Shown piece by piece: positions 1 through 64,000 of a stretch of DNA of 64,000 nucleotides. The notes beneath the pieces were generated by a model, which was given only the letters and a program-made list of their open reading frames with translations, did not search any database and was not told the origin of the DNA. The first letter of the stretch is position 1. Each line of letters opens with the position of its first letter. The position numbers and the translations under genes were made by a program. The stretch lies in the NCBI GenBank assembly GCA_027382625.1, contig JAJKFJ010022513.1:1-64000 (forward strand). The letters are read 5' to 3'. Origin of the DNA: Tetmemena sp. SeJ-2015. Its lineage: Eukaryota > Ciliophora > Spirotrichea > Sporadotrichida > Oxytrichidae.

Positions 1-500
1 ATCGGATCAGTATTTAAAATGCAGTTCCTTACATTACTTATAAATATATGAGTAACTATCAATTAAAGTAAGATAATTCAAACTCACACCAAAATATATA
101 AGTTGAATATTAAGACTCTGACCAATTATTGAAACTGATTATTTTAAAAATTTGCAAATTCAATAGCAATTTAATAATATTCTTTAAATATAAAATTGCA
201 TTAAATTCTTTTTTTTAGAAAATGACTTCTACTATAAATTTATACTCACAATATTGGATTCCTATAAATATTCTCACTTTATATGTTATTGAGCATTTAC
301 TTAATAGCAGATAGGGAATTTTATTTTCCATATATTTGAAGTTGCAATATATTTGGTTTTTTGTGGCAAATTTATCCACAAGTAATAAAATATATACTAT
401 CATCCTAGCCAAACATTCACTTATAAATTTTAACTATTGAATGTTAAAACTAATTAAATAAAATTTAGTTGAGAATTTGATTAAATCATTGATTATATGA
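1..500. other. AT-rich non-coding stretch
   Basis: About 75-80 % A+T with no sustained frame under the TGA-only-stop code and no recognisable repeat or RNA gene. It is probably germline spacer left of the decayed transposon-like block. Confidence 0.4.
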
Positions 501-1505
501 ATATTGTCAAAATAGTTTTATATCCAATTTTTATTTCATTTAATATTGTGACCCCAGCATTAAAAAAGCAAAATGTCACTTTTTGAAGAGTCCATAAACT
601 GAAACTGAACTGGAGTGGAAGCCTGTTACAATCCTGAGGATGTCATCTCAGAACATGAATGTGACTGTGTCAAGAAACGAATTCTCAAAAAAGAGTGCCA
701 AACTTCAACAAATCTAATGGCATCTTCCTCAACTGTTTTATAAACTTCTGAAGAGAGAACTTTAATTTACTTGCGAGAAATGAAGTGGTCGTTATATTTA
801 GCCTGAATTGAAAAGCCATTTCTAAATTAATAAAAGAAAAAAATACTAATGAGAGAGCTTTACTTTTATGCAAACTTACTTAGTTTACTCATCCAATGTA
901 AACTGGAAAACATCAATGTCTCCTGCTACATCTTTCCAAAGACACAATCCTATCTAAGAATCCAATATCGCTCATGAAATGCTCAGCAGTAGAGAGCAAG
1001 ACAAGCATCTCAATTTTCTCAGAGCTCAGATTCAGGGAAGTCAGCGTTAGCTATGAGTTCTTAATTATATAAATTAGTAGGAGTTCAAAGTAAGAAACAT
1101 CAAAGTACCGGAAAAGAAGGAGATCAAGTGGACTCCAGTCGTGCGAGGAACTAATTTCCCACTCCTTATAAAGTAGAAGAAGCTCAACTATTCTACAGAG
1201 TACCTGCTCAAATCGGAAAAAGATCCAGCTATTTTGAATCAGCTACCTGACTCTAGATACTCAGCTTGCCTTTAGTGAAAATTCAGAGCTTAAACGATCT
1301 CAATAGTCTGATTTTAATTTTTCTCTGTTTATTTTTCAATTAGAAATTTAAACAAAACTGAAAAAAACCCACTGCTGTTAAGAGGGGAACCTCTGCTAAG
1401 AATGGATTAGTTTAAAGCCCAACGAATTTAACCAGAAGAGGTCAACAGAGAGCTCAGACCCAATATTCCAATGAGTTAGATTTATCCATAGCACTTTCCT
1501 CAAAA

Positions 1506-1721
1506 TCAACCAAATTTAAATTAAGAAAAGGGGGAAATTAAAGGAGCAGCTCTACTAAGAACAATACATAGCACATAATGATAGCCAAGGACATAAGTGT
1601 AAGCAGAGAGACTGTTTACAATGTCCTCAGAAGATTCAAGGAAGTTAATTAGCAAAGAGATCAAGGTAAAGTCATTCAAAAAGTAGCCACTGCAACCTTT
1701 TTAGAAAGGGAGCCAATTTGA
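1506..1721 (+). pseudogene. Degenerate transposase fragment with helix-turn-helix
   Basis: Read with TAA/TAG as Gln, this frame gives about 70 codons: a basic Lys/Arg/Gly-rich lead, then MIAKDISVSRETVYNVLRRF, ending in TGA. The pattern 'IAxDxxVSRxTVYNVLRRF' is the recognition-helix signature of Tc1/mariner/IS630-type DDE transposases and other HTH recombinases. No catalytic DDE domain can be followed downstream: the next open stretch (1,718-2,020) is in another frame and is Lys/Pro-rich. I therefore call it a remnant. Its base composition (about 45 % G+C) is unlike the AT-rich flanks. Hypotrich germlines carry thousands of TBE transposons with a Tc1/mariner-type transposase, so a decayed TBE-like element is the natural reading, but that link is inference. 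An unrelated HTH protein fragment is the alternative. Confidence 0.5.
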
Positions 1722-2020
1722 TAAGAGCAAACAAAAATTTGGGCAAAGAGAAGGCCCGGGCATCTTTCAAAAATGAAAAGCAAAAAAAATTATTCGGCTG
1801 GAGGAATCAAACAGAAGTGAAAAACGAGTTAGAGACTTTTCAGTGCCCAAATCCAAACGAGGTTTTTTTTAAAAAAATCCCTTTAAGTCCAGCTTCTACC
1901 CCAAAATTCGGCAAGACTTCTAAAAGGCCCAAACCCCAAAAATATAGAATCCATCTTTCAATGAGAAAAAAATTTTGGGTGAGGAAAACTGCAGCACAGT
2001 TTTTCAGAGGATTTCACTGA
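1718..2020 (+). pseudogene. Basic ORF downstream of the HTH fragment
   Basis: A 100-codon frame overlaps the stop of the HTH fragment in the next frame. The predicted peptide is rich in Lys, Pro and Phe and contains homopolymer runs (eight T then seven A near 1,863-1,877) of the kind that invite frameshifts. I recognise no domain. Because it follows the HTH fragment directly, it may be a shifted piece of the same decayed transposase gene. It may equally be a chance frame in G+C-richer DNA. Confidence 0.25.
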
Positions 2021-2715
2021 TAAAAAGATTTTTTGGGGGAAAATTCAGGTCTGACCCAAATTGCCCCGAAGCAGTGGGGGCTTCGACAGTCTGTCATTTT
2101 AGAGAGTTGAGAGTAGATTCGCCCCAGCATAGGAACTAAAGGGAAAAACAAATGACATTCCCTTTTCCCTCTCACCTGAAACTAGGAGCAAAGGGTCGGA
2201 CAAAGACAAGCGCAGGGTTTTAGAAGAGTGAAGACAACTTTTGGAAAGGGGCCCGTCAAATGCTGTGCAAGGTCCCCTTCAAAAGTGAGAGCAGAGAGAA
2301 TCAGAGAGAGGATAGTAAAGAGACTCAGATAGTCAGGGTTAGATGGGGCTCACTCAACTTTTTAGAGAGAGGCCAAGGAACTTGACAGTGACTCAGCTCT
2401 TAGAACTCTTCAGCTCAGAACTAAGACAGCTCGTCAGACTTAGCTCTCACCTACTCCCTGAAAATCACCGACGAGCAAAACTCGAAAAAGTTGAGCATAG
2501 AGTAAGAAGTTTCAGTTCAGTTTGAAGACTAGAACTCGAGCAGAAAGGTTTCACAGAGTGTGGTTACAACTCAACAGGTCCTCTACCAGTTCACACCGCT
2601 GACAGTGAAAATAAAGCACTGCGCCTGAAAATTACCTCCACAAGCTGAAGCGTAAACAGCTAGAATTGAAGATGAAGCAAAGCTCTCGCCAAAGTTAGTT
2701 CTCGTCGACTTCGAT

Positions 2716-3460
2716 TTGGTCAGTGACAGTCCAATACAGCGCAGCTGTAAGTAAATTTGAGAGTTGACTTGAAAGTAGAGTAGGAGGAGAGGCCAGGTCA
2801 AGAGCAAGATGACAAAGTGCAACAGCTCTACAGATCTATCGAGCAGCTCAAGATTGAACTTGCAGAGTTCTTGGGTGAGCAGGGCATGAAGATGCGTGAG
2901 CTCTCAATACGTAAGAGTGAGTACAAGTAGCAGAAGTTCTCTCTGAGCTTCATTGCTGCTATAGCCAAGACAAGAAAGTGAGAGCAGCTAGATATAGAAG
3001 GAGCATTCAATGCGATTCTCTTTGAGAACTTCATCCAACAAGCATCTGAAAGCGCTTCGCAGTAACGAGAGTCTTTGCACAAGAAGATTCGTTCTACTTA
3101 ATCGGAGCAATGCAGTCATTCATTCGCTTATCAGAGGTACTTGAAAGCAGAAGCGATTCAAATGTTGTACGTGCTCTTCAAGCAGAGTACTCAAACGCAA
3201 TGGCTATCCTTCGAACAGTCTTTCTCAAATTTGTGAAGCTGCAGCTCGCTCATGAAAAGATGCCTAGAAGTAAGTATAACTCGTCCTAACTCACAGAGAG
3301 AATCTATTTTCATCTGTGGCCGACGTGCTCTAGAGAATCGCTGCAAGCGATTTCAGCAAACTGTGGGTGCTAAGTTTCAAGAGGTGGCTCAATCAGGTTT
3401 GGAATCGTGTGAACAGAGTTCAGAGTCAAAATCATAAGCAAGCTTTTTAGAAATCAGCGA
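2716..3460 (+). pseudogene. Degenerate Gln-recoded coding remnant, unknown protein
   Basis: From about 2,716 a frame runs for some 75 codons with several TAG codons read as Gln, including the segments EQLKIELAEFLGEQG and MRELSIRKSEYKQQKFSLSF. An in-frame TGA stands at about 2,979 and the same frame then continues for about 80 codons to a TGA at 3,234. Further coding-like sequence lies in a different frame (3,220-3,460, with a segment like FKRWLNQVWNRVNRVQ). The amphipathic Gln/Leu/Lys-rich composition and the use of TAG as Gln show it was once a ciliate gene. The internal TGA and the frameshift show decay, or unrecognised excisable inserts. I recognise no family. It may be an accessory ORF of the transposon-like block. 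Confidence 0.4.
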
Positions 3461-4450
3461 TTCTATTTTGCATTTGAAAATGTCTTATGTAAATTAACTC
3501 TCTAAATTTATATTTAACGTGCGGGTCATTTTTTAAGGTAGATAAGTCTTATTCTATAGAGCGACTCTTGAGTTTTTCTGACTGCACTATTTTTAACTAT
3601 TTCGTTATTAACAAAGCAGGACAGATTTTCTGCTAGAAAGGTCCATACCAATCTATTGGATGGAGGGGATATTTACCCTTTACTGATTGCACTTTAATTT
3701 AATTTTGACTATCATCCTGAATTCTAAAATATTTAATCAATTTTAAAAATAATTCTCATTTAAAAATATGCAATCATAAATAAATTGGCTAATTTTATAA
3801 ATATTAATTTCCTCAATTGTTTAAATTAAAGCAAATATTTTATATTCCTCCTATCTAAAAATACTGAGTAAAAATTTTGCTTTAAATAATTTAAATTGCT
3901 AAAATTATATAATAATTTACAGAAATATGATAAAATGGAAGATTAAATTTATTAATTGGGAAATAAAAATTTATTTCATTGATTTAAATCAATTTATCTT
4001 ATTTCATTGAGCTTAATTTATTTAATTTTTATAGAAAATGACCAAAAGATATTTCAAAAAAAGGAAATCATATTTTTAAAATTATAATATTAAAAATTGA
4101 AATTAAATATAAAAGAATTTTCCAAAGTTTAATCACTCATTATTATAGTTCAAATACGATTAGATAATTTAGTAAATCTACTTTATAAATATAAAAGTTT
4201 AAAGCTTTACCAGTAATGGCTCTTGTTTTAAATGCATATGTTTCTTGTACCTAATACATTTAGAATTTTATTTTTATTGAATTGATAATCCTTTTCTCTT
4301 GCTATGGTTCCTCCTTCTTGTCATTAAAACACTAAATATATTGTTTAAGTCAACAGCAACCAAACAAGATGCTGTGTGCACTAAAGTGCAAGGGAGAGCT
4401 CTCTGAACTTGAGCTCGAGCAAGAGCACTTCTCTGTGCTTTTAAATTGTC
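3461..4450. other. AT-rich spacer inside the transposon-like block
   Basis: Strongly A+T-rich, with many short poly-A/T tracts and no supported frame. It separates the two G+C-richer coding remnants at about 600-3,460 and 4,450-5,720. Confidence 0.4.
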
Positions 4451-5716
4451 CACGCTAACAGTTGCAGAAGTCGGTTGGAGTTCTAAACTATCGAACACTC
4501 GATGCCTCCTCTGTTGTTCGCTTCGCACATGAAGGAGAAGACTTTTGCCAATGCGCAGTTTCGAATACTCCCCTCAGAGCCCACAAGCGGCCACCATCAA
4601 GGAAGTCCACAGAAACCTCAGATCTATACCGAACCGCATTTAGAACCGCTGGACGGTCGCCTATCCTTGCTCAACCTTGTGAGCACCACATTCTCTCACT
4701 TTGCTCTTTCTCAAGAACACACTGAGAAGACAGCACATGGCTCGAGTTTCGTATTCGAGGATAAAAGAAAACTTTAAACGATGGTCCAGCTCAAGAGGCA
4801 CACGCACGATACCTTGAAAGGTTCCAACCTAAAAAGAGGAAGCAAGCCAGGACGCAAGCAAGAGGAAGATTGCATCTCATGAATCAAGAAGCCTTAGTGT
4901 ACTGGTGTCGTAACAGTTTCAGCTAGCTCAAAAGCAAAGACTCCATCGCTTGAGAGTTGTAACTTGGAGGAGTGTGTTCAAAATTACCTCCACACCCGCG
5001 CCCTCGCTCACTGGCTAACTGCGAAAGCGACGAGACACTAAAACTTCATCACAAAAGAAAGAGTATGCTTACAAGATATTCTCTTCAGAAATACTTGTCA
5101 AAGAAAGGAAGAGCAGCAGGTCTTGAGTTTGCGAACGCAACTGAAGTGTGAGAGAAGCCGAGGACACAAAACTTGCAGTAGTCAGTCCTTCATCCCTTGC
5201 TCGTCGTTCTTATGATCATGATTACCACTCGCATCTCATCGCCCTTCCTACAATGGGAAAGATCACACTCAAGCAAGAATTCTCTCAGCACGCCAGGCGC
5301 AACAAGTACTCAGCTACTGCTCGTTCTCACTGACCTCGTTAGACGAGTGATGGAGTTGCATGAGTTGGGATTCAGAGATCTCAAGCCAGAGAACATCATG
5401 ATACAACCGTTGAACCAGTCAGACGCAACTGTCCATACGACCTTCAAGAGAGTTGTAGAAGAGAAAACATTGAGGAAGCATCGGTGCAAGGAACTGCAGG
5501 CTACTTCCCATAGAGACAGACTTGGCTCAACAGTTCAGTGCAGTGGGACATTTGGTCTATAGTTGCAAAATCATACTTGAATGCGATATGAAACAGCAGG
5601 AATATCTACTATGTGAAAGTAAAGATGATGCAATATAATTCGCACAAGACATTGTAAGATAGACAAGGATAGAACCTTTGAAAAAGTTAGAAAGTAAATA
5701 ATCCGGGATACTTTGA
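4451..5716 (+). pseudogene. Protein-kinase-like remnant, frameshifted
   Basis: At 5,302-5,420 one frame reads ...LTDLVRRVMELHELGF-RDLKPENIMIQ, which is helix E and the catalytic loop of a eukaryotic protein kinase (HRDLKPEN, with Phe in place of His). At about 5,485 the frame changes and reads VQGTAGYFPQR...VQWDIWSI, the activation-segment end and APE/DxWS region. A third frame then reads CDMKQQEYLLCESKDDAI... to a TGA at 5,714. The N-lobe (glycine loop, VAIK lysine) is not recognisable in the preceding 800 bp, and no DFG is seen. At least two shifts and missing key residues make this a pseudogene, unless the breaks are IESs. From memory, TBE transposons of Oxytricha carry a large ORF with zinc-finger and kinase homology, which would fit a transposon origin. 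The kinase identity is clear; the TBE link is inference. Confidence 0.55.
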
Positions 5717-5829
5717 TCATGACAATTTATTTTATCTGAGATAGAAGGAAGGCAGGTAATAAAATTCAGAGAAATGAGACAGACGTCAAAGGTCACCTTC
5801 CTAGAAGACTTTAGATTGCTGTTTAGGGT

Positions 5830-8528
5830 TAAAATTTAGCAAGATTTTCATTAATTATAATAAGTTAAAATGTTTAAAAATCTTAATTGAGTTTAAATTA
5901 ATAGATTAGAAGAAGAAAAAAAATTATAAAGAAATAAATGACAGCTTCGTATCAGAAAATGGAGCTTTTATTTTTGCTTCTTTACATATAATGTAACTTT
6001 GATATGCTTTCAAAACTATATTAATATCTTTGACAAGATTTTGAAGTTATATTGGTTTAATTTTCTAATCCAAGAAATTAACTAACATCATTAACTTATT
6101 CCATACTTAACAAATAAAAGTTTTAAATATGGAATTTCCTTCTAGTTTAATGCTTGATGGAATATTAAAGCAATTAACATTAATTTTCTCATTATTCTCC
6201 TTAAATTAATATTTTTTTAATTGATTCACTAATTATCGTTTCATTTATCTTATTAATAATCAGGAATTAAGAGTTCTTTCAATATGACCATTTATCAAAT
6301 TGAAATCTTTTGAATTTTTATAAATATATGAATCAGTTCAATCCTTTGATAAATTTATTCAGCGGACTCCAGCTTTTAAGCATCTTACATTTTTAATTTA
6401 AATTTTTATTAACAGAGTAAAATCCTAAAAATTCTATTCTAGGTTTAGCCACTTTGATAAGAGAACCGTAGGTAAAGTATCAAATATAATATTATTCGCT
6501 CAGCCCCGATTTTCCAATATTGGCTAGGAAGTCTGCTTTTACATTTACCAAAAGTTTTTAGCATTATTACTGAACTTTAAAAAGTAGCTTCAAAACCAAA
6601 CTAACTTGTATGCTGATCAAGAACGTTCCCTATAATTGCAGGATTTAATAAGTCAGTGAATTACCTTTTTTTCTTCTAATTTTTCTTGTAACACTCGGCA
6701 GACTAGGAGCGCTTACAGTACCAAATTTTAACACAGATGAAAAGAGCTTTGTCCTTCGTTCATCCAGGCTTTACAGAAGCAAACTCAAAAGTTTTTGAAA
6801 AATGGGGCTTAACGTTTAATAATCATATGATCAATAGCTTTTGATCAATAAAATCCAAAGTCAGCCACTATTTTTTAGGGAGATATTTAAATATATTTTT
6901 CATGCTTTATTATTAAAAAAATTATTAAAAAGAAAAATTTTAATGAAATTTATTCTTGAACAAAAACTTAAGATTGGAGAAATAGAATTTTTTAAATAAC
7001 ACTTTAATAAGAGATTTAATTTTTGTTTTATAAATTATCCCAAGATGTAAAAAAGAAGATTTGATTTAATATAAAATAATAAGATATTTGAACTAAGATA
7101 ATTTCAGGATAAACATTAATTAAATTTAATAAAAAATCTTAAACCTTTTTCATTAGTATTTTAACTAAATTGCATATTTATCTATATTTATAATTACGAG
7201 AGATTTATTGCTATTCTCTTAGAACTTGACCAATCCGTAAGCTCGCTCATTGTCATTGAAAGCAGTGGAACTTATTCTCTTTATCCAATTTTCACTTTTG
7301 ATTGGTGAAAAAAATGCCAAAAAAGTTTATACTTTGACCATTGTGTATCCAAAACAATTAAATAAAAAATATAAGATGATATCCCCATTATATTGTATGA
7401 GATCTGATTGTTATATCGAAACCTTATATATTGAAAAAGGCTTTCCATTCCGTAGTGAATTAATAATCATCAGGTGCCGTAGTGTCATTAAAAAATTAAA
7501 TATTTACAATATAAAAAGGGCACAATTAATATTTATCAATTTAATTAAGATTAGTGGATCGATTGAGATTGACCAAAAAGCTTCAACTATATGGCAGTTT
7601 TAATCACAGATTCATTCCTCTTTCTCTAGCCTACTTCATGCTGGGTAATCAAAAGTGAATTTGATTTATTTTTAATATACTAAAAAATTTAATGTAAAAT
7701 AGTCGGTTGTAGGAAACTGATCTAGTAGAGACAACTTTAAAAAAGTGATATATAATATAGAGCTGTTTAAATAATATGATGATTTAATTTTTTAATGGTG
7801 GGACTCATTAACATGCAAATCTTCGTGAAGACCCTTAGTTTAGTTACTGCTGCTGATAGTCTTCCTCTTTAAGTCTTGGTATATTTCTCTTTAAATTTGT
7901 AGAGTAGATTGGTTTTGAAAGTTATAGTTGCTCAAGGTTGTTTTAGTTCTTTGCTATCTTAAATTGATCTGATGTTGTCAAAAGTATTCATTTTTATATT
8001 TATTCTGGTATTGTTTCTTGATTTCTGAAATTATCTTGCCATTTTTAGTGTTGCTGATTGCCCTCCTTGTCCTAGAACTTAGCCTTGACATTTTCAATGG
8101 TGTCTGAATGCTCTCGCAAAAGAGTGGTTTGGGTTGCTACTACTGCTATTGCTGTTGTTGTTGAGGTTGAGTACCACATTTAAATTTAGAGATATATCAA
8201 ATTAAAACGAATTAAATATAGGTAACCCTACTAAGACTCGAACAGCTTCTATTTCAATAAGAAAACACCTTTAATTTTCCTTTAGATTCTTCACTATAAT
8301 CTGCGCAACTCCGCTGCAAAAATTATTCACCAAAATTTAAATATGAAATTTAGCAAAGTTTATGTCGCTTATTGCTCTGAAATGAGCGCTCCACAAAAGA
8401 TGTTGCAAGGATATAAAATATTCTTAAAATTTCATACTCTATCTAAGATTTAATATTTCTTGAATCAGAGACAATTTAATTGCCACTTATTAATCCACTT
8501 TAGCCTTAAAATTATTATTATTATTATC
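5830..8528. other. AT-rich germline spacer
   Basis: About 2.7 kb of A+T-rich DNA. Apart from one unusually long open frame near 7,250-7,603 (listed separately), I see no gene, tRNA or rRNA signature. Short palindromes occur, for example the TTTTGATCAA type around 6,840. An 11-base sequence, AAGCTCGCTCA, at 7,239-7,249 is shared with the arms of the inverted-repeat element at 8,529-10,182. Confidence 0.4.
7250..7603 (+). CDS. Uncertain open frame in AT-rich DNA
   Basis: About 117 codons with no TAA, TAG or TGA, in DNA of roughly 70 % A+T where random frames are much shorter. The predicted peptide starts with a hydrophobic segment (VELILFIQFSLLIG) followed by Lys/Ile/Tyr-rich sequence with five Cys. 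There is no ATG near the beginning; the frame opens with TTG and continues upstream. It uses no TAA/TAG codons at all, which is unlike the genes on the right. It could be an exon or MDS of an unrecognised gene, a germline-limited gene piece, or chance. No family recognised. Confidence 0.2.
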   Translation: MSLKAVELILFIQFSLLIGEKNAKKVYTLTIVYPKQLNKKYKMISPLYCMRSDCYIETLYIEKGFPFRSELIIIRCRSVIKKLNIYNIKRAQLIFINLIKISGSIEIDQKASTIWQF

Positions 8529-8640
8529 GGTCAAATACGTTTATGTGATCGATGGTTGAAAGAACCTAGTTGAAACAAATTTAAAGAGATTTATTACTTG
8601 ATTATAATTTTATAATTTATCTATTTAATTTCATTATTCT

Positions 8641-8955
8641 AACAATCAAGGGTTAGGTCAAAAGTTAAATGTATGTTTGAAATGTGAAATTGAGCGAGCT
8701 TATAGCGTACTTGTAGTCTGATTCAGTTGGAGAAAAGTCTTAATTCTAGGTGGAATTAATTTTTAAAATGGAATTAATTTTAATTATACTTTAATAAACT
8801 AAATCGTTTGGAATTAAATTAGCACATTTTAAGTTTGGAACATTCTTGCAAACAAGAGCGTGCATTTGATCGGTAGGGTTGGCTAATATTTCGGGCCATG
8901 AAAATATTCCAAAGTTCAATCTGAGTGGGATAAGGATGGCGTATAAATTGATGCG
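8641..8955 (+). repeat. Left long inverted-repeat arm
   Basis: Pairs with 9,493-9,808 on the opposite strand over about 315 bp. Landmarks common to both arms are CTGATTCAGTTGG, GATCGGTAGGG, TTTCGGGCCATGAAAAT (with small differences) and GGATAAGGATGGCGTATAAA at the inner edge. Confidence 0.75.
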
Positions 8956-9492
8956 AGATATTTATTAAAGTTGAATTCTAAATAATCAGTTGCAGTATAA
9001 ATTGGGAGCTCGCCATATGATATATAAAACTAGAACCCATGAATCGGAACTCTCGTACCAGCCAGGATCCTTCTCATACCACGAGTAGCTTGAGCTTTTC
9101 CTTCATCTCGACAGAAGTTTCCACAGGGAGGTGAATGAACAAGCAGACGCAATGTGAAGCATGGCTCGGCGGACAAGAGGCACCTAGGCTGCTGAGTGTT
9201 TATTCCCTTTAACGATTGCCCGCTCAAGTGCATGAGCTATCTTGGCCGTGAGACATTCAAGCAGAGAGCAATGTGTGTGTAAATGCATATAGGCACAATT
9301 GTGAGAGACAGTCGTTTCCAATCTCTGCAGAACAGATAGCGGCCTACTTTGATGAAAGGATGCTACAAGTTGGGGTTACTATGTATCAGGTTGGAGCCCA
9401 GCTCATTTTAGAGGAGGGACGAAGGAAAAGCAGTGAGCATCAGTTTAGTATATCGAGCATAATTATTTTTCTAATAAGGGTTAAATTCACAC

Positions 9493-9808
9493 ATATCAAT
9501 TTATACGCCATCCTTATCCCACTCAGGATTGGAACTTTGGAACATTTTCATGGCCCGAAATATTAGCCACCCCTACCGATCAAATGCACGCTCTTATTTG
9601 CAAGAATGTTCCAAACATAAAATGTGCTAATTTAATTCCAACCGATTTAGTTTATTAAAGTGTGATTAAAATTAATTCCATTTTAAAAATTAATTCCACC
9701 TAGAATTAAGACTTTTCTCCAACTGAATCAGACTACAAGTACGCTATAAGCTCGCTCACTTTCACATTTAAAACTTACATTTAACTTTTGACCTAACCAT
9801 TGATTGTT
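9493..9808 (-). repeat. Right long inverted-repeat arm
   Basis: Reverse complement of the left arm at 8,641-8,955, with scattered mismatches (for example a C for T change near 9,571 and a 1-2 bp difference near 9,650). The divergence shows that the two arms have aged independently rather than being a recent assembly artefact. Confidence 0.75.
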
Positions 9809-10699
9809 ATAATATTAAAATGGAAAGAATCATGGTTTAGCTCAATGATGGAAATACGCATTGATTTTAAAAGATAATAACGACACTTCTAAATTAAACT
9901 CCAAAGGAAATACTTCAAAAAAGATAGCATCTTCAGTGTAAGTAAAATAAAGGATTTATCTCTAACTTTTGATGTTTAATTCAAAAATTCTTATAGATGA
10001 TTGCTTTCAGAACGGGATACTACTTTACAATTACTTTTAAATATAATTGAAATCTACAAATTCTAAATAAAGTAGACCACTTCATATTCATAGAGTAGTC
10101 GTCTTCTGCAGTTATATTAAAGCAATTTTTCGTTTTTGGTATTTTGTTCTCTCAGTCATCGATCACATAAACGTATTTGACCCATAGTTTAATTAAAAAT
10201 ATTCTCAACATAGTTTTTATCTCAGATTAGAATTTTAACCAATAATGATAGAGTTAACCCTCTTTTGACCTCAAATAAACTGCCCCTCGTTGTTCCTGGC
10301 TTCTCTAATGACTCTCATTCTGTCCTCTCTGAAAATACCAGCTCATAAAAATTCACTGCCTCCTGTTGAAGGAGAAGTTAAAATCCCATGTCCCTTGGAG
10401 TTACTCAGTACTTACTGAAATGGCACTTCAAACACCTTCTCCTATCGCAGGGAGAGTAGTACTGTCTATCATAGCCACCTTAGAATAATGACAATATACC
10501 CTAGAATACTGAACTGAAAGTATAGCAGCGGAGGATAGGTGTATTATTTTTTTATTAAACTGTAACTTTTTAAGTAAGCGCCTGAATAAAACAAAAGGTC
10601 AATAGGGGAAAGTTTAAAAATAGTTTTTTTCTTTAAAAAAATCTGCATAAGTCATTTATAAACTAAACTCCAAAGCCTTTATAAACCCCATAATCAATA

Positions 10700-11443
10700 T
10701 ACTTAGATAAATAGTGAATACACGCATTCCCAAAATTACAGAAGAGGCTTAATTAAGACAAGACATATCTCTCAAATATAAAAAAGGATCATCAGGCACC
10801 CTTCAATAATAAATCACTTATATTAAAAAATATGAAATATCGTATTCGCCTCTTCAATTTTAATCTTTAGTTGCGATGAAGAGTTAATCTAAATGTTAAA
10901 AATGAGTTGGATTTTATATTTCAAAAAGATTATTAAATTAAACAAAGAAAATATGTCTAAAGAGTATAAACAATGATTTCACTCATCAAAACTGTAAGAA
11001 AATACTATATAAATGAGTAATTTCGTTAAATGAAATAAGCTCATTAACTCGTTACAAATTAATTCACATCATAATAGTAATAGTAGCAAGATAAAATCAC
11101 GCATTTTAATTGACAAATCTAAAGAGTCCTTAGATGATCTGATAGTCAGTTCAATGAGTTTATAGCCATGGACTAAGAGTAACCTTGGAATGGAATTATC
11201 TTAACACAGAAAATTGATAACACTAAACAACCTAGGTGATTCTTTATCTACTCATCAAGCTCTATCATATTTATTATATGGAATATTAATATAAGGTATG
11301 TAATTTTTTTTCGATTTTCGTAAATTGACATTTATAGATTTAAAAGATCTGCCTTGTCCTAATTAATTCTCTTCTGTAATTTTGGGAATGCGTGTATATC
11401 ATATATAATGAACATGAATACCTATTCACTATTTATCTAAGTA
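10700..11443. mobile_element. Inverted-repeat element, about 0.74 kb
   Basis: The left arm at 10,700-10,770 (TACTTAGATAAATAGTGAAT, then CGCATTCCCAAAATTACAGA) pairs with 11,354-11,443. The right arm carries an extra stretch of about 28 bp between the two matching blocks. The loop is AT-rich with no supported gene. It has the structure of a short non-autonomous element. Confidence 0.6.
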
Positions 11444-11750
11444 CATTTGTTATTAGGTTATATGCAAAAATATTCATGCAAAGCAAAGTAAACAATTATG
11501 GCTCGTAGACGGAATCATTCTCGAATAAGTTTTAATTTAACTAAAAAATAAATTATATAATTTAGAGTCAAAAGGATAAGTTTGGTAGCAGTTCATAAGT
11601 TGTGAAATTCTTATTTGAGTTAAAAGAATCATGAAGGAGTAAAATAGGACAAGGTGTCGTTTTCTTAACTTTTCAATTTGCCACATTTAACTTCTAATAA
11701 CGAAATTCGAAAATTATTATTTTACAGATTCTAATCTTTATTTCTCTTTT

Positions 11751-12528
11751 GAGGGGAGGGACGGAAGTGCACCTTCACCCTTTTAATGATTAAAAAAGAA
11801 CTAAAAAACATCAATTAAGGCCTTAATCGGCACAAAAGCAAAAAATTAAGAGTTTTTGCCCTTTAAAGTTCCTTGACGGTCATACACATTTACATTATTT
11901 CATATTTTTTCGGAAAGAAGCATTAAATATATTATAAATCAATAAAAGGAGCGTTTTTATATGATGCTGGTCTAATTTAAACCTAAAATAAAATTAGACC
12001 TTCATAATTTATAAATTATGCTGTTATTTGATTTCGAATATTCCTTATTAAAACTTAGCAACTTATATATTTATTAGAAAAAATCAGACAAGCTAAGTTC
12101 AAAGTTGATATTAGTTTATCTCTAGCTATATATATGAGGTCTTATTCTGATTTAAAGTAAAAATAAATAGCTCTCTCATATAGTATTTTTGAGAAAGAAT
12201 CTCAAGTTTATTTTACAGATTTAGAATAGACAATAAATTTTTGTAAATTAAGTGCTTAACTTAACCATGTTATCTATGATAATAAAATAAATAAGCTTCA
12301 CTCATCTTAGGTGCTGCTAAATATAGAGATATAGGAAGCGACAAATAGCTTTTAAGAAGAAAAATGTCATAGAAAATGGAAGAAACCATCAAAAATATAC
12401 TTTATAAATTAAATAAAGATCTTTTTCGAATAATCTAAAATCATGAAATATGAACCTCAAAAACTCTTAATTTTTGGCATTTTTTTAAGCAATTTTTGAC
12501 AATAAAAAGGGGACCGTCCTCCCTCTTT
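11751..12528. mobile_element. Imperfect inverted-repeat element, about 0.78 kb
   Basis: The outer block GAGGGGAGGGACGG (11,751-11,764) pairs imperfectly with CCGTCCTCCCTC (12,514-12,525). An inner block AAAAATTAAGAGTTTTT (11,841-11,857) pairs exactly with 12,459-12,475. Spacing from outer to inner block is roughly 75 bp on the left and 40 bp on the right. The loop is AT-rich without coding signal. It is weaker than the other three elements because the arms are short and interrupted. Confidence 0.45.
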
Positions 12529-13205
12529 TATAAAAGAATAAATTATGGACTTTAAATAAATATTAAAATTAAGTATTATTTTTCAAAATAATATTCGTCA
12601 AATTTAAATTTTAATACCAAACTTGTGAATTAATATTAAATGGATCAAAAATTATAAATTTAAAAAGGATTTTATTTATTAAATGCTGAAATAGGGCTTT
12701 CAAGATGCAAAGTTTTATTATATTATGTATTTTATTTTTTAAATAAAAAGGAGAGAAGTTATAAAATGAAATAAAATAAAAAATGATATTATAAAAACAA
12801 AAATTATTTTGAAAATTAAAAATCTAAACAAATCTCTAAGAATTATTTATATTAATACTGGACTTAAATGCATACAGAAAATCTATTTGAAGAAACACAT
12901 TAATGGATTATCATCATTAATATACAAGTCTCAAATTTACGATGAGGCGTAAAATCTTTAGAAAGAACGATTAAAATTTCATCAACATATATAATGAGAA
13001 GTATGTAAGCTTTGACTCTTTGTGTCTCTTTTACTACGAATATTAATTTTAATCTTTTTTTTACATTAATTTCATTTTAATTCTCAGATCATTTGCTTTT
13101 AAATATAACTAACCAATTATTTTTTAATTTTCTTTTTTCTTTTTGCGACATTTCAACATTTTTGCTTTATTTAAAATTGCCAAATTTAAGTTATACTTTC
13201 TGGAC

Positions 13206-13782
13206 GCTCCTTCCTGGACAGTAAAATATTTTTTAAATGTAAAAACAAAGAGTATGGATATAGAGTATTTTTTTTCTAAATCTGATTCTTCCAGTTATAA
13301 TGATCCATTTCAGCATATAAATCCACAAGTTTTAGTCCTTATTCAGTCAGTTAGAAGTTAGATTTCCCTTTTAAAAATACTATATTTTAATTTTTTTCTT
13401 TTTATTGTCAATTAAAACTCAAGTACTTTCTTGAAATATTGCAGCAATTTTTTTTATACATAATATATTTTCTCTATAAGCCTGCAGTAGTTAAGCATAA
13501 ACATAGAGCTTTAGACCCTCCTTCATTAATTAAATCTTGGTTATAAATGCTGCAATATTTCAGGAAAGTACTTGAGTTTATTTTACCATAGTGAAAAAAA
13601 ATTGCTTAAAATATAGATTAGGGGCATCTGACCACTAAATGACTGAGTTAGGACTAAAACTTGAGGATTTATATGTTGAAATGGATCTTTATAACTGAAA
13701 GAATTAGATTTAGTAGCTAAATCACTCTATAAGCATATATTTCTATAATTCATAAGAAAACTTAACTGTCCAGGAAAGGACC
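13206..13782. mobile_element. Near-palindromic element, about 0.58 kb
   Basis: Matched inverted blocks run most of the way in: 13,206-13,222 with 13,764-13,782 (TTCCTGGACAGT / ACTGTCCAGGAA), about 13,275-13,350 with 13,638-13,717, and 13,414-13,445 with 13,548-13,580 (ACTCAAGTACTTTC / GAAAGTACTTGAGT). Only about 100 bp in the centre is unpaired. An open frame (13,143-13,361) covers the left arm but is probably a by-product. As a single strand it would fold into a very long hairpin, typical of MITE or foldback elements. Confidence 0.65.
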
Positions 13783-14157
13783 TCCTAATTCCTATATAAA
13801 TATCTCTAATATTACTATCATGGCTATGAATCTAGTCAGTCTCTGCCATTTCTCAGCATCAATATTTACTTATTTATAAAATTTTGGTTTTTAGGTTCAT
13901 AGCTTAAGCCTAATCTTAATCACTTATGAAGATAATTTTTTTAATTAATTTTTTAAATCACTTATGAACTAAAATATGTAAATTTATACATCTTGTATTT
14001 AAAACAAAATAAAGTAATTATAAAGAAAGCTTAGTTTAAAAAAAAACTCTGAATACGTTTGAGAATGGAAGCTTTGAGATTTAAGAAAGTAAATAAAAAA
14101 AATAAATGATGCTCAAATTCATTATAATTTCAATTTATTCTTACCATTATATTTTTG

Positions 14158-16726
14158 ATGAACAACTTTCAAAGAATAAATCGGCAGATAATTTAATTGA
14201 ACTTGCCGAACATCCAGCAAACTTAGTTTTAAAGTTCAAGACCCTTAAAATAAGCTGGATAACCAAACATGAATAATCATTACAAGTCTAACTACTCTAT
14301 TTCGGGAGATCTTCATCAACAAAATAAGGAAAATATTTATTTGAGTAAATCAAAATTATTATGAAATAAGTAGTGGGAATACGGTGTACCAGATTTGGCT
14401 CCTCCTTTTTAGGATGCTGCTCTCAAACCTAAAAAATAGTTTTAAAATCGAGGTGGAGGCTTTTTATCATAAACTAGGTAACTTTCAGCAACCAGATTCT
14501 TAAATTAAATGATAGGAGGTAAATCTTGGACTTTTTAGAATGATAAATAAAATTTTAAATTCTATTTTTAATTTGGATATTTTTATGATAAAAATATGCA
14601 TGATAAGTAGGAAAAAGAGAAGCACCAGTTAAAGCTAGTGTTCACATAAATCTAAGAGGATAGGAATAATATTTTATTATAAGTTTAAAAATAGTACTAA
14701 TGATGATTTAAACTTATTGCCAGTTTAAAATAATCAACTCGACGAATAAAAGCAGAGCGACTTCAATACTAAACACACCACTTCAAGGAGATCCATTCTA
14801 GTCATTATATAATTTATAAATAGAATTACACTTACATATAATAGTCATAAATAGCAGCTCAAACAAAAATCTTTTGAAATTTAATCATAGAATTTCCTTT
14901 TTAAACAAAGAAGCAGAAGAAGGAGTGTTTACTTAAAATAACACAAATTTCAATTCTCGCAGTGTAATCTTCGAAGAGTAATAAACTGATAATCTCAATG
15001 AAAAATCTACTCCTTCTCTCAATCACATTACAAAAATAAATTTCAATGCTAGACTGGATCAAGACCTCCTATAAAAGTATATTCAGAAGCACCAACATAA
15101 AATAAATCTTTAGGATCCTAGTAGCAAAAATTAAATCTAGTATGGAAGTAACCTTAAGGAAAGAATTAGAGTAGCCATTCAAATTCAAATAATCTCTAAG
15201 TCATGCCATTTCAGGTGAGTCATATTCAGCCACTACCAAGACTCCAAAAGTTTCAGAACTCTGAATTAGAATTATTCATAAAGATAGTAAGGTGTAAATC
15301 TTTTATATGAATCTGGTCCTCACCATGTAGATTATTAAACCAACAGGGTTTACACGAAGAGGATAAAATACATTGACAATTAGCTTAAGTTTCTTAACGA
15401 TGCAGGCAACTAATATGAAAAATTCTAAGACACAGATATCAAATTTTATACCTTAATCTCCATTATTTTTTTAATTTATATCCCATAATCTAACTTAAAA
15501 AGCTCTGATTTATCTTAGCATGAGAGAGCAAATCTGTAAGGTTCAGATTTAAGGTAAGATTAGCAACTTGAGAGTTCATTCAGGCGGTCAATAAAGATGA
15601 TCGATCTAGATTTAAGCCAACTTGGTGCAATTGACTCTGGTTTAATCATGGAATCTAATGAAGACATGCCGAGCAAGTATTATGTAGGCAAAGCCTAATA
15701 GGATAAAGCAAGCCAAGGGTTGTTCAAGAAAAAGGTAAAACTCTAGTTCAGAAATAAGACTATCCTAATTAGCGATCGAGATATCCTAAAAGATAGACCA
15801 AGAGCATATAGTAATACAACCCTTTAAGATTGAATTTCATATGTGACTATTTAAGCATAAGAAAATAGATATGAGCTCAAAGAATGTGAGGCATACTCGA
15901 AATTAGACATAGCAAGGCTTGACTCTCTAAAAATTGAGGGGCGATCTAAAGAGCTACTACCATAATAGGAGTATCACCTATTTTACAGGAGAATAGGCAA
16001 AAATAGATAACTAGGCTCTTGCTTAATCTCAACTTTAAGGGAAAGAGGTGAGGAGATAGAACTAGTATACATCGTTGTTTGGGCCCCAAACTTATCAGGA
16101 AACATTTTATAATAAAGATAGAATGAGATAACAAAATGAGGGGACTTAAATATAAGCAGGACAAAATGATGTTGAAAGTCATTAGGTACCAATTATAAAT
16201 TTTGACTACAGCAACTTAACGAGAAACTTCATGAATGAAACTCTTATGAATATAGAGAGTTCTAATATTGCATATTTTTAAATAAGAGTAAAACTATTAC
16301 TGAGCGCTAGCCACAAACAAGGAGTCACAGAAATAAGAAAATGACTCACTAAGGTAGCGGAAATACAGATCTAAAGAAAACATGTTATTTTCTTCTTCTC
16401 ATTAATTGTAAAATTAATTATTCTAAAGTATGAGAGATAAGGCACTGATAAAAATGAAGTTTAGCATCCATCTTTAATCGTTACCGGAGCTAGAGAATAA
16501 ATTTAAAGTAGTCCAAGCAGAACTACGATTAGATTTAAAGGGTTTAATTTTTAAATAAAAATTGATCGCCGTAGTGAGAAGAGCATCCATCGATTAGAAT
16601 GTCCAAAAGGATGACTTCAGCTCCATGGCGATCTAATCAACTCTTAGCCTTTAAAATCAAAGAGGTCACTAGGTATAGCAAAGCTCAATCAAGCATCTAA
16701 TTAAATTTTAAAAGTTTAAAAAGTGA
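14158..16726 (+). CDS. Hypothetical Gln/Asn/Lys-rich protein, multi-exon
   Basis: The chosen ATG opens MNNFQRINRQIIQLNLPNIQ with several TAG/TAA read as Gln. Frame-linked segments follow: LAPPFQDAALKPKKQF (about 14,395), a continuous stretch about 15,003-15,291 (RPPIKVYSEAPTQNK, PFQVSHIQPLPRLQKF), then, across a 55-nt GT...AG intron (15,292-15,346), VYTKRIKYIDNQLKFLND and DLDLSQLGAIDSGL. A second verified intron is 15,811-15,855 (45 nt), leading into ELKECEAYSKLDIARL and ELLPQQEYHLFYRRIG. The last exon (about 16,430-16,726) reads RLDLKGLIFKQKLIAVVRR and ends at TGA. Other junctions (about 14,345-14,391, 14,690, 14,990, 16,060-16,430) are unresolved and may be introns or IESs. I recognise no family. 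It is convergent with the gene at 17,226. Confidence 0.55.
15292..15346 (+). other. Spliceosomal intron, 55 nt
   Basis: Starts GTGTAAATC and ends AACAG. Removing it joins two Gln-recoded frames (...LFIKIV-R-VYTKRIKYI...) without a stop. This shows that ordinary short GT-AG introns coexist with IESs in this window. Confidence 0.6.
15811..15855 (+). other. Spliceosomal intron, 45 nt
   Basis: Starts GTAATACAAC and ends ATTTAAG. It contains an in-frame TGA, and its removal continues the same frame (...DRPRAY-TQENRYELKE...). A length of 45 is divisible by three, so the stop codon is the main sign of the intron. Confidence 0.55.
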
Positions 16727-17225
16727 TATATAATTGCTGTAGACAACGTTAGATTACCTCAAGCTGAGTTTTTAATAGAAGTTTAAGGAAATTTTTTATA
16801 CTTATTTAGTTCACTCATACTTCTTTAAATGTAAGTATCCTAGAGAACACTGCTTCAAGGAGCGACTTAGGAGATCTCTCAGCTACTCATAATAGAAATC
16901 AGATGAATGCCAATCATTTTACCCTCAAGAACAACTGTATTTTAAAATTTGTATTTTTAATTTATAAAGTATTAAACAACACTCTAAGGGAAAGTGCTGA
17001 AGATAAATTAGGCTTTATTAACATACATAGACTTTGATTTGAACTAAAACATTAAGAGAGATTCTAATTTTTATTTGAATATCTAATTTGAATCCATCCA
17101 TTTTTTCCCAAATGATCTTACTAAGATTTTGTCAATTTTTCTCATTATTTTGAAATCATAAGTTAAGCTTTTTATTTTACTTTTTTGATATATTTATTTC
17201 CTCATGATCTTAAAATACAATGATT
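16727..17225. other. AT-rich convergent intergenic spacer
   Basis: About 500 bp between two convergent genes, more than 70 % A+T, with no supported frame. In a hypotrich this is where macronuclear chromosome ends (telomere-addition sites) would lie, but no sequence signal for this is visible. Confidence 0.35.
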
Positions 17226-19833
17226 TCAGACCTAATTTTACTCCATGAACAAGCGCTTTTTCTTTGCTTGTTGCTTCAAAAATGAGTTCTTTTCCATTTT
17301 AGCAGCCTCTCTGCTCGGATCATTAACGCCATCTCTAAAATCAGACATGACCTCTTGAGCGTTCTCCCTCTCTTCTTTCAAATTACTCAGCTTGTAATTG
17401 TAAAGAGGCTTCAGATCTCCCCTTTCAACATAGTCTATTTCCCTCAAAAGCTGCGAAGTCAGATTTAGCTACTCCTAGTAAAACTACTCTTGAGTCTACT
17501 CCATCAGATTCAAAAAAATGATTAAGCTATAAAATGTTTTAAATATTAAGATGCTTGTTGATAATCTTCTTGATTTCCTTTTTATGGATAATCTCAGAGC
17601 ACTCCGAAACTAAAGCTGAAGCTTGTTATCTCTGGATTTGACTCTGCTCCTTGTCATTCTTATCAACTACACTTGGGTATTTCTTGAGCCTCTCTTGAAT
17701 TTCTTTGCTCTTAAGAGAGGGAGTGGCCTCATGAAACTGTCGATTGAATCTAGATGTGCTTGGTTAAAGCTCTGGCAGTTTTGCTCTGGAAACCTCTTCT
17801 CAAAGTTAAAAATTAATCTTCATCTAAGGATTAAATATTCTCCTGAGTGATCGAAAGAACGATTATTTTCAAGATTCAAGAAACTAACTTAAGCGACTGT
17901 CTTCTTGTTTTCTTGGTTTTAAAAGTCACTTTAATAAATGAATAGTAAGGGAAAATATAAAATTGATTTTGGAATTGAGATTTGATGATCGAGCTTAGTG
18001 TCAGGTAACCCCCATCTGATTGATCTCCTTCGTTAAATAAAGAACTATACACTTAAGCAAGATTATAGATATAGTTAGACTGACGCATTTTTTGTTTTGG
18101 CTTTGCTATTTTAGTGCTACTCTAAAGATTTAATTTTGAATAAGACCCACTCATTAGACTACTCTTTCTTCCAGTTATAAAAGTACTAGCTGGCTAGTTT
18201 TTTATTGCGGAGGGTTGACCTAAAGCTCTATTTTAAGAAATCAAATATAAAGCTAAGAGAGTAAGTGAAGAAGGATCCCTTAATATACCTTGTAGAGTGC
18301 GAGATCTCGAGTGTAGATTTTAAGAACTTTGATAACCATCAGTTAAACTTATTTGGGATATATTTCTTGATCTTAATTTTATCTAAGAGTTATTGCTAAT
18401 CTATATAATTGAAATATGTAGCAACTTAAATCTGGAGCTGATCCTGAATTTGCAAGAGGTTAATTTTATTGTAGGCAGAGGGTCTATCGCTATGCTTCCT
18501 CTGAGTGAACTTAGACTTCAGTTGTAAATTGCTTCCATTGAGAGTATCAATCAACAACTCTATAGCTTTGTCTTCTTTAGGCTCAATGTTTGATTCATTG
18601 TGCAGATCTTCATTTGAATTATTTCCTTTGATATTTATTCAAAAATTAATCTTTATAGCAATCTATTTTTTGAGCTTGCTGCTTGATCCATTTTTAGCCA
18701 ATTCCCTGATTTAACTCTCTCCTATTTTTATATAAGTGGACTGTAGCTATGGGTTGCTGTGAATTAAATAGCATCAGCACTCTTGTCTTAATTTTGGGAA
18801 ATGCTTTTTGCAACCACATCATCATCTTCCTCCTCTTCTTCATCTTAATCTTCAACTTCTTGAATCTCCTCATCTACTTCTTATATGCTCTCTTTTCGCA
18901 TCTTCTCCTCCCTTCTTTTCTTTTACTGCTACTATTGTTACTCCTTCTTGTGCTCAAGCATTTTCATTTGCAATTTATATCTTCTAACAATAAGGTGAAA
19001 TGTGTATCATTTTAAGTTTATAATTTGAGTTTGATCGCTTTTTCACTATCTTCTCTTTCCTTCTAAATTTGCAAAACTCTTTCTACAATTGACTGCTATA
19101 ACCTCTCACTCATTTCCTTCTGCTCTCTGTATTTAATGAAGGTAGATTTCCAACCTAGCTTTTTGTAGAAACCGTAGGCGTTCTTAGAATTAGACATCTT
19201 CCTCAAGTCCTTAATCAGCAAGTCTTCCTATTTGCTACCTGGAATTAAAGTACTTAACAAAAAAGACTTAATGAAAGAAGCAATTTGAATGACATAGGAA
19301 CTTTACTAGGCTATTAAATTATTATAACCGTCCGGATCCTAGCACAATATAAATCCAACATATGTATTATTTATCCTCTTCTTGTCGCCTTAAGATTTCT
19401 ATATTTCTCTTTCTAAGTGTTTCAAAAGTGTGCTTTGGTTTGGTGTAGCCCATTGGTAGATAGATATTCCCATTTCTAAGTGTTCTCTGAACTTTTTCGT
19501 CCTCAGTCTCAAACTTCTCTGGTTTTGTCTCGTATATATGATTCATCTTAGAATATGTTTCCGATGACAAATTTTGAAAATAAATCAAATAGATATTTGA
19601 CTTTTTAAGTAACTCATTTTTATTTTTTAAGATGACTTATTTCTCGTGTGTTGATAGACTTCCGCAGCTAGGTCCATCTCCTTCTTTAGATTATCCTTGA
19701 ATCTCCTTTCAGGGATGAGCTTCATATAACTATCTTAATTGCTGTATTCAATGCCATCTATCATAGTGGTTTTAGAGTTTTTTATAAAGGGCTTTTCTTT
19801 TTTTGGACTAATGTCTGTACTCTCTGCATTCAT
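17226..19833 (-). CDS. Charged coiled-coil protein, function unknown
   Basis: The ATG at 19,833 opens MNAESTDISPKKEKPF and continues DGIEYSNQDSYMKLIPERRF. The next segment (19,588-19,367) reads YETKPEKFETEDEKVQRTLR and LRKRNIEILRRQEEDK. Later come a helix-rich part (GFYKKLGWKSTFIKYREQKE), a run of Gln and Lys, an acidic stretch around 18,870 (about fifteen Glu/Asp) and a basic C-terminus (LKQQAKKKRLFME) ending at TGA 17,226. Several frame changes show introns or IESs that I did not resolve. The composition fits an axonemal, cytoskeletal or nuclear scaffold protein, but I recognise no family. It lies tandemly, 388 bp downstream of the BEACH gene. Confidence 0.5.
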
Positions 19834-20221
19834 TCATTTTAATCAGGGGATACTCTTTCTATAAATATCGTGAATTAATGAAGCTCTCAAATAATTAAAA
19901 AAATATGTATGAGATCAAGAGAAAAGACTGATCATTGTCGATTTACCTAACTGGTCAATTATCGGGAAATTAAAATGATAATAGCAAGAAACGGAATGAA
20001 GAAATTGGCTTTAAGCCTGCTTGTATTGTATATTTAGATATAATCTATACTCTTCACTTTACTTCGATCTGATAAATTGGGAATAGGATTTGAATCGAAT
20101 TTTTCAAATTTAAAATCCAGTATCTTCTGGCTCAGATAAATATTTGTAGATCTTTCCTTTCATTTATTTTAATGAATGCTTGCGATAGAATAGATTATTC
20201 ATAGACAAATAAATTGAAGTT

Positions 20222-23200
20222 TCATTTACGTTTTAGCAGAGTAACTTCACCGTTATCATTGCCTGTAGCTAAGAATTTATCCTCTCTATTTACTTTACTT
20301 GAGCTTATTCCAATGCATTTGATGCTGTCCCCCAAGTCGTTTCTCTCATCTACTATTTTATCTCTACTCCAGTCATAAACACTTGTAGAACCATTCTCGT
20401 ATGTTAGGACTATCGAATCTTCGTCTTAAACTGCGTTAGTGACTAAACTAGATTGCAAAAATTTAACGACCACAAAAAATGTTAAAAGTCTAGTGAGTCC
20501 AGTTCTTTGCCTTGAATCATGCGGCCACTCGAAACATCATACATTTCCATCTCGTTGTTGTAAAAGATAACTAACTCGCTCTTCATTTTGTGATTAAAGA
20601 GCACTTGCCCCGATTCATACTTGCGATCCAGTCTAATGGTTGAAATAACCTCCGAGGATCTAAGATCTCTAGAAATAACTGTTCCCTCCGTATCTAAGGA
20701 GGCAAGGATGTTCTCATGAACTGCAGCAGAGACAATTTCCTCCTCATGGTCGTACAAGATTACAGGGTTGGAAAAGTTTGATTGCTTCAAATCCCAAATA
20801 CGAAGAGTCTGATCACTTGAACAAGAAATGAGCTTGTCCTATTCAAAAATTAACTTGACAAGTTTATACATTCGCAAATAAGACTTTATTGATTATGTCA
20901 TCATGAGCATTAAAACTTGTGATAGTAGTCCCAGTCAAGAAGCTAAATACGTATATGCTATGATTCTGAGCAGCCAACTAAAAAATTAAATGACCAGATA
21001 ATAAGTTTACAGCAAATGAATCTTAGGAGCTCAATGAAGTTGCAGTGTTGATACCACTCTGGCAGACAAAGAAAGCTTTTTTGGTTTGACAGTCTCTTCC
21101 ATCTATCATTTTAATGAATCCATCTAATGATGTCGTAATGATTTTCTAAGATTAGCTGTCATTTTCATAAATGCAATGGATTGAAGTTATAGCATCCTTA
21201 TGAACTTTCTCAACTTGTCTGCTCTCGAAATAGCTGATTTCTTTAAAGATTGACTTTTTCACTTCACTCGAATCTTCTTCAACTTTGGCCTTCGTTTGGA
21301 TCTAAGAGGAATCATTCCCATCTCGTTAGCTCTTCTCATCTTGTACAATCTGCTTAAATTTTTAGTCAAGCTTTTACTCTTCATGTTCTTAAATAACTGC
21401 AGTAGCTGTCGATACGATTGATTCATAAGTAGCTGTGAGGGTCTTAGGAATAACCTTGGAATACTTTTGAGGGTGAGGCTTCCTAAAGAGTTATCTCGGT
21501 GTTTGACCAAACTCAGTAATTTAAACCTCAAATGCTATTCTTTGAACTGGATCAGTTAGCTTTTCAAAGTCGACGCTTCCCTCGTAAGTCAAGGGGTGAA
21601 AGAGGTTGAAGTCATCTATTGACCTCTGCTTGCAGCCAAATATCAAATCAATCCAAAGATGCAAGTTATTGGAAACATATTCACTCTCTAAAGCTTGACG
21701 CTACTTCCTTAGAAAATCCTCAGGAGAGCTTGCCCAGCGAGGAAGTTTAGCAGCATCCACTCTTTTTCCATTACTCCTCACTCCGAAATCTAACTTAAGC
21801 TTGTTGATAAGAAAATCAGGATCTTCCATATAAAATTCAGGGATCAATTCCTTGACGTTTCCAGGATTGGTATTCACACTATCCCATTCTTTATAGATTC
21901 CTTTGAAAAGGCGATTGGGGTTATCGAATTTACCTCCTTGAAATTTGATCATCCATTATGGGTACTGTCTTACAAGAAAGCCTATGACGTAACCAGGACA
22001 GCTGTAGTGAGTTCCATAAAGATATTTTTCTCCCTCTGGACACTCATTGTATCTCATGATAAATTCTTTCAGCCTTTTTTCGTTCAAAGCTCCAATAGGC
22101 TTTGATAGATCTCGATAGACTTTTGGGTCATTGAGGTCAAGGTTTTCTGATTTATAGTCCTTATAGAATCCAGGGAAAGACAGGGTATTAAGTTATATCT
22201 TGAAAGGATCTTTAAGCATAAGAGTTCAATAAAAATATCTAAGCTAAAATTGAAAAAGGATTATGATTATTCAAAAGGAGAAGATAGTCAAAATTAGAGA
22301 GCTATCCATTTACCCACATCTGAGTGTAATCAATAACAGATCTTTCAGTTGTAATGCAATCATCACTTACTAACTTTCTTAGCACTTCATAGAACTGATC
22401 GCGCTCTTCTTTTGTACTGAATGTTATATAGAAACTCTCCTTTTTGCTTCATTCATAGAATTCAAGAATTAAGAAATTAAATTTTGCTAGTCACAAACTC
22501 CAAGCCTATGTTAAGGAGTTTATACCTTCTCACAAAAAGCTCAGTGATATTCTTTATTTTGAAGTTTACTACAGGCTTTGAGTATATCTGATTGCAGGGT
22601 TGAAAGTATATTCTCTTATTTGTAAGATATAGTAAGCCATCTATTTGAACCATGGGGATGACCTGCCTCACTTTGAATTCTTTGGGCAGCATTGACTTCT
22701 CACTTACTGATTTAATTCTCGTCTTATCGAAGTTATTGTTTGAGAAAAACTCTGAATTTTAGAAGAACATCTTTAATATAAAATATGAAGTTCATTCAAT
22801 TAGAAAATATTCAAATATAAAAGCTCCAAAATATAAGCTTAATCTTGTCTAAATCTTATTCGTAATGGAAAGAATTCTTGGTTTTAAAAAGTTCATAAAG
22901 TTTGAATATCGACTTGTAGAGTGTTTCTACGCTTGAAAACTGAATATTGATCCAAGTTTCGTAGACCTCGGTCGACTTCATATCGAATTAGTGGTATTTA
23001 TATGGCTTGACAACGTTTTAAGCGGGCACTTCAACAATCTTTTAAGTCTACAATCTCAATGGTAATTTGCTTTTTCCCACTATAGAACTTAGAATTAACA
23101 TCTTAAAGATAAAACATCTGCCAATTGATTCTTGAAGTTTCTAACTTACCGAAGCTAGGCTCTTGAGCAAAGTATTTGAAGAGCAATTTGTAGATAGGCT

Positions 23201-23449
23201 GCTGTGAGTCATTCTCTATCTCTAGTATGATACTCCTCGAGCAAAAGTGCACGAATGCATTTGCCTCCCTAACAAGAAGTTAATTAAACCAATTGTATTA
23301 TGTATTTATCAATCTGCTCTAGCTTACCTGTACTCTTGGTAATGAACATCAAAGAAGCGGACTTGCCCAAAGAAGTCCTTGATGTATTGCTCTCCTTCCT
23401 CTAGATAGAGTAAATCAAATCGCTTTTTAGTTTGTCCTATTCCCAACAT
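20222..23449 (-). CDS. NSMAF: FAN/NSMAF-type GRAM-BEACH-WD40 protein
   Basis: BEACH proteins are large membrane-trafficking adaptors; FAN (NSMAF) is the small member with an N-terminal GRAM/PH-like part, BEACH and WD40 repeats. The start (ATG 23,449) gives [19 protein letters not shown], matching the FAN N-terminus. The GRAM-like segment (about 22,690-22,480) has [20 protein letters not shown]. The BEACH domain (about 22,310-21,540) has [56 protein letters not shown] and [14 protein letters not shown]. The WD40 part (about 21,230-20,222) includes [13 protein letters not shown]. The order and compact length (about 950 aa) favour FAN over LYST or neurobeachin. The first intron is 23,269-23,327. 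One IES (22,225-22,274) splits the BEACH domain. A single extra G near 22,165 shifts the frame after PWILQ. It is divergent from the J-domain gene. Confidence 0.85.
22225..22274 (-). other. IES, 45 bp, pointer TTGAA (in BEACH domain)
   Basis: Direct repeats TTCAA at 22,225-22,229 and 22,270-22,274 (TTGAA on the coding strand). Removing one copy plus the intervening AT-rich DNA joins [10 protein letters not shown] to SYAQRSFQDITQYPVFPW, the expected start of a BEACH domain. The insert has no GT donor, so it is not an ordinary intron. Confidence 0.8.
23269..23327 (-). other. Spliceosomal intron, 59 nt
   Basis: On the coding strand it starts GTAAGCTAG and ends TTGTTAG, between ...[10 protein letters not shown] and [18 protein letters not shown]. 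Both flanks match the N-terminal region of FAN proteins. Confidence 0.7.
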
Positions 23450-23996
23450 TTTTATTGATTTATCACTTAGTAGTATTATTAATTTCACTTTCTGTAAATT
23501 AATTTTTGCAAATATACAACCCTCTCATTCAAATCAATAGAAAAATAACACATAGGATTAAATGCTTCTCAGCATTTAATCAATGAAGGCTCCAAATTTA
23601 AAATAATAGTTTACTCATGTACCTAGCAAAGAGATTCCAAGTAAGTTTTTAAAATTAATCTAATGTTTTTTAATAACTTCTAATTTTTCAGGTTTTGGCT
23701 CAGGTTTTATAGTACTGGAAAGGAAAAATTAACTTTTCATATGAAAGTAATAATTTATACTTTTAAAACTATAAAGCAAATCTTAAATATTCCATTGAAT
23801 TTTTATTTTGAATAGTTATATTCTATCGAGAGCAAGAACATCTCCATCTTTAAATTATTCACTTGCTTTGTGCAGTATATAGTTTTAAAAATAACCAAGA
23901 GTGTTGTGTAAAAAGTTGGTTGAGTTTTGAATGCTTTTCGAAGATTAGATTCGTTTGGACTTCGTTTAAAGAGGTAGACCTAAGGGAGCAAAGAAT
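23450..23996. promoter_or_regulatory. Divergent intergenic region
   Basis: 547 bp between the start codons of the BEACH gene (-) and the J-domain gene (+). It is A+T-rich and must contain the 5' ends of both. No defined promoter element could be recognised. Confidence 0.35.
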
Positions 23997-26557
23997 ATGC
24001 AGAGTTGCAAATTGAGCAAGTTTGCAGCCACACCAACTATAGCATCATTGATGCTTGACTGCCTTGATTCAGATAAATAAGAACAAGGAGATTAAAATAT
24101 AAACTTGGACAAAAATAAGAAATTGCTGCTTTTTAATCAGAATGTTGATTCTGAGCAGCAATTGACAAACAATAGAGATCAAAATTAAACTTTTTAAAAT
24201 GAAGACACAGCTGTTGTACCAAAATAGAAAAGTAGGGGTAGAAAGAAAAAGAATTTAGAAGAAAATGGTTAAAATGTAAAATTAAAATGATAATCTTAGA
24301 AAATTCACAAATCTGTGAAGGGAGCTAATGAAGATGAAATAGTCTTCAGTTTACCTAAGAAAGCAAAGAAAAAGAAGAAGTAGAATGAGAATGTTTCTCT
24401 TCTTGCTCAAGGGATTTAAACTGAGTAAACTTAAAGCACTAAAAAGAAAAGAGTAGCGAAAGCAAATCGAAAAGTTTAAGAAAAGAGTTCTGATGGAGAA
24501 AGTTTGACTAAATAAAATATAGATAAGCTAGAAAAGATGAATGAGGATGAAGAGAAAAATTAAAAGGTTCGAGGTTAGAGAGGTTGAATAGCTGGATGGA
24601 AAAAGGAAAAGTACAATAGATATGATGGAAGTTTAATGAGAGAGAATAAAAGGCCTGATTTAATGAGATGCAGAGGAGATGGAGCATCGATTTCAACGGC
24701 AAATAGTAGATCTAGCTCTAGTGGATCATCTCAAGGAGGGGAAGAATAAAAAGAAGATAAGAAAGATGTTAAATTTAAAAAATAGAGGAAAAGGAAATAA
24801 ATTCCAAAATCAAGTTATAATGGTTGTCTTAAGAAAGGCGAGAATGATATTTTAAGTGATTAAACTGCTTAAGCATCACCCTTACCAGCTAAAATTGCGA
24901 TCGATGAAAATGAAATATTTAAAGAAAATAAAAATGTTCCTTAGGAAGATAATAAAGAAAAAAGAATTAAACAAACTGAAGCATCAAACCTTATCAATGA
25001 CCAACCTTAAAAAGAAAAAGTCACTAAGGAATATAAAATTTGTATTCTGAAGGCAAATAAATGTCTTGAGTATTCATGAGATATGAAGGCTTCGTCTAGA
25101 GATCAGCTAAAGTATTACATTCAAAAAGCTATAAACTATTACAAAAAAGCTTTTGAATTCTCTAAAACCGAACGAGATAGAGCTAGGCTGCATATCATGA
25201 CAGCAGAATGCCACCTAGAATTAAGTCCAAAGTAGTATGAGCATGATTAAAAGGGAAAGTAGATTGCCAAAGCATGTGAATAGATAAAACTAGCTCAAGG
25301 CCTTACCTCTTACTTCGATTCTTAGCTCTAAGATGATCTTTAGCATAAGGTGAAGCATTTAGTTAAGAAGTATCTTATTGACAAAATCAATGATGGAGAG
25401 TTGCTTTGTACCTCTTCGAGAACATTTTTAGACATCTCACTCCTAAGACTTAAAAGCTTATGAATTTTGTAGGTAGTGAACTTTATAGAAGCTACTATAG
25501 GATAGCTTCTGAGATAGCTGATTTTAAAGGGGATCTGGAAAATGCTGTTACATACTTGAATTAATGCAAAGTGATAGGCAAATAAATTGGCATTCAAGAT
25601 CAGGAGATGATTAGAATAAAGCTTGAAGAAATTTAAGGAATGAGAAAGAAGAGGACTACAGATAAGAGCCAGCAAGAAGCGAGGAGTACTATGCAACTAG
25701 GTGATATGTACTGCTAAAGCAATCAGTATGAGGAAGCCATAATCTAGTATAAAATGGCTTTGAAATAGGCAAAGCACAGCACCTCTAATCTCCACAGCTA
25801 AGCAGGAACCTACGGGCTCCCAAAAGGTTTAAGAGATGGGGAGGTTGAAGCGCTCTGTAACTTCAAAATAGGCAAGATTTACTATGTACAGGGAATAGAT
25901 CTAGAGAGAGCTAGGAGCTATCTCATGGATTTTCAAGTGTAAGTTGAAGTAATGACATCTAGTCATGACCAAGCAGGACTTCCAGTAAATGATAAAACTT
26001 AGCTATTGAGAAAGAGGAAAGAAGCAATAAACATTCTAGCTGAAATTAAAAAGCGCTTGGCTGAATTGAGAAACTAGAATAGTAGTAATCAGGAAGATAA
26101 GCCTCAGCCAGCCCAAGCTTAAAAGCCTAGAAGGGAATCATAGACCAAAAGTACTACAAATTAATCTAAATTATTTTAAGAGCAAGATTGTTTCAAACAG
26201 TTTAAAAATTTAAACTTGAAAAAGGAGAGAACAAACCTATTTAGTTAAAATATTCAAAATAAGCCTAACTTCTAAAAGATAGGCAAAGAAATTTAAAACT
26301 TTGATACAAGAATTACTAAAGTATTTGAATTCACTCGCTATCTCAAAGATACATTAAGAGAGATGACTTCGTAGCTGCCCTCACTAGATGACAAATTACG
26401 ACATGGATAAGACTCTGGAAAGTTGAGGAAGTATATTCTGAAATATATTCAAGTTTTTCACCCTGACAAGCATCAAGAAAATAAAAACAAAGAGTTCTTA
26501 GCTATTACAGAAGAAATAACCAAAATTTTAAATATATACCTCAGTAGTATTCTATGA
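23997..26557 (+). CDS. TPR-repeat protein with C-terminal J domain
   Basis: J domains recruit and stimulate Hsp70; TPRs bind chaperones or clients. The ATG at 23,997 begins a Lys/Gln/Glu-rich, probably disordered region of about 350 aa (KKAKKKKKQ repeats). Helical TPR-like repeats follow (YYIQKAINYYKKAFEFSKTE; GDMYCQSNQYEEAIIQYKMA; CNFKIGKIYYVQGIDLERAR). At the extreme C-terminus LRKYILKYIQVFHPDKHQEN carries the invariant HPD, then FLAITEEITKILN and TGA 26,555-26,557. A C-terminal J domain behind TPRs recalls DNAJC3/DNAJC7, though this helix arrangement is nearer the auxilin type. Breaks occur at about 24,275 (24-nt GT-AG insert), 24,590 (in-frame TGA), 25,065-25,094 (30-nt GT-AG insert with TGA) and 25,370-25,407. 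The 3' end is convergent with the surface-protein gene. Confidence 0.75.
25370..25410 (+). other. Frame-breaking insert: 38-bp IES (pointer GTA) or 29-nt intron
   Basis: The upstream frame (HKVKHLVKK) and downstream frame (YLFENIFRHLTPK) are out of phase. Deleting 38 bp between GTA repeats (25,370-25,372 and 25,408-25,410) gives KKYLFENIF. A GT...AG intron of 29 nt (25,370-25,398) gives KKVALYLFENIF. Both restore the frame, so the class of insert is undecided. Confidence 0.5.
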
Positions 26558-28391
26558 AGTTAATTTATTTTAATCAAGTTAAGTTGTCAATTCTATTGAA
26601 GCGAATATAGAATATCATTACAAAATTTGGAAAATTTGAGAAATATGGATTACTGATTAAGCCACTGTAATATATGATGAACTTAAATTGATAAAATATT
26701 TGAATGTATGATGATACATTTTGTGAATCATCAATATTTTATTCCTCACTCTAAATTCCAAATCAAGAATGTTTATTCCGAATATTGATGGATAGTCTTT
26801 AGAATAAATTCATTTTTAAAGATCTTATATAAACTAATTTATGAAAATTCTTTTAAAATTAGTAAATCAATCCTATAATTTTAAATTTTTGAATATTTCT
26901 AACTTCTATTACAAAAAAGCATTAGAAATACAAAGATGATTGGCATTTTGGGGATGAATTTTAAGTGAGAAAGGAGTATTTCCATTTTAGCTCCGCTTTC
27001 CTTTAAGATTTCCAGTTTTTGGTTGCTAGTTAAGCGCTTGCTTACCTAATGATGACATCATCTTTTAGTATAACTAAAAATCAAAATAAATTATGATTTA
27101 AATTTATTCTAATATAAAATATCTCATGATTGAATATTTATTAGCTGATTAAATCTGCGACTGTATTATTTAATTTGCAACTACTACTTTTTAGTTCTGA
27201 CTTTATGAGCGAGCTAGATGCCTTTAATTTTGCTTATAATTTGTAGAGTCTTTCTAAAACTGTGTACTTATTTCTGACTCTTAAAATATTCTTAGCTTTT
27301 CAAATCCAAAAGTTTCATCTTAATGAGAGTTTTTAATATTATAGAAAATAAAGAGCCTGGAGAATGTGTGTGCTGAATATTCATTTTCAATTTTAGGTTA
27401 AATAAAAGCTGCTTATTGGAAGGCTACCAATATAGTAAGTAGATAAGAGAGTATTGCGATAATAATATTGTCTAGCATAAATGAAAAAATGGGATTCTTT
27501 AAAATTTACTAAATCAAGTTTTCAAAATTTATAGCCAACAAAAAGATAAATTCTTTCCCCTAAATATATAATTTAGTATAATTGCCTGGTTATGTTTTAG
27601 AAAAAATTGATTCCTTACATAGTCAGGGGTAGAATTTTTATTAAGGTCTTCTTTGACCTGAATTTGCCTAAAATTAGATATAAAAAAGATCGCTGATCTT
27701 GCACATTTTTTGCTAGATGAATTCAACTCCAATGTTATAATTTTAAGATAAAGAAATAAGGAATTATTTAATACTTCCTTAAAGACAACTATCTATATAA
27801 AAATTTCCACCTCAACTTGAAACATAATTTAACTTAATTTTTTTAATTTAAAATTAAGAGTGCATTAAAATTGGTTCTGTATTTATAATTTATTATATTT
27901 AGGATTCTTTGAAAGTACGACTACTCATAATTAACACCTTAATAAAATATCCGATTATTAGCATATTAATTTATTATTATTTCTTCTTCTCTTGATAAAA
28001 CATGCAATATATTTAATAATTTAAGAATGGAAATAAATATAAATCATCCATCCACATTCATTATGAATGAGCTTTAAATTAATTTATAAAGTAAAAAATA
28101 TGATAAGAAAGTGAATTATCAGAGAAATTAGTACAAACAACAATTGAAGAAGAGAATTCAAAAACCAAATCATTTCATTTTAAAATTTAACAAGCTCTAT
28201 TTATTGGCTCCAACTGGATCGAGCTTAACAAAAGAATAAATTTCCTTAAAATATAAAATACAAATATAGGGATTTAAAAGAAAAATTCTTTTGTCAGAAA
28301 AAAACTTTAAGCAAAATTTATTAAGGATGTTCTAAATTATTAAGAAACTTATTCTCTTCTTATGCTATTAACCTTAGTGTATTTCGAATTT
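26558..28391. other. AT-rich convergent intergenic spacer
   Basis: About 1.8 kb, strongly A+T-rich, between two convergent genes. It holds only short frames (the longest, 27,529-27,732 on the minus strand, has no recognisable features). A TGAGCGAGCT sequence at about 27,207 resembles the motif shared with the inverted-repeat element at 8,529-10,182. Confidence 0.35.
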
Positions 28392-31300
28392 TCATTAAAA
28401 CATTAATTATAGATGCAAATGAAAAGGCACATTAACCTGCCTTTAAAATATATTATTAGATGAATGAAATTATGTTAATGTCAAAAATCGAGCTCCTCGT
28501 AATTATTTATTTAAATCATCGAAATCATAGCAAAAGTTCTCATCCTACGGATCCTATTTTAAAATTGGATAATAGATTTCTATACTTATAAAATAAGTAA
28601 ATCTTTTGATTATTTTTATTTTCTATTTTTCAAATGGAAGATCACTCTGATTGTACTGTAATTCACTATGAATAAGGCTCTGGCCCGAATCTACTTTCTT
28701 TATCTTGGACTTGCCTTGAAAATGCTTAATCTGTAGATAATTTTCATCCATTGTCTGATCAAAATTCAATTGTGACTCATTTCCGGATACTGCTCTACTT
28801 CTTAGAGTGGGTAGCTTAGAATTGGAGTCCTTCTTCTGATTAGATTTGAATGTGAAGTCGAAGTCTTTGCTGCCTTAACTTTTCTACTTCATTTTCCTTC
28901 TCTTAGATAGCTGTGGTTTACTCTGACTTTTAAAAGTACGGTTGAGTGGTTCTACAGTGCTATTAGGATTAGTTGTCCCAGCTTCCACATCCTCAACAAA
29001 AATCTAACCTTAGGTCATCTCAGATGAAATAAAAATATAAACCTACATTTATATAAATGACTAGCGTGGGATGACTATAATCTTTTAACTTTGCAAGTAA
29101 TCCTCCAGAGAATTGTGGAAGTCAGATTTAATGGGCTCTTATGGAAATTTATCAGCCTTATAAAAATGAAATGAAAATAAGAATAATCTGATAATCTTAG
29201 TGTTCTTATAGTACTTGATGAGCTATTTTGCTAATTGGTTTACTGCAGAGATGAGGAAGTTCCAAATTATGAGTATTGAGTTTAGTATCAACTAAAATAA
29301 GACGAGTGAAATCGGCACAAAGCCAAGGTTTATCCTCATCTCATCTGAAATATCTGTCAAATATATTCCCATAAATAGTTAAAGTGAAGATAAGTGAGAC
29401 TTAATAATTTTCATTCAATAGAAATGGAGAAAATGAGTAGCAGGTAGCTATAAATATCAATTCGTTGAAGACTACAAGATTAGCGAAAGTTTCTATCGCA
29501 GTAGGGTCGGAAGTTAAGTACCATCATAAGCATCACTATTCCACATTAGATGTGCAAAAGCAAGCACATTTGAGGATCGTTGGGGAGGGCTATCTAATTT
29601 ACTATAAATAGTAATTTTATTATCATAAGCAATGAATAAACGATTCTTCTAGTCCAGTATGCGAATCCATAGGTTAGAATGTTTGAGCTTTCTATTCTGA
29701 AATTTTCAAATAACACAGACACCTTTTCAAGCCACTTTTTCTCAGATTCTACTTTGTAAGTTTTCTCTGTTGAGTTCAGAATCTCGGTGCTAAGATGCAT
29801 AAAATAAATCTTAATCGCCTCTCTTTGAGACTCTCAAATTTGTTGATCTATAACCTCTTGTTGATAACATGGATACTGTAAAATGGAAGTATGGCATTTA
29901 GTGAGGTTATGATTATTTATTACCTTTAAATATCCTCTCTACAATTTAATTTCAAATAATTAGGCCAATATTGATATGAGTGACGACATAATATCTCCTA
30001 TAGTTTCAAACCTCACCTATTAGCAAATATAAGAAAGTCATATTGAAGTATTACCTAGGAAAAGTTTATAAACGAACAAATTGTAAGCTCTAGCTAAGCC
30101 TCTGCAAAGAACCTCAAGATTTAGTTGAAAATAAGCAGCTCAAATATTTTGCGAGGTATATATCTGAACAATAAATGTTATACAAAGGAAATAAGTAGGA
30201 TACCTTTTACTGGTCAGTCCAAACAGGTACAAGCTCAAGCCAAAACAAGTCAATAGAGTATTAAAGAATAGGGCGTAGAACATCAGTCCTAAATTTTAAA
30301 TGAGATTAGTGGATCCATAGTTCATGAAGTCGAAATAGGGATTGAATGGCTCCAATTCGATATCATTAAAGTCAAAGATAGCGTTCGTGTATTCATCTGT
30401 GTCCACCAAATTCAGATTCACGATGTCATTTTAAAAATATTTAGAAGACTGAAGAAGCTCAGAGTGTTAGCTGGTAAGTTTATTGAAATCATAGGCAGGT
30501 GAGTAACCAATTAGAATCCTTCTATCATACCCCATATCGCTGCGAAACCTTGACTCAAATTTTAATTTTAAGTTTATTTGACTTCTAATTATACTTAGCA
30601 AAATGCAAGTTACTTACAAGAACAGGTTTATGGTGGAACTGAAACCAAAGAGTGTAATTATAGTGGCCTTCACAACTTTAAAAGATAATTTGACTTACGC
30701 TGCATAGTTTTGAGCATCCCACTCTGAACTTGATAGTTGGGCTTGAATGATTTTACTAATTTTATAGTCTTTAGGGATCTTGTGTAAGATGGTAGAATCG
30801 AAGTATGTATCCTCCTTTGAGAATGTAACTTGAATCGTGTCTAGATCTCTCTGAGAGACGGAGTTGAGTTTATCTCCAAAGTTAAGTTGTATCTTAAGAA
30901 ACGAGGAGTATTGATCTACGATTGTATATTTGACAGTATAGGTCGATTGGGATTGAATGAGTTAAATTAGTAGAGTGTTGTTAAGAGTTGCTGATATATT
31001 GGGATAAATAAACATGCTCTTTTCGAATTGTATGGTCATAAGCCCCGTAGATGATATTTTATAGATCTTTGCCTTAAGATCTTATGTAGCTTTGGCTATC
31101 TTTAACTTCAGCTCATATTGCTGTTTAGAAGTTTCGTTGAGGGGCTAGACTGTCAACTAAAAGCTAAAATTAAGCTGTATTGGTTAAAGAGTTCTAAGTT
31201 GTTAACTTGTGAGATAGTGACTTTAATCTCGTAAGTTCCTGCATCATTTCTCAGATAAAAATAATTTAATATAAGGAAAGTCCAAGGCCAGGTAATTTAC

Positions 31301-34300
31301 ACTAACAATTGATGAAAGTTAGTTATTTAAATGTTAAAGGAGTGAAGGAGATGGTTTGACCGTCAAAAGTTGTGAAGTTTGAGTAAGGCTCTTTATCAGC
31401 CACAGTAATATAAAACTTTTTTTAAGGTAATCTGATACGAGTTGAATTCCTGATCTAAAACTTCTGGCATTTTGTAAGTGATTGGAAAGGTGCACATTCA
31501 ATTAAGTTTTTCATTTAAGGTAAATATTTAATCTAGAAGTATGATTGTAATGATATTGCTAAGGCTTTGCGCAAAATATGGAGCCTGATTTTTTAACTTT
31601 CTGTTTATCAAAGCTAATTTTAAATGCAGATTTCATTCAGATGAGAAAAAAGAGATAGTCCAAATTTGAAATTTAAAACTTTAGAAATCAAGAGTAAAGC
31701 TATCAGTAGAGAAGGTGTAATTTCAAAATAAACAATTTGAATTATGCAATCTGCTTGCGAGCTCTTTCCTATTTTTATATATTTGGCATACGAACTCCTT
31801 TGTGGTGTTAAGCTTTGGATTCTAAGACTTAGTAATTGCCAGTTAGCCTTAAACTGAACAACTCGCCGAAATAAATTAAGAAGAAAAAGGGTAGAAGAGC
31901 TGAATCATGTAGTTGATGGGCTCAACTCCAAACCATATGTATTAAGCTGTTGCTTCGCTTGGAGTTACACTCACTATATCAAAAGTCGTTCCTCTTAATT
32001 TAATTTCATAAATAACTCCTAGAGTGCTATTCAGAGCTGTGAAAAATTTATATGGGAAAGATTGGCCATTGTTTGGAGCGCTGGTAATGGACATTAAATC
32101 TTCGCAAAGGTACTCATCCCCACTCAGATATTAAGCATTTAATTATATAGCAGATACGATAAAAATCCTTGCTGCTAGTTATTGGATGCTTTGGAAACTC
32201 CCGTATAGAAGTATTTAAGTTTACTGTTGCCAGCAGTCAATCTACTTTTGAACTGAGTGAAGTAGATACTGTAGGGAGAGGCCCCTCTCATCGCTAGAAT
32301 TGCAAGAGTAACTGTAGGTTGGCCAGTTTGAGCAAAGGGAGGAGGGCTGCTGTACTTTACTGAGTAGATGTACTGGGGAGAGTTAAAATTATACACTTTT
32401 ATATTCTTTATTAATGACTATTCTGAGTTGACTGGATCTTTGGACTGGAAAAAGATCTAGAAACCCTCTATGGCTGTTCCAAGGCCTGCGCATATGAATT
32501 ACTCGCTATTGATAAATTAAATGAATTTGATGACATGATAACACCATTATTCAATTGGGAATAACCAATCCAGAGAGTTTATAGTAGTCTGTTAAATATT
32601 TAAATTACTTGGGCGGTTGCGATTGAGTACACAAAGTAACTCATCTCGCTGTTAATAAAAATAAGATTAGGTCTTTGGAGGGCGTTGGCGATGCAAAATA
32701 AATTATAGCACCCAAACAGGTACTGCTAACTGTAATCTATAGTAACCATAGAAGGTATGTTCAATTATAAAAGCAAAAAGCACATATTTCAAATAGAATT
32801 GATGTTTAAATTCCAAGAATCGTAGTTTCTCCAGCCAAAGAAGGCGTAACTTTAAACTGTGCCAGTAGCAGAATCAAAATTGGCGAGACACAGATTCCAT
32901 TTATCGTTGAGTATGAAGTCCACTCCAGCTGCCCATAAATTTTTCTCAAATTTTAAATGGTTGTTAAAATTGGAAGTGCCTTGTTGAAAGAGTATACTGG
33001 CAAGAAATATCTCTCTGGTTCCTGGTTACCCTATCTCTTTCACCCATATTAGTGAAATTAAGTTCTTAGTAAATTTGGCCACTTAAGTCCGCCACTCTGA
33101 TCCAGTCCTTGGTTGATAAAATATATATTGATCCACTATGATGAACATCTCAATAAAACACTTATAAAAGTTGATATTGTTCCCAAGTTTATGGATAAAG
33201 ATAAAATAAAAATACATTATCTCTCCAGTGGCATCAGAGATTAATAAATTAAATTTCGACGCTCTAGTAACGATCATAGAGTGGTTTATCTCCCATGAAG
33301 AGAGACTTGATAACAGTTCCATCTGTGTAGTTGAGTGACACAAAGAAGTATCTGCTGTCGTAATTTTAGAAAGCAGCCAAGATAGTCTTGCTTGTGCTAA
33401 CTTTTATGTTTCTGCAAGAAATTAGTAAATTGAATTTAAATATAGGACATCCAAATGCCTTGTTGGCTGTTGATAAAAGTATACTCATGGAACCACTTCA
33501 ACCTAGTCTCCCCAACCACATTCAAATTAAAGAAAATTAAATCTATAAGAGATATTGAGTTTACTAGATTGCTCATGAAGTAGGAAAAATAAATTTAAAG
33601 CCTGCAGCTGGGTTTAACCAAGTGTCTGCGTTCCTGCCTATTCTGCCGCATACCACTACGTTATTTGTGTAGTCTTGCTACACATTTATTTTTTAAATCT
33701 AGTGAGGAGAAAATAACATACCAGTTGGAATTATCAGACTTCATGGAAATAGGATACTGATTTTAGTTGAAGCATTCTTGCGCCCCAACACCCTTCAGAT
33801 TTATAAGATTCAAGATGAACATGAGCACAAGATGATTGGAAATAAATTTTCAATTTCACTGGCATAAGAAATATTAATCCTGTTTATCAAAGTGACTTTG
33901 AATCTAAGTTATATAGTTACTAACTACTCCTACCCACCCACTACCAAGTCAAAAGTCACAGAGAGCCACACTTAAACTTAATTACCAGCTAAAGTGCTAT
34001 CACTTGTCTAGATTACTGTTACAAGTGTGTCAGGATTAAAGAAGAGAAATTTCTAATGGATTTGGGAGCTAGAGGAGAACACAAATGTAGTCTCCTTTAT
34101 ATAGACTAGAGTGCCCTCGTACCAAAAATAACTACTTATACTCATTTATTCTAAATAGTTTGGCATGTTTTAGAAGATAAAGATGGAGGGATCTCCTATG
34201 TAGTACTTCTAGTCTTTGAAATTAAATTAAAGAAGAAGCTGACGAAGGGCTTCAGATAGGACTCATTACTTGAATGGTTTTCATGATCAGGAACTCTACC

Positions 34301-34708
34301 TCGTCATTGGTTGCGTATTGATAGGAGTCTATGCTGAATGAAGAAAATAATTTAATTAAAAATATGTGCATGAGTTTAATGAGGCATTAACTTTGAAATG
34401 GTAGACTAAGAAGAAACTCATGTAATCGTAAACTTCTTAATTGAGGGAGAGTTGGTAAGGGCCCACTCCATCTATAGAGATCTTGGTCACAAGATAATCA
34501 CCAGCTTGAGTGTCAAATATTTAGAGATCAAGCTAAAATATTTAGAAGCTATCAGTACAAGTTGAGATCCAATACTCAGCGATTTGAGATCTTAACATTT
34601 AAATTAATCGTTGAAGTGAATTTAATCTCTCAAAATTCTTAAATAAACTGTTAAACAAATCCTTAAATCTAAAATTAAATAAGGCTTTGAATAAAACTTC
34701 ATCATCAT
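28392..34708 (-). CDS. Large multi-pass surface protein with beta-rich ectodomain
   Basis: Minus-strand coding sequence runs from about 34,700 (ATG cluster 34,700-34,708, or 34,598) to near 28,400, read with TAA/TAG as Gln. The N-terminal part has Ig/filamin-like beta segments (DTQAGDYLVTKISIDGVGPY) and repeated strands (VSLNYTDGTVIKSLFMGDKP; AGVDFILNDKWNLCLANFDS) as in the protein at 50,475. The C-terminal part has hydrophobic helices, a segment like TYGFAYWTRRIVYSLLMIIK and FANLVVFNELIFIATCYSF, a pattern I associate with the multi-TM tail of very large ciliate surface proteins. A hydrophilic tail (ESQLNFDQTMDENYLQIKHF) ends at TGA 28,392 or slightly earlier. Many frame changes indicate numerous introns or IESs. 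It is a likely plasma-membrane receptor or adhesion protein; ligand unknown. Confidence 0.55.
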
Positions 34709-34789
34709 TATCCTATTTTAATAGTTTATAAGTCTTACTATGTCAACTCACTTATCAGAAACAGTCTCCATTAACAGTTGCCGCTACTT

Positions 34790-36269
34790 TCATTCCATCT
34801 CTGCCTAATTTTCTTCTTCCTCATATCCGATATTAAAGCCGCTAGACTCTTACTCTTGTCCGTGATAAGCAACTCCATAGGCACTCTCCTCTTACTCAAT
34901 TTATACTCTAAAATGAGTTATTCAATTTAAATTATGAGCTCAAAGTCTTATCGTTGTTTCAGAGCTTATAGTTAATGAGTATAATCGTCACTCTCATCCT
35001 GATAGTACTATATTTATTGTTGTTGCCTGTTTGCACTGGCGACTCTCTGCTTGCTCTGGGAGCTGGACTGCCTCACGAGGTCCGTATCTATTAGAGTTAG
35101 ACTTTCCACTCACAGGCCTGAGGATGTTCTGCTATTAAATTTACTACAGCTATTCCAATAAATGAAGGAAAAAATGAATGGAACACACTAATTATACCAT
35201 AACTTGCTTCATGTGATCATCCTGAGCTGCAACAGCAGAGTACTTGCTTTATACCTCTTAAATTACTTGAGGGTTATCAACTCCTCCAGCTGCCATTTGA
35301 GCGAACTTTCCAAGACTCTTCTGAGATTTCTATGATCTCAAAAGAAAGAAACATATCTCTCTTTAAATCATGTATGATCTCATGTCCATGAAGTTATAGT
35401 TTGAGTCTGGATTATTTTGCATAGCCATCTGGGCGTATTTGCCAGACATGGGATCCTCTGCCTCTTATCTATTTCCTGACTTCTGTCTATTATTGGACTT
35501 AGATCTAGCTCTCTCTGCTGAGGCCATTCTTTCAGCAGCTGCAGCGTTGTTCACCTTCATGTTACTTGTAGGGCGGAGAGCCATCACTCCAGAGATAGGT
35601 CTGCCCTTGAAGTTGAAATCAGCCCCACTAGCCATTTTGTTTTGTTCAGGCTCATCTGCAAGATTTATTCCAATTGAGGGCTTGCCTTGCATTCCCAAAG
35701 TGTATTGGTTGGAAGAGGTTTCCTCCTCAGGTGCTTCTGAGAATACATTCTGCGCTGATAATCCAAAACTTCCAGGGAGCATGATCATTAAATCGATAAT
35801 ACTCGATTTTTATAGTAGGGAGTACATTTGAAGCACTTTTACTACTAAGACTGAAGGTTGATGATCATTTGATCTAAGTTAGCTAGGATGTCATCATCCT
35901 TGTCCTTAAACTAATTGTTGTTTTGATTATCGCTGTCAAAATGATTATAGGCACCTGTTGATTCTGCCAGATTTATGTTGCTAGTATTATTCTCTTCCCC
36001 TTGAGCATATTGTTACTGCTTTTACTATTTCTCAATCTTTGAAGAGGCATAATTAATTATTTTTCAATAGAAAAATAAGATAATTGAACATTTTAATGGC
36101 ATTCAAAGTTTGATTTTGGGCTCTTGCCTCTGCTATTTTGAAAGGATCATTGGTCTTTATGTTCTTCCTCGACCCCTGGCTTTAGAGAGGCTTTACTACA
36201 AATGATAGATACTTATAAACAATTTAATTGGAACTTAGTAGAAAAGTTTGATTCTATCTTTTCCAGCAT
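34790..36269 (-). CDS. Hypothetical low-complexity protein
   Basis: The ATG at 36,269 opens MLEKIESNFSTKF. After a break the frame runs TNDPFKIAEARAQNQTLNAI, then across a 31-bp IES to ASSKIEKQQKQQQYAQGEEN. A further break leads to the long segment at 35,788-35,465 (GKPSIGINLADEPEQNK, GADFNFKGRPISGVMALRPT, ERMASAERARSKSNNRQ) and the end GVAYHGQEQESSGFNIG followed by EEEENQAEME and TGA 34,790. It is rich in Ser, Ala, Gln and Asn, with no membrane segment or recognised domain. It is divergent from the CSPP1-like gene (145 bp between start codons), so the two may share a promoter. It is tandem with the surface protein, 81 bp apart. Confidence 0.6.
36049..36085 (-). other. IES, 31 bp, pointer AATTAT
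   Basis: Repeats ATAATT at 36,049-36,054 and 36,080-36,085. Removing one copy and the insert joins NAIKMF-NY to ASSKIEKQQ in frame. The insert has no GT...AG ends. Confidence 0.7.
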
Positions 36270-36414
36270 AAATAAATTTATAAAGTTTATTAACTCTGTA
36301 CAGACCATATTTTAATACTTATTGTGGAGATAAATTTGAAAATGTGAGTTTTAGCTAATTTAACTTGTGAGAGAGTGGAGTTTATAAGATTTAATTCAAA
36401 TTATTGAAAACGAA
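36270..36414. promoter_or_regulatory. Compact divergent promoter region, 145 bp
   Basis: This separates the start codons of the unknown minus-strand gene and the CSPP1-like plus-strand gene. It is A+T-rich. Its small size suggests a shared bidirectional promoter, or that the two genes form one two-gene nanochromosome. No element is identifiable. Confidence 0.4.
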
Positions 36415-39400
36415 ATGAGGCCAAGCAGTCTGAGGAGAGACCGTCAAAAGCAATTTAACTACATGACATAGGAGGAGCATGAGGCAGAACTTCGCAAGCA
36501 AGTAGAGGAAAAGAGAAGGCTTTAATAACTTGAGAAGGTGCAAAATCAGCAAGGAGATACTCAATCACTATAAGAACTATGCGCTGGGGGCAGACGACTA
36601 CAGCGGAGAAAACCCAGCCTACATGAAGGACCTAGATGCTTTAGTTCAAAGAAGGGAAAGAGAATTGGGAAACATAGGCGCTGGCTTAGGAGTAGGCATC
36701 GGCGGGGGACTGAGAACAAACGATGTCATAATGGGCGACATGAATGCGATAGTAAGAAGCAACTTGGCTGTTCTGAATAAGCAATAAATATTTTAAGGCT
36801 GGAGGTCAAGCTGGACCAGCATTGATTGATAGAGTAGTTTAGCAAGATAGGAAACCATTCGACCTCTTTAATGACAATTTCATTCAAAATTACAAGCAGG
36901 AGCAACAGCAAAAGAACAATGAGAACATGAACATCATCAATATCATCAGATCAATCTATCTTTAAGCTAATTAGCGCACAAACACATCCATTATGTCAAT
37001 AGCATCTTCGGAAATCCCTCTGGTGGTGCTTAAAATCACCCGAGTAGTCAAGGTGGAATCTCAGACGCCGAAAGTGAAAGAGAAAGAAGGCTTAAGTTGA
37101 GAGAGCTTGAGAGAAAGAAACGGTAAGAGGGCGTGAGCGGCGGTGACTATGGCCAGGTAGAGGCTCCAGTACAGACTTAGTAATCGAAACCGTAGAGCTA
37201 CATTTAAAACAACATATTTGGGCAGGCTTAAAATGAACCACAGCAAAAGCCAAGCTCGGCAGTTACTACCAACAATAACAAGAGAGATCAAATTTGGCAA
37301 CAGAAGTAACAGTAAAGGTTAGGATCGCAGGAGGGTGCAAGAATACCAAATCATCTGCCTCCACAGATTAACCCAATAGTGGGTACTCCAAGCTCTCAAG
37401 TTCAGTTACCGATATTCCAATCATAGGGCCTCGCACCAATAAATAGCACCTATGAACCTATGATTGAGGGTCACTCGAGAATCGATTCAGCGAATTCGTT
37501 TAACAACGTGAGGTCCTCAAGAATTATTTCTCATATTGCAGATGCAAGAAAGCTGGATTAATCCTATAACTTGGATTAGAAATAAACCCCTCAGTCACTT
37601 CCACCCTCAAATCCTTTGCTTGGAAATGAAGATGATTTCATGAGGAAGAAAAGGGAAAACGAGAAACTCATGCGTCAGAAAGAGTATTAAGATTTCTTAA
37701 GTAAGCAAGGCGGAGGCGGTGCTTAGAAATTCTCTAACATAAGCCAAAGTGAACAGAACACTACTCAGATTTCATCAGCTATGCCCTTCTAGCTCATAAT
37801 CTAGTCAAAGACCTTCCCAGAGAAATCATCCATAAATTTTCATTTACTATAATCTTCATGATGATATAATTATCAAGAAGGAGTTTAAGGGTCAGGTAAT
37901 AGCATCCTACTATAAGGAGGCTTAAATCAGTTAGGGATGAAAGACAATTCCACAGTAGATGAGAAGTTAAGGAAGCAGCGTGAGTACAAGTAATTCCTAG
38001 ATTAGCAAAATCAGCAAAAGTAGCATCAAATGTAACAGTAAAAGGGAGGTGCCCCTGCTTCAGGCTAGGATAGAAAGAAAGAACTTAGTGATTAGATATT
38101 TGCAGAAATCATGAGCAATAGCAAGCAGAATTTTTATCAGCCAAGTGTCGGTGTTCAGTAAAATCAAGGATTCCAGCCAGCTATGAACATGCAACAGTTC
38201 TAGAATGCTCAATAAGTATTAAGATAACTGTATGATTACTTTTAGCTCAAGTTATAGCGCCCATGGATATTTCAGGTATGGGTGGCTATCCCATGTATGA
38301 TGGACAAAGAGATCTTAGTCAAAATCAAGAAAGGAATATGATGTAGGATCCAAACTAAAATGGAGGGGCGGAGTCTTGCTAAAGAATCAATTGTCTTAGA
38401 ATGATGAAAAGAAAATGGCTTTAGAGAAAAAGAAAGAGTACGCAATGTTACTCTAATAACAAATTGCCTAAAAGCAGCAAATTAATACAGAGCAAGCAGA
38501 CTAAAGAGGTAGGAGAGGGTTAAAATTTTTTTAAAAAAAGTTTAGATTTTTATGAAAGGGTCCAGTAACGCTCTGGCCCAAAATCTACAACAATAACAAT
38601 TTGTAAAGCCGGTTTTTGAGTACTAAAATCCTAATTCATCTCAAATACAAATTTTTTAATAGAGAATAAAATTCAATGCCCTCTTAGTATGGAATGAATC
38701 CTCAAATGGATCAATAATTTTAAGGTTAGGCTATTGGATTCCAGCAGCCTCAGTATTTTGCTCCTTAGTATGGGGGTGTAGGAATGGGAGATATTTCCCC
38801 TTTGAATAATTAGCATTAGTAATTTGGAGGTGGCATGTTTCCAACTGATATGGGTATGCAGCAGTATCAATAGTAGTAGTAATAGCCAATGAACCCTCCT
38901 CCTAATATGATGGCTCCTTAAATGCATCCCTCAGCTATGACTAATCAGGGCAATGACTAAGCAGCGATGTAAAAACTTAAACAGGAGGAATACAGAAGAG
39001 ATCTTGAGATGCAAATTAAACTTAAGGAAGAGTAAAAGAAACAAGAGCAAATCAGTTAGTAATTCTTCTTATCGTGTGTGTATGTATGTACTGTCGATAT
39101 AATTGTATGACTAAAAGCAGGATAAGGATTTTGCGTAGCTGCTTTAAAAAGAGCCAGTGAATAAACCAAGAGTGGGACATTAATTCTCATCAGAGCAACT
39201 TCAAGGTTATCCTTCCTAAGCACCGGGTGAATTCTAAAACCCTTATGCAGTACCATAGCAAATGTATCCATTAGGGATGCCAATCCAAGAGCCCACTAGT
39301 GCAGGCTATGCCCAAGTAGTCCCTCCCTCTCAACAGTCTAACTTTGTCAGACAGCGTACTGACTTAACCCGAGGAGCACAAGACTCTGAGCAGGAACAGC

Positions 39401-42400
39401 AAAAAGCACTGAGGCAGTTGCAGTATCAAGAAGAGCTGAAGAGATAGATGGAAGAGAAGAATAGAAAGAAGGAAGAGGAGAAACGTAAAGAGAAATAGGA
39501 GGAAGAGGAGTACGAACGCAAAGTCCAATATGAAAGAGACCTCCTTATCTAGAAAGAGCATGCTGAGTTGGTCAAGGACGGCAAGAGAGATCCTAATGCA
39601 CCTTATCAGCCACCTGAAAAGAGGAAGTAGATTAGAAGAGATTAGTTTGAGCCCAGTTCCGAAAATCCTAATGTAGTATAGAGGATTTAATTAGAATCAA
39701 TGCTTTATAATCGGTTATTTGGATGAATCCAAGTGTCAACGGGATAGAAAATCCTAGTAATAGTAGTTAAATCGGATAAAGCAATGACCCTTGGTCACGT
39801 CCACCAGCCGTAGGTCTTGACAAGGGAAGCTTATTTGGCGGCGATAAGAAGCCAAGTATTGGGCTGGACTTGCCTATGAACAATAGAAGGGAAGACTTAT
39901 TTGGAGCAGGCCCATCAGCGCTTCCACCTTCTTATGAAAGAGAAATTAAAATATGCTTTATACTTTAATTAAAATAGGCTTCAGTGATTAGGATAGATTT
40001 AATCCGGCTCCTTAGTTCTAGCCTCCACAATCTAACTTTGGAATGGCTCCTTCTCTTTAGCCCTCTTTCCCTACTAGCCAGCCTCTTCAATTTTAGAATC
40101 CTTATAGCTTGAACTCTCTCTAGCCCACTCAGCAAGCCTCAGGTGCCAGTAACAATAGCATAGTAGATGAGTAGTCGAAGTTAATCTCTATGTATCAATC
40201 AGCCCTCTCCCAAATTCTGGAGATCAAGAACTAGTTCTATGAACAAGCAGTCCATATGAATGAAAAACTCATCAAGGAAAGAGAGCAGCTACTCGAATAT
40301 GAGAAAATGAAGCAGCAGTAAAATCAAGAGATTCAATCTCTACAAGCTGTCTACCAGCAACTTGGATCGCTATTGACTTAAAAGCCAAACTCAAATCAAA
40401 GCAACTTTGGTGGACCTTAGATTGGCTAGAGCATAAACCCTATCTTAAATCCCTAGATTTAATCTAATCTCAATAACCTCATCCAATAGCAGAAGGCAGA
40501 CATCTTGAGACTCAGTTAGAGTGGAGGACTCAATCTTAACTAACAGAGGATGTAGATGCAATAGCAATTTGCACAGCAAAAGATGGGAGGTATCCAGGGA
40601 GGTGGTGGTTTCATGCTGCCAGTTATAGATGAGTCTCAACCCAATATCCTTGAGCAGTCTCTATCATCGGATACTAAATTTGTCGTTGTGCCTCAAAACA
40701 AGTTAGCTTAGATCGCAAGTCAAGCCAATAATTTATAACAATTTGATCAAATAAAAGCTGATTATGATAATTTTTGATAGGTACTAGCTCTCTAACATCG
40801 GAACTAAATTTGTGTTGCCTAATCAATTAGCTTTAAAGTCCTTCCCAAAATTTTGGTGCATCAGTTTCATATCTGAACTTCACCAGCCTCAACTAGGTTA
40901 AGCTCAACAGACACTTAATGGAACTATGCTCAAATCCTTGGCTGGAAACTCTCAATTCATTCAAAACCCTAATAGTGCTGCTACTCAGATATAAAATCCA
41001 CAACCTATTCAATCTAGTGGTACTCCTCAAAAATTGTCAAACCTAAAACCTGTGCTCCCTATAGGGTTGCATTCAAGGCCTCAAACCTCCACTCTTCCTC
41101 CTGAAACTATTGTAGAAATGCCAAGAGAGGAAGATGACTAAGTGAACCAGTCTCGCTAAGGATTGAGTCTGAAGGAGCAGTCATTGAAACAACTGATACT
41201 CTAGCAAAGTGAGCAGCAAGATCATCCTGACTTCAACAGTAGAGAATCCTCGAGGAGAGGAAGCATGGAGGATGTACATAGAGCAGCAACTGGTATGAGT
41301 GGAAGAGCTATCGAGATAGACATTTAAAACCAACAGGAGTCTCTGAGAAGGGTAGAGAGTAAGATTTCAAACTCTAATACCATCCAGCAGAACATGATCA
41401 CAAATACTAATCCTCTTGGAAACACAACAACCATCCAGGAGAACATGCTATAGATCGAGAATATGCTGAACGGCAGAGGCAATTCAACTTTGACTAAGCC
41501 CTCGCAGTCAAATCTCTTACCTTAGCAGCAAACCCCTCAGAGTTAAATGTCTCAACCCTTGAAAATGACTATGCAACAATAAAACTTAATCAGCCCTAGT
41601 GGAAAGACTCAAGGCAACTTTAATTAAGCAGGAGCTACAGGTTCTTCCTTCTTCAACTAAACTTACTACAATCAAAAGCTCTAGGAATAGTCCTAGATGG
41701 AGGAGCTTCAGAAATAGTTGATGAGGATATTTGGCAACACGAACCCTGCTGCTCAAAATGGTTAGGAATAGGGCATTCTCGAGTAGATGCAACAGAAACC
41801 AGCGACCCCTCTACTGAACTAGCAGCACCAATAGTACGTAAGAGAAAGTGCTGACTCAAACTAATATGGGTATTCTTAGACACAGGCTAAATAAAATTTA
41901 CAGAACCAGGGCTACTAGAATCCTTTATAGAGAGCTAGTATGAACGAGAAGGTAGGGACTCTCATGCAAGACGAAAAGGATCTATTGATGAGAGACGGCG
42001 ATATAAATATCGCAGATTCTATGCCAGGCACTTAGTAGATGGAGTAGATTGTTTAAATTGCGAATAAGAAGTTTTCAAGCAATGGGTTTTATAATGGACC
42101 TGCTTAATACGATCCAAACATAGTTGATGAAACCAAGTACCTCCCAGATGAACAAGACTTTAGATAAGTGATATATTTTATTTTAGGATTGGTATTTGAA
42201 AGTGAATTAGAAGCCTCTAGAGTCTCAGAAATCAGTGAAAGCATATAACTTCGCAACCGAGTCAGATTAAAATGTTGGACCTAGTGAAATCAAGCCAAGA
42301 GTGGAGGATTCAAATGCAAACCTACTTCAAACTAACAAGACCAAATTATTTAGAAATATTTTCACAATGAATAAGTTATTTTTAGACCAACGATGACTTG

Positions 42401-43243
42401 TGGAACGATCCCGACTTGATACCTCCTCCAGTGGTGATGATGGGCAACGAGGATGACGACTACTACTTCCAGCCTCAGGTGAATTAGAGTCAGTTCAACT
42501 TCCATCAGTCCGCAGGCTTCAACCAGAGTCAGATCCAGGATGGCACTCTCAAGAACCTGCAAATGTTCAGTCCACCAAGCGACGACAACAACTACAATCT
42601 AGCTTAGTACGATGGAGAGCAGAGTCAAAGCCAGCAGCCTTTCGATAACTCCCAAAGCCAACAGTACTACCAGCAACTCTACAACCAGCAGGAGTAACAG
42701 CAATATTACGAGTAGTAGCAGTTCCATCATCTGAGGACTCCCTCTCAATAGCAGTAGCAGAGGCAATACGGGTTCTAATAGACTCCATCTCATCAAGTTA
42801 ATCATCAGCAGCAGCAAATTCAGGAGAACACTGGATAGTTCAACAACATACAGCAGCAGATGATGGAGAAGACCCAAGCCAGTGCCATCTCCACTAGGAT
42901 GCAGGACTAGATGAGTGAGAGGTCAAAGACCAAGAAGGAAAGAGACATCAAGGAGATGATGGAGGTAGCCCAGCTCATCCAGAAGGCAACTGACGCCACC
43001 AACAACTTGTTCGACAACTCCAGCAACTTCAAATTCAAGATCAAGCGAGAGAATATCAAAGAACCAGATTACAACTCTAACTAGACTCATTAGTAACCAA
43101 CCTCAGCTCAATCCAACAGGAAGCCTCTCTAAAAATAATAGAGAATTTTAAATTCACAGACTACTAGCACAATTTCACTATAATTCAAAATACGATTAAA
43201 GATATAGAATATATTCCTCTAGCTCATTTCTTTTTGGGCATGA
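36415..43243 (+). CDS. Giant CSPP1-like coiled-coil (centrosome/cilium) protein
   Basis: The ATG at 36,415 opens MRPSSLRRDRQKQFNYMTQE. The protein (about 2,200 aa) alternates Gln/Asn/Pro-rich linkers with short basic helices of one recurring type: EAELRKQVEEKRRL, KRENEKLMRQKEYQDFLSKQ, KLRKQREYKQFLDQQNQQ, ALEKKKEYAMLLQQQIAQK, KQEEYRRDLEMQIKLKEE and YQEELKRQMEEKNRKKEEE. This 'K-x-EY-xx-L-xx-QI-xx-K' module is characteristic of CSPP1/CCDC66-type ciliary proteins, which bind microtubules at ciliary tips and centrosomes. The family assignment rests on these modules only. Very many Gln codons are TAA/TAG. At least six IESs of 14-46 bp interrupt it. The frame ends at TGA 43,241, overlapping the 3' end of the convergent neighbour by about 19 bp. 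An alternative is a generic Gln-rich cytoskeletal scaffold. Confidence 0.65.
36535..36554 (+). other. IES, 16 bp, pointer AAGG (or 16-nt intron)
   Basis: AAGG at 36,535-36,538 and 36,551-36,554. Removal joins RRLQQLEK to EILNHYKNYALGADD in frame. The removed piece can also be written GT...AG, so an ultrashort intron is possible for this one. Confidence 0.65.
36779..36797 (+). other. IES, 16 bp, pointer AAG
   Basis: AAG at 36,779-36,781 and 36,795-36,797. Removal joins SNLAVLNK to AGGQAGPALIDRVV in frame. The piece starts CAATAAA and cannot be a GT-AG intron. Confidence 0.75.
36936..36955 (+). other. Probable IES, 14 bp, pointer ATCAAT
   Basis: ATCAAT at 36,936-36,941 and 36,950-36,955. Removal changes the frame so that ENMNI-IN continues into LSLSQLAHK and then GNPSGGAQN. 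The local sequence is repetitive (ATC/TCA), so this is the least certain of the set. Confidence 0.5.
39944..39976 (+). other. IES, 23 bp, 10-bp pointer AATTAAAATA
   Basis: A perfect 10-bp direct repeat at 39,944-39,953 and 39,967-39,976. Removing one copy and the 13-bp spacer joins PPSYEREIKI to GFSDQDRFNPAPQ in frame. There are no splice-site sequences. Confidence 0.85.
40742..40778 (+). other. IES, 31 bp, pointer TTTGAT
   Basis: TTTGAT at 40,742-40,747 and 40,773-40,778. Removal deletes an in-frame TGA and joins ASQANNLQQFD to RYQLSNIGTKFVLPN. Confidence 0.8.
42338..42390 (+). other. IES, 46 bp, pointer AGACCAA
   Basis: AGACCAA at 42,338-42,344 and 42,384-42,390. Removal joins NLLQTNKTN to DDLWNDPDLIPPP in frame, avoiding a TGA just after the second copy. 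Confidence 0.85.
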
Positions 43244-46200
43244 GCTAAGGTTTCTTAAACACGCCTTGTCCCTTTACTTTATCCGAGTTTACAACTTAAT
43301 TAGTCTTTAAGCTGTTCGATTAACTATGATGTTGTGAGGGTTGGTCAAGCGTATCTTTAAATTGGTTTTGATAGCTTTATTTATATTGCGCTTAGGTATC
43401 GTTCTCATCATCAGCAGTCAGAAAGAATGAAGTTCCATCAGCTGCTGCTGATTCTTTAATTAAAATGAATTAACTAAAGGTTACTAATTTATTCTTGTTT
43501 GATTATGATTTAGGGATGTGAACTTTAATTAGATTCTGATTCTTTAGCATCATTATACCTACTATGTGGAAGGAGTTTGTCCTACTTCATCTCCAGATTC
43601 CTCTTCACAATTGCATTTTTATTGAGAGTCTCAGCCAAACTCTAGTCCTCATCTTCTTCAAAAATAAAATAAACCCACTCTTTAACTTCTGGCTATGTCA
43701 GACTGAAGAAGAGAGACTGATGATTATCTTCTTCCTTCTTTGTCACCACCTTTTAATAATCCTCTACCAGGTTCTAGCTGCCTTGTTCTCCACTTTAGGT
43801 TGGGACATGGACTGGCGATCTGAAACTTTCCTCAAACCTGGAGGGAGAAGGGGATATCTCAGACACATCCAACTTCATGCTCTCATCCATGGCTGAAGTG
43901 GCCTGCATCTTGAGTCGCTTTCTCTGAAGTCTTCTGTACTCAGCTATTTGCTTTTCTACTTCTCTTTGGCGCAAGTACATGAGTCTGAGTTGGTGGTCTT
44001 TGTCCTTATCCTTGAGCTCAAGCACTTTTGTCTCGTACTGAATGTTCTTTATCTTTGTAGAGAGTTCGTTAAATTCTCTTTCAAAAGCACCAATCTTGTC
44101 CCTCCTCTCTTTCTTCACGGCTTGGAGTTCACTCTTTGCTCGGTGGATCAAACCCTCTTAACGCTCTATCTCTTGTTGGGTGATTAGTGCTTTGGAATTC
44201 TGCTTCTTCGCTGCTATCAACTTCATTTAAATTATAAAAATAAGAAGTGCATTATAAAAGTTCATGAGTTTCTTGCTTTCTTATTCTTTACTCATAAGTG
44301 AGTAGTGTTGCTCTTTTACTATGGTCTGAAGTGCTCTCAATCTTCTTCTCTCTGCTTTCATCAGTTTAGATGCTTCTCTTTGTTATACATAAGAAACAAA
44401 TACAATTATAGTTAAGATATAAAATTAATTCAACAATCATTTCTACTATATAAATAACAATTTTACATTAAATTATACTGCATTGCTTTTATTATAAAAC
44501 TCTCATTTCTTTTGTAAGTCCAATACTTATCGAACTCATACTACTTTTGTCTCTCCTCTTCAAAAGCCTTTTCATGAACTTCCAATTCCTTGGTGTCCTT
44601 TGCCTTTTGCAGGTTGAGCAAATCTATCTCCCTCTTTATCTACCTTAACTAATGCGACTTCACTTTCAAGTCATTCTGCATCAAGTCTATTCTAAATCAC
44701 ATCATAATATCACATTTATGTAAATTACTTATTGATGTCATGGAACTCCTCCAGTCTTTGTTGAAAAACCTCCACCTCCCTATGAATATTCTGCTTCTAT
44801 ATAGCTTGTGCTTTCATCCTTAGCTCCTTTTCTGATATCAGAAGTTTATAGGATAACAATGACACTTACGCTTAATCTCCACAGTAGTTTGTGAGTTGTG
44901 CTCTAGTAAGTTTTTCTGTTTTCTTTCTTTGGCCCTTGCCATTTTGGTTTACAGATCTCCGATTATACCCCCAATCTAATCCTTGAGCTAAGTGTTGTAA
45001 GTGAGTAAGAGTTTCACACTCTCTGAGTTCTCTTCCCTCCTGAACAGCACCTTCTCTGCCTTCTCCACTTATTGCATCTTCTCGTTGCTGTTGCTGAGCT
45101 TGCTCTATCTGCTTGAATAATCCTATGGACCATTCTGAACTTTAATCTTCTTAAGGATTGAATTTGTAATCTGAATTGGCTTAACGAGTCGCACGGCTAT
45201 CTTTCCAGACTCTAGATTGATCTTGGAGCTGACAGATCTGTCCTAACTCTAGGGCAAGGTAGATTCAGAGTGCTTAGAGTTTTTGCCGATCAAGAACTTG
45301 ACAGAGTTGTACTGCTTTGCTTAACTCTTGAAGTTTGCATTCCTGCTGCTCACTCCAGACCTCACACTCAGAATTGAGTTGTTGTTCCTATGGCGAGTTG
45401 CCTATGGCGGCACTGAGTAGTCTATTGTTTAGTTCACCTTAGCTGACACTCCTTGCTTATCTTCAGCATACTAGAGTTATCAAGCAAGTTTTTTGAGTTC
45501 TTCAGAATCAATTCCATGTCGTCTTTCGTCTTAGACTATCGAGTGTTTCTCGTCTATTGTAAATACAAGTGAACAGTGAACTAATTTGGAAAATTTAAAT
45601 GATTAAATGCTACTCAGGTTTCTCTCCTAAGTATATTGCGTTTATCTGATCGAGCAATGAAGTCTTATTTGCACTTGAGTTTCCCAATTAAGGCGTCTTT
45701 AGCATTTCATATCTCTATATCGATAAGCATACAGATGATTTAATATCTTTTGCTTTGAGTATTCAAGATTGAAGAATTTGAGCCAAGCTCTAAGTTATAA
45801 TTTCTGTTAATGATGGTTGGCTGCTTGAGCTAGGATTGAAGCTTAGGAGTAGCCAAAGATATATTACTCTAGTCCAAGGAGGTAAAGCTCACATCTCTCG
45901 CATAAAGTTCTTGCTGCTCTTATCCGCTGCTTTGCTGAGCGAACGGGTTAATGATATAGTTAGGTCTCTATAAGGCCTTGTCTATACTCATCCTCATGCT
46001 ATTTACAATCTCTCTGAGCTCTTCATCTTCGCCTTGGCTCTAAGAATCCTTAAGCACGATGTTCTATCTATCTCTACTGTTATTCATGCTCTTTTAATCT
46101 CAAATGTAAATAGCAAAATAAATCTAGAGGAAGTGGGTTTTAAATTGTAACCCTTTACTTCTCTCTACTTTTCATAGATTGTCTATACTGATTTGCCTAA

Positions 46201-46848
46201 GAGTTAAATGACTACTGATCGATTTAGATTCTACTAATTTCAGACTTGTAATTATTCATAGGAGATCTCTCTTAATTTTAGTAGTCTAAATTGATCGTCC
46301 TCTGTCTTTCTTGTGATTTCTTTTCGACTTCAAAGCTAGAGATATTCCTTGAAATGGGAGGAAAGAGCGAGGAGGTGTTGTTATTGGTTTCTCTCTAATT
46401 CTTATCATTTTATAATAGACTTGTATATCCTCCAGTGTTTCCTCTCGATTAGAGAAGGTAAGGATTAGCATTTAGAGTTTAATCTTGACCTGCGAAATTT
46501 CTAGATTACTCTACCTACACTTATTTTTGAAACTCCTCTAATCAGTAAAGCTCTTCAAGACTCTCTTGGATCTTAGATTTGGCTTTAGTTACAACTTTAT
46601 TATCTCCTCCGTTTTAGTATTTTGAAGAGTAGTTTTTGTCTTAGATTCAAGAAGGAATGGCCTTGGGTGAGTTTTCTTCATCCATAGGCAGTTCATAGTT
46701 TAAAGATCCAAACGCCCCTTTTTTATTATCGCTCTTCTCTTGATGCTAAATTAAATAGTATACAAATAATTCATTTAAATTTTAAGATGAATTTGAGATG
46801 CTGATGGAAGCTTACGTTGAATAAATGGTTATTACTAACTTTTTCCAT
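43225..46848 (-). CDS. Coiled-coil protein, function unknown
   Basis: The ATG at 46,848 gives MEKVSNNHLFN, a 70-nt GTAAG...TTTAG intron (46,746-46,815), then HQEKSDNKKGAFGSLNYELP. The middle holds coiled-coil stretches (KVLFRREENSESVKLLL; MARAKERKQKNLLEHN). The long open part (44,151-43,795) reads KSELQAVKKERRDKIGAFER, LELKDKDKDHQLRLMYLRQ and VEKQIAEYRRLQRKRLKMQ. The tail includes QPEVKEWVYFIFEEDEDQ and, across a 40-bp IES, KQESAAADGTSFFLTADDEN. It ends KKPQLMPKKK, TGA 43,225. It is a cytoskeletal or basal-body coiled coil by composition, with no family recognised. Its 3' end overlaps that of the convergent CSPP1-like gene by about 19 bp, and its start lies just downstream of the cyclin gene. 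Confidence 0.65.
43451..43496 (-). other. IES, 40 bp, pointer AAGAAT
   Basis: ATTCTT on the plus strand at 43,451-43,456 and 43,491-43,496. Removal joins SSHPQIIIKQE to SAAADGTSFFLTAD in frame. Confidence 0.8.
46746..46815 (-). other. Spliceosomal intron, 70 nt
   Basis: GTAAGCTTCC...TTTAATTTAG on the coding strand, directly after the short first exon (11 codons) of the coiled-coil gene. Confidence 0.7.
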
Positions 46849-47149
46849 TAAACTTAAATTTATTTTACTCTATTCTCAAATCTGTAAAATATCATCAACT
46901 AAGGAGAAGGAATGGAAAGCGAGTGGTGATAATATTTGTTAGTGTAAGTGTAATATACATTATACAGGTTTACAAAGGAAGAAGAAGAAAGATAAATAGC
47001 TTTCGAGCAGCAGTTTTTAATTGTTGATAATATTTCATTCGCTTTACTATAGCTAGTCCTTCACGCTCACTTAAGAACAAAGGACAATCAAACTATACAC
47101 AAATAAATGAATAATGTAGAAAAAACGCATTTAATAGAGTGTGCTTATT

Positions 47150-50028
47150 ATATTTGTTGAATGGCTTGAATCTCCTGAGATGGTTGGAGCCGCAATGCCA
47201 GTCATCGAAGAATTAATTGAATTGAGCGAGTTCTGAGCCGAGGCCCTTAACTTTCTCAACTTGATAGGACCACTTAGAAACTATGAGCAGCTGCTGCCAG
47301 AATTCCTAAGCCTCCTCGTTGCTTATCAGCGAGTTCAGCAGAGGACTTGTTTTCAGCAACTTCAGAGCGCAATATATTCTAATAAGAAGTAAGATAGTAG
47401 AAGAAATATGTAAGTTTTTGTTGATTGATGCTGTGGCGAGGAGAGAAGGTTAGCAGCTTGCATAGTCAACCTTTTACAGAGCTTGTCTCATGATAAGCAT
47501 GCTGAGCTCGTGCATCTTGCTGAATAAATCCTAACATTAAGTAAATTATTCTCTATTAAAATGAAAAAGTCTTGGTCAATTGAGGAAAACTTGGTCTTTA
47601 GTTAGTCAAGGATATACATTTGGAAGTCAAAGGCAGTGACTAGGTCCAACTGGAAACCAAAGGCTCTTAGGAAGTCTGATTCCGCTCTTAAGATCTCGCT
47701 CTGAGCGATCTGCTTGTGAGTTATCTTTTCATGCACAAGCTTGGAGTTGATAGGAATCACGTCCTAGAACTTGGAAGCCAGAAATAGTGAAACTACTCCA
47801 ATCTTATGAACGTCATGGTCAGCGTAGATTATTTGGTCCTTGTTGAAGCGAAGATAGTTATCAAACATCAACTAAGCAAGGAACCAAGTCCTGTCCTCAG
47901 AGTTGAAAGAGCAGAAGCATTCTACTAGCCAGTCCATCATACGAGTACGATGAGCCTCAGTTACCTCATGACCTTCGAGAGGATTAGATCCCTTGTATTA
48001 AAGTTTTTCTTTCTCGAAAACAACAATTAAAAGACAAGAATAGTATGGATCATTAGATTTAGAAAAGGTTGTTCAAAATTTCCTGATTATTTCTTTCATA
48101 AAGTCTTTTCTCATTAATGTCTTTGTCAGCGATGAATTTCTTCATGTTTTACTTTGTCTTCATACTGCTAAGCAAAAAACTTTTGCTTTAATGTATGCTC
48201 ACTACTCTATCAAGAGAGTTAGCTTCTCTGGGGCTATTATGAGACTTGCCTCTGTTCTTGGTTTGAGCAGCCTGAGCTATCTCCTTGAACTAATTCTGTC
48301 TCTGCTTTAGTCTTGGATTTGCCTATTGAGTAGAACTTGGAATAGCTTCCTTGCACTCTATAGACTGAATGTTTTCTCCTTGAGGCTGTGAAAATATCAT
48401 CCAGTATATATGGGAATTTATGTAATATAATTTTACTGAAACAGAGCTTGAGTTCTAGTGGCAGGAGTTAAGGAGAATTCTTGGTTAAAGAAGGTTGCTG
48501 CCTTGGCCCTCATCAGGCAGTGTGGAGTGATTGTTCTAATTTCTCACTTGCTCGAAAATCAGTTTCCTCTGTACTTCTTGTCTATGAACTTTATTAATCG
48601 CACACACATCATCATTATTTCATAATAACTTATTCTAATTAAACTTTAGGCTGAAGGAAAAAGGATTGAGTGGTTGCGGCTCCTTATCTCTGGTTGTAAG
48701 ATTAGGTAGCATAGTCGTGAGTAATAGTGTTAGAGGCAGCAAGGATATCTTGATAGATACAAAAATCATTCTCTCTATCAACTCTTCCAAACAGCTTCTT
48801 ATGATGACCACTGCCATTCACAGATGAAATTCTTGGTGAGTTATTGTGGCTTTCACTGAGCTGTTTGGGCTAAACTCTAACTTGAGGCACGCAAGGGTTT
48901 CCATAGGGAGCTGAGATTATTTGCTAATGCTAATTAGTTTGGCTTTGGTTCTATTAAAATCTAGTTTCCTTGTTGTAGCCATAAGCACTTTGGTCCACTC
49001 TTTGGTAAGGAAGCTGAGCAGCTACTCTCTCCTTTGAGTTAGTGATGTTGTTAAGAATCATCTTGGTGATATCTTTGAGAGGGAGCTTGCTGTTCTTAGA
49101 TTTGACGGGAGCTTGCTCCTTGACGTGTTTGCAGTACTTGGGGTCTCCACTTCTTTTCTAGACCAAGCAAATTTTCTCACTGGTCTTGTCTCTGTAATTA
49201 GAGTTGGAGCTGGGGGCTACATCTCTCACTACTTTGCTGTTTTGGAAAAGTATCTGTTGGTGGTTGTGAGCAGCCATAGAGTGAGTTTAGGTGTTCATGG
49301 TTGAGTTGATGAAACTTCCAGAGCACACTTGCCGTCCCTCTCCGCTTCCATGGGAACCAGAGTTATCCTTCACTCTCACTTGAGAGTTGTCATTAGTTGT
49401 GCCTTGAGAAAGACCTGAACCAAAGGAAGCATCATCAATATCGTGAATTGTAAGTGGGGCATCAAGAATTAATGAGAAGTCTTTAAATGCCATATATATA
49501 TTCAAGAAGAATGGATCTATCAGTGCCTTTCCTAGTAGGTTTTTATTGTGTCTTGAGGTCTCTAATCAAGAGAGTGGAGCCAAGTTAGGAGCTGTTCAAT
49601 CCTGTGCTTCCAGTTGCAACTCCTCCCTGATTAGAAACTACACTCTTCTCATTGACGTTTCTTGATGTCTTCTTTGTGAGTAGATTGATAGTGTTGATTG
49701 CTAGACTCTGTTTCTCATTTGATGTGGATCTTAATTAGCTTGTGTGCAGACTCTATGCTTGCTTGAATGTATTAGGGTTGAAAGTTATGCAAAACATAAT
49801 CAATATATGCTTCACTGAATGAAATGACAAGTTTCATTATAAATGTTATAAGTTCTAAGACTTTTGATCCCTGAGATGATGTCTTGGCCTTGACTGATTG
49901 TTTTACTGCTGCTGTAGATTATGAACTTAAAACTGCCTCTGAGCATATTCTCTGGCCTCTATTTGCAGCTGCGAGGGTCTCTCTAGGAAACTGAACTGCT
50001 GAGTCCTATCGAAATGGCTCTCTAGCAT
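47150..50028 (-). CDS. A/B-type cyclin
   Basis: This is a regulatory subunit of cyclin-dependent kinases. The N-terminal cyclin box (about 47,985-47,590) reads EAHRTRMMDWLVECFCSF, EDRTWFLAQLMFDNYLRF, HKIGVVSLFLASKFQDVIPI and LRAESDFLRAFGFQLDLVT, matching the MRxxLxDWLxE / LxxASKFxE pattern of A/B cyclins, with the conserved Lys of the ASKF motif present. The second box (about 47,500-47,180) has NEEAQEFWQQLLIVSKWSYQ. The N-terminal half (50,028-48,400) is low-complexity Gln/Ser-rich (HFDRTQQFSFLERPSQLQ; KDITKMILNNITNSKERVA) with no clear destruction box. The start could lie upstream of ATG 50,028, and the stop is unresolved; the last frame stays open past 47,150. A 46-bp IES precedes the cyclin box. 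It is divergent from the CADG gene. Confidence 0.75.
48016..48066 (-). other. IES, 46 bp, pointer TTTTC
   Basis: GAAAA on the plus strand at 48,016-48,020 and 48,062-48,066. Removal joins NNQEILNNLF to EKEKLQYKGSNPLEGHE, leading into the cyclin box in frame. No GT donor is present at the junction. Confidence 0.8.
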
Positions 50029-50474
50029 CTCATCCGAGATCTCTCTAGATTTTTTAAAGCTTCTTGAATCTCTAAGTTGGTATATCAATATGAAATGTTA
50101 TATGTGTATGGTATTATGCGAGCATGATTTCAGATCAGAAAAATTGAGTGGTTATGATTTCAAAAAATGGTAAATGTCGAAAATTAATCAATTAAATTTA
50201 AAAATTAGCTTAAATAATTAGCACCCTCTTATGAAGAGCCTTTCATGTTTTATGTTCTATCACAGGTTGGGAATTCATAATTGGACTTAATTTCTCAGAA
50301 ATTTTCTAATCTTCTTATAAATTCTTTCTTGGAAAATATTCTGGTTTCATAATGATGAAGTAGAAATGAGTTTAATTTTATAAGATGATGAAAGGAACTA
50401 AAAATAGAATTAAAGGGAATTTGGATTTGATAAAGAGATGCAAAAATTTATAGTTGAAGCTTTATTATAATAAC
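50029..50474. promoter_or_regulatory. Divergent intergenic region
   Basis: About 445 A+T-rich bp between the cyclin and the CADG-protein start codons. It may also hold the first cyclin exon (an ATG at about 50,137 on the minus strand). No promoter element could be recognised. Confidence 0.3.
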
Positions 50475-53400
50475 ATGGATAGAATTGTGAAAATATTCGC
50501 GTTAGCAAGCGCTTTGCTATTCGCATTAGTTACTCCTTAATGCGCTTTTACAAATCCAAATTGGTTTGCTGATCTTATAAAAAATAGAGAATTATTTGAT
50601 CTGTATGAGACTGGTTATGACTTAGCATTTTATGACATGGTAACAGACATTATGTAATTAAAGTTTTTATTAAAGATTATATTATAAGACTATTAGAGCA
50701 CAGTGTATTTTTCAGCATCAAGAGGTGGGACGACTAAAGTAATTTACGCATCTATGAGCACCTCAATGACCTTGAACTGGGCAGTCTACTATGGATCTGG
50801 CACCACTGCCACTGTTCGCTTTATGACTATCGATGAACTCACTTATAACTACTTCTATGCTACTTCATATAAGAAATTAAGATAATATGTATGCTGCAGG
50901 TAATGCAAATTCTCACAGCTTCAATGCTAACAACCCTGCCAATTAAGTCTTTGTGCAAAGAGTTTCTACAACTGATGGCTCGCTCGACTGGTCTGTCTAT
51001 CTAACTATCCCACATAGTATTTATAAAGCAGGTTAATATTTGTCTACTGGGGTTTGACATCTGGAGCCAACTACGCAACTAGTATGACTCTGTCACCGGA
51101 CGGAGGTAAAATTTTGGTGACTGCCTAAACCATAATTTAATATTTCTTGAAAAACATTTACCATTAGTTTGTTCTCTCATTATATTTTAGTAGACATCTT
51201 TTCAACCCACAGGATAGACAGGCCTGGCATCTGTCTTGCTCTTAATTGGGAGCGACGGTTCTTTTTACTGGGCCAAAACCTATGGCGACTTCTCCACCTT
51301 CTACTCTATCAGAGCTTAATTATGTAAAAATAAATGTCATATATTTTTTCTCAATGATGTAGCTTAATGCGTTTTATTCGACTCGAGAGGAGAATACTAT
51401 TACGAATCTTATCTGTTCTTATTGATTTTAATGATATTAATCTTTGAGTTATGCCTTGATTTCAGCCACTAGCGTTTCTAGACCTCTAATGAAGGCAACT
51501 CTGCTGACTTCTACTTCTTACAGTGATCTGTGGACTCAAAATTTCGGAACTGCAACGGGAGGTGCTATCATGCCCACAAAGGGCATGAGCTTGACTCCAG
51601 ATAACTCACTCATCATTCAGCCATTCAGCAACTCTAACTCAGACTACATCAATCTCTAAATAAAATTTTATAATGTGAAATGTATAACATGCAAGGAGGT
51701 AATGCTTAATTTGCTAATTAAATTTTTCTTTTCAAATGCTTAGTTCTCAGTGGTTTGCTTCTAGACATCCACAGGAGCAATAAACTGGTTCAACCATGTT
51801 GCAGATACAGCCAACTCACTTACCTCAGTAGATGGCGATCTGAGTCCTGATGGGACGCTCTATTACTCTCTTGCAACCAAATATCGATCATGTTTATTTT
51901 AATAGCAATTAGAGATACAGGGAGCAGCAAGAAACCTATGATCATAACTTTCAAAGTCCTTGATGGCTCTCGCACCAGTTTCTCGTATTATGGATCTGGC
52001 TCAATAACACCCGCAGCTTTAATAGTCACCTAGAATAATAGATTGTAGCTATTGATGACATTTAATTTAGAGATTGATAGTTGGAGCAACTATAGACAAG
52101 TCAAGTTCCTATGCTAAGAGCAGCTCGAACGATGATCTATTTGTGGCCAACTGGGGATACCTCTTAGCAGACAAAACATAATTAATTTAAGTGAAAATTA
52201 TTATAATGTAATGAACATGCAGCGCCTTCAATTTTGTAAATTCGATGCCAGGCACTATGACTGTCTCACTGCTCTCAACAGCCTCGCTGCTTGTGCAAAC
52301 TAATGTCACCCTAAACACCTATTTTATCAACCAAGCCATTTCAAATAATCAAACAATAAAATTAAATTAAAATTACTTTGATTTAGAAGATAACTCCAGT
52401 ATCAGGTCTCACCTCTACAACTTCAAGCATCACTGCTACTAGCTTGTATTCCAAGTGCAGTGCCAACGATTTGATCTTCACTACATCTGTTTCTTCCTAA
52501 ACCATTAAGACCCAGACAGCCTTCTCCCTCGTATAGACTTCTTATTGCTACGCTGGTTCGGGATCACTCACTTCCACCACATACACTTCCACTCTGATAG
52601 ATGGCTCATCTCTCCCCTCTTGGCTCACTTTCTCCTCAGGCTCTCTTCAGTGGTCTGGCAATCCTTCTTATATAAAAGTAGCTTTCATTTTTTATGATGT
52701 TAAACTTCCTCTCCAGGAATTTATTACATAGCTCTAATCGGCACGTTTGTGATTTCAGGTACCACTCATCAAGTAGTCTAGGTGTGGTAATTTCAAAAGA
52801 ATTAGAAAAATTTGTAAAGAGAATATTTTTTAAATGGCAACTGACCGTGCAAACAAACTCCCCTTAGCTTTAGTATGCAATCCCTTCCTTCAGCTAGAAG
52901 TGTCTCACACAAATATAGTCTGAATATTATTTGTGCTAAAGTGTGGAACTCAATTCACCTACTCTTTCGATAGCAGCACTTTCGGTGACTCTGATGGATA
53001 TGTGCTGACCTACTCCTCCTCATCTTATGCTTCTTCCATTCTCAAGAACTTACCGTCTTGGCTCTTCAATTAATAATTAAAGCATCTCTTTATTTATTGA
53101 GATCATTTTAATGATATGTAGGCTGAGCTTTTCACCAACCAATCGAACATTTGCAGGGAGTGCTCCTGATGTCCAAGATGTAGACATTAAGGTTGTAGCC
53201 ACTGACCCTTATGGTCTCACTGCTTCCACTACTTTCTCCATATCTTTAAAAATAAATTAACATATAATTGCTTCAATATAATAATTATTAAATTGGAATA
53301 TATCCTTCACAAATACTGCCCCTGTCATAAACACACAGATACCAGACATGAGTATCACAACAGGCCAACAATTCATCTATAAAATACCTACTAACTTCGC

Positions 53401-55482
53401 AAGTGATGCTGATGGCCACACCCTCACAATCACAACTAACATAGCATCCATGCCTAATCTTATCAACTGGCTCTACTTCAATCCAGCCAGTTTAACTTTC
53501 TCAGGAATAATTTACAAATATGTAATTTATTCATCTTAAATAGCCACAACAAACATTGAAGGATCCTACACGATAACAGTCACAGTAAGATATTTTATTA
53601 CTTATAGTTCTTATTATAGGTTGCTGATGGATTTACGGGCGGCACTACCACTGACAGCTTTGTCCTTACAATCAACTCTTATTTTGCAATTAATCTCTCA
53701 TTCAATATATTTAATAAACTCTGTCCCAGTATATAACTATCTTTCCACTGTTCTACCATCTTCCTTCACATTCGCACAAGGAACGAACACTATATCTTTT
53801 GCTGGCTACTTCACAGACCTCACTCCCTCCTCCACTTTGACATACAGTATCTCCATGGCTAATTCTCTTCCAGTGGGATCTTGGCTCTCCATCAACTCAG
53901 CAACTGGAGTGCTCACTATCACTGCTGGTACTGCAAATGTAGGCTACAACTATATAGTCATCACTGCAACAGATAACTCTTCCGTTTATTTTTATCTTTA
54001 TAAAATGGTAAATACCAATATAACAACGGAGCTAGCTATTCTGAGTTTACTGAGATCATAATAAATCAAGCTCCAACTTTGAATGGATCACTCTCTGACT
54101 AGACTGCAATTGTTGGCATACCTTACGCTTTCAAAATTCCTTCTACTGTGTTCAAGGACATAGACTTGCAAAACCTTACTATAACTTGCCAGCAATCTGG
54201 TGGGTCATTCAAATTATATTTCCATTATAACTCAATAAGAAATAAGATTGATCAGCACTTCCAGGGTGGTTGACTTTTGACACTTTGAGCAATCTTCTCT
54301 ATGGAACTCCCACTTCCTCAGATGTGGGGTCTTATATATTCTAGTTGCAAGCTACAGACCCGTTCGTTCTCACAACTTCTTATGTCTATATGAACTCTAT
54401 TAAAACATCATGAATAATTTCATCATTTGTAAACTTTGAGGTAGTTTCGAATAACGCCCCTACAATCCGCTCCGGCCAGACCATGCCAACTGTGAATCTG
54501 CGCTCTATGCAGGACTTCTCCTTTGTGATTCCTGATGCTCTATTCTAAGATGTGGATGGAGACAGCCTTGTGCTTAATTTGATGCAATCTGATGGGACAG
54601 ACGTGCCCTCTTGGATGATGTTCTCTCCTGTTAACAGGAACGTCTACGGCTTTGCAAATGTCGCAACGAGCAAAACTTACACTATCAAGATCCTTGCTAC
54701 AGATCATTCTATAATCTATTTCAGTATTTTCGCTTTTGAGACCCTTTCAAAGCCTCAGCCTCTGCAACGTTAAAATATTTATTTTCTCAAGTTATTTGTA
54801 AAACATTCACTCTGAACATCTTGGCTAATAAGGCTCCATTAGTGCTAAATGAAATTGGGCATGTGACTTCTCAAATGTTCATGTACTTCGAGTACCAGAT
54901 TCCAGAGAGCATTTTCAGAGACGAAGATGGAGACTCGCTCACTTACTCTATGACTCCTTATGACCTCACTCAGACGACCCCAACTTGGCTTAAGTTCATT
55001 TCAGGCAACCGCTCTCTTAACGGCATGCCAAAGGACGCTGAAGGCTCAACTCTGATGTTTAAAATCTATGCTGACGATGGAAGAGGCGGACTCAGCTATT
55101 TAAATAGGAGATATTTATCTGTGCATGGTAGCTATCAAGTTTTGTACTTAGATGTGCAAGTGAACTACAACTTGGGCAAGTTAGTTCCGTTGATACTGTT
55201 TGGAATGCTGCCCCTAGCTGCGATCTTTGCATTCTCCTTCTCTATGGCTTTTGTCAAAGTAAACCTAACTCCATATCATATTCTTTATTCATATTTTTTC
55301 TTATTTTTTAATAAGAACTCTACTATATGAGTTTACCAACCATCGAGGAAGATAAGGTCATTGAACTTGCCAGAACTGCATCAAGAGAGTTCTCATCTAC
55401 TAGTGGACCTGACTATGACACTCTAAAGAAAGCCCTTGAAGAAAAGATAAGATACAAGTAGAAGCAGCAAGCCCAAAAATGA
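50475..55482 (+). CDS. Secreted/TM protein with beta-propeller-like and cadherin-like (CADG) repeats
   Basis: The ATG at 50,475 starts a classic signal peptide (MDRIVKIFALASALLFALVT, then PQCAFT). The first half has repeating units with Ser/Thr-Asp-Gly-Ser turns (SASRGGTTKVIYASMSTS; TTDGSLDWSVYLTIP; LLIGSDGSFYWAKTYGDF), like a beta-propeller. The second half has at least five dystroglycan-type cadherin-like repeats: F-D/S-DADGHTLTI...LINWLYF; FQDVDGDSLVLNL...VPSWMMFSP; FRDEDGDSLTYSM...PTWLKFISGNRSLNGMP. One TM helix (KLVPLILFGMLPLAAIFAFS) precedes a short cytosolic tail (PTIEEDKVIELARTASREF) and TGA 55,480. Several short breaks (about 50,656-50,698, 51,030, 51,130, 51,660, 55,257-55,310) are introns or IESs. 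It is probably a cell-surface adhesion or recognition protein. Confidence 0.8.
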
Positions 55483-55747
55483 TCGAAAGAAATCTAAGAC
55501 TCAAACAAGATATATCTCTATTTTTATATTCCAAATCTTTTATTTCATTGTTAGAAATAAATACTCAATTTAAATGTCATCATGATAAATACGCTGCAAT
55601 TAAATTCTTTTTTCAGTTACTTATTCCTTTGAGAGAAATACTTTATTCTTAATTTTTATAATATGAGATTATGTGACTTCCATTGAATTGATTTTATTTG
55701 AAAAAAAATATTAATTTCTTCAAATTATCAAATTAAACTCTATTATT
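55483..55747. other. AT-rich convergent spacer
   Basis: 265 bp between convergent stop codons, more than 75 % A+T, with nothing else recognisable. Confidence 0.35.
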
Positions 55748-58700
55748 TCAATCCCATATCTCTTCAAATGAATCATCATTATAATCAAATAAAAACTTAT
55801 CAATCAATTTATAGCTTATCTAATTTTGTGATAGCTTTGACTGGATTTATAGTTCTGAAGTTATTTTTTGTTTATTTTGCTTGCTTAGACTTTTCATTAA
55901 AATTAGTTGAATTAAAACTTAAAACTTACTCTTGGCCTTGACATTAGATATAACTATTGCTTGATCTTCTTCATCATCACCAGATTTAACATCATCATCC
56001 CATTCGTATAGAGTCTTCATCTTACTGCTTGCTCTCTTCTATTGTTTCTCGGAGTCTGCCTCTTCAAAAATATATTATGTTAACTTTAAAAAATATATGC
56101 CTCATGTCTTGATTGCTTGTTGTTACTTTATTAGCATGATCTTCTTCATCTTAACTGTTGCCTGGCTTCATATCCCCTAGCTTTTCCTAAGCTTACTGTT
56201 CTTATATCTTTAGGTTTATAGAGTGATTTGCACTTTCAGTTGTTTGCCTATCCTTGTGCGATTGACTTAGATTCTTTTTAAGATACAGACTTTTTTGAAG
56301 ACCGCTTTGGGTCTTTGAGTCTATATTTTTCTATATTTTATCTGTGCCGTAGCTTGAACCATCCTAGTTCAGATTGGAACTTTACACAGCTACAGAGGAG
56401 TCATTCAACCAGCCCGCGTATTGCTTCTATGAGGACACCATTTGGTTATTAACACCTTCAGCTCTATTTTAAAGACTGGAGTCAACTCTTTTAACTGATC
56501 GTTTGCTCACATTCAATCACAAAATATAGATAGTCAATCAGTAATAAGTTTAATTTTTTATAAAATATTTTTAAAAAACTATGAGGGCTTGATTGAACAT
56601 ATTGGAAGAAGAACTTGAATTAACGCCACCTTCTCCCTAATTGCCAAGCGATGAAGAAGTCCCCAATACTCTCATTTAAAAAAAGTTAAGAAGCACAAAT
56701 ATTAGAACAACATACTTTGTGCTCAAGATTCTTAAGGAAGTTGTTATCTCTCTGTTAATAAATCATGGAGTTGAAGTCTTATTGATCACTCTAAGAGGTA
56801 TTTTAAACTGCAGCTAGCTATTGATTCTTTGAGCTACCTCCCGTGTTCATGAAATTAAGACTCGACTGCAGCTCACCCTATGAATCATTTTCAGATAAGA
56901 AGAGACTGGTTCTGAAGTTTGAACTATGAGCCAGGCAGGAAGTTCTAAGCCATATTTTGCTAATTCAGTCTGTTCTTTGCAAAGATTTGATTCATTTGAA
57001 ATGAAGATTTCTGTTGAACTAGCAGCTGATTATAATTTCACTAAGTAAATTAAAGATTCTTGCTTTGAGGGAAAAGCTAAAAGTTTGCACCTCCGATAAC
57101 AAACCGAGGCCCTTATTCCTTCAAGCTAGAGTAGCTTTCAAGCCGCTTAATTGAACTTGCACTACTCATCATGGAGTCTAATGCTTCAAGATTGGGAAGT
57201 GAGGGCTACGAAGAAAAACTTCTTTCCTGTCTTATATCAGAAGCTTCTTAATTTATAACTTCAAAAAACCTTATTGTAAAAGTTTAATATAATTATAGTT
57301 ACCAGATTCAGATTCAACCTTATCAACTCCATCAGAATAATCTTTCAAATTAAACTCTTTAGAGGAGAAAATTAAATCCTAGACAATTTGCTTTCTTTGA
57401 TTTTGAAGATCTACAACAACCTCTTGATGGGTGTCAAGGCTAGTTTAACTTACTCTCAGCCTGGAAATCGTTAAATTAAATAAGTGCTTTTACTTATTAA
57501 ATTGTTGACTTGCTAATTGTTTTCCTGCTTGAGTTCTAGCTTTTATCTAATAACTTAACCTTTCGGACTGGAGTTTATCTTAAAATTTGCTTTAAAATTT
57601 AATTATAAAGTTTGATTAGAGGCTACCTAAGAATTATATTTATTCCTTCATCTATTTACTATATAATTAAAAATGTAAGAGGTGTCTATTAGATTCATAG
57701 ATTAGCTCTATTCTTTGATAACTATATCATTTTTATAATAATTTGAGTTAGTATTGATAGGACTATCTTTCAGTCTTTCAGAATGCTATTTCTTCTTTGA
57801 AACATAGTTGGCTGATTCTAAGATTCACTCTATGTTATAGTCTTAATTTCAGGATTTTTAATTTCTAGGTTGGCAAATCTATCAACCCCATCCTCTTCAT
57901 TTAACTTATCCAGCTAGTTTTAAGGCTGAGTGAGTGCTCCTTTGTTTCTTAACTGATCTCTGCTCATGATCTTTGGCTGGTGGTGACTGATTGAATTCTC
58001 AAGTGCTTATTGCAGCTATTCTTAGGTAGGAATCTAAAGTTTAAAATGTAAATTCATAATCAAATTCTAATCAGAATGAGTTTACTTGTGCTCTTCGTTT
58101 TAGTGTTTAAGAATGCCTCTTGCTTGTGGTTTAGCAATCGAATTTACGCTCTAATTTAATCGGTTTGAAGATTTGAGCCTTAATTTTTTGACTTGGGTAT
58201 TTGAAATTGGGGAAGGCCCGCCGTGTACTATTACACTAGACGTGTCTTATTCGTTTTGAGACATATCTATTGATTCAACCTCTCTTTACTAAGAAAGTAA
58301 AAAGAAATTTATTTACCTATACTTTACTAAACTGTCACTGAGGAAGCTCTAATCTTAGCTGTGTTCTAGTCTAACTGATTTTAACAACTATATTCAATAA
58401 TAAATGTATAATTTATAAATCAAACTGATTATCCCTTCCTCTTGGATTAGTTTCTTGAATTTTGGAAACCGCCAAATTTTTCTGTAACGCTTAATCTAAA
58501 CCTACTCGCTTTTCGTCATCTTACAAATTCCTTGAGTAGTTTTAAACTAGGGAAGAGTCTTCTTAGTGTGCAACGTTTAGGACAGGATTTTACTAAAGAG
58601 TAGTACTATCATTTGCCTTATCCATAGTCGAGGGTTGCATATTTTTCTCTTACTCTATAAAAGTCATAAGAATATAAGATAAACTAAATGAAATACTCTA

Positions 58701-60365
58701 TCAAGTTTTACTTTTTTTGGGCGTTTAGAGCTAACCGTTACCTTCTCTTTGCAAATTCTACTTAATCTATAGTACTACTGCTATTTGCTTTTTGAGTGCT
58801 CTCAGTCTTTATAAATAGATCATTATAAATTTAGTATCCGTATTTTCTTTGGAGCTTGTTCTTGGTGTTACATAGGATAAGAGTTTTCTTGAATTTAATT
58901 CTTGGCTCCTTCTTAAGATTAGAATGGATTCTTTGCTTGCTCCCCATAAACGTACTCAACTTGAGTTTTTATTTCCTCAATTTGTGAGTTGGGTCTAGTC
59001 TCCCCCTCCAATATAAGTCTATTTTGATCAATAGCCCCAGCATTGCTACTCTCGTTCTGAATTTACTAAGTAGAGACGTCTGTGTTGTCGCTATAAGGTT
59101 GTTGTTACTCCCCAATAAAAGGTAAAATTATAAAATTAGAAGGCAATATTGTATTAAAATTAAGGTGGAGGGAATCTCTCATTCTGTTATTGCAATTGAA
59201 CGATTTCCTTGAACTGGAGCATCATCCCCAAATAAGTCACCCACTGATTCCTATCTGCAACAGTCTTCGCCCCAAAAGTATACTCGCGATTCAAAGTCAG
59301 CAACGAAAAGGCACATGGGAAATTCTTTGAGCCCATCCCATCTGCCAAGATCGTAACTCTTATCAGCTCCTAAAGTTTAAGACTGTTAATCAAACATGTT
59401 CAATTTTAAAATGATAGAATCTTACCCTGAATGGTATTCTCGTTTACTTGCTGAACTCCCTATCACTGTATTGAAAGATTCCAGTCTACAAGTTTAACTC
59501 GCAGATCTTAAGCTCAAAAGACTTGAAAAGCTTTCCAGCTACTCCAATTCTCTTCTTCTTCAGCTGTCCAATAACTTTGGAAGCACCTTTCTGTTACAAG
59601 TTTTGTTAAGATTAAGCACTCATTTTGTAATACTTTTTTTTAAAAATAAGAATTGGTAATAAAGAACTTACAAAAGTTGGAAAAGCCTCCTCAAAAGTGA
59701 AAATGCGCTTAAAACTTGGCACTTGAACTTGGCTTCCATCCGCTGCGTTCTATGAATCTAACTAACCTTAAGATTAGTGTTAATTGCGATTTAAAATATT
59801 CAGAAGGTTTCCTCCATTAAGAAGTGCAATAAATTTAATTTGCAAGATTCACAAAGGATAATTAAACTATTGATTGGCGTTTGGCTGGTACTAATTCGAC
59901 TCTTGGAAGATTACGGATGAGGCGTTATAGGTTTGATCAACATCATTATCTCCCCTAATCCCTTGAGTGACAAAAGAGGCACTTTCTTGAGCTGCGTATG
60001 AAACTTGTCCTTTCCCTCCTTAGCCATTATTGTAGAAGTTCATAAAATATATATAAAATCTACCTTAAGTATTCCAATAAGTAGAAGTTGATTTAAGGTT
60101 GCTGATGGGAATCTGCACTCCGATCTCTTGTATTCTTATTTCCTCCACCTATGATCTTATCTATGAAACTTCTGATATTGCCTCCGGCCCCAGTTTGAGA
60201 TTTGTCCCGCTTTATCTATGGGTTAGATTCCATGTAAAAATGTAACAATACTTAATAATTACTCCATGGGGGAATAAGTACCCATCCTTATCTGGCTTTA
60301 TTCATTTCTTTGGAAATCTCCATATGAATTTGACCCGCTTTTCTCCTAACCTCTGCCTTCAGCAT
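55748..60365 (-). CDS. PH-domain protein with long low-complexity tail
   Basis: The ATG at 60,365 opens MLKAEVRRKAGQIHMEISKE. After a break the frame gives RDKSQTGAGGNIRSFIDKI. The PH domain (about 59,760-59,190) is split by two good GTAAG...AG introns and reads PSFKRIFTFEEAFPTF, IGQLKKKRIGVAGKLFKSFE, LIRVTILADGMGSKNFPCAF and TVADRNQWVTYLGMML, where the final Trp is the hallmark Trp of PH helix 1. The rest (about 59,150-55,750) is Ser/Asn/Asp-rich, AT-rich and heavily interrupted. It ends YEWDDDVKSGDDEEDQA, an intron, then DKFLFDYNDDSFEEIWD and TGA 55,748. PH domains bind phosphoinositides or proteins, so a membrane-recruited adaptor is likely. No second domain recognised. The exon structure of the tail is unresolved. 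Confidence 0.65.
59370..59425 (-). other. Spliceosomal intron, 56 nt
   Basis: GTAAGATTCT...AACTTTAG on the coding strand, between TRIPFR and ELIRVTILADG in the PH domain. Confidence 0.75.
59591..59671 (-). other. Spliceosomal intron, 81 nt
   Basis: GTAAGTTCTT...TTGTAACAG on the coding strand, between EEAFPTF and KGASKVIGQLKKKR at the start of the PH domain. Confidence 0.75.
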
Positions 60366-60669
60366 TTTAAACTATATTTCATTTTATGAGAAGATAATTT
60401 TGGTGGTGGAAAGGAGAAAGTTGAAGGCCATTCTAGTTTTGGCTGAATGACTACTGATGATTGTCCTATTTTTGCATTTGCTCACTCTAAGTCATTTAAA
60501 ACATATAAAATAAATGGTGTAAAATTTGAGAGGCAGATTGATTCTGATGAAAAGGTTTGAGTGAGCTGCTCCTCAGCTGTGAGTTATTCACTCTCTACTT
60601 TTGACTAAATGGGTTTGAGTTCTAATCAAAAATTAAACATATGAAAACAGTAATATAATCTTAGTAGCT

Positions 60670-60987
60670 ATGATTGCTGTTAGCCTAATAAGAGTTTTGG
60701 GATTTTTAATTAACCGGTTCCATTGTTATTATTATAAGAAGCATCTAAATAAAAATTCAATCAAATTTAAAGTAGATAGATATTATGCATTCGATAATTC
60801 AGTTCAGTTGTCTATTAATTTAGAGTCAAAAGAAATAAAATGGAAAAATCTAATTTCATAATAGTTGCCCTCAAGGTACCTCAAGCTTTATATAGTAGGC
60901 GTATTTTATTTCAATGACTATGCTAACCCATATAAGAATTACTTACTATGGTATACTGCTCAAACATAACCTTTCCTCTTTTAATGA
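60670..60987 (+). CDS. Small hypothetical ORF with hydrophobic N-terminus
   Basis: From ATG 60,670 to TGA 60,985 there are about 105 codons if TAA/TAG are Gln. The start MIAVSLIRVLGFLINRF looks like a signal anchor. The rest is Tyr/Lys/Asn-rich (HLNKNSIKFKVDRYYAFDN; LYIVGVFYFNDYANPYKN). It sits in A+T-rich DNA between the PH gene and the flippase gene, with no neighbour on its own strand. It could be a small gene, an exon or chance. No family recognised. Confidence 0.3.
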
Positions 60988-61367
60988 TAATAGGTTTCCG
61001 TTTCATTTTCCTATTTGTGTTATTACTTTTTTCTTTTAGATTTGATTTATAATTGAGAATTTATTAAATGCTACAGATTTTGAAGTATCATATTTTTGCA
61101 GCAATTAATCGTGAAGGAAAAGCTTGAAATATGACGTGGTTTTCTTTGTAAATAATTGATTTATTGTTAAATTATTAATCCTTGTGATGAATTTAAATGA
61201 TGCGACTGTGAAAGACTTTCTTAAATTGGTAAAAAGAACAAAATTAAAGCAGTGTGGATGTGTGTGTGTTGCTTTAGTCGTTTATTTCAAAGTCAATGCT
61301 ATTTGTATGAGAATAGATTAAGTCTTTCTCTCTACTCATAAATCAAACCTTTCACTCATCATCATCT
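60988..61367. other. AT-rich spacer downstream of the flippase gene
   Basis: About 380 bp, A+T-rich, with a short (TG)n tract (TGTGGATGTGTGTGTG) at about 61,254-61,270. No gene signal. Confidence 0.35.
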
Positions 61368-64000
61368 TCATTACAAATATGAATTCTCTGTTATAATTAG
61401 TTCAACTGCGAGAAGTCTCCTCTTCTCATCTGAAAGTTAGAGCTTATTCTTAAGACCCTTGGAGAACTTTTCAAGAAGCTGAGGGGCAGAATGATCTTCC
61501 TGAGCGAAGGCATAGCCACTGCGCTTAATGGTAGAAGTTCTCTTTGGCAGTTGTTGCTTCTCCAAGATCATCTTATCATAGAACTCTCTCTCTGCATCAT
61601 CCTTAGCACTCTGGCGAGAGTCGCTAAGGTTTACGAAATAGTTGACCAGGTCCTAGCTGATCTTATCAACTGTGAATGTTAAGAAAAGCATGAAGAACAG
61701 GGAGAAATAGGTGGTTGGTTGGGTCAGCAGCATTCCAGACACTCCAATCAAAATTAGATTAATTTGTGGGTTTTGTTGATCAGATCTGAAGAGATTCTTA
61801 TCTTGTCCATGACAGCCAGCACTATGAAGTAAGATAGAATGGACAGGATGACATTAAATAAATGGATCTCTTTAACTTATTAAAGAAGATGACGAGCAGC
61901 TCTCCCCAGAATTGGAAGATGTTAAACGACCCTAAGATTATTTTATTATGACGATGTATACAAATAATGAGATCTTCATATTGGCAATCATCACTACACC
62001 AGCATAGACAACAGAGCCTGCCAAGAAAAGTTTTATTACTAAAATACATATATTCTTTAAGGTAGCTTAATTAAAAGTCCGTTGTTGAGACCATCCTCAT
62101 CAAGTCCTCTGTCAATACAGTATAGTCCAACGAACATCACAATAAGTGCTTGGAAGGCTCCATTTCCGAACCATAACCAGAAGACGCGGGTACCAAAGCA
62201 TTGATTTTTTAGACCTATTTTGTAGGCGGAGGGTGTGGTTAGGAAGTACTCCTTTTCATGCTGGAAGTCCATGATAGCGTACCAGACTATGGGAACTGAG
62301 GCAAAGATGATGTTGTACAGCTGATAAATGATTGCCTCATATAAAGTTTGACCAGAGAAAGCTGAAAAGAATCCAAACCAGTATTAACAAAGAAAAGATA
62401 CAAGCATACTTACTACTAATGATATTATATTGAGGAAGGACGAAGAGTGCATTTTTGTAGAAGTTATAGCACACAAGGTAGGCGTTTCTTCGATAGGCCT
62501 CTCTTCCATGCACGAAGAGGAGGGGCTTTAGGAATCTGAACTGCCCAATCACAAAGTCAGCGCTTCTAGCTGCCTGCTGTCCCCCCTAATCCACTGATAC
62601 CAACTCCGACATGAGCTGTAGTGATCAAATTTACATCTTCTAAAAACAAGTCAGATCATGTTAACATCATTTGCTCCGTCTCCAATTGATAGTGTTGTCT
62701 TTTAGGGGAACCTGTCTCATCAATACATTAGAAATGACAAATTCAATTCCTGATCTCTAACTACTTGAACGATGTCAGCTTTCTACTTCGGAGAGACTCT
62801 GCAAGCAAGCACTACGTCAACCATGTCTGAGAGTTCAAGGAACTTGTTCTTCAGAGGTTCATTGCCAAAAATGACAGTCAAGGCTTCTCCAGCCACAATC
62901 AGAGCTTTCTTGCCTAAATTAAAGATGATGATTTTTATTGCAGATCAAAGATGATACGGCCTTTGCATCACCAATAGATTTGCTGATAGCTTCGTTGAGC
63001 TCGGGAACGCTCCTCTCAGTTATAAGGAATTAATCCATATTGTTATCGAGAAGTCCACTTGAGTATCCAATATTGATGGCTGTCTCCACTTTATCTCCAG
63101 TGAGAACCCACACCTTCACTCCAGCCTCTCTAAGGAAGCGAATGCACTCAGGCACGCCATCTTGAAGTTTGTCTTCGATGGCAGTTGAACCAATCAAATC
63201 CATGCCCACTTCAATCTTCTCATTTACATCTGCAACCTTCTAATCTCTATCTTGCACTGAAGCCATAGCTGCTTCAAACTCCGAATTCCAAGCTGCGTAT
63301 TCAGTAGGATCGAGTACTTTCTCTGCTAGAAGTAGGGTACGCAGACCTTCCTCAGCGAACTTGTCAACGAAGCTTTGAGTGGCAGTCAATATATTTAAGG
63401 AAGCAGGGGAAGATCTCTAGTTAAGTAGAGGCATGATGATTGAATCAGCTCCCTTGCAAAGTAGCTTAATTTGGCCGTAGACATCTTTCACAACTACACT
63501 CATTCTCTTTCTAGTGCTATTGAATTCCAAAATGTTCAGTAACTTAAAAGTTAGATGCTTGAATATTTTAAGGAGTCAAAAAACTTGAATTGCAAGCGTT
63601 CTCCTTTGAAGTCTATGAGCATGTTATTGTCTTCGTCTCTTTTCAGGAAGGTCACTCCGAAGAACTTGGCTCCATTTACAAGAGCTAACTCATCAGGCGA
63701 AGCTCAAAATTACCTCATACTAGTAATCAGCTATACTATTTCCAGTTCTTTCATCAAGAATGATAGTATGGCAGAGAGCCAAGTGAAGCATGACTTCCCT
63801 TATGTCATTATAGTTGACTGAGTTGATGTTCTCAAAGTGCTCTTGGAAAACGGGGTCCTCGAAATTCACATTTTCAATTTTCTTGTGAGTGGGCACCTTA
63901 GCTAATATTAACTTTAAATCAGATGAATGCATTTCTTATTTTCAATATAGAGTTAAGCTTTGATATATAAGTTACGATTAGATGTGCCATAGGCATAGTT
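61368..64000 (-). CDS. P4-type ATPase (phospholipid flippase), partial at right edge
   Basis: P4-ATPases flip aminophospholipids to the cytosolic leaflet. Moving leftwards from the edge the frame shows the P/N-domain ([54 protein letters not shown]), then [40 protein letters not shown] and the hinge [10 protein letters not shown]. The membrane part follows: [59 protein letters not shown] and [21 protein letters not shown] charged cytosolic tail ends at TGA 61,368. The phosphorylation motif DKTGT lies beyond the window. Three IESs (62,026; 62,623; 62,715) and one 52-nt intron (62,362-62,413) were verified. A run of six C (62,581 area) puts the frame one base out within [13 protein letters not shown], probably a sequencing indel. 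Confidence 0.9.
62026..62078 (-). other. IES, 47 bp, pointer ACTTTT
   Basis: AAAAGT on the plus strand at 62,026-62,031 and 62,073-62,078. Removal joins DEDGLNNGL to [16 protein letters not shown], restoring the last transmembrane region of the flippase. Confidence 0.85.
62362..62413 (-). other. Spliceosomal intron, 52 nt
   Basis: GTAAGTATGC...GATTCTTTTCAG on the coding strand. It joins VLPQYNIIS to [16 protein letters not shown], a highly conserved flippase segment. Confidence 0.85.
62623..62657 (-). other. IES, 31 bp, pointer GATC
   Basis: GATC at 62,623-62,626 and 62,654-62,657. Removal joins [10 protein letters not shown] to [14 protein letters not shown], exactly the expected P4-ATPase sequence. 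Without removal a TGA follows NMI directly. Confidence 0.9.
62715..62757 (-). other. IES, 39 bp, pointer GAGA
   Basis: TCTC on the plus strand at 62,715-62,718 and 62,754-62,757. Removal joins [10 protein letters not shown] to [16 protein letters not shown], the family consensus. Without removal a TGA interrupts the frame. Confidence 0.9.

Follow-up and report, generated by a model that had tools for sequence, protein, structure and literature searches.

Several genes in this hypotrich DNA have reading frames broken by short AT-rich inserts lying between matching repeats, which raises the question of whether it is unprocessed germline DNA carrying IESs, a set of genes with ordinary introns, or a collection of decayed or misassembled genes. 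The window, by which we mean the whole stretch of 64,000 nucleotides that was analysed, corresponds to bases 1-64000 of a 156,617-bp contig (C3170) in an assembly of 146 Mb and 5213 contigs. An earlier note on this DNA had proposed that some thirteen such breaks are pointer-flanked IESs of unprocessed germline DNA. The best-fitting reading is indeed that the window comes from the micronucleus of a hypotrich, as germline DNA not yet processed, with short matching repeats on either side of its AT-rich inserts and with a P4-ATPase gene interleaved on both strands, for which DNA-level excision and reordering are predicted; we put its probability at about 95%, and its strongest support comes from the scrambled, partly inverted P4-ATPase gene with its 13 ordered pointers. 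The length of the host contig was also counted for the germline reading (157 kb; an excerpt of PMC9797194 gives an N50 of 3.7 kb for the macronuclear genome of Oxytricha).

Genes in the window use TAA and TAG as glutamine codons and TGA as stop, and the nearest proteins found are those of Stylonychia lemnae (68% identity for the flippase, 74% for the FAN protein) and Oxytricha (85% for the FAN protein). The junctions were placed by aligning proteins of relatives to the DNA with a program of our own, in which a jump over any stretch carries a fixed cost in every codon phase and repeats and splice sites are ignored. The templates were the S. lemnae flippase P0001 and two FAN proteins, P0122 of S. 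lemnae and P0121, whose EukProt number we take to be that of Oxytricha. Homology is needed here: in DNA this rich in A and T, a repeat that restores a frame can nearly always be found. When the whole window was run through a coding-path model based on codon usage, with skips permitted between any repeats of at least 4 bp, the score on the plus strand (1398) fell among those of eight control runs in which the repeats had been shifted by 11-32 bp (1385-1409), and that on the minus strand (1805) was barely above its eight displaced-repeat runs (1771-1799); there is no signal on the plus strand and a slight one on the minus strand. Orthologs changed the lengths first read at three junctions from 55 or 39, 26, and 8 bp to 73, 41, and 35 bp.

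The first of the two genes aligned encodes a FAN-type BEACH-WD40 protein (85% identical to P0121 and 74% to P0122 over the searched region), and its features are as follows:

20222-23448, minus strand: interrupted FAN-type BEACH-WD40 gene (PF02138, E=2.7e-85).
20446-20492, minus strand: less certain predicted IES of 47 bp, pointer TAG, from the alignment to S. lemnae P0122; a rival reading is a 26-bp GT-AG stretch.
20839-20869, minus strand: GT..AG stretch of 31 bp, probably an intron; its removal restores the frame inside a WD40 repeat, and the relatives' gene models omit this part.
22230-22274, minus strand: predicted IES of 45 bp, pointer TTGAA; removal yields LLLNSYAQRSFQDITQYPVFPW, matching S. 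lemnae (second copy 48 bp, pointer kept).
22449-22488, minus strand: predicted IES of 40 bp, pointer AGCAAAA, from the free-jump alignment to Oxytricha P0121.
22774-22846, minus strand: predicted IES of 73 bp, pointer AAGAT; both relatives give the identical junction (second copy 77 bp, pointer kept).
23080-23149, minus strand: GT-AG intron of 70 bp, from the Oxytricha frame and family members (second copy 72 bp, with 18 substitutions).
23269-23327, minus strand: GT-AG intron of 59 bp, from the free-jump alignment (58 bp in the second copy).

One removal of 16 bp on the earlier list, for which the candidate is 23041-23056, is contradicted here: Oxytricha and two other family members read through it, in another frame, after the 70-bp intron. 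This stretch does not differ between the two copies of the locus described below. We also note that 20839-21010 resembles a WD40 repeat, and that both the Oxytricha and the S. lemnae FAN gene models skip it.

The second gene, which encodes a P4-ATPase (flippase), lies at the end of the window and runs beyond it. Its parts in the window are listed here, each simple insert being supported by alignment to P0001 and having its pointer also in a second copy:

61368-64000, minus strand, and on to contig base 64795: C-terminal part of the P4-ATPase (68% to S. lemnae P0001), with the rest on the plus strand at 65229-66787.
61853-61893, minus strand: predicted IES of 41 bp, pointer GTCATC (second copy 42 bp).
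61939-61973, minus strand: predicted IES of 35 bp, pointer ATCT.
62032-62078, minus strand: predicted IES of 47 bp, pointer ACTTTT (second copy 49 bp).
62386-62431, minus strand: predicted IES of 46 bp, pointer AATA, with a decoy GTAAGT inside; the rejoined PQYWFGFFSAFSGQ equals S. lemnae exactly.
62628-62658, minus strand: predicted IES of 31 bp, pointer TGATC.
62719-62757, minus strand: predicted IES of 39 bp, pointer GAGA (second copy 41 bp).
62914-62941, minus strand: insert of 28 bp, pointer GCAA, whose ends can also be read as GC..AG, from the alignment to P0001 (one substitution in the second copy).
63546-63586, minus strand: predicted IES of 41 bp, pointer AAGTT, from the alignment to P0001 (second copy 40 bp, pointer kept).
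63902-63975, minus strand: GT-AG intron of 74 bp; the residue count is preserved in the alignment to P0001.

A 23-bp removal on the earlier list, for which we take 61844-61866 as the candidate, gives way to the 41-bp removal at 61853-61893, pointer GTCATC, which the ortholog fits. Reading the 46-bp insert instead as a 52-bp GTAAGT..TTTTCAG intron costs two conserved residues.

Taken together, the free-jump alignments yield eleven firm inserts of 28-73 bp (73, 40, and 45 bp in the BEACH gene; 41, 28, 39, 31, 46, 47, 35, and 41 bp in the flippase gene), plus the less certain one of 47 bp in the BEACH gene. The 12 inserts that were tabulated are AT-rich (mean GC 0.22), and eleven of them lack GT/GC..AG ends, the exception being the 28-bp insert (GC..AG); the frames that the inserts interrupt run free of them in the relatives. 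The earlier list gave thirteen lengths, which we matched by gene and length as they came without coordinates. Six are recovered by the free-jump alignment: 31 (62628-62658), 39 (62719-62757), 40 (22449-22488), 45 (22230-22274), 46 (62386-62431), and 47 bp (62032-62078). Beyond the two contradicted above, five found no placement (14, one of the 16s, one of the 46s, and two of the three 31s), and one of the unplaced 31s is probably the GT..AG stretch at 20839-20869. Conversely, the 73-bp insert (22774-22846) and inserts of 35 and 41 bp in the P4-ATPase gene had been missed, and those of 47 (20446-20492), 28, and 41 bp lie outside the range that the earlier note covered. Its statement that the rejoined protein matches its family residue by residue holds at the confirmed BEACH and P4-ATPase junctions; for the cyclin that it also named, a homolog search at a strict threshold (E 1e-40) returned nothing.

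For the shortest of the listed removals (14, 16, 16, and 23 bp), the repeat pairs are probably chance matches in AT-rich DNA rather than marks of IESs: orthologs contradict one 16-bp and one 23-bp candidate, displaced repeats are nearly as useful in restoring a frame, and no insert confirmed in the window is shorter than 28 bp. On the other side, a P4-ATPase paralog has junctions of 16 bp (with a 3-bp repeat), 25 bp, and 26 bp, and short IESs may exist.

The repeats themselves are present at the homology-defined junctions far more often than chance would give, and in this respect the original observation of repeat-flanked breaks stands, whereas restoration of the frame by a repeat is a weak criterion, displaced repeats scoring nearly alike. 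Of 36 junction rows obtained, 27 passed a flank filter (at least 40% identity over 10 residues on each side, neither a gap nor a further jump within these flanks, and a length of at least 8); GT/GC..AG ends are possible for 8 of the 27, the 28-bp insert being kept out of the remaining 19 on account of its possible GC..AG ends. Repeats of at least 4 bp were found at 11 of these 19 rows (10 of 18 distinct junctions, one having been counted twice), compared with 2.4% of 20,000 random placements with equal slack, and the mean repeat was 3.3 bp, compared with 0.84 bp in those placements. As we read the eight rows without a 4-bp repeat, three (37, 21, and 25 bp) are scrambled junctions, three come after stretches that the gene models of the relatives leave out, one is a plain alignment gap, and the last is the TAG junction, with 3 bp.

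P4-ATPase paralogs on other contigs, with a flank bar of 50% over 8 residues, gave repeats of at least 4 bp at 14 of 25 non-GT/AG junctions and none at the other 11; this count omits L041, L046, and L047, which we read as second copies of counted loci, and L044 gave no row. A run with shorter pieces of some of these loci does not enter the count. Examples of the inserts in these paralogs are those of 30, 46, 62, 31, 29, and 42 bp on contig C2873 and of 44, 36, 44, and 40 bp on C2964. Longer ones were seen at L050 on C2964 (545 bp; repeat of 17 bp) and at L037 on C1795 (346 bp; repeat of 11 bp), and both of these also permit GT/GC..AG ends.

The organization of the flippase gene goes beyond simple interruption. 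Its residues 1-255 are missing upstream on the minus strand and are found instead on the plus strand from contig base 65229, outside the window; the N-terminal part occupies 65229-66421 on the plus strand and the remainder lies on the minus strand, interleaved with six small plus-strand pieces. A search for inverted words of at least 8 bp gave 13, each 8-12 bp long, that occur in strictly the same order at 66410-66787 on the plus strand and at 64795-63695 on the minus strand. In order, these pointers are TTCTGTGAGGAA, TTGGAGCT, AAAATCTTTGA, CTAAGATCAT, TAGTGCCAA, AGCAAATCAT, TTCGTTCA, GCGCCATCAT, ATCTATCA, CAGCAGGA, TCAAATCT, GAACTGGAAA, and AGCTTCGCCT, and two have members inside the window:

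63695-63704, minus strand: scrambled pointer AGCTTCGCCT, partner on the plus strand at contig base 66778.
63739-63748, minus strand: scrambled pointer GAACTGGAAA, partner on the plus strand at contig base 66759.

Between alternate pairs lie the six plus-strand pieces, each 25-31 bp long including the pointers, which encode what the minus strand lacks; around them, residues agree with S. lemnae at 50 of 55 positions. A removal of 28 bp with the repeat AGCT, at 63704-63731, was rejected, as this is actually a scrambled junction with its missing piece on the plus strand. The pointer chain totals 122 bp, a value reached by none of 5000 shuffles (best 84) and none of 400 other stretches of the window (best 64), and a repeat of 8-12 bp marks all 13 junctions of the scrambled-gene assembly. 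Joining the 14 blocks through these pointers, taking out 15 simple inserts (among them one more, of 49 bp, with pointer TGAA) and two introns, and omitting one extra base, gives 3698 bases with 1219 codons to a TGA stop, and 856 of 1172 aligned residues of the product (73%) are identical to S. lemnae. The predicted macronuclear order thus begins with plus-strand 65229-66421, passes through the 13 pointers by turns of minus- and plus-strand pieces, and closes with the minus strand from 63694 to 61368. The weak junctions in this reassembly are the first N-terminal one (TAT) and a 26-bp one at 61760-61785. The plus-strand half of the gene is present on one contig only. A blind scan for scrambled loci yielded too many chance chains to be informative.

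Two further contigs carry second copies of parts of these loci. One (C541, 16,272 bp) matches the window and its flank at 50112-66374 with 94.5% identity, and the first 8000 bases of the other (C1516, 10,462 bp) match 21163-29165 at 92.3%; we read both as the probable other haplotype, the alternative being close paralogs. Long DNA queries against the organism's own genome missed these near-identical copies, and an empty result from such a query does not mean that there is no other copy. All 12 comparable IESs (nine in the flippase gene, three in the BEACH gene) occur in both copies, with frame-changing differences in length at six (41/42, 47/49, 39/41, 41/40, 49/50, and 73/77 bp), a difference of three at one (45/48), and equal lengths at five. 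Over 529 columns of IES sequence the copies show 51 substitutions and 16 gap columns, compared with 118 and 3 over 4003 columns of coding sequence (Fisher P 3e-11 and 7e-13), and two of the three coding gap columns are the extra single bases of the window contig, the third lying in the insert near 61766. This pattern shows that the inserts are free of coding constraint. The GT-AG introns also diverge between the copies as the IESs do, so that the second copy by itself does not separate removal from DNA from removal from RNA.

The pointers behave differently from the inserts. They are the same at 11 of the 12 IESs (ten by script, GCAA from the printed ends), the one change being AGCAAAA to AGCAA at the 40-bp IES (22449-22488), in which 16 of 40 bases have changed, compared with 2.4% in the BEACH exons. 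For the scrambled pointers, 11 of the 13 minus-strand members are identical in the second copy and two differ; that contig ends at 66374, before the plus-strand cluster. From the retention of a 5-bp pair in so altered an IES, and from the variation in length at 7 of the 12, one could speculate that pointer pairs are held while the inserts turn over freely, that a matching pair together with a guide from the old macronucleus, rather than signals inside the IES, would fix the cut sites, and that the intron-like IESs (the 28-bp GC..AG insert and the 46-bp one overlapping GTAAGT..TTTTCAG) may be caught in an exchange between RNA and DNA removal, an idea that we consider rather unlikely.

The simple inserts could be spliceosomal introns, short and in part with unusual ends, that are removed from RNA. 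Several breaks in these same genes are, as a correction to the earlier note, ordinary GT-AG introns of 31-74 bp (predicted at 59, 70, 31, 33, and 74 bp). The GC..AG ends of the 28-bp insert, the GTAAGT..TTTTCAG overlapping the 46-bp one, and the like divergence of introns and IESs between copies point in the same direction, whereas the lack of GT/GC..AG ends at 11 of the 12 tabulated inserts, the frequency of repeats of at least 4 bp far above chance, and the two conserved residues that the decoy intron would drop all argue for IESs. Moreover, splicing cannot join inverted, interleaved pieces, and therefore at least the flippase gene would need DNA rearrangement, which makes it very likely that this is germline DNA with IESs; intron status for the simple inserts is highly improbable, and we infer that each of them would be removed from DNA rather than RNA.

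Still less probable is that the broken frames and inverted P4-ATPase pieces reflect pseudogenes or assembly errors. There are indeed two places, 22159-22161 in the BEACH gene and ~62581-62587 in the flippase gene, where one extra base breaks the frame in the window contig and not in the second copy, and the plus-strand cluster is known from a single contig. However, two other contigs, 92-96% identical, have the inserts at corresponding positions, the coding parts have almost no indels, and neither 13 ordered pointers nor an intact product of 1219 residues would be expected from misassembly.

In the germline reading, and judging from excerpts of PMC9797194 and PMC10901763, the inserts would be excised at their pointers and the scrambled pieces reordered during macronuclear development, with templates from the parental (old) macronucleus guiding the cuts and transposases making them, as described for Oxytricha; the GT-AG introns among the IESs would presumably be spliced later from RNA. 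A whole-genome search for the DDE_3 transposase gave 921 candidate places, and all 150 that were scored lay above the cut-off. A C4A4 repeat, sought within ~1.5 kb of three DDE_3 loci, was absent at all three, and these are therefore not called TBEs.

Elsewhere in the window, the large gene at 50480-55500, which carries a He_PIG (putative Ig) domain, is broken by AT-rich DNA in many places, and substitutions or indels between the copies cluster at 51305-51380, 51655-51720, 52675-52710, and 53247-53290; further IESs or introns are likely there. The stretch 30089-30568 belongs to a gene for which 18 other contigs give 26 matches, at 69-87% identity, and a Pfam search with the open frame that spans it (30143-31243) gave zero matches, as it did for the long plus-strand open frames at 36923-37858, 40509-42284, and 42371-43240, which by eye are rich in glutamine codons.

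DNA polymerase alpha is a classic example of a scrambled gene in hypotrichs. The present locus differs from odd-even scrambled examples in that it is a P4-ATPase, that its six plus-strand pieces are so short, and that simple IESs lie in both flanks, and it resembles the odd-even genes with an inverted segment in having two alternating clusters, one of them inverted, and pointers longer than those of simple IESs (excerpts of PMC9797194). Here the means are 4.8 bp for 13 simple and 9.4 bp for 13 scrambled pointers in the flippase and BEACH genes, a contrast partly built in by the 8-bp floor of the scrambled search, and this agrees with the statement in the same excerpts that scrambled pointers are generally longer. 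The simple inserts are like the non-scrambled IESs of Oxytricha trifallax, Tetmemena, and Halteria, as described in excerpts of PMC9797194 and PMC10901763, in that they sit in coding sequence between short AT-rich pointers of which one copy is expected to remain, in genomes that also contain introns; at 28-73 bp they compare with medians given there of 73 bp for Oxytricha and 104 bp for Halteria, ours being a small sample from two protein families. With the IESs of Paramecium and Euplotes they would share being short inserts that are eliminated. In contrast to the TA that bounds those IESs (an excerpt of PMC10901763), TA is not found at both ends here; the simple pointers are 3-8 bp long and varied (AAGAT, AGCAAAA, TTGAA, GAGA, TGATC, ACTTTT, and others), and gene scrambling is present.

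This kind of rearrangement is already known, and the P4-ATPase locus is a new case of it, for which exact and checkable predictions of the macronuclear DNA can now be made. What was a guess from the letters has become a tested gene map in which likely IESs, introns, and scrambled junctions are told apart, and direct gene annotation of this assembly without unscrambling would often be wrong. The paired copies, finally, offer a natural test of what fixes the boundaries of IESs.
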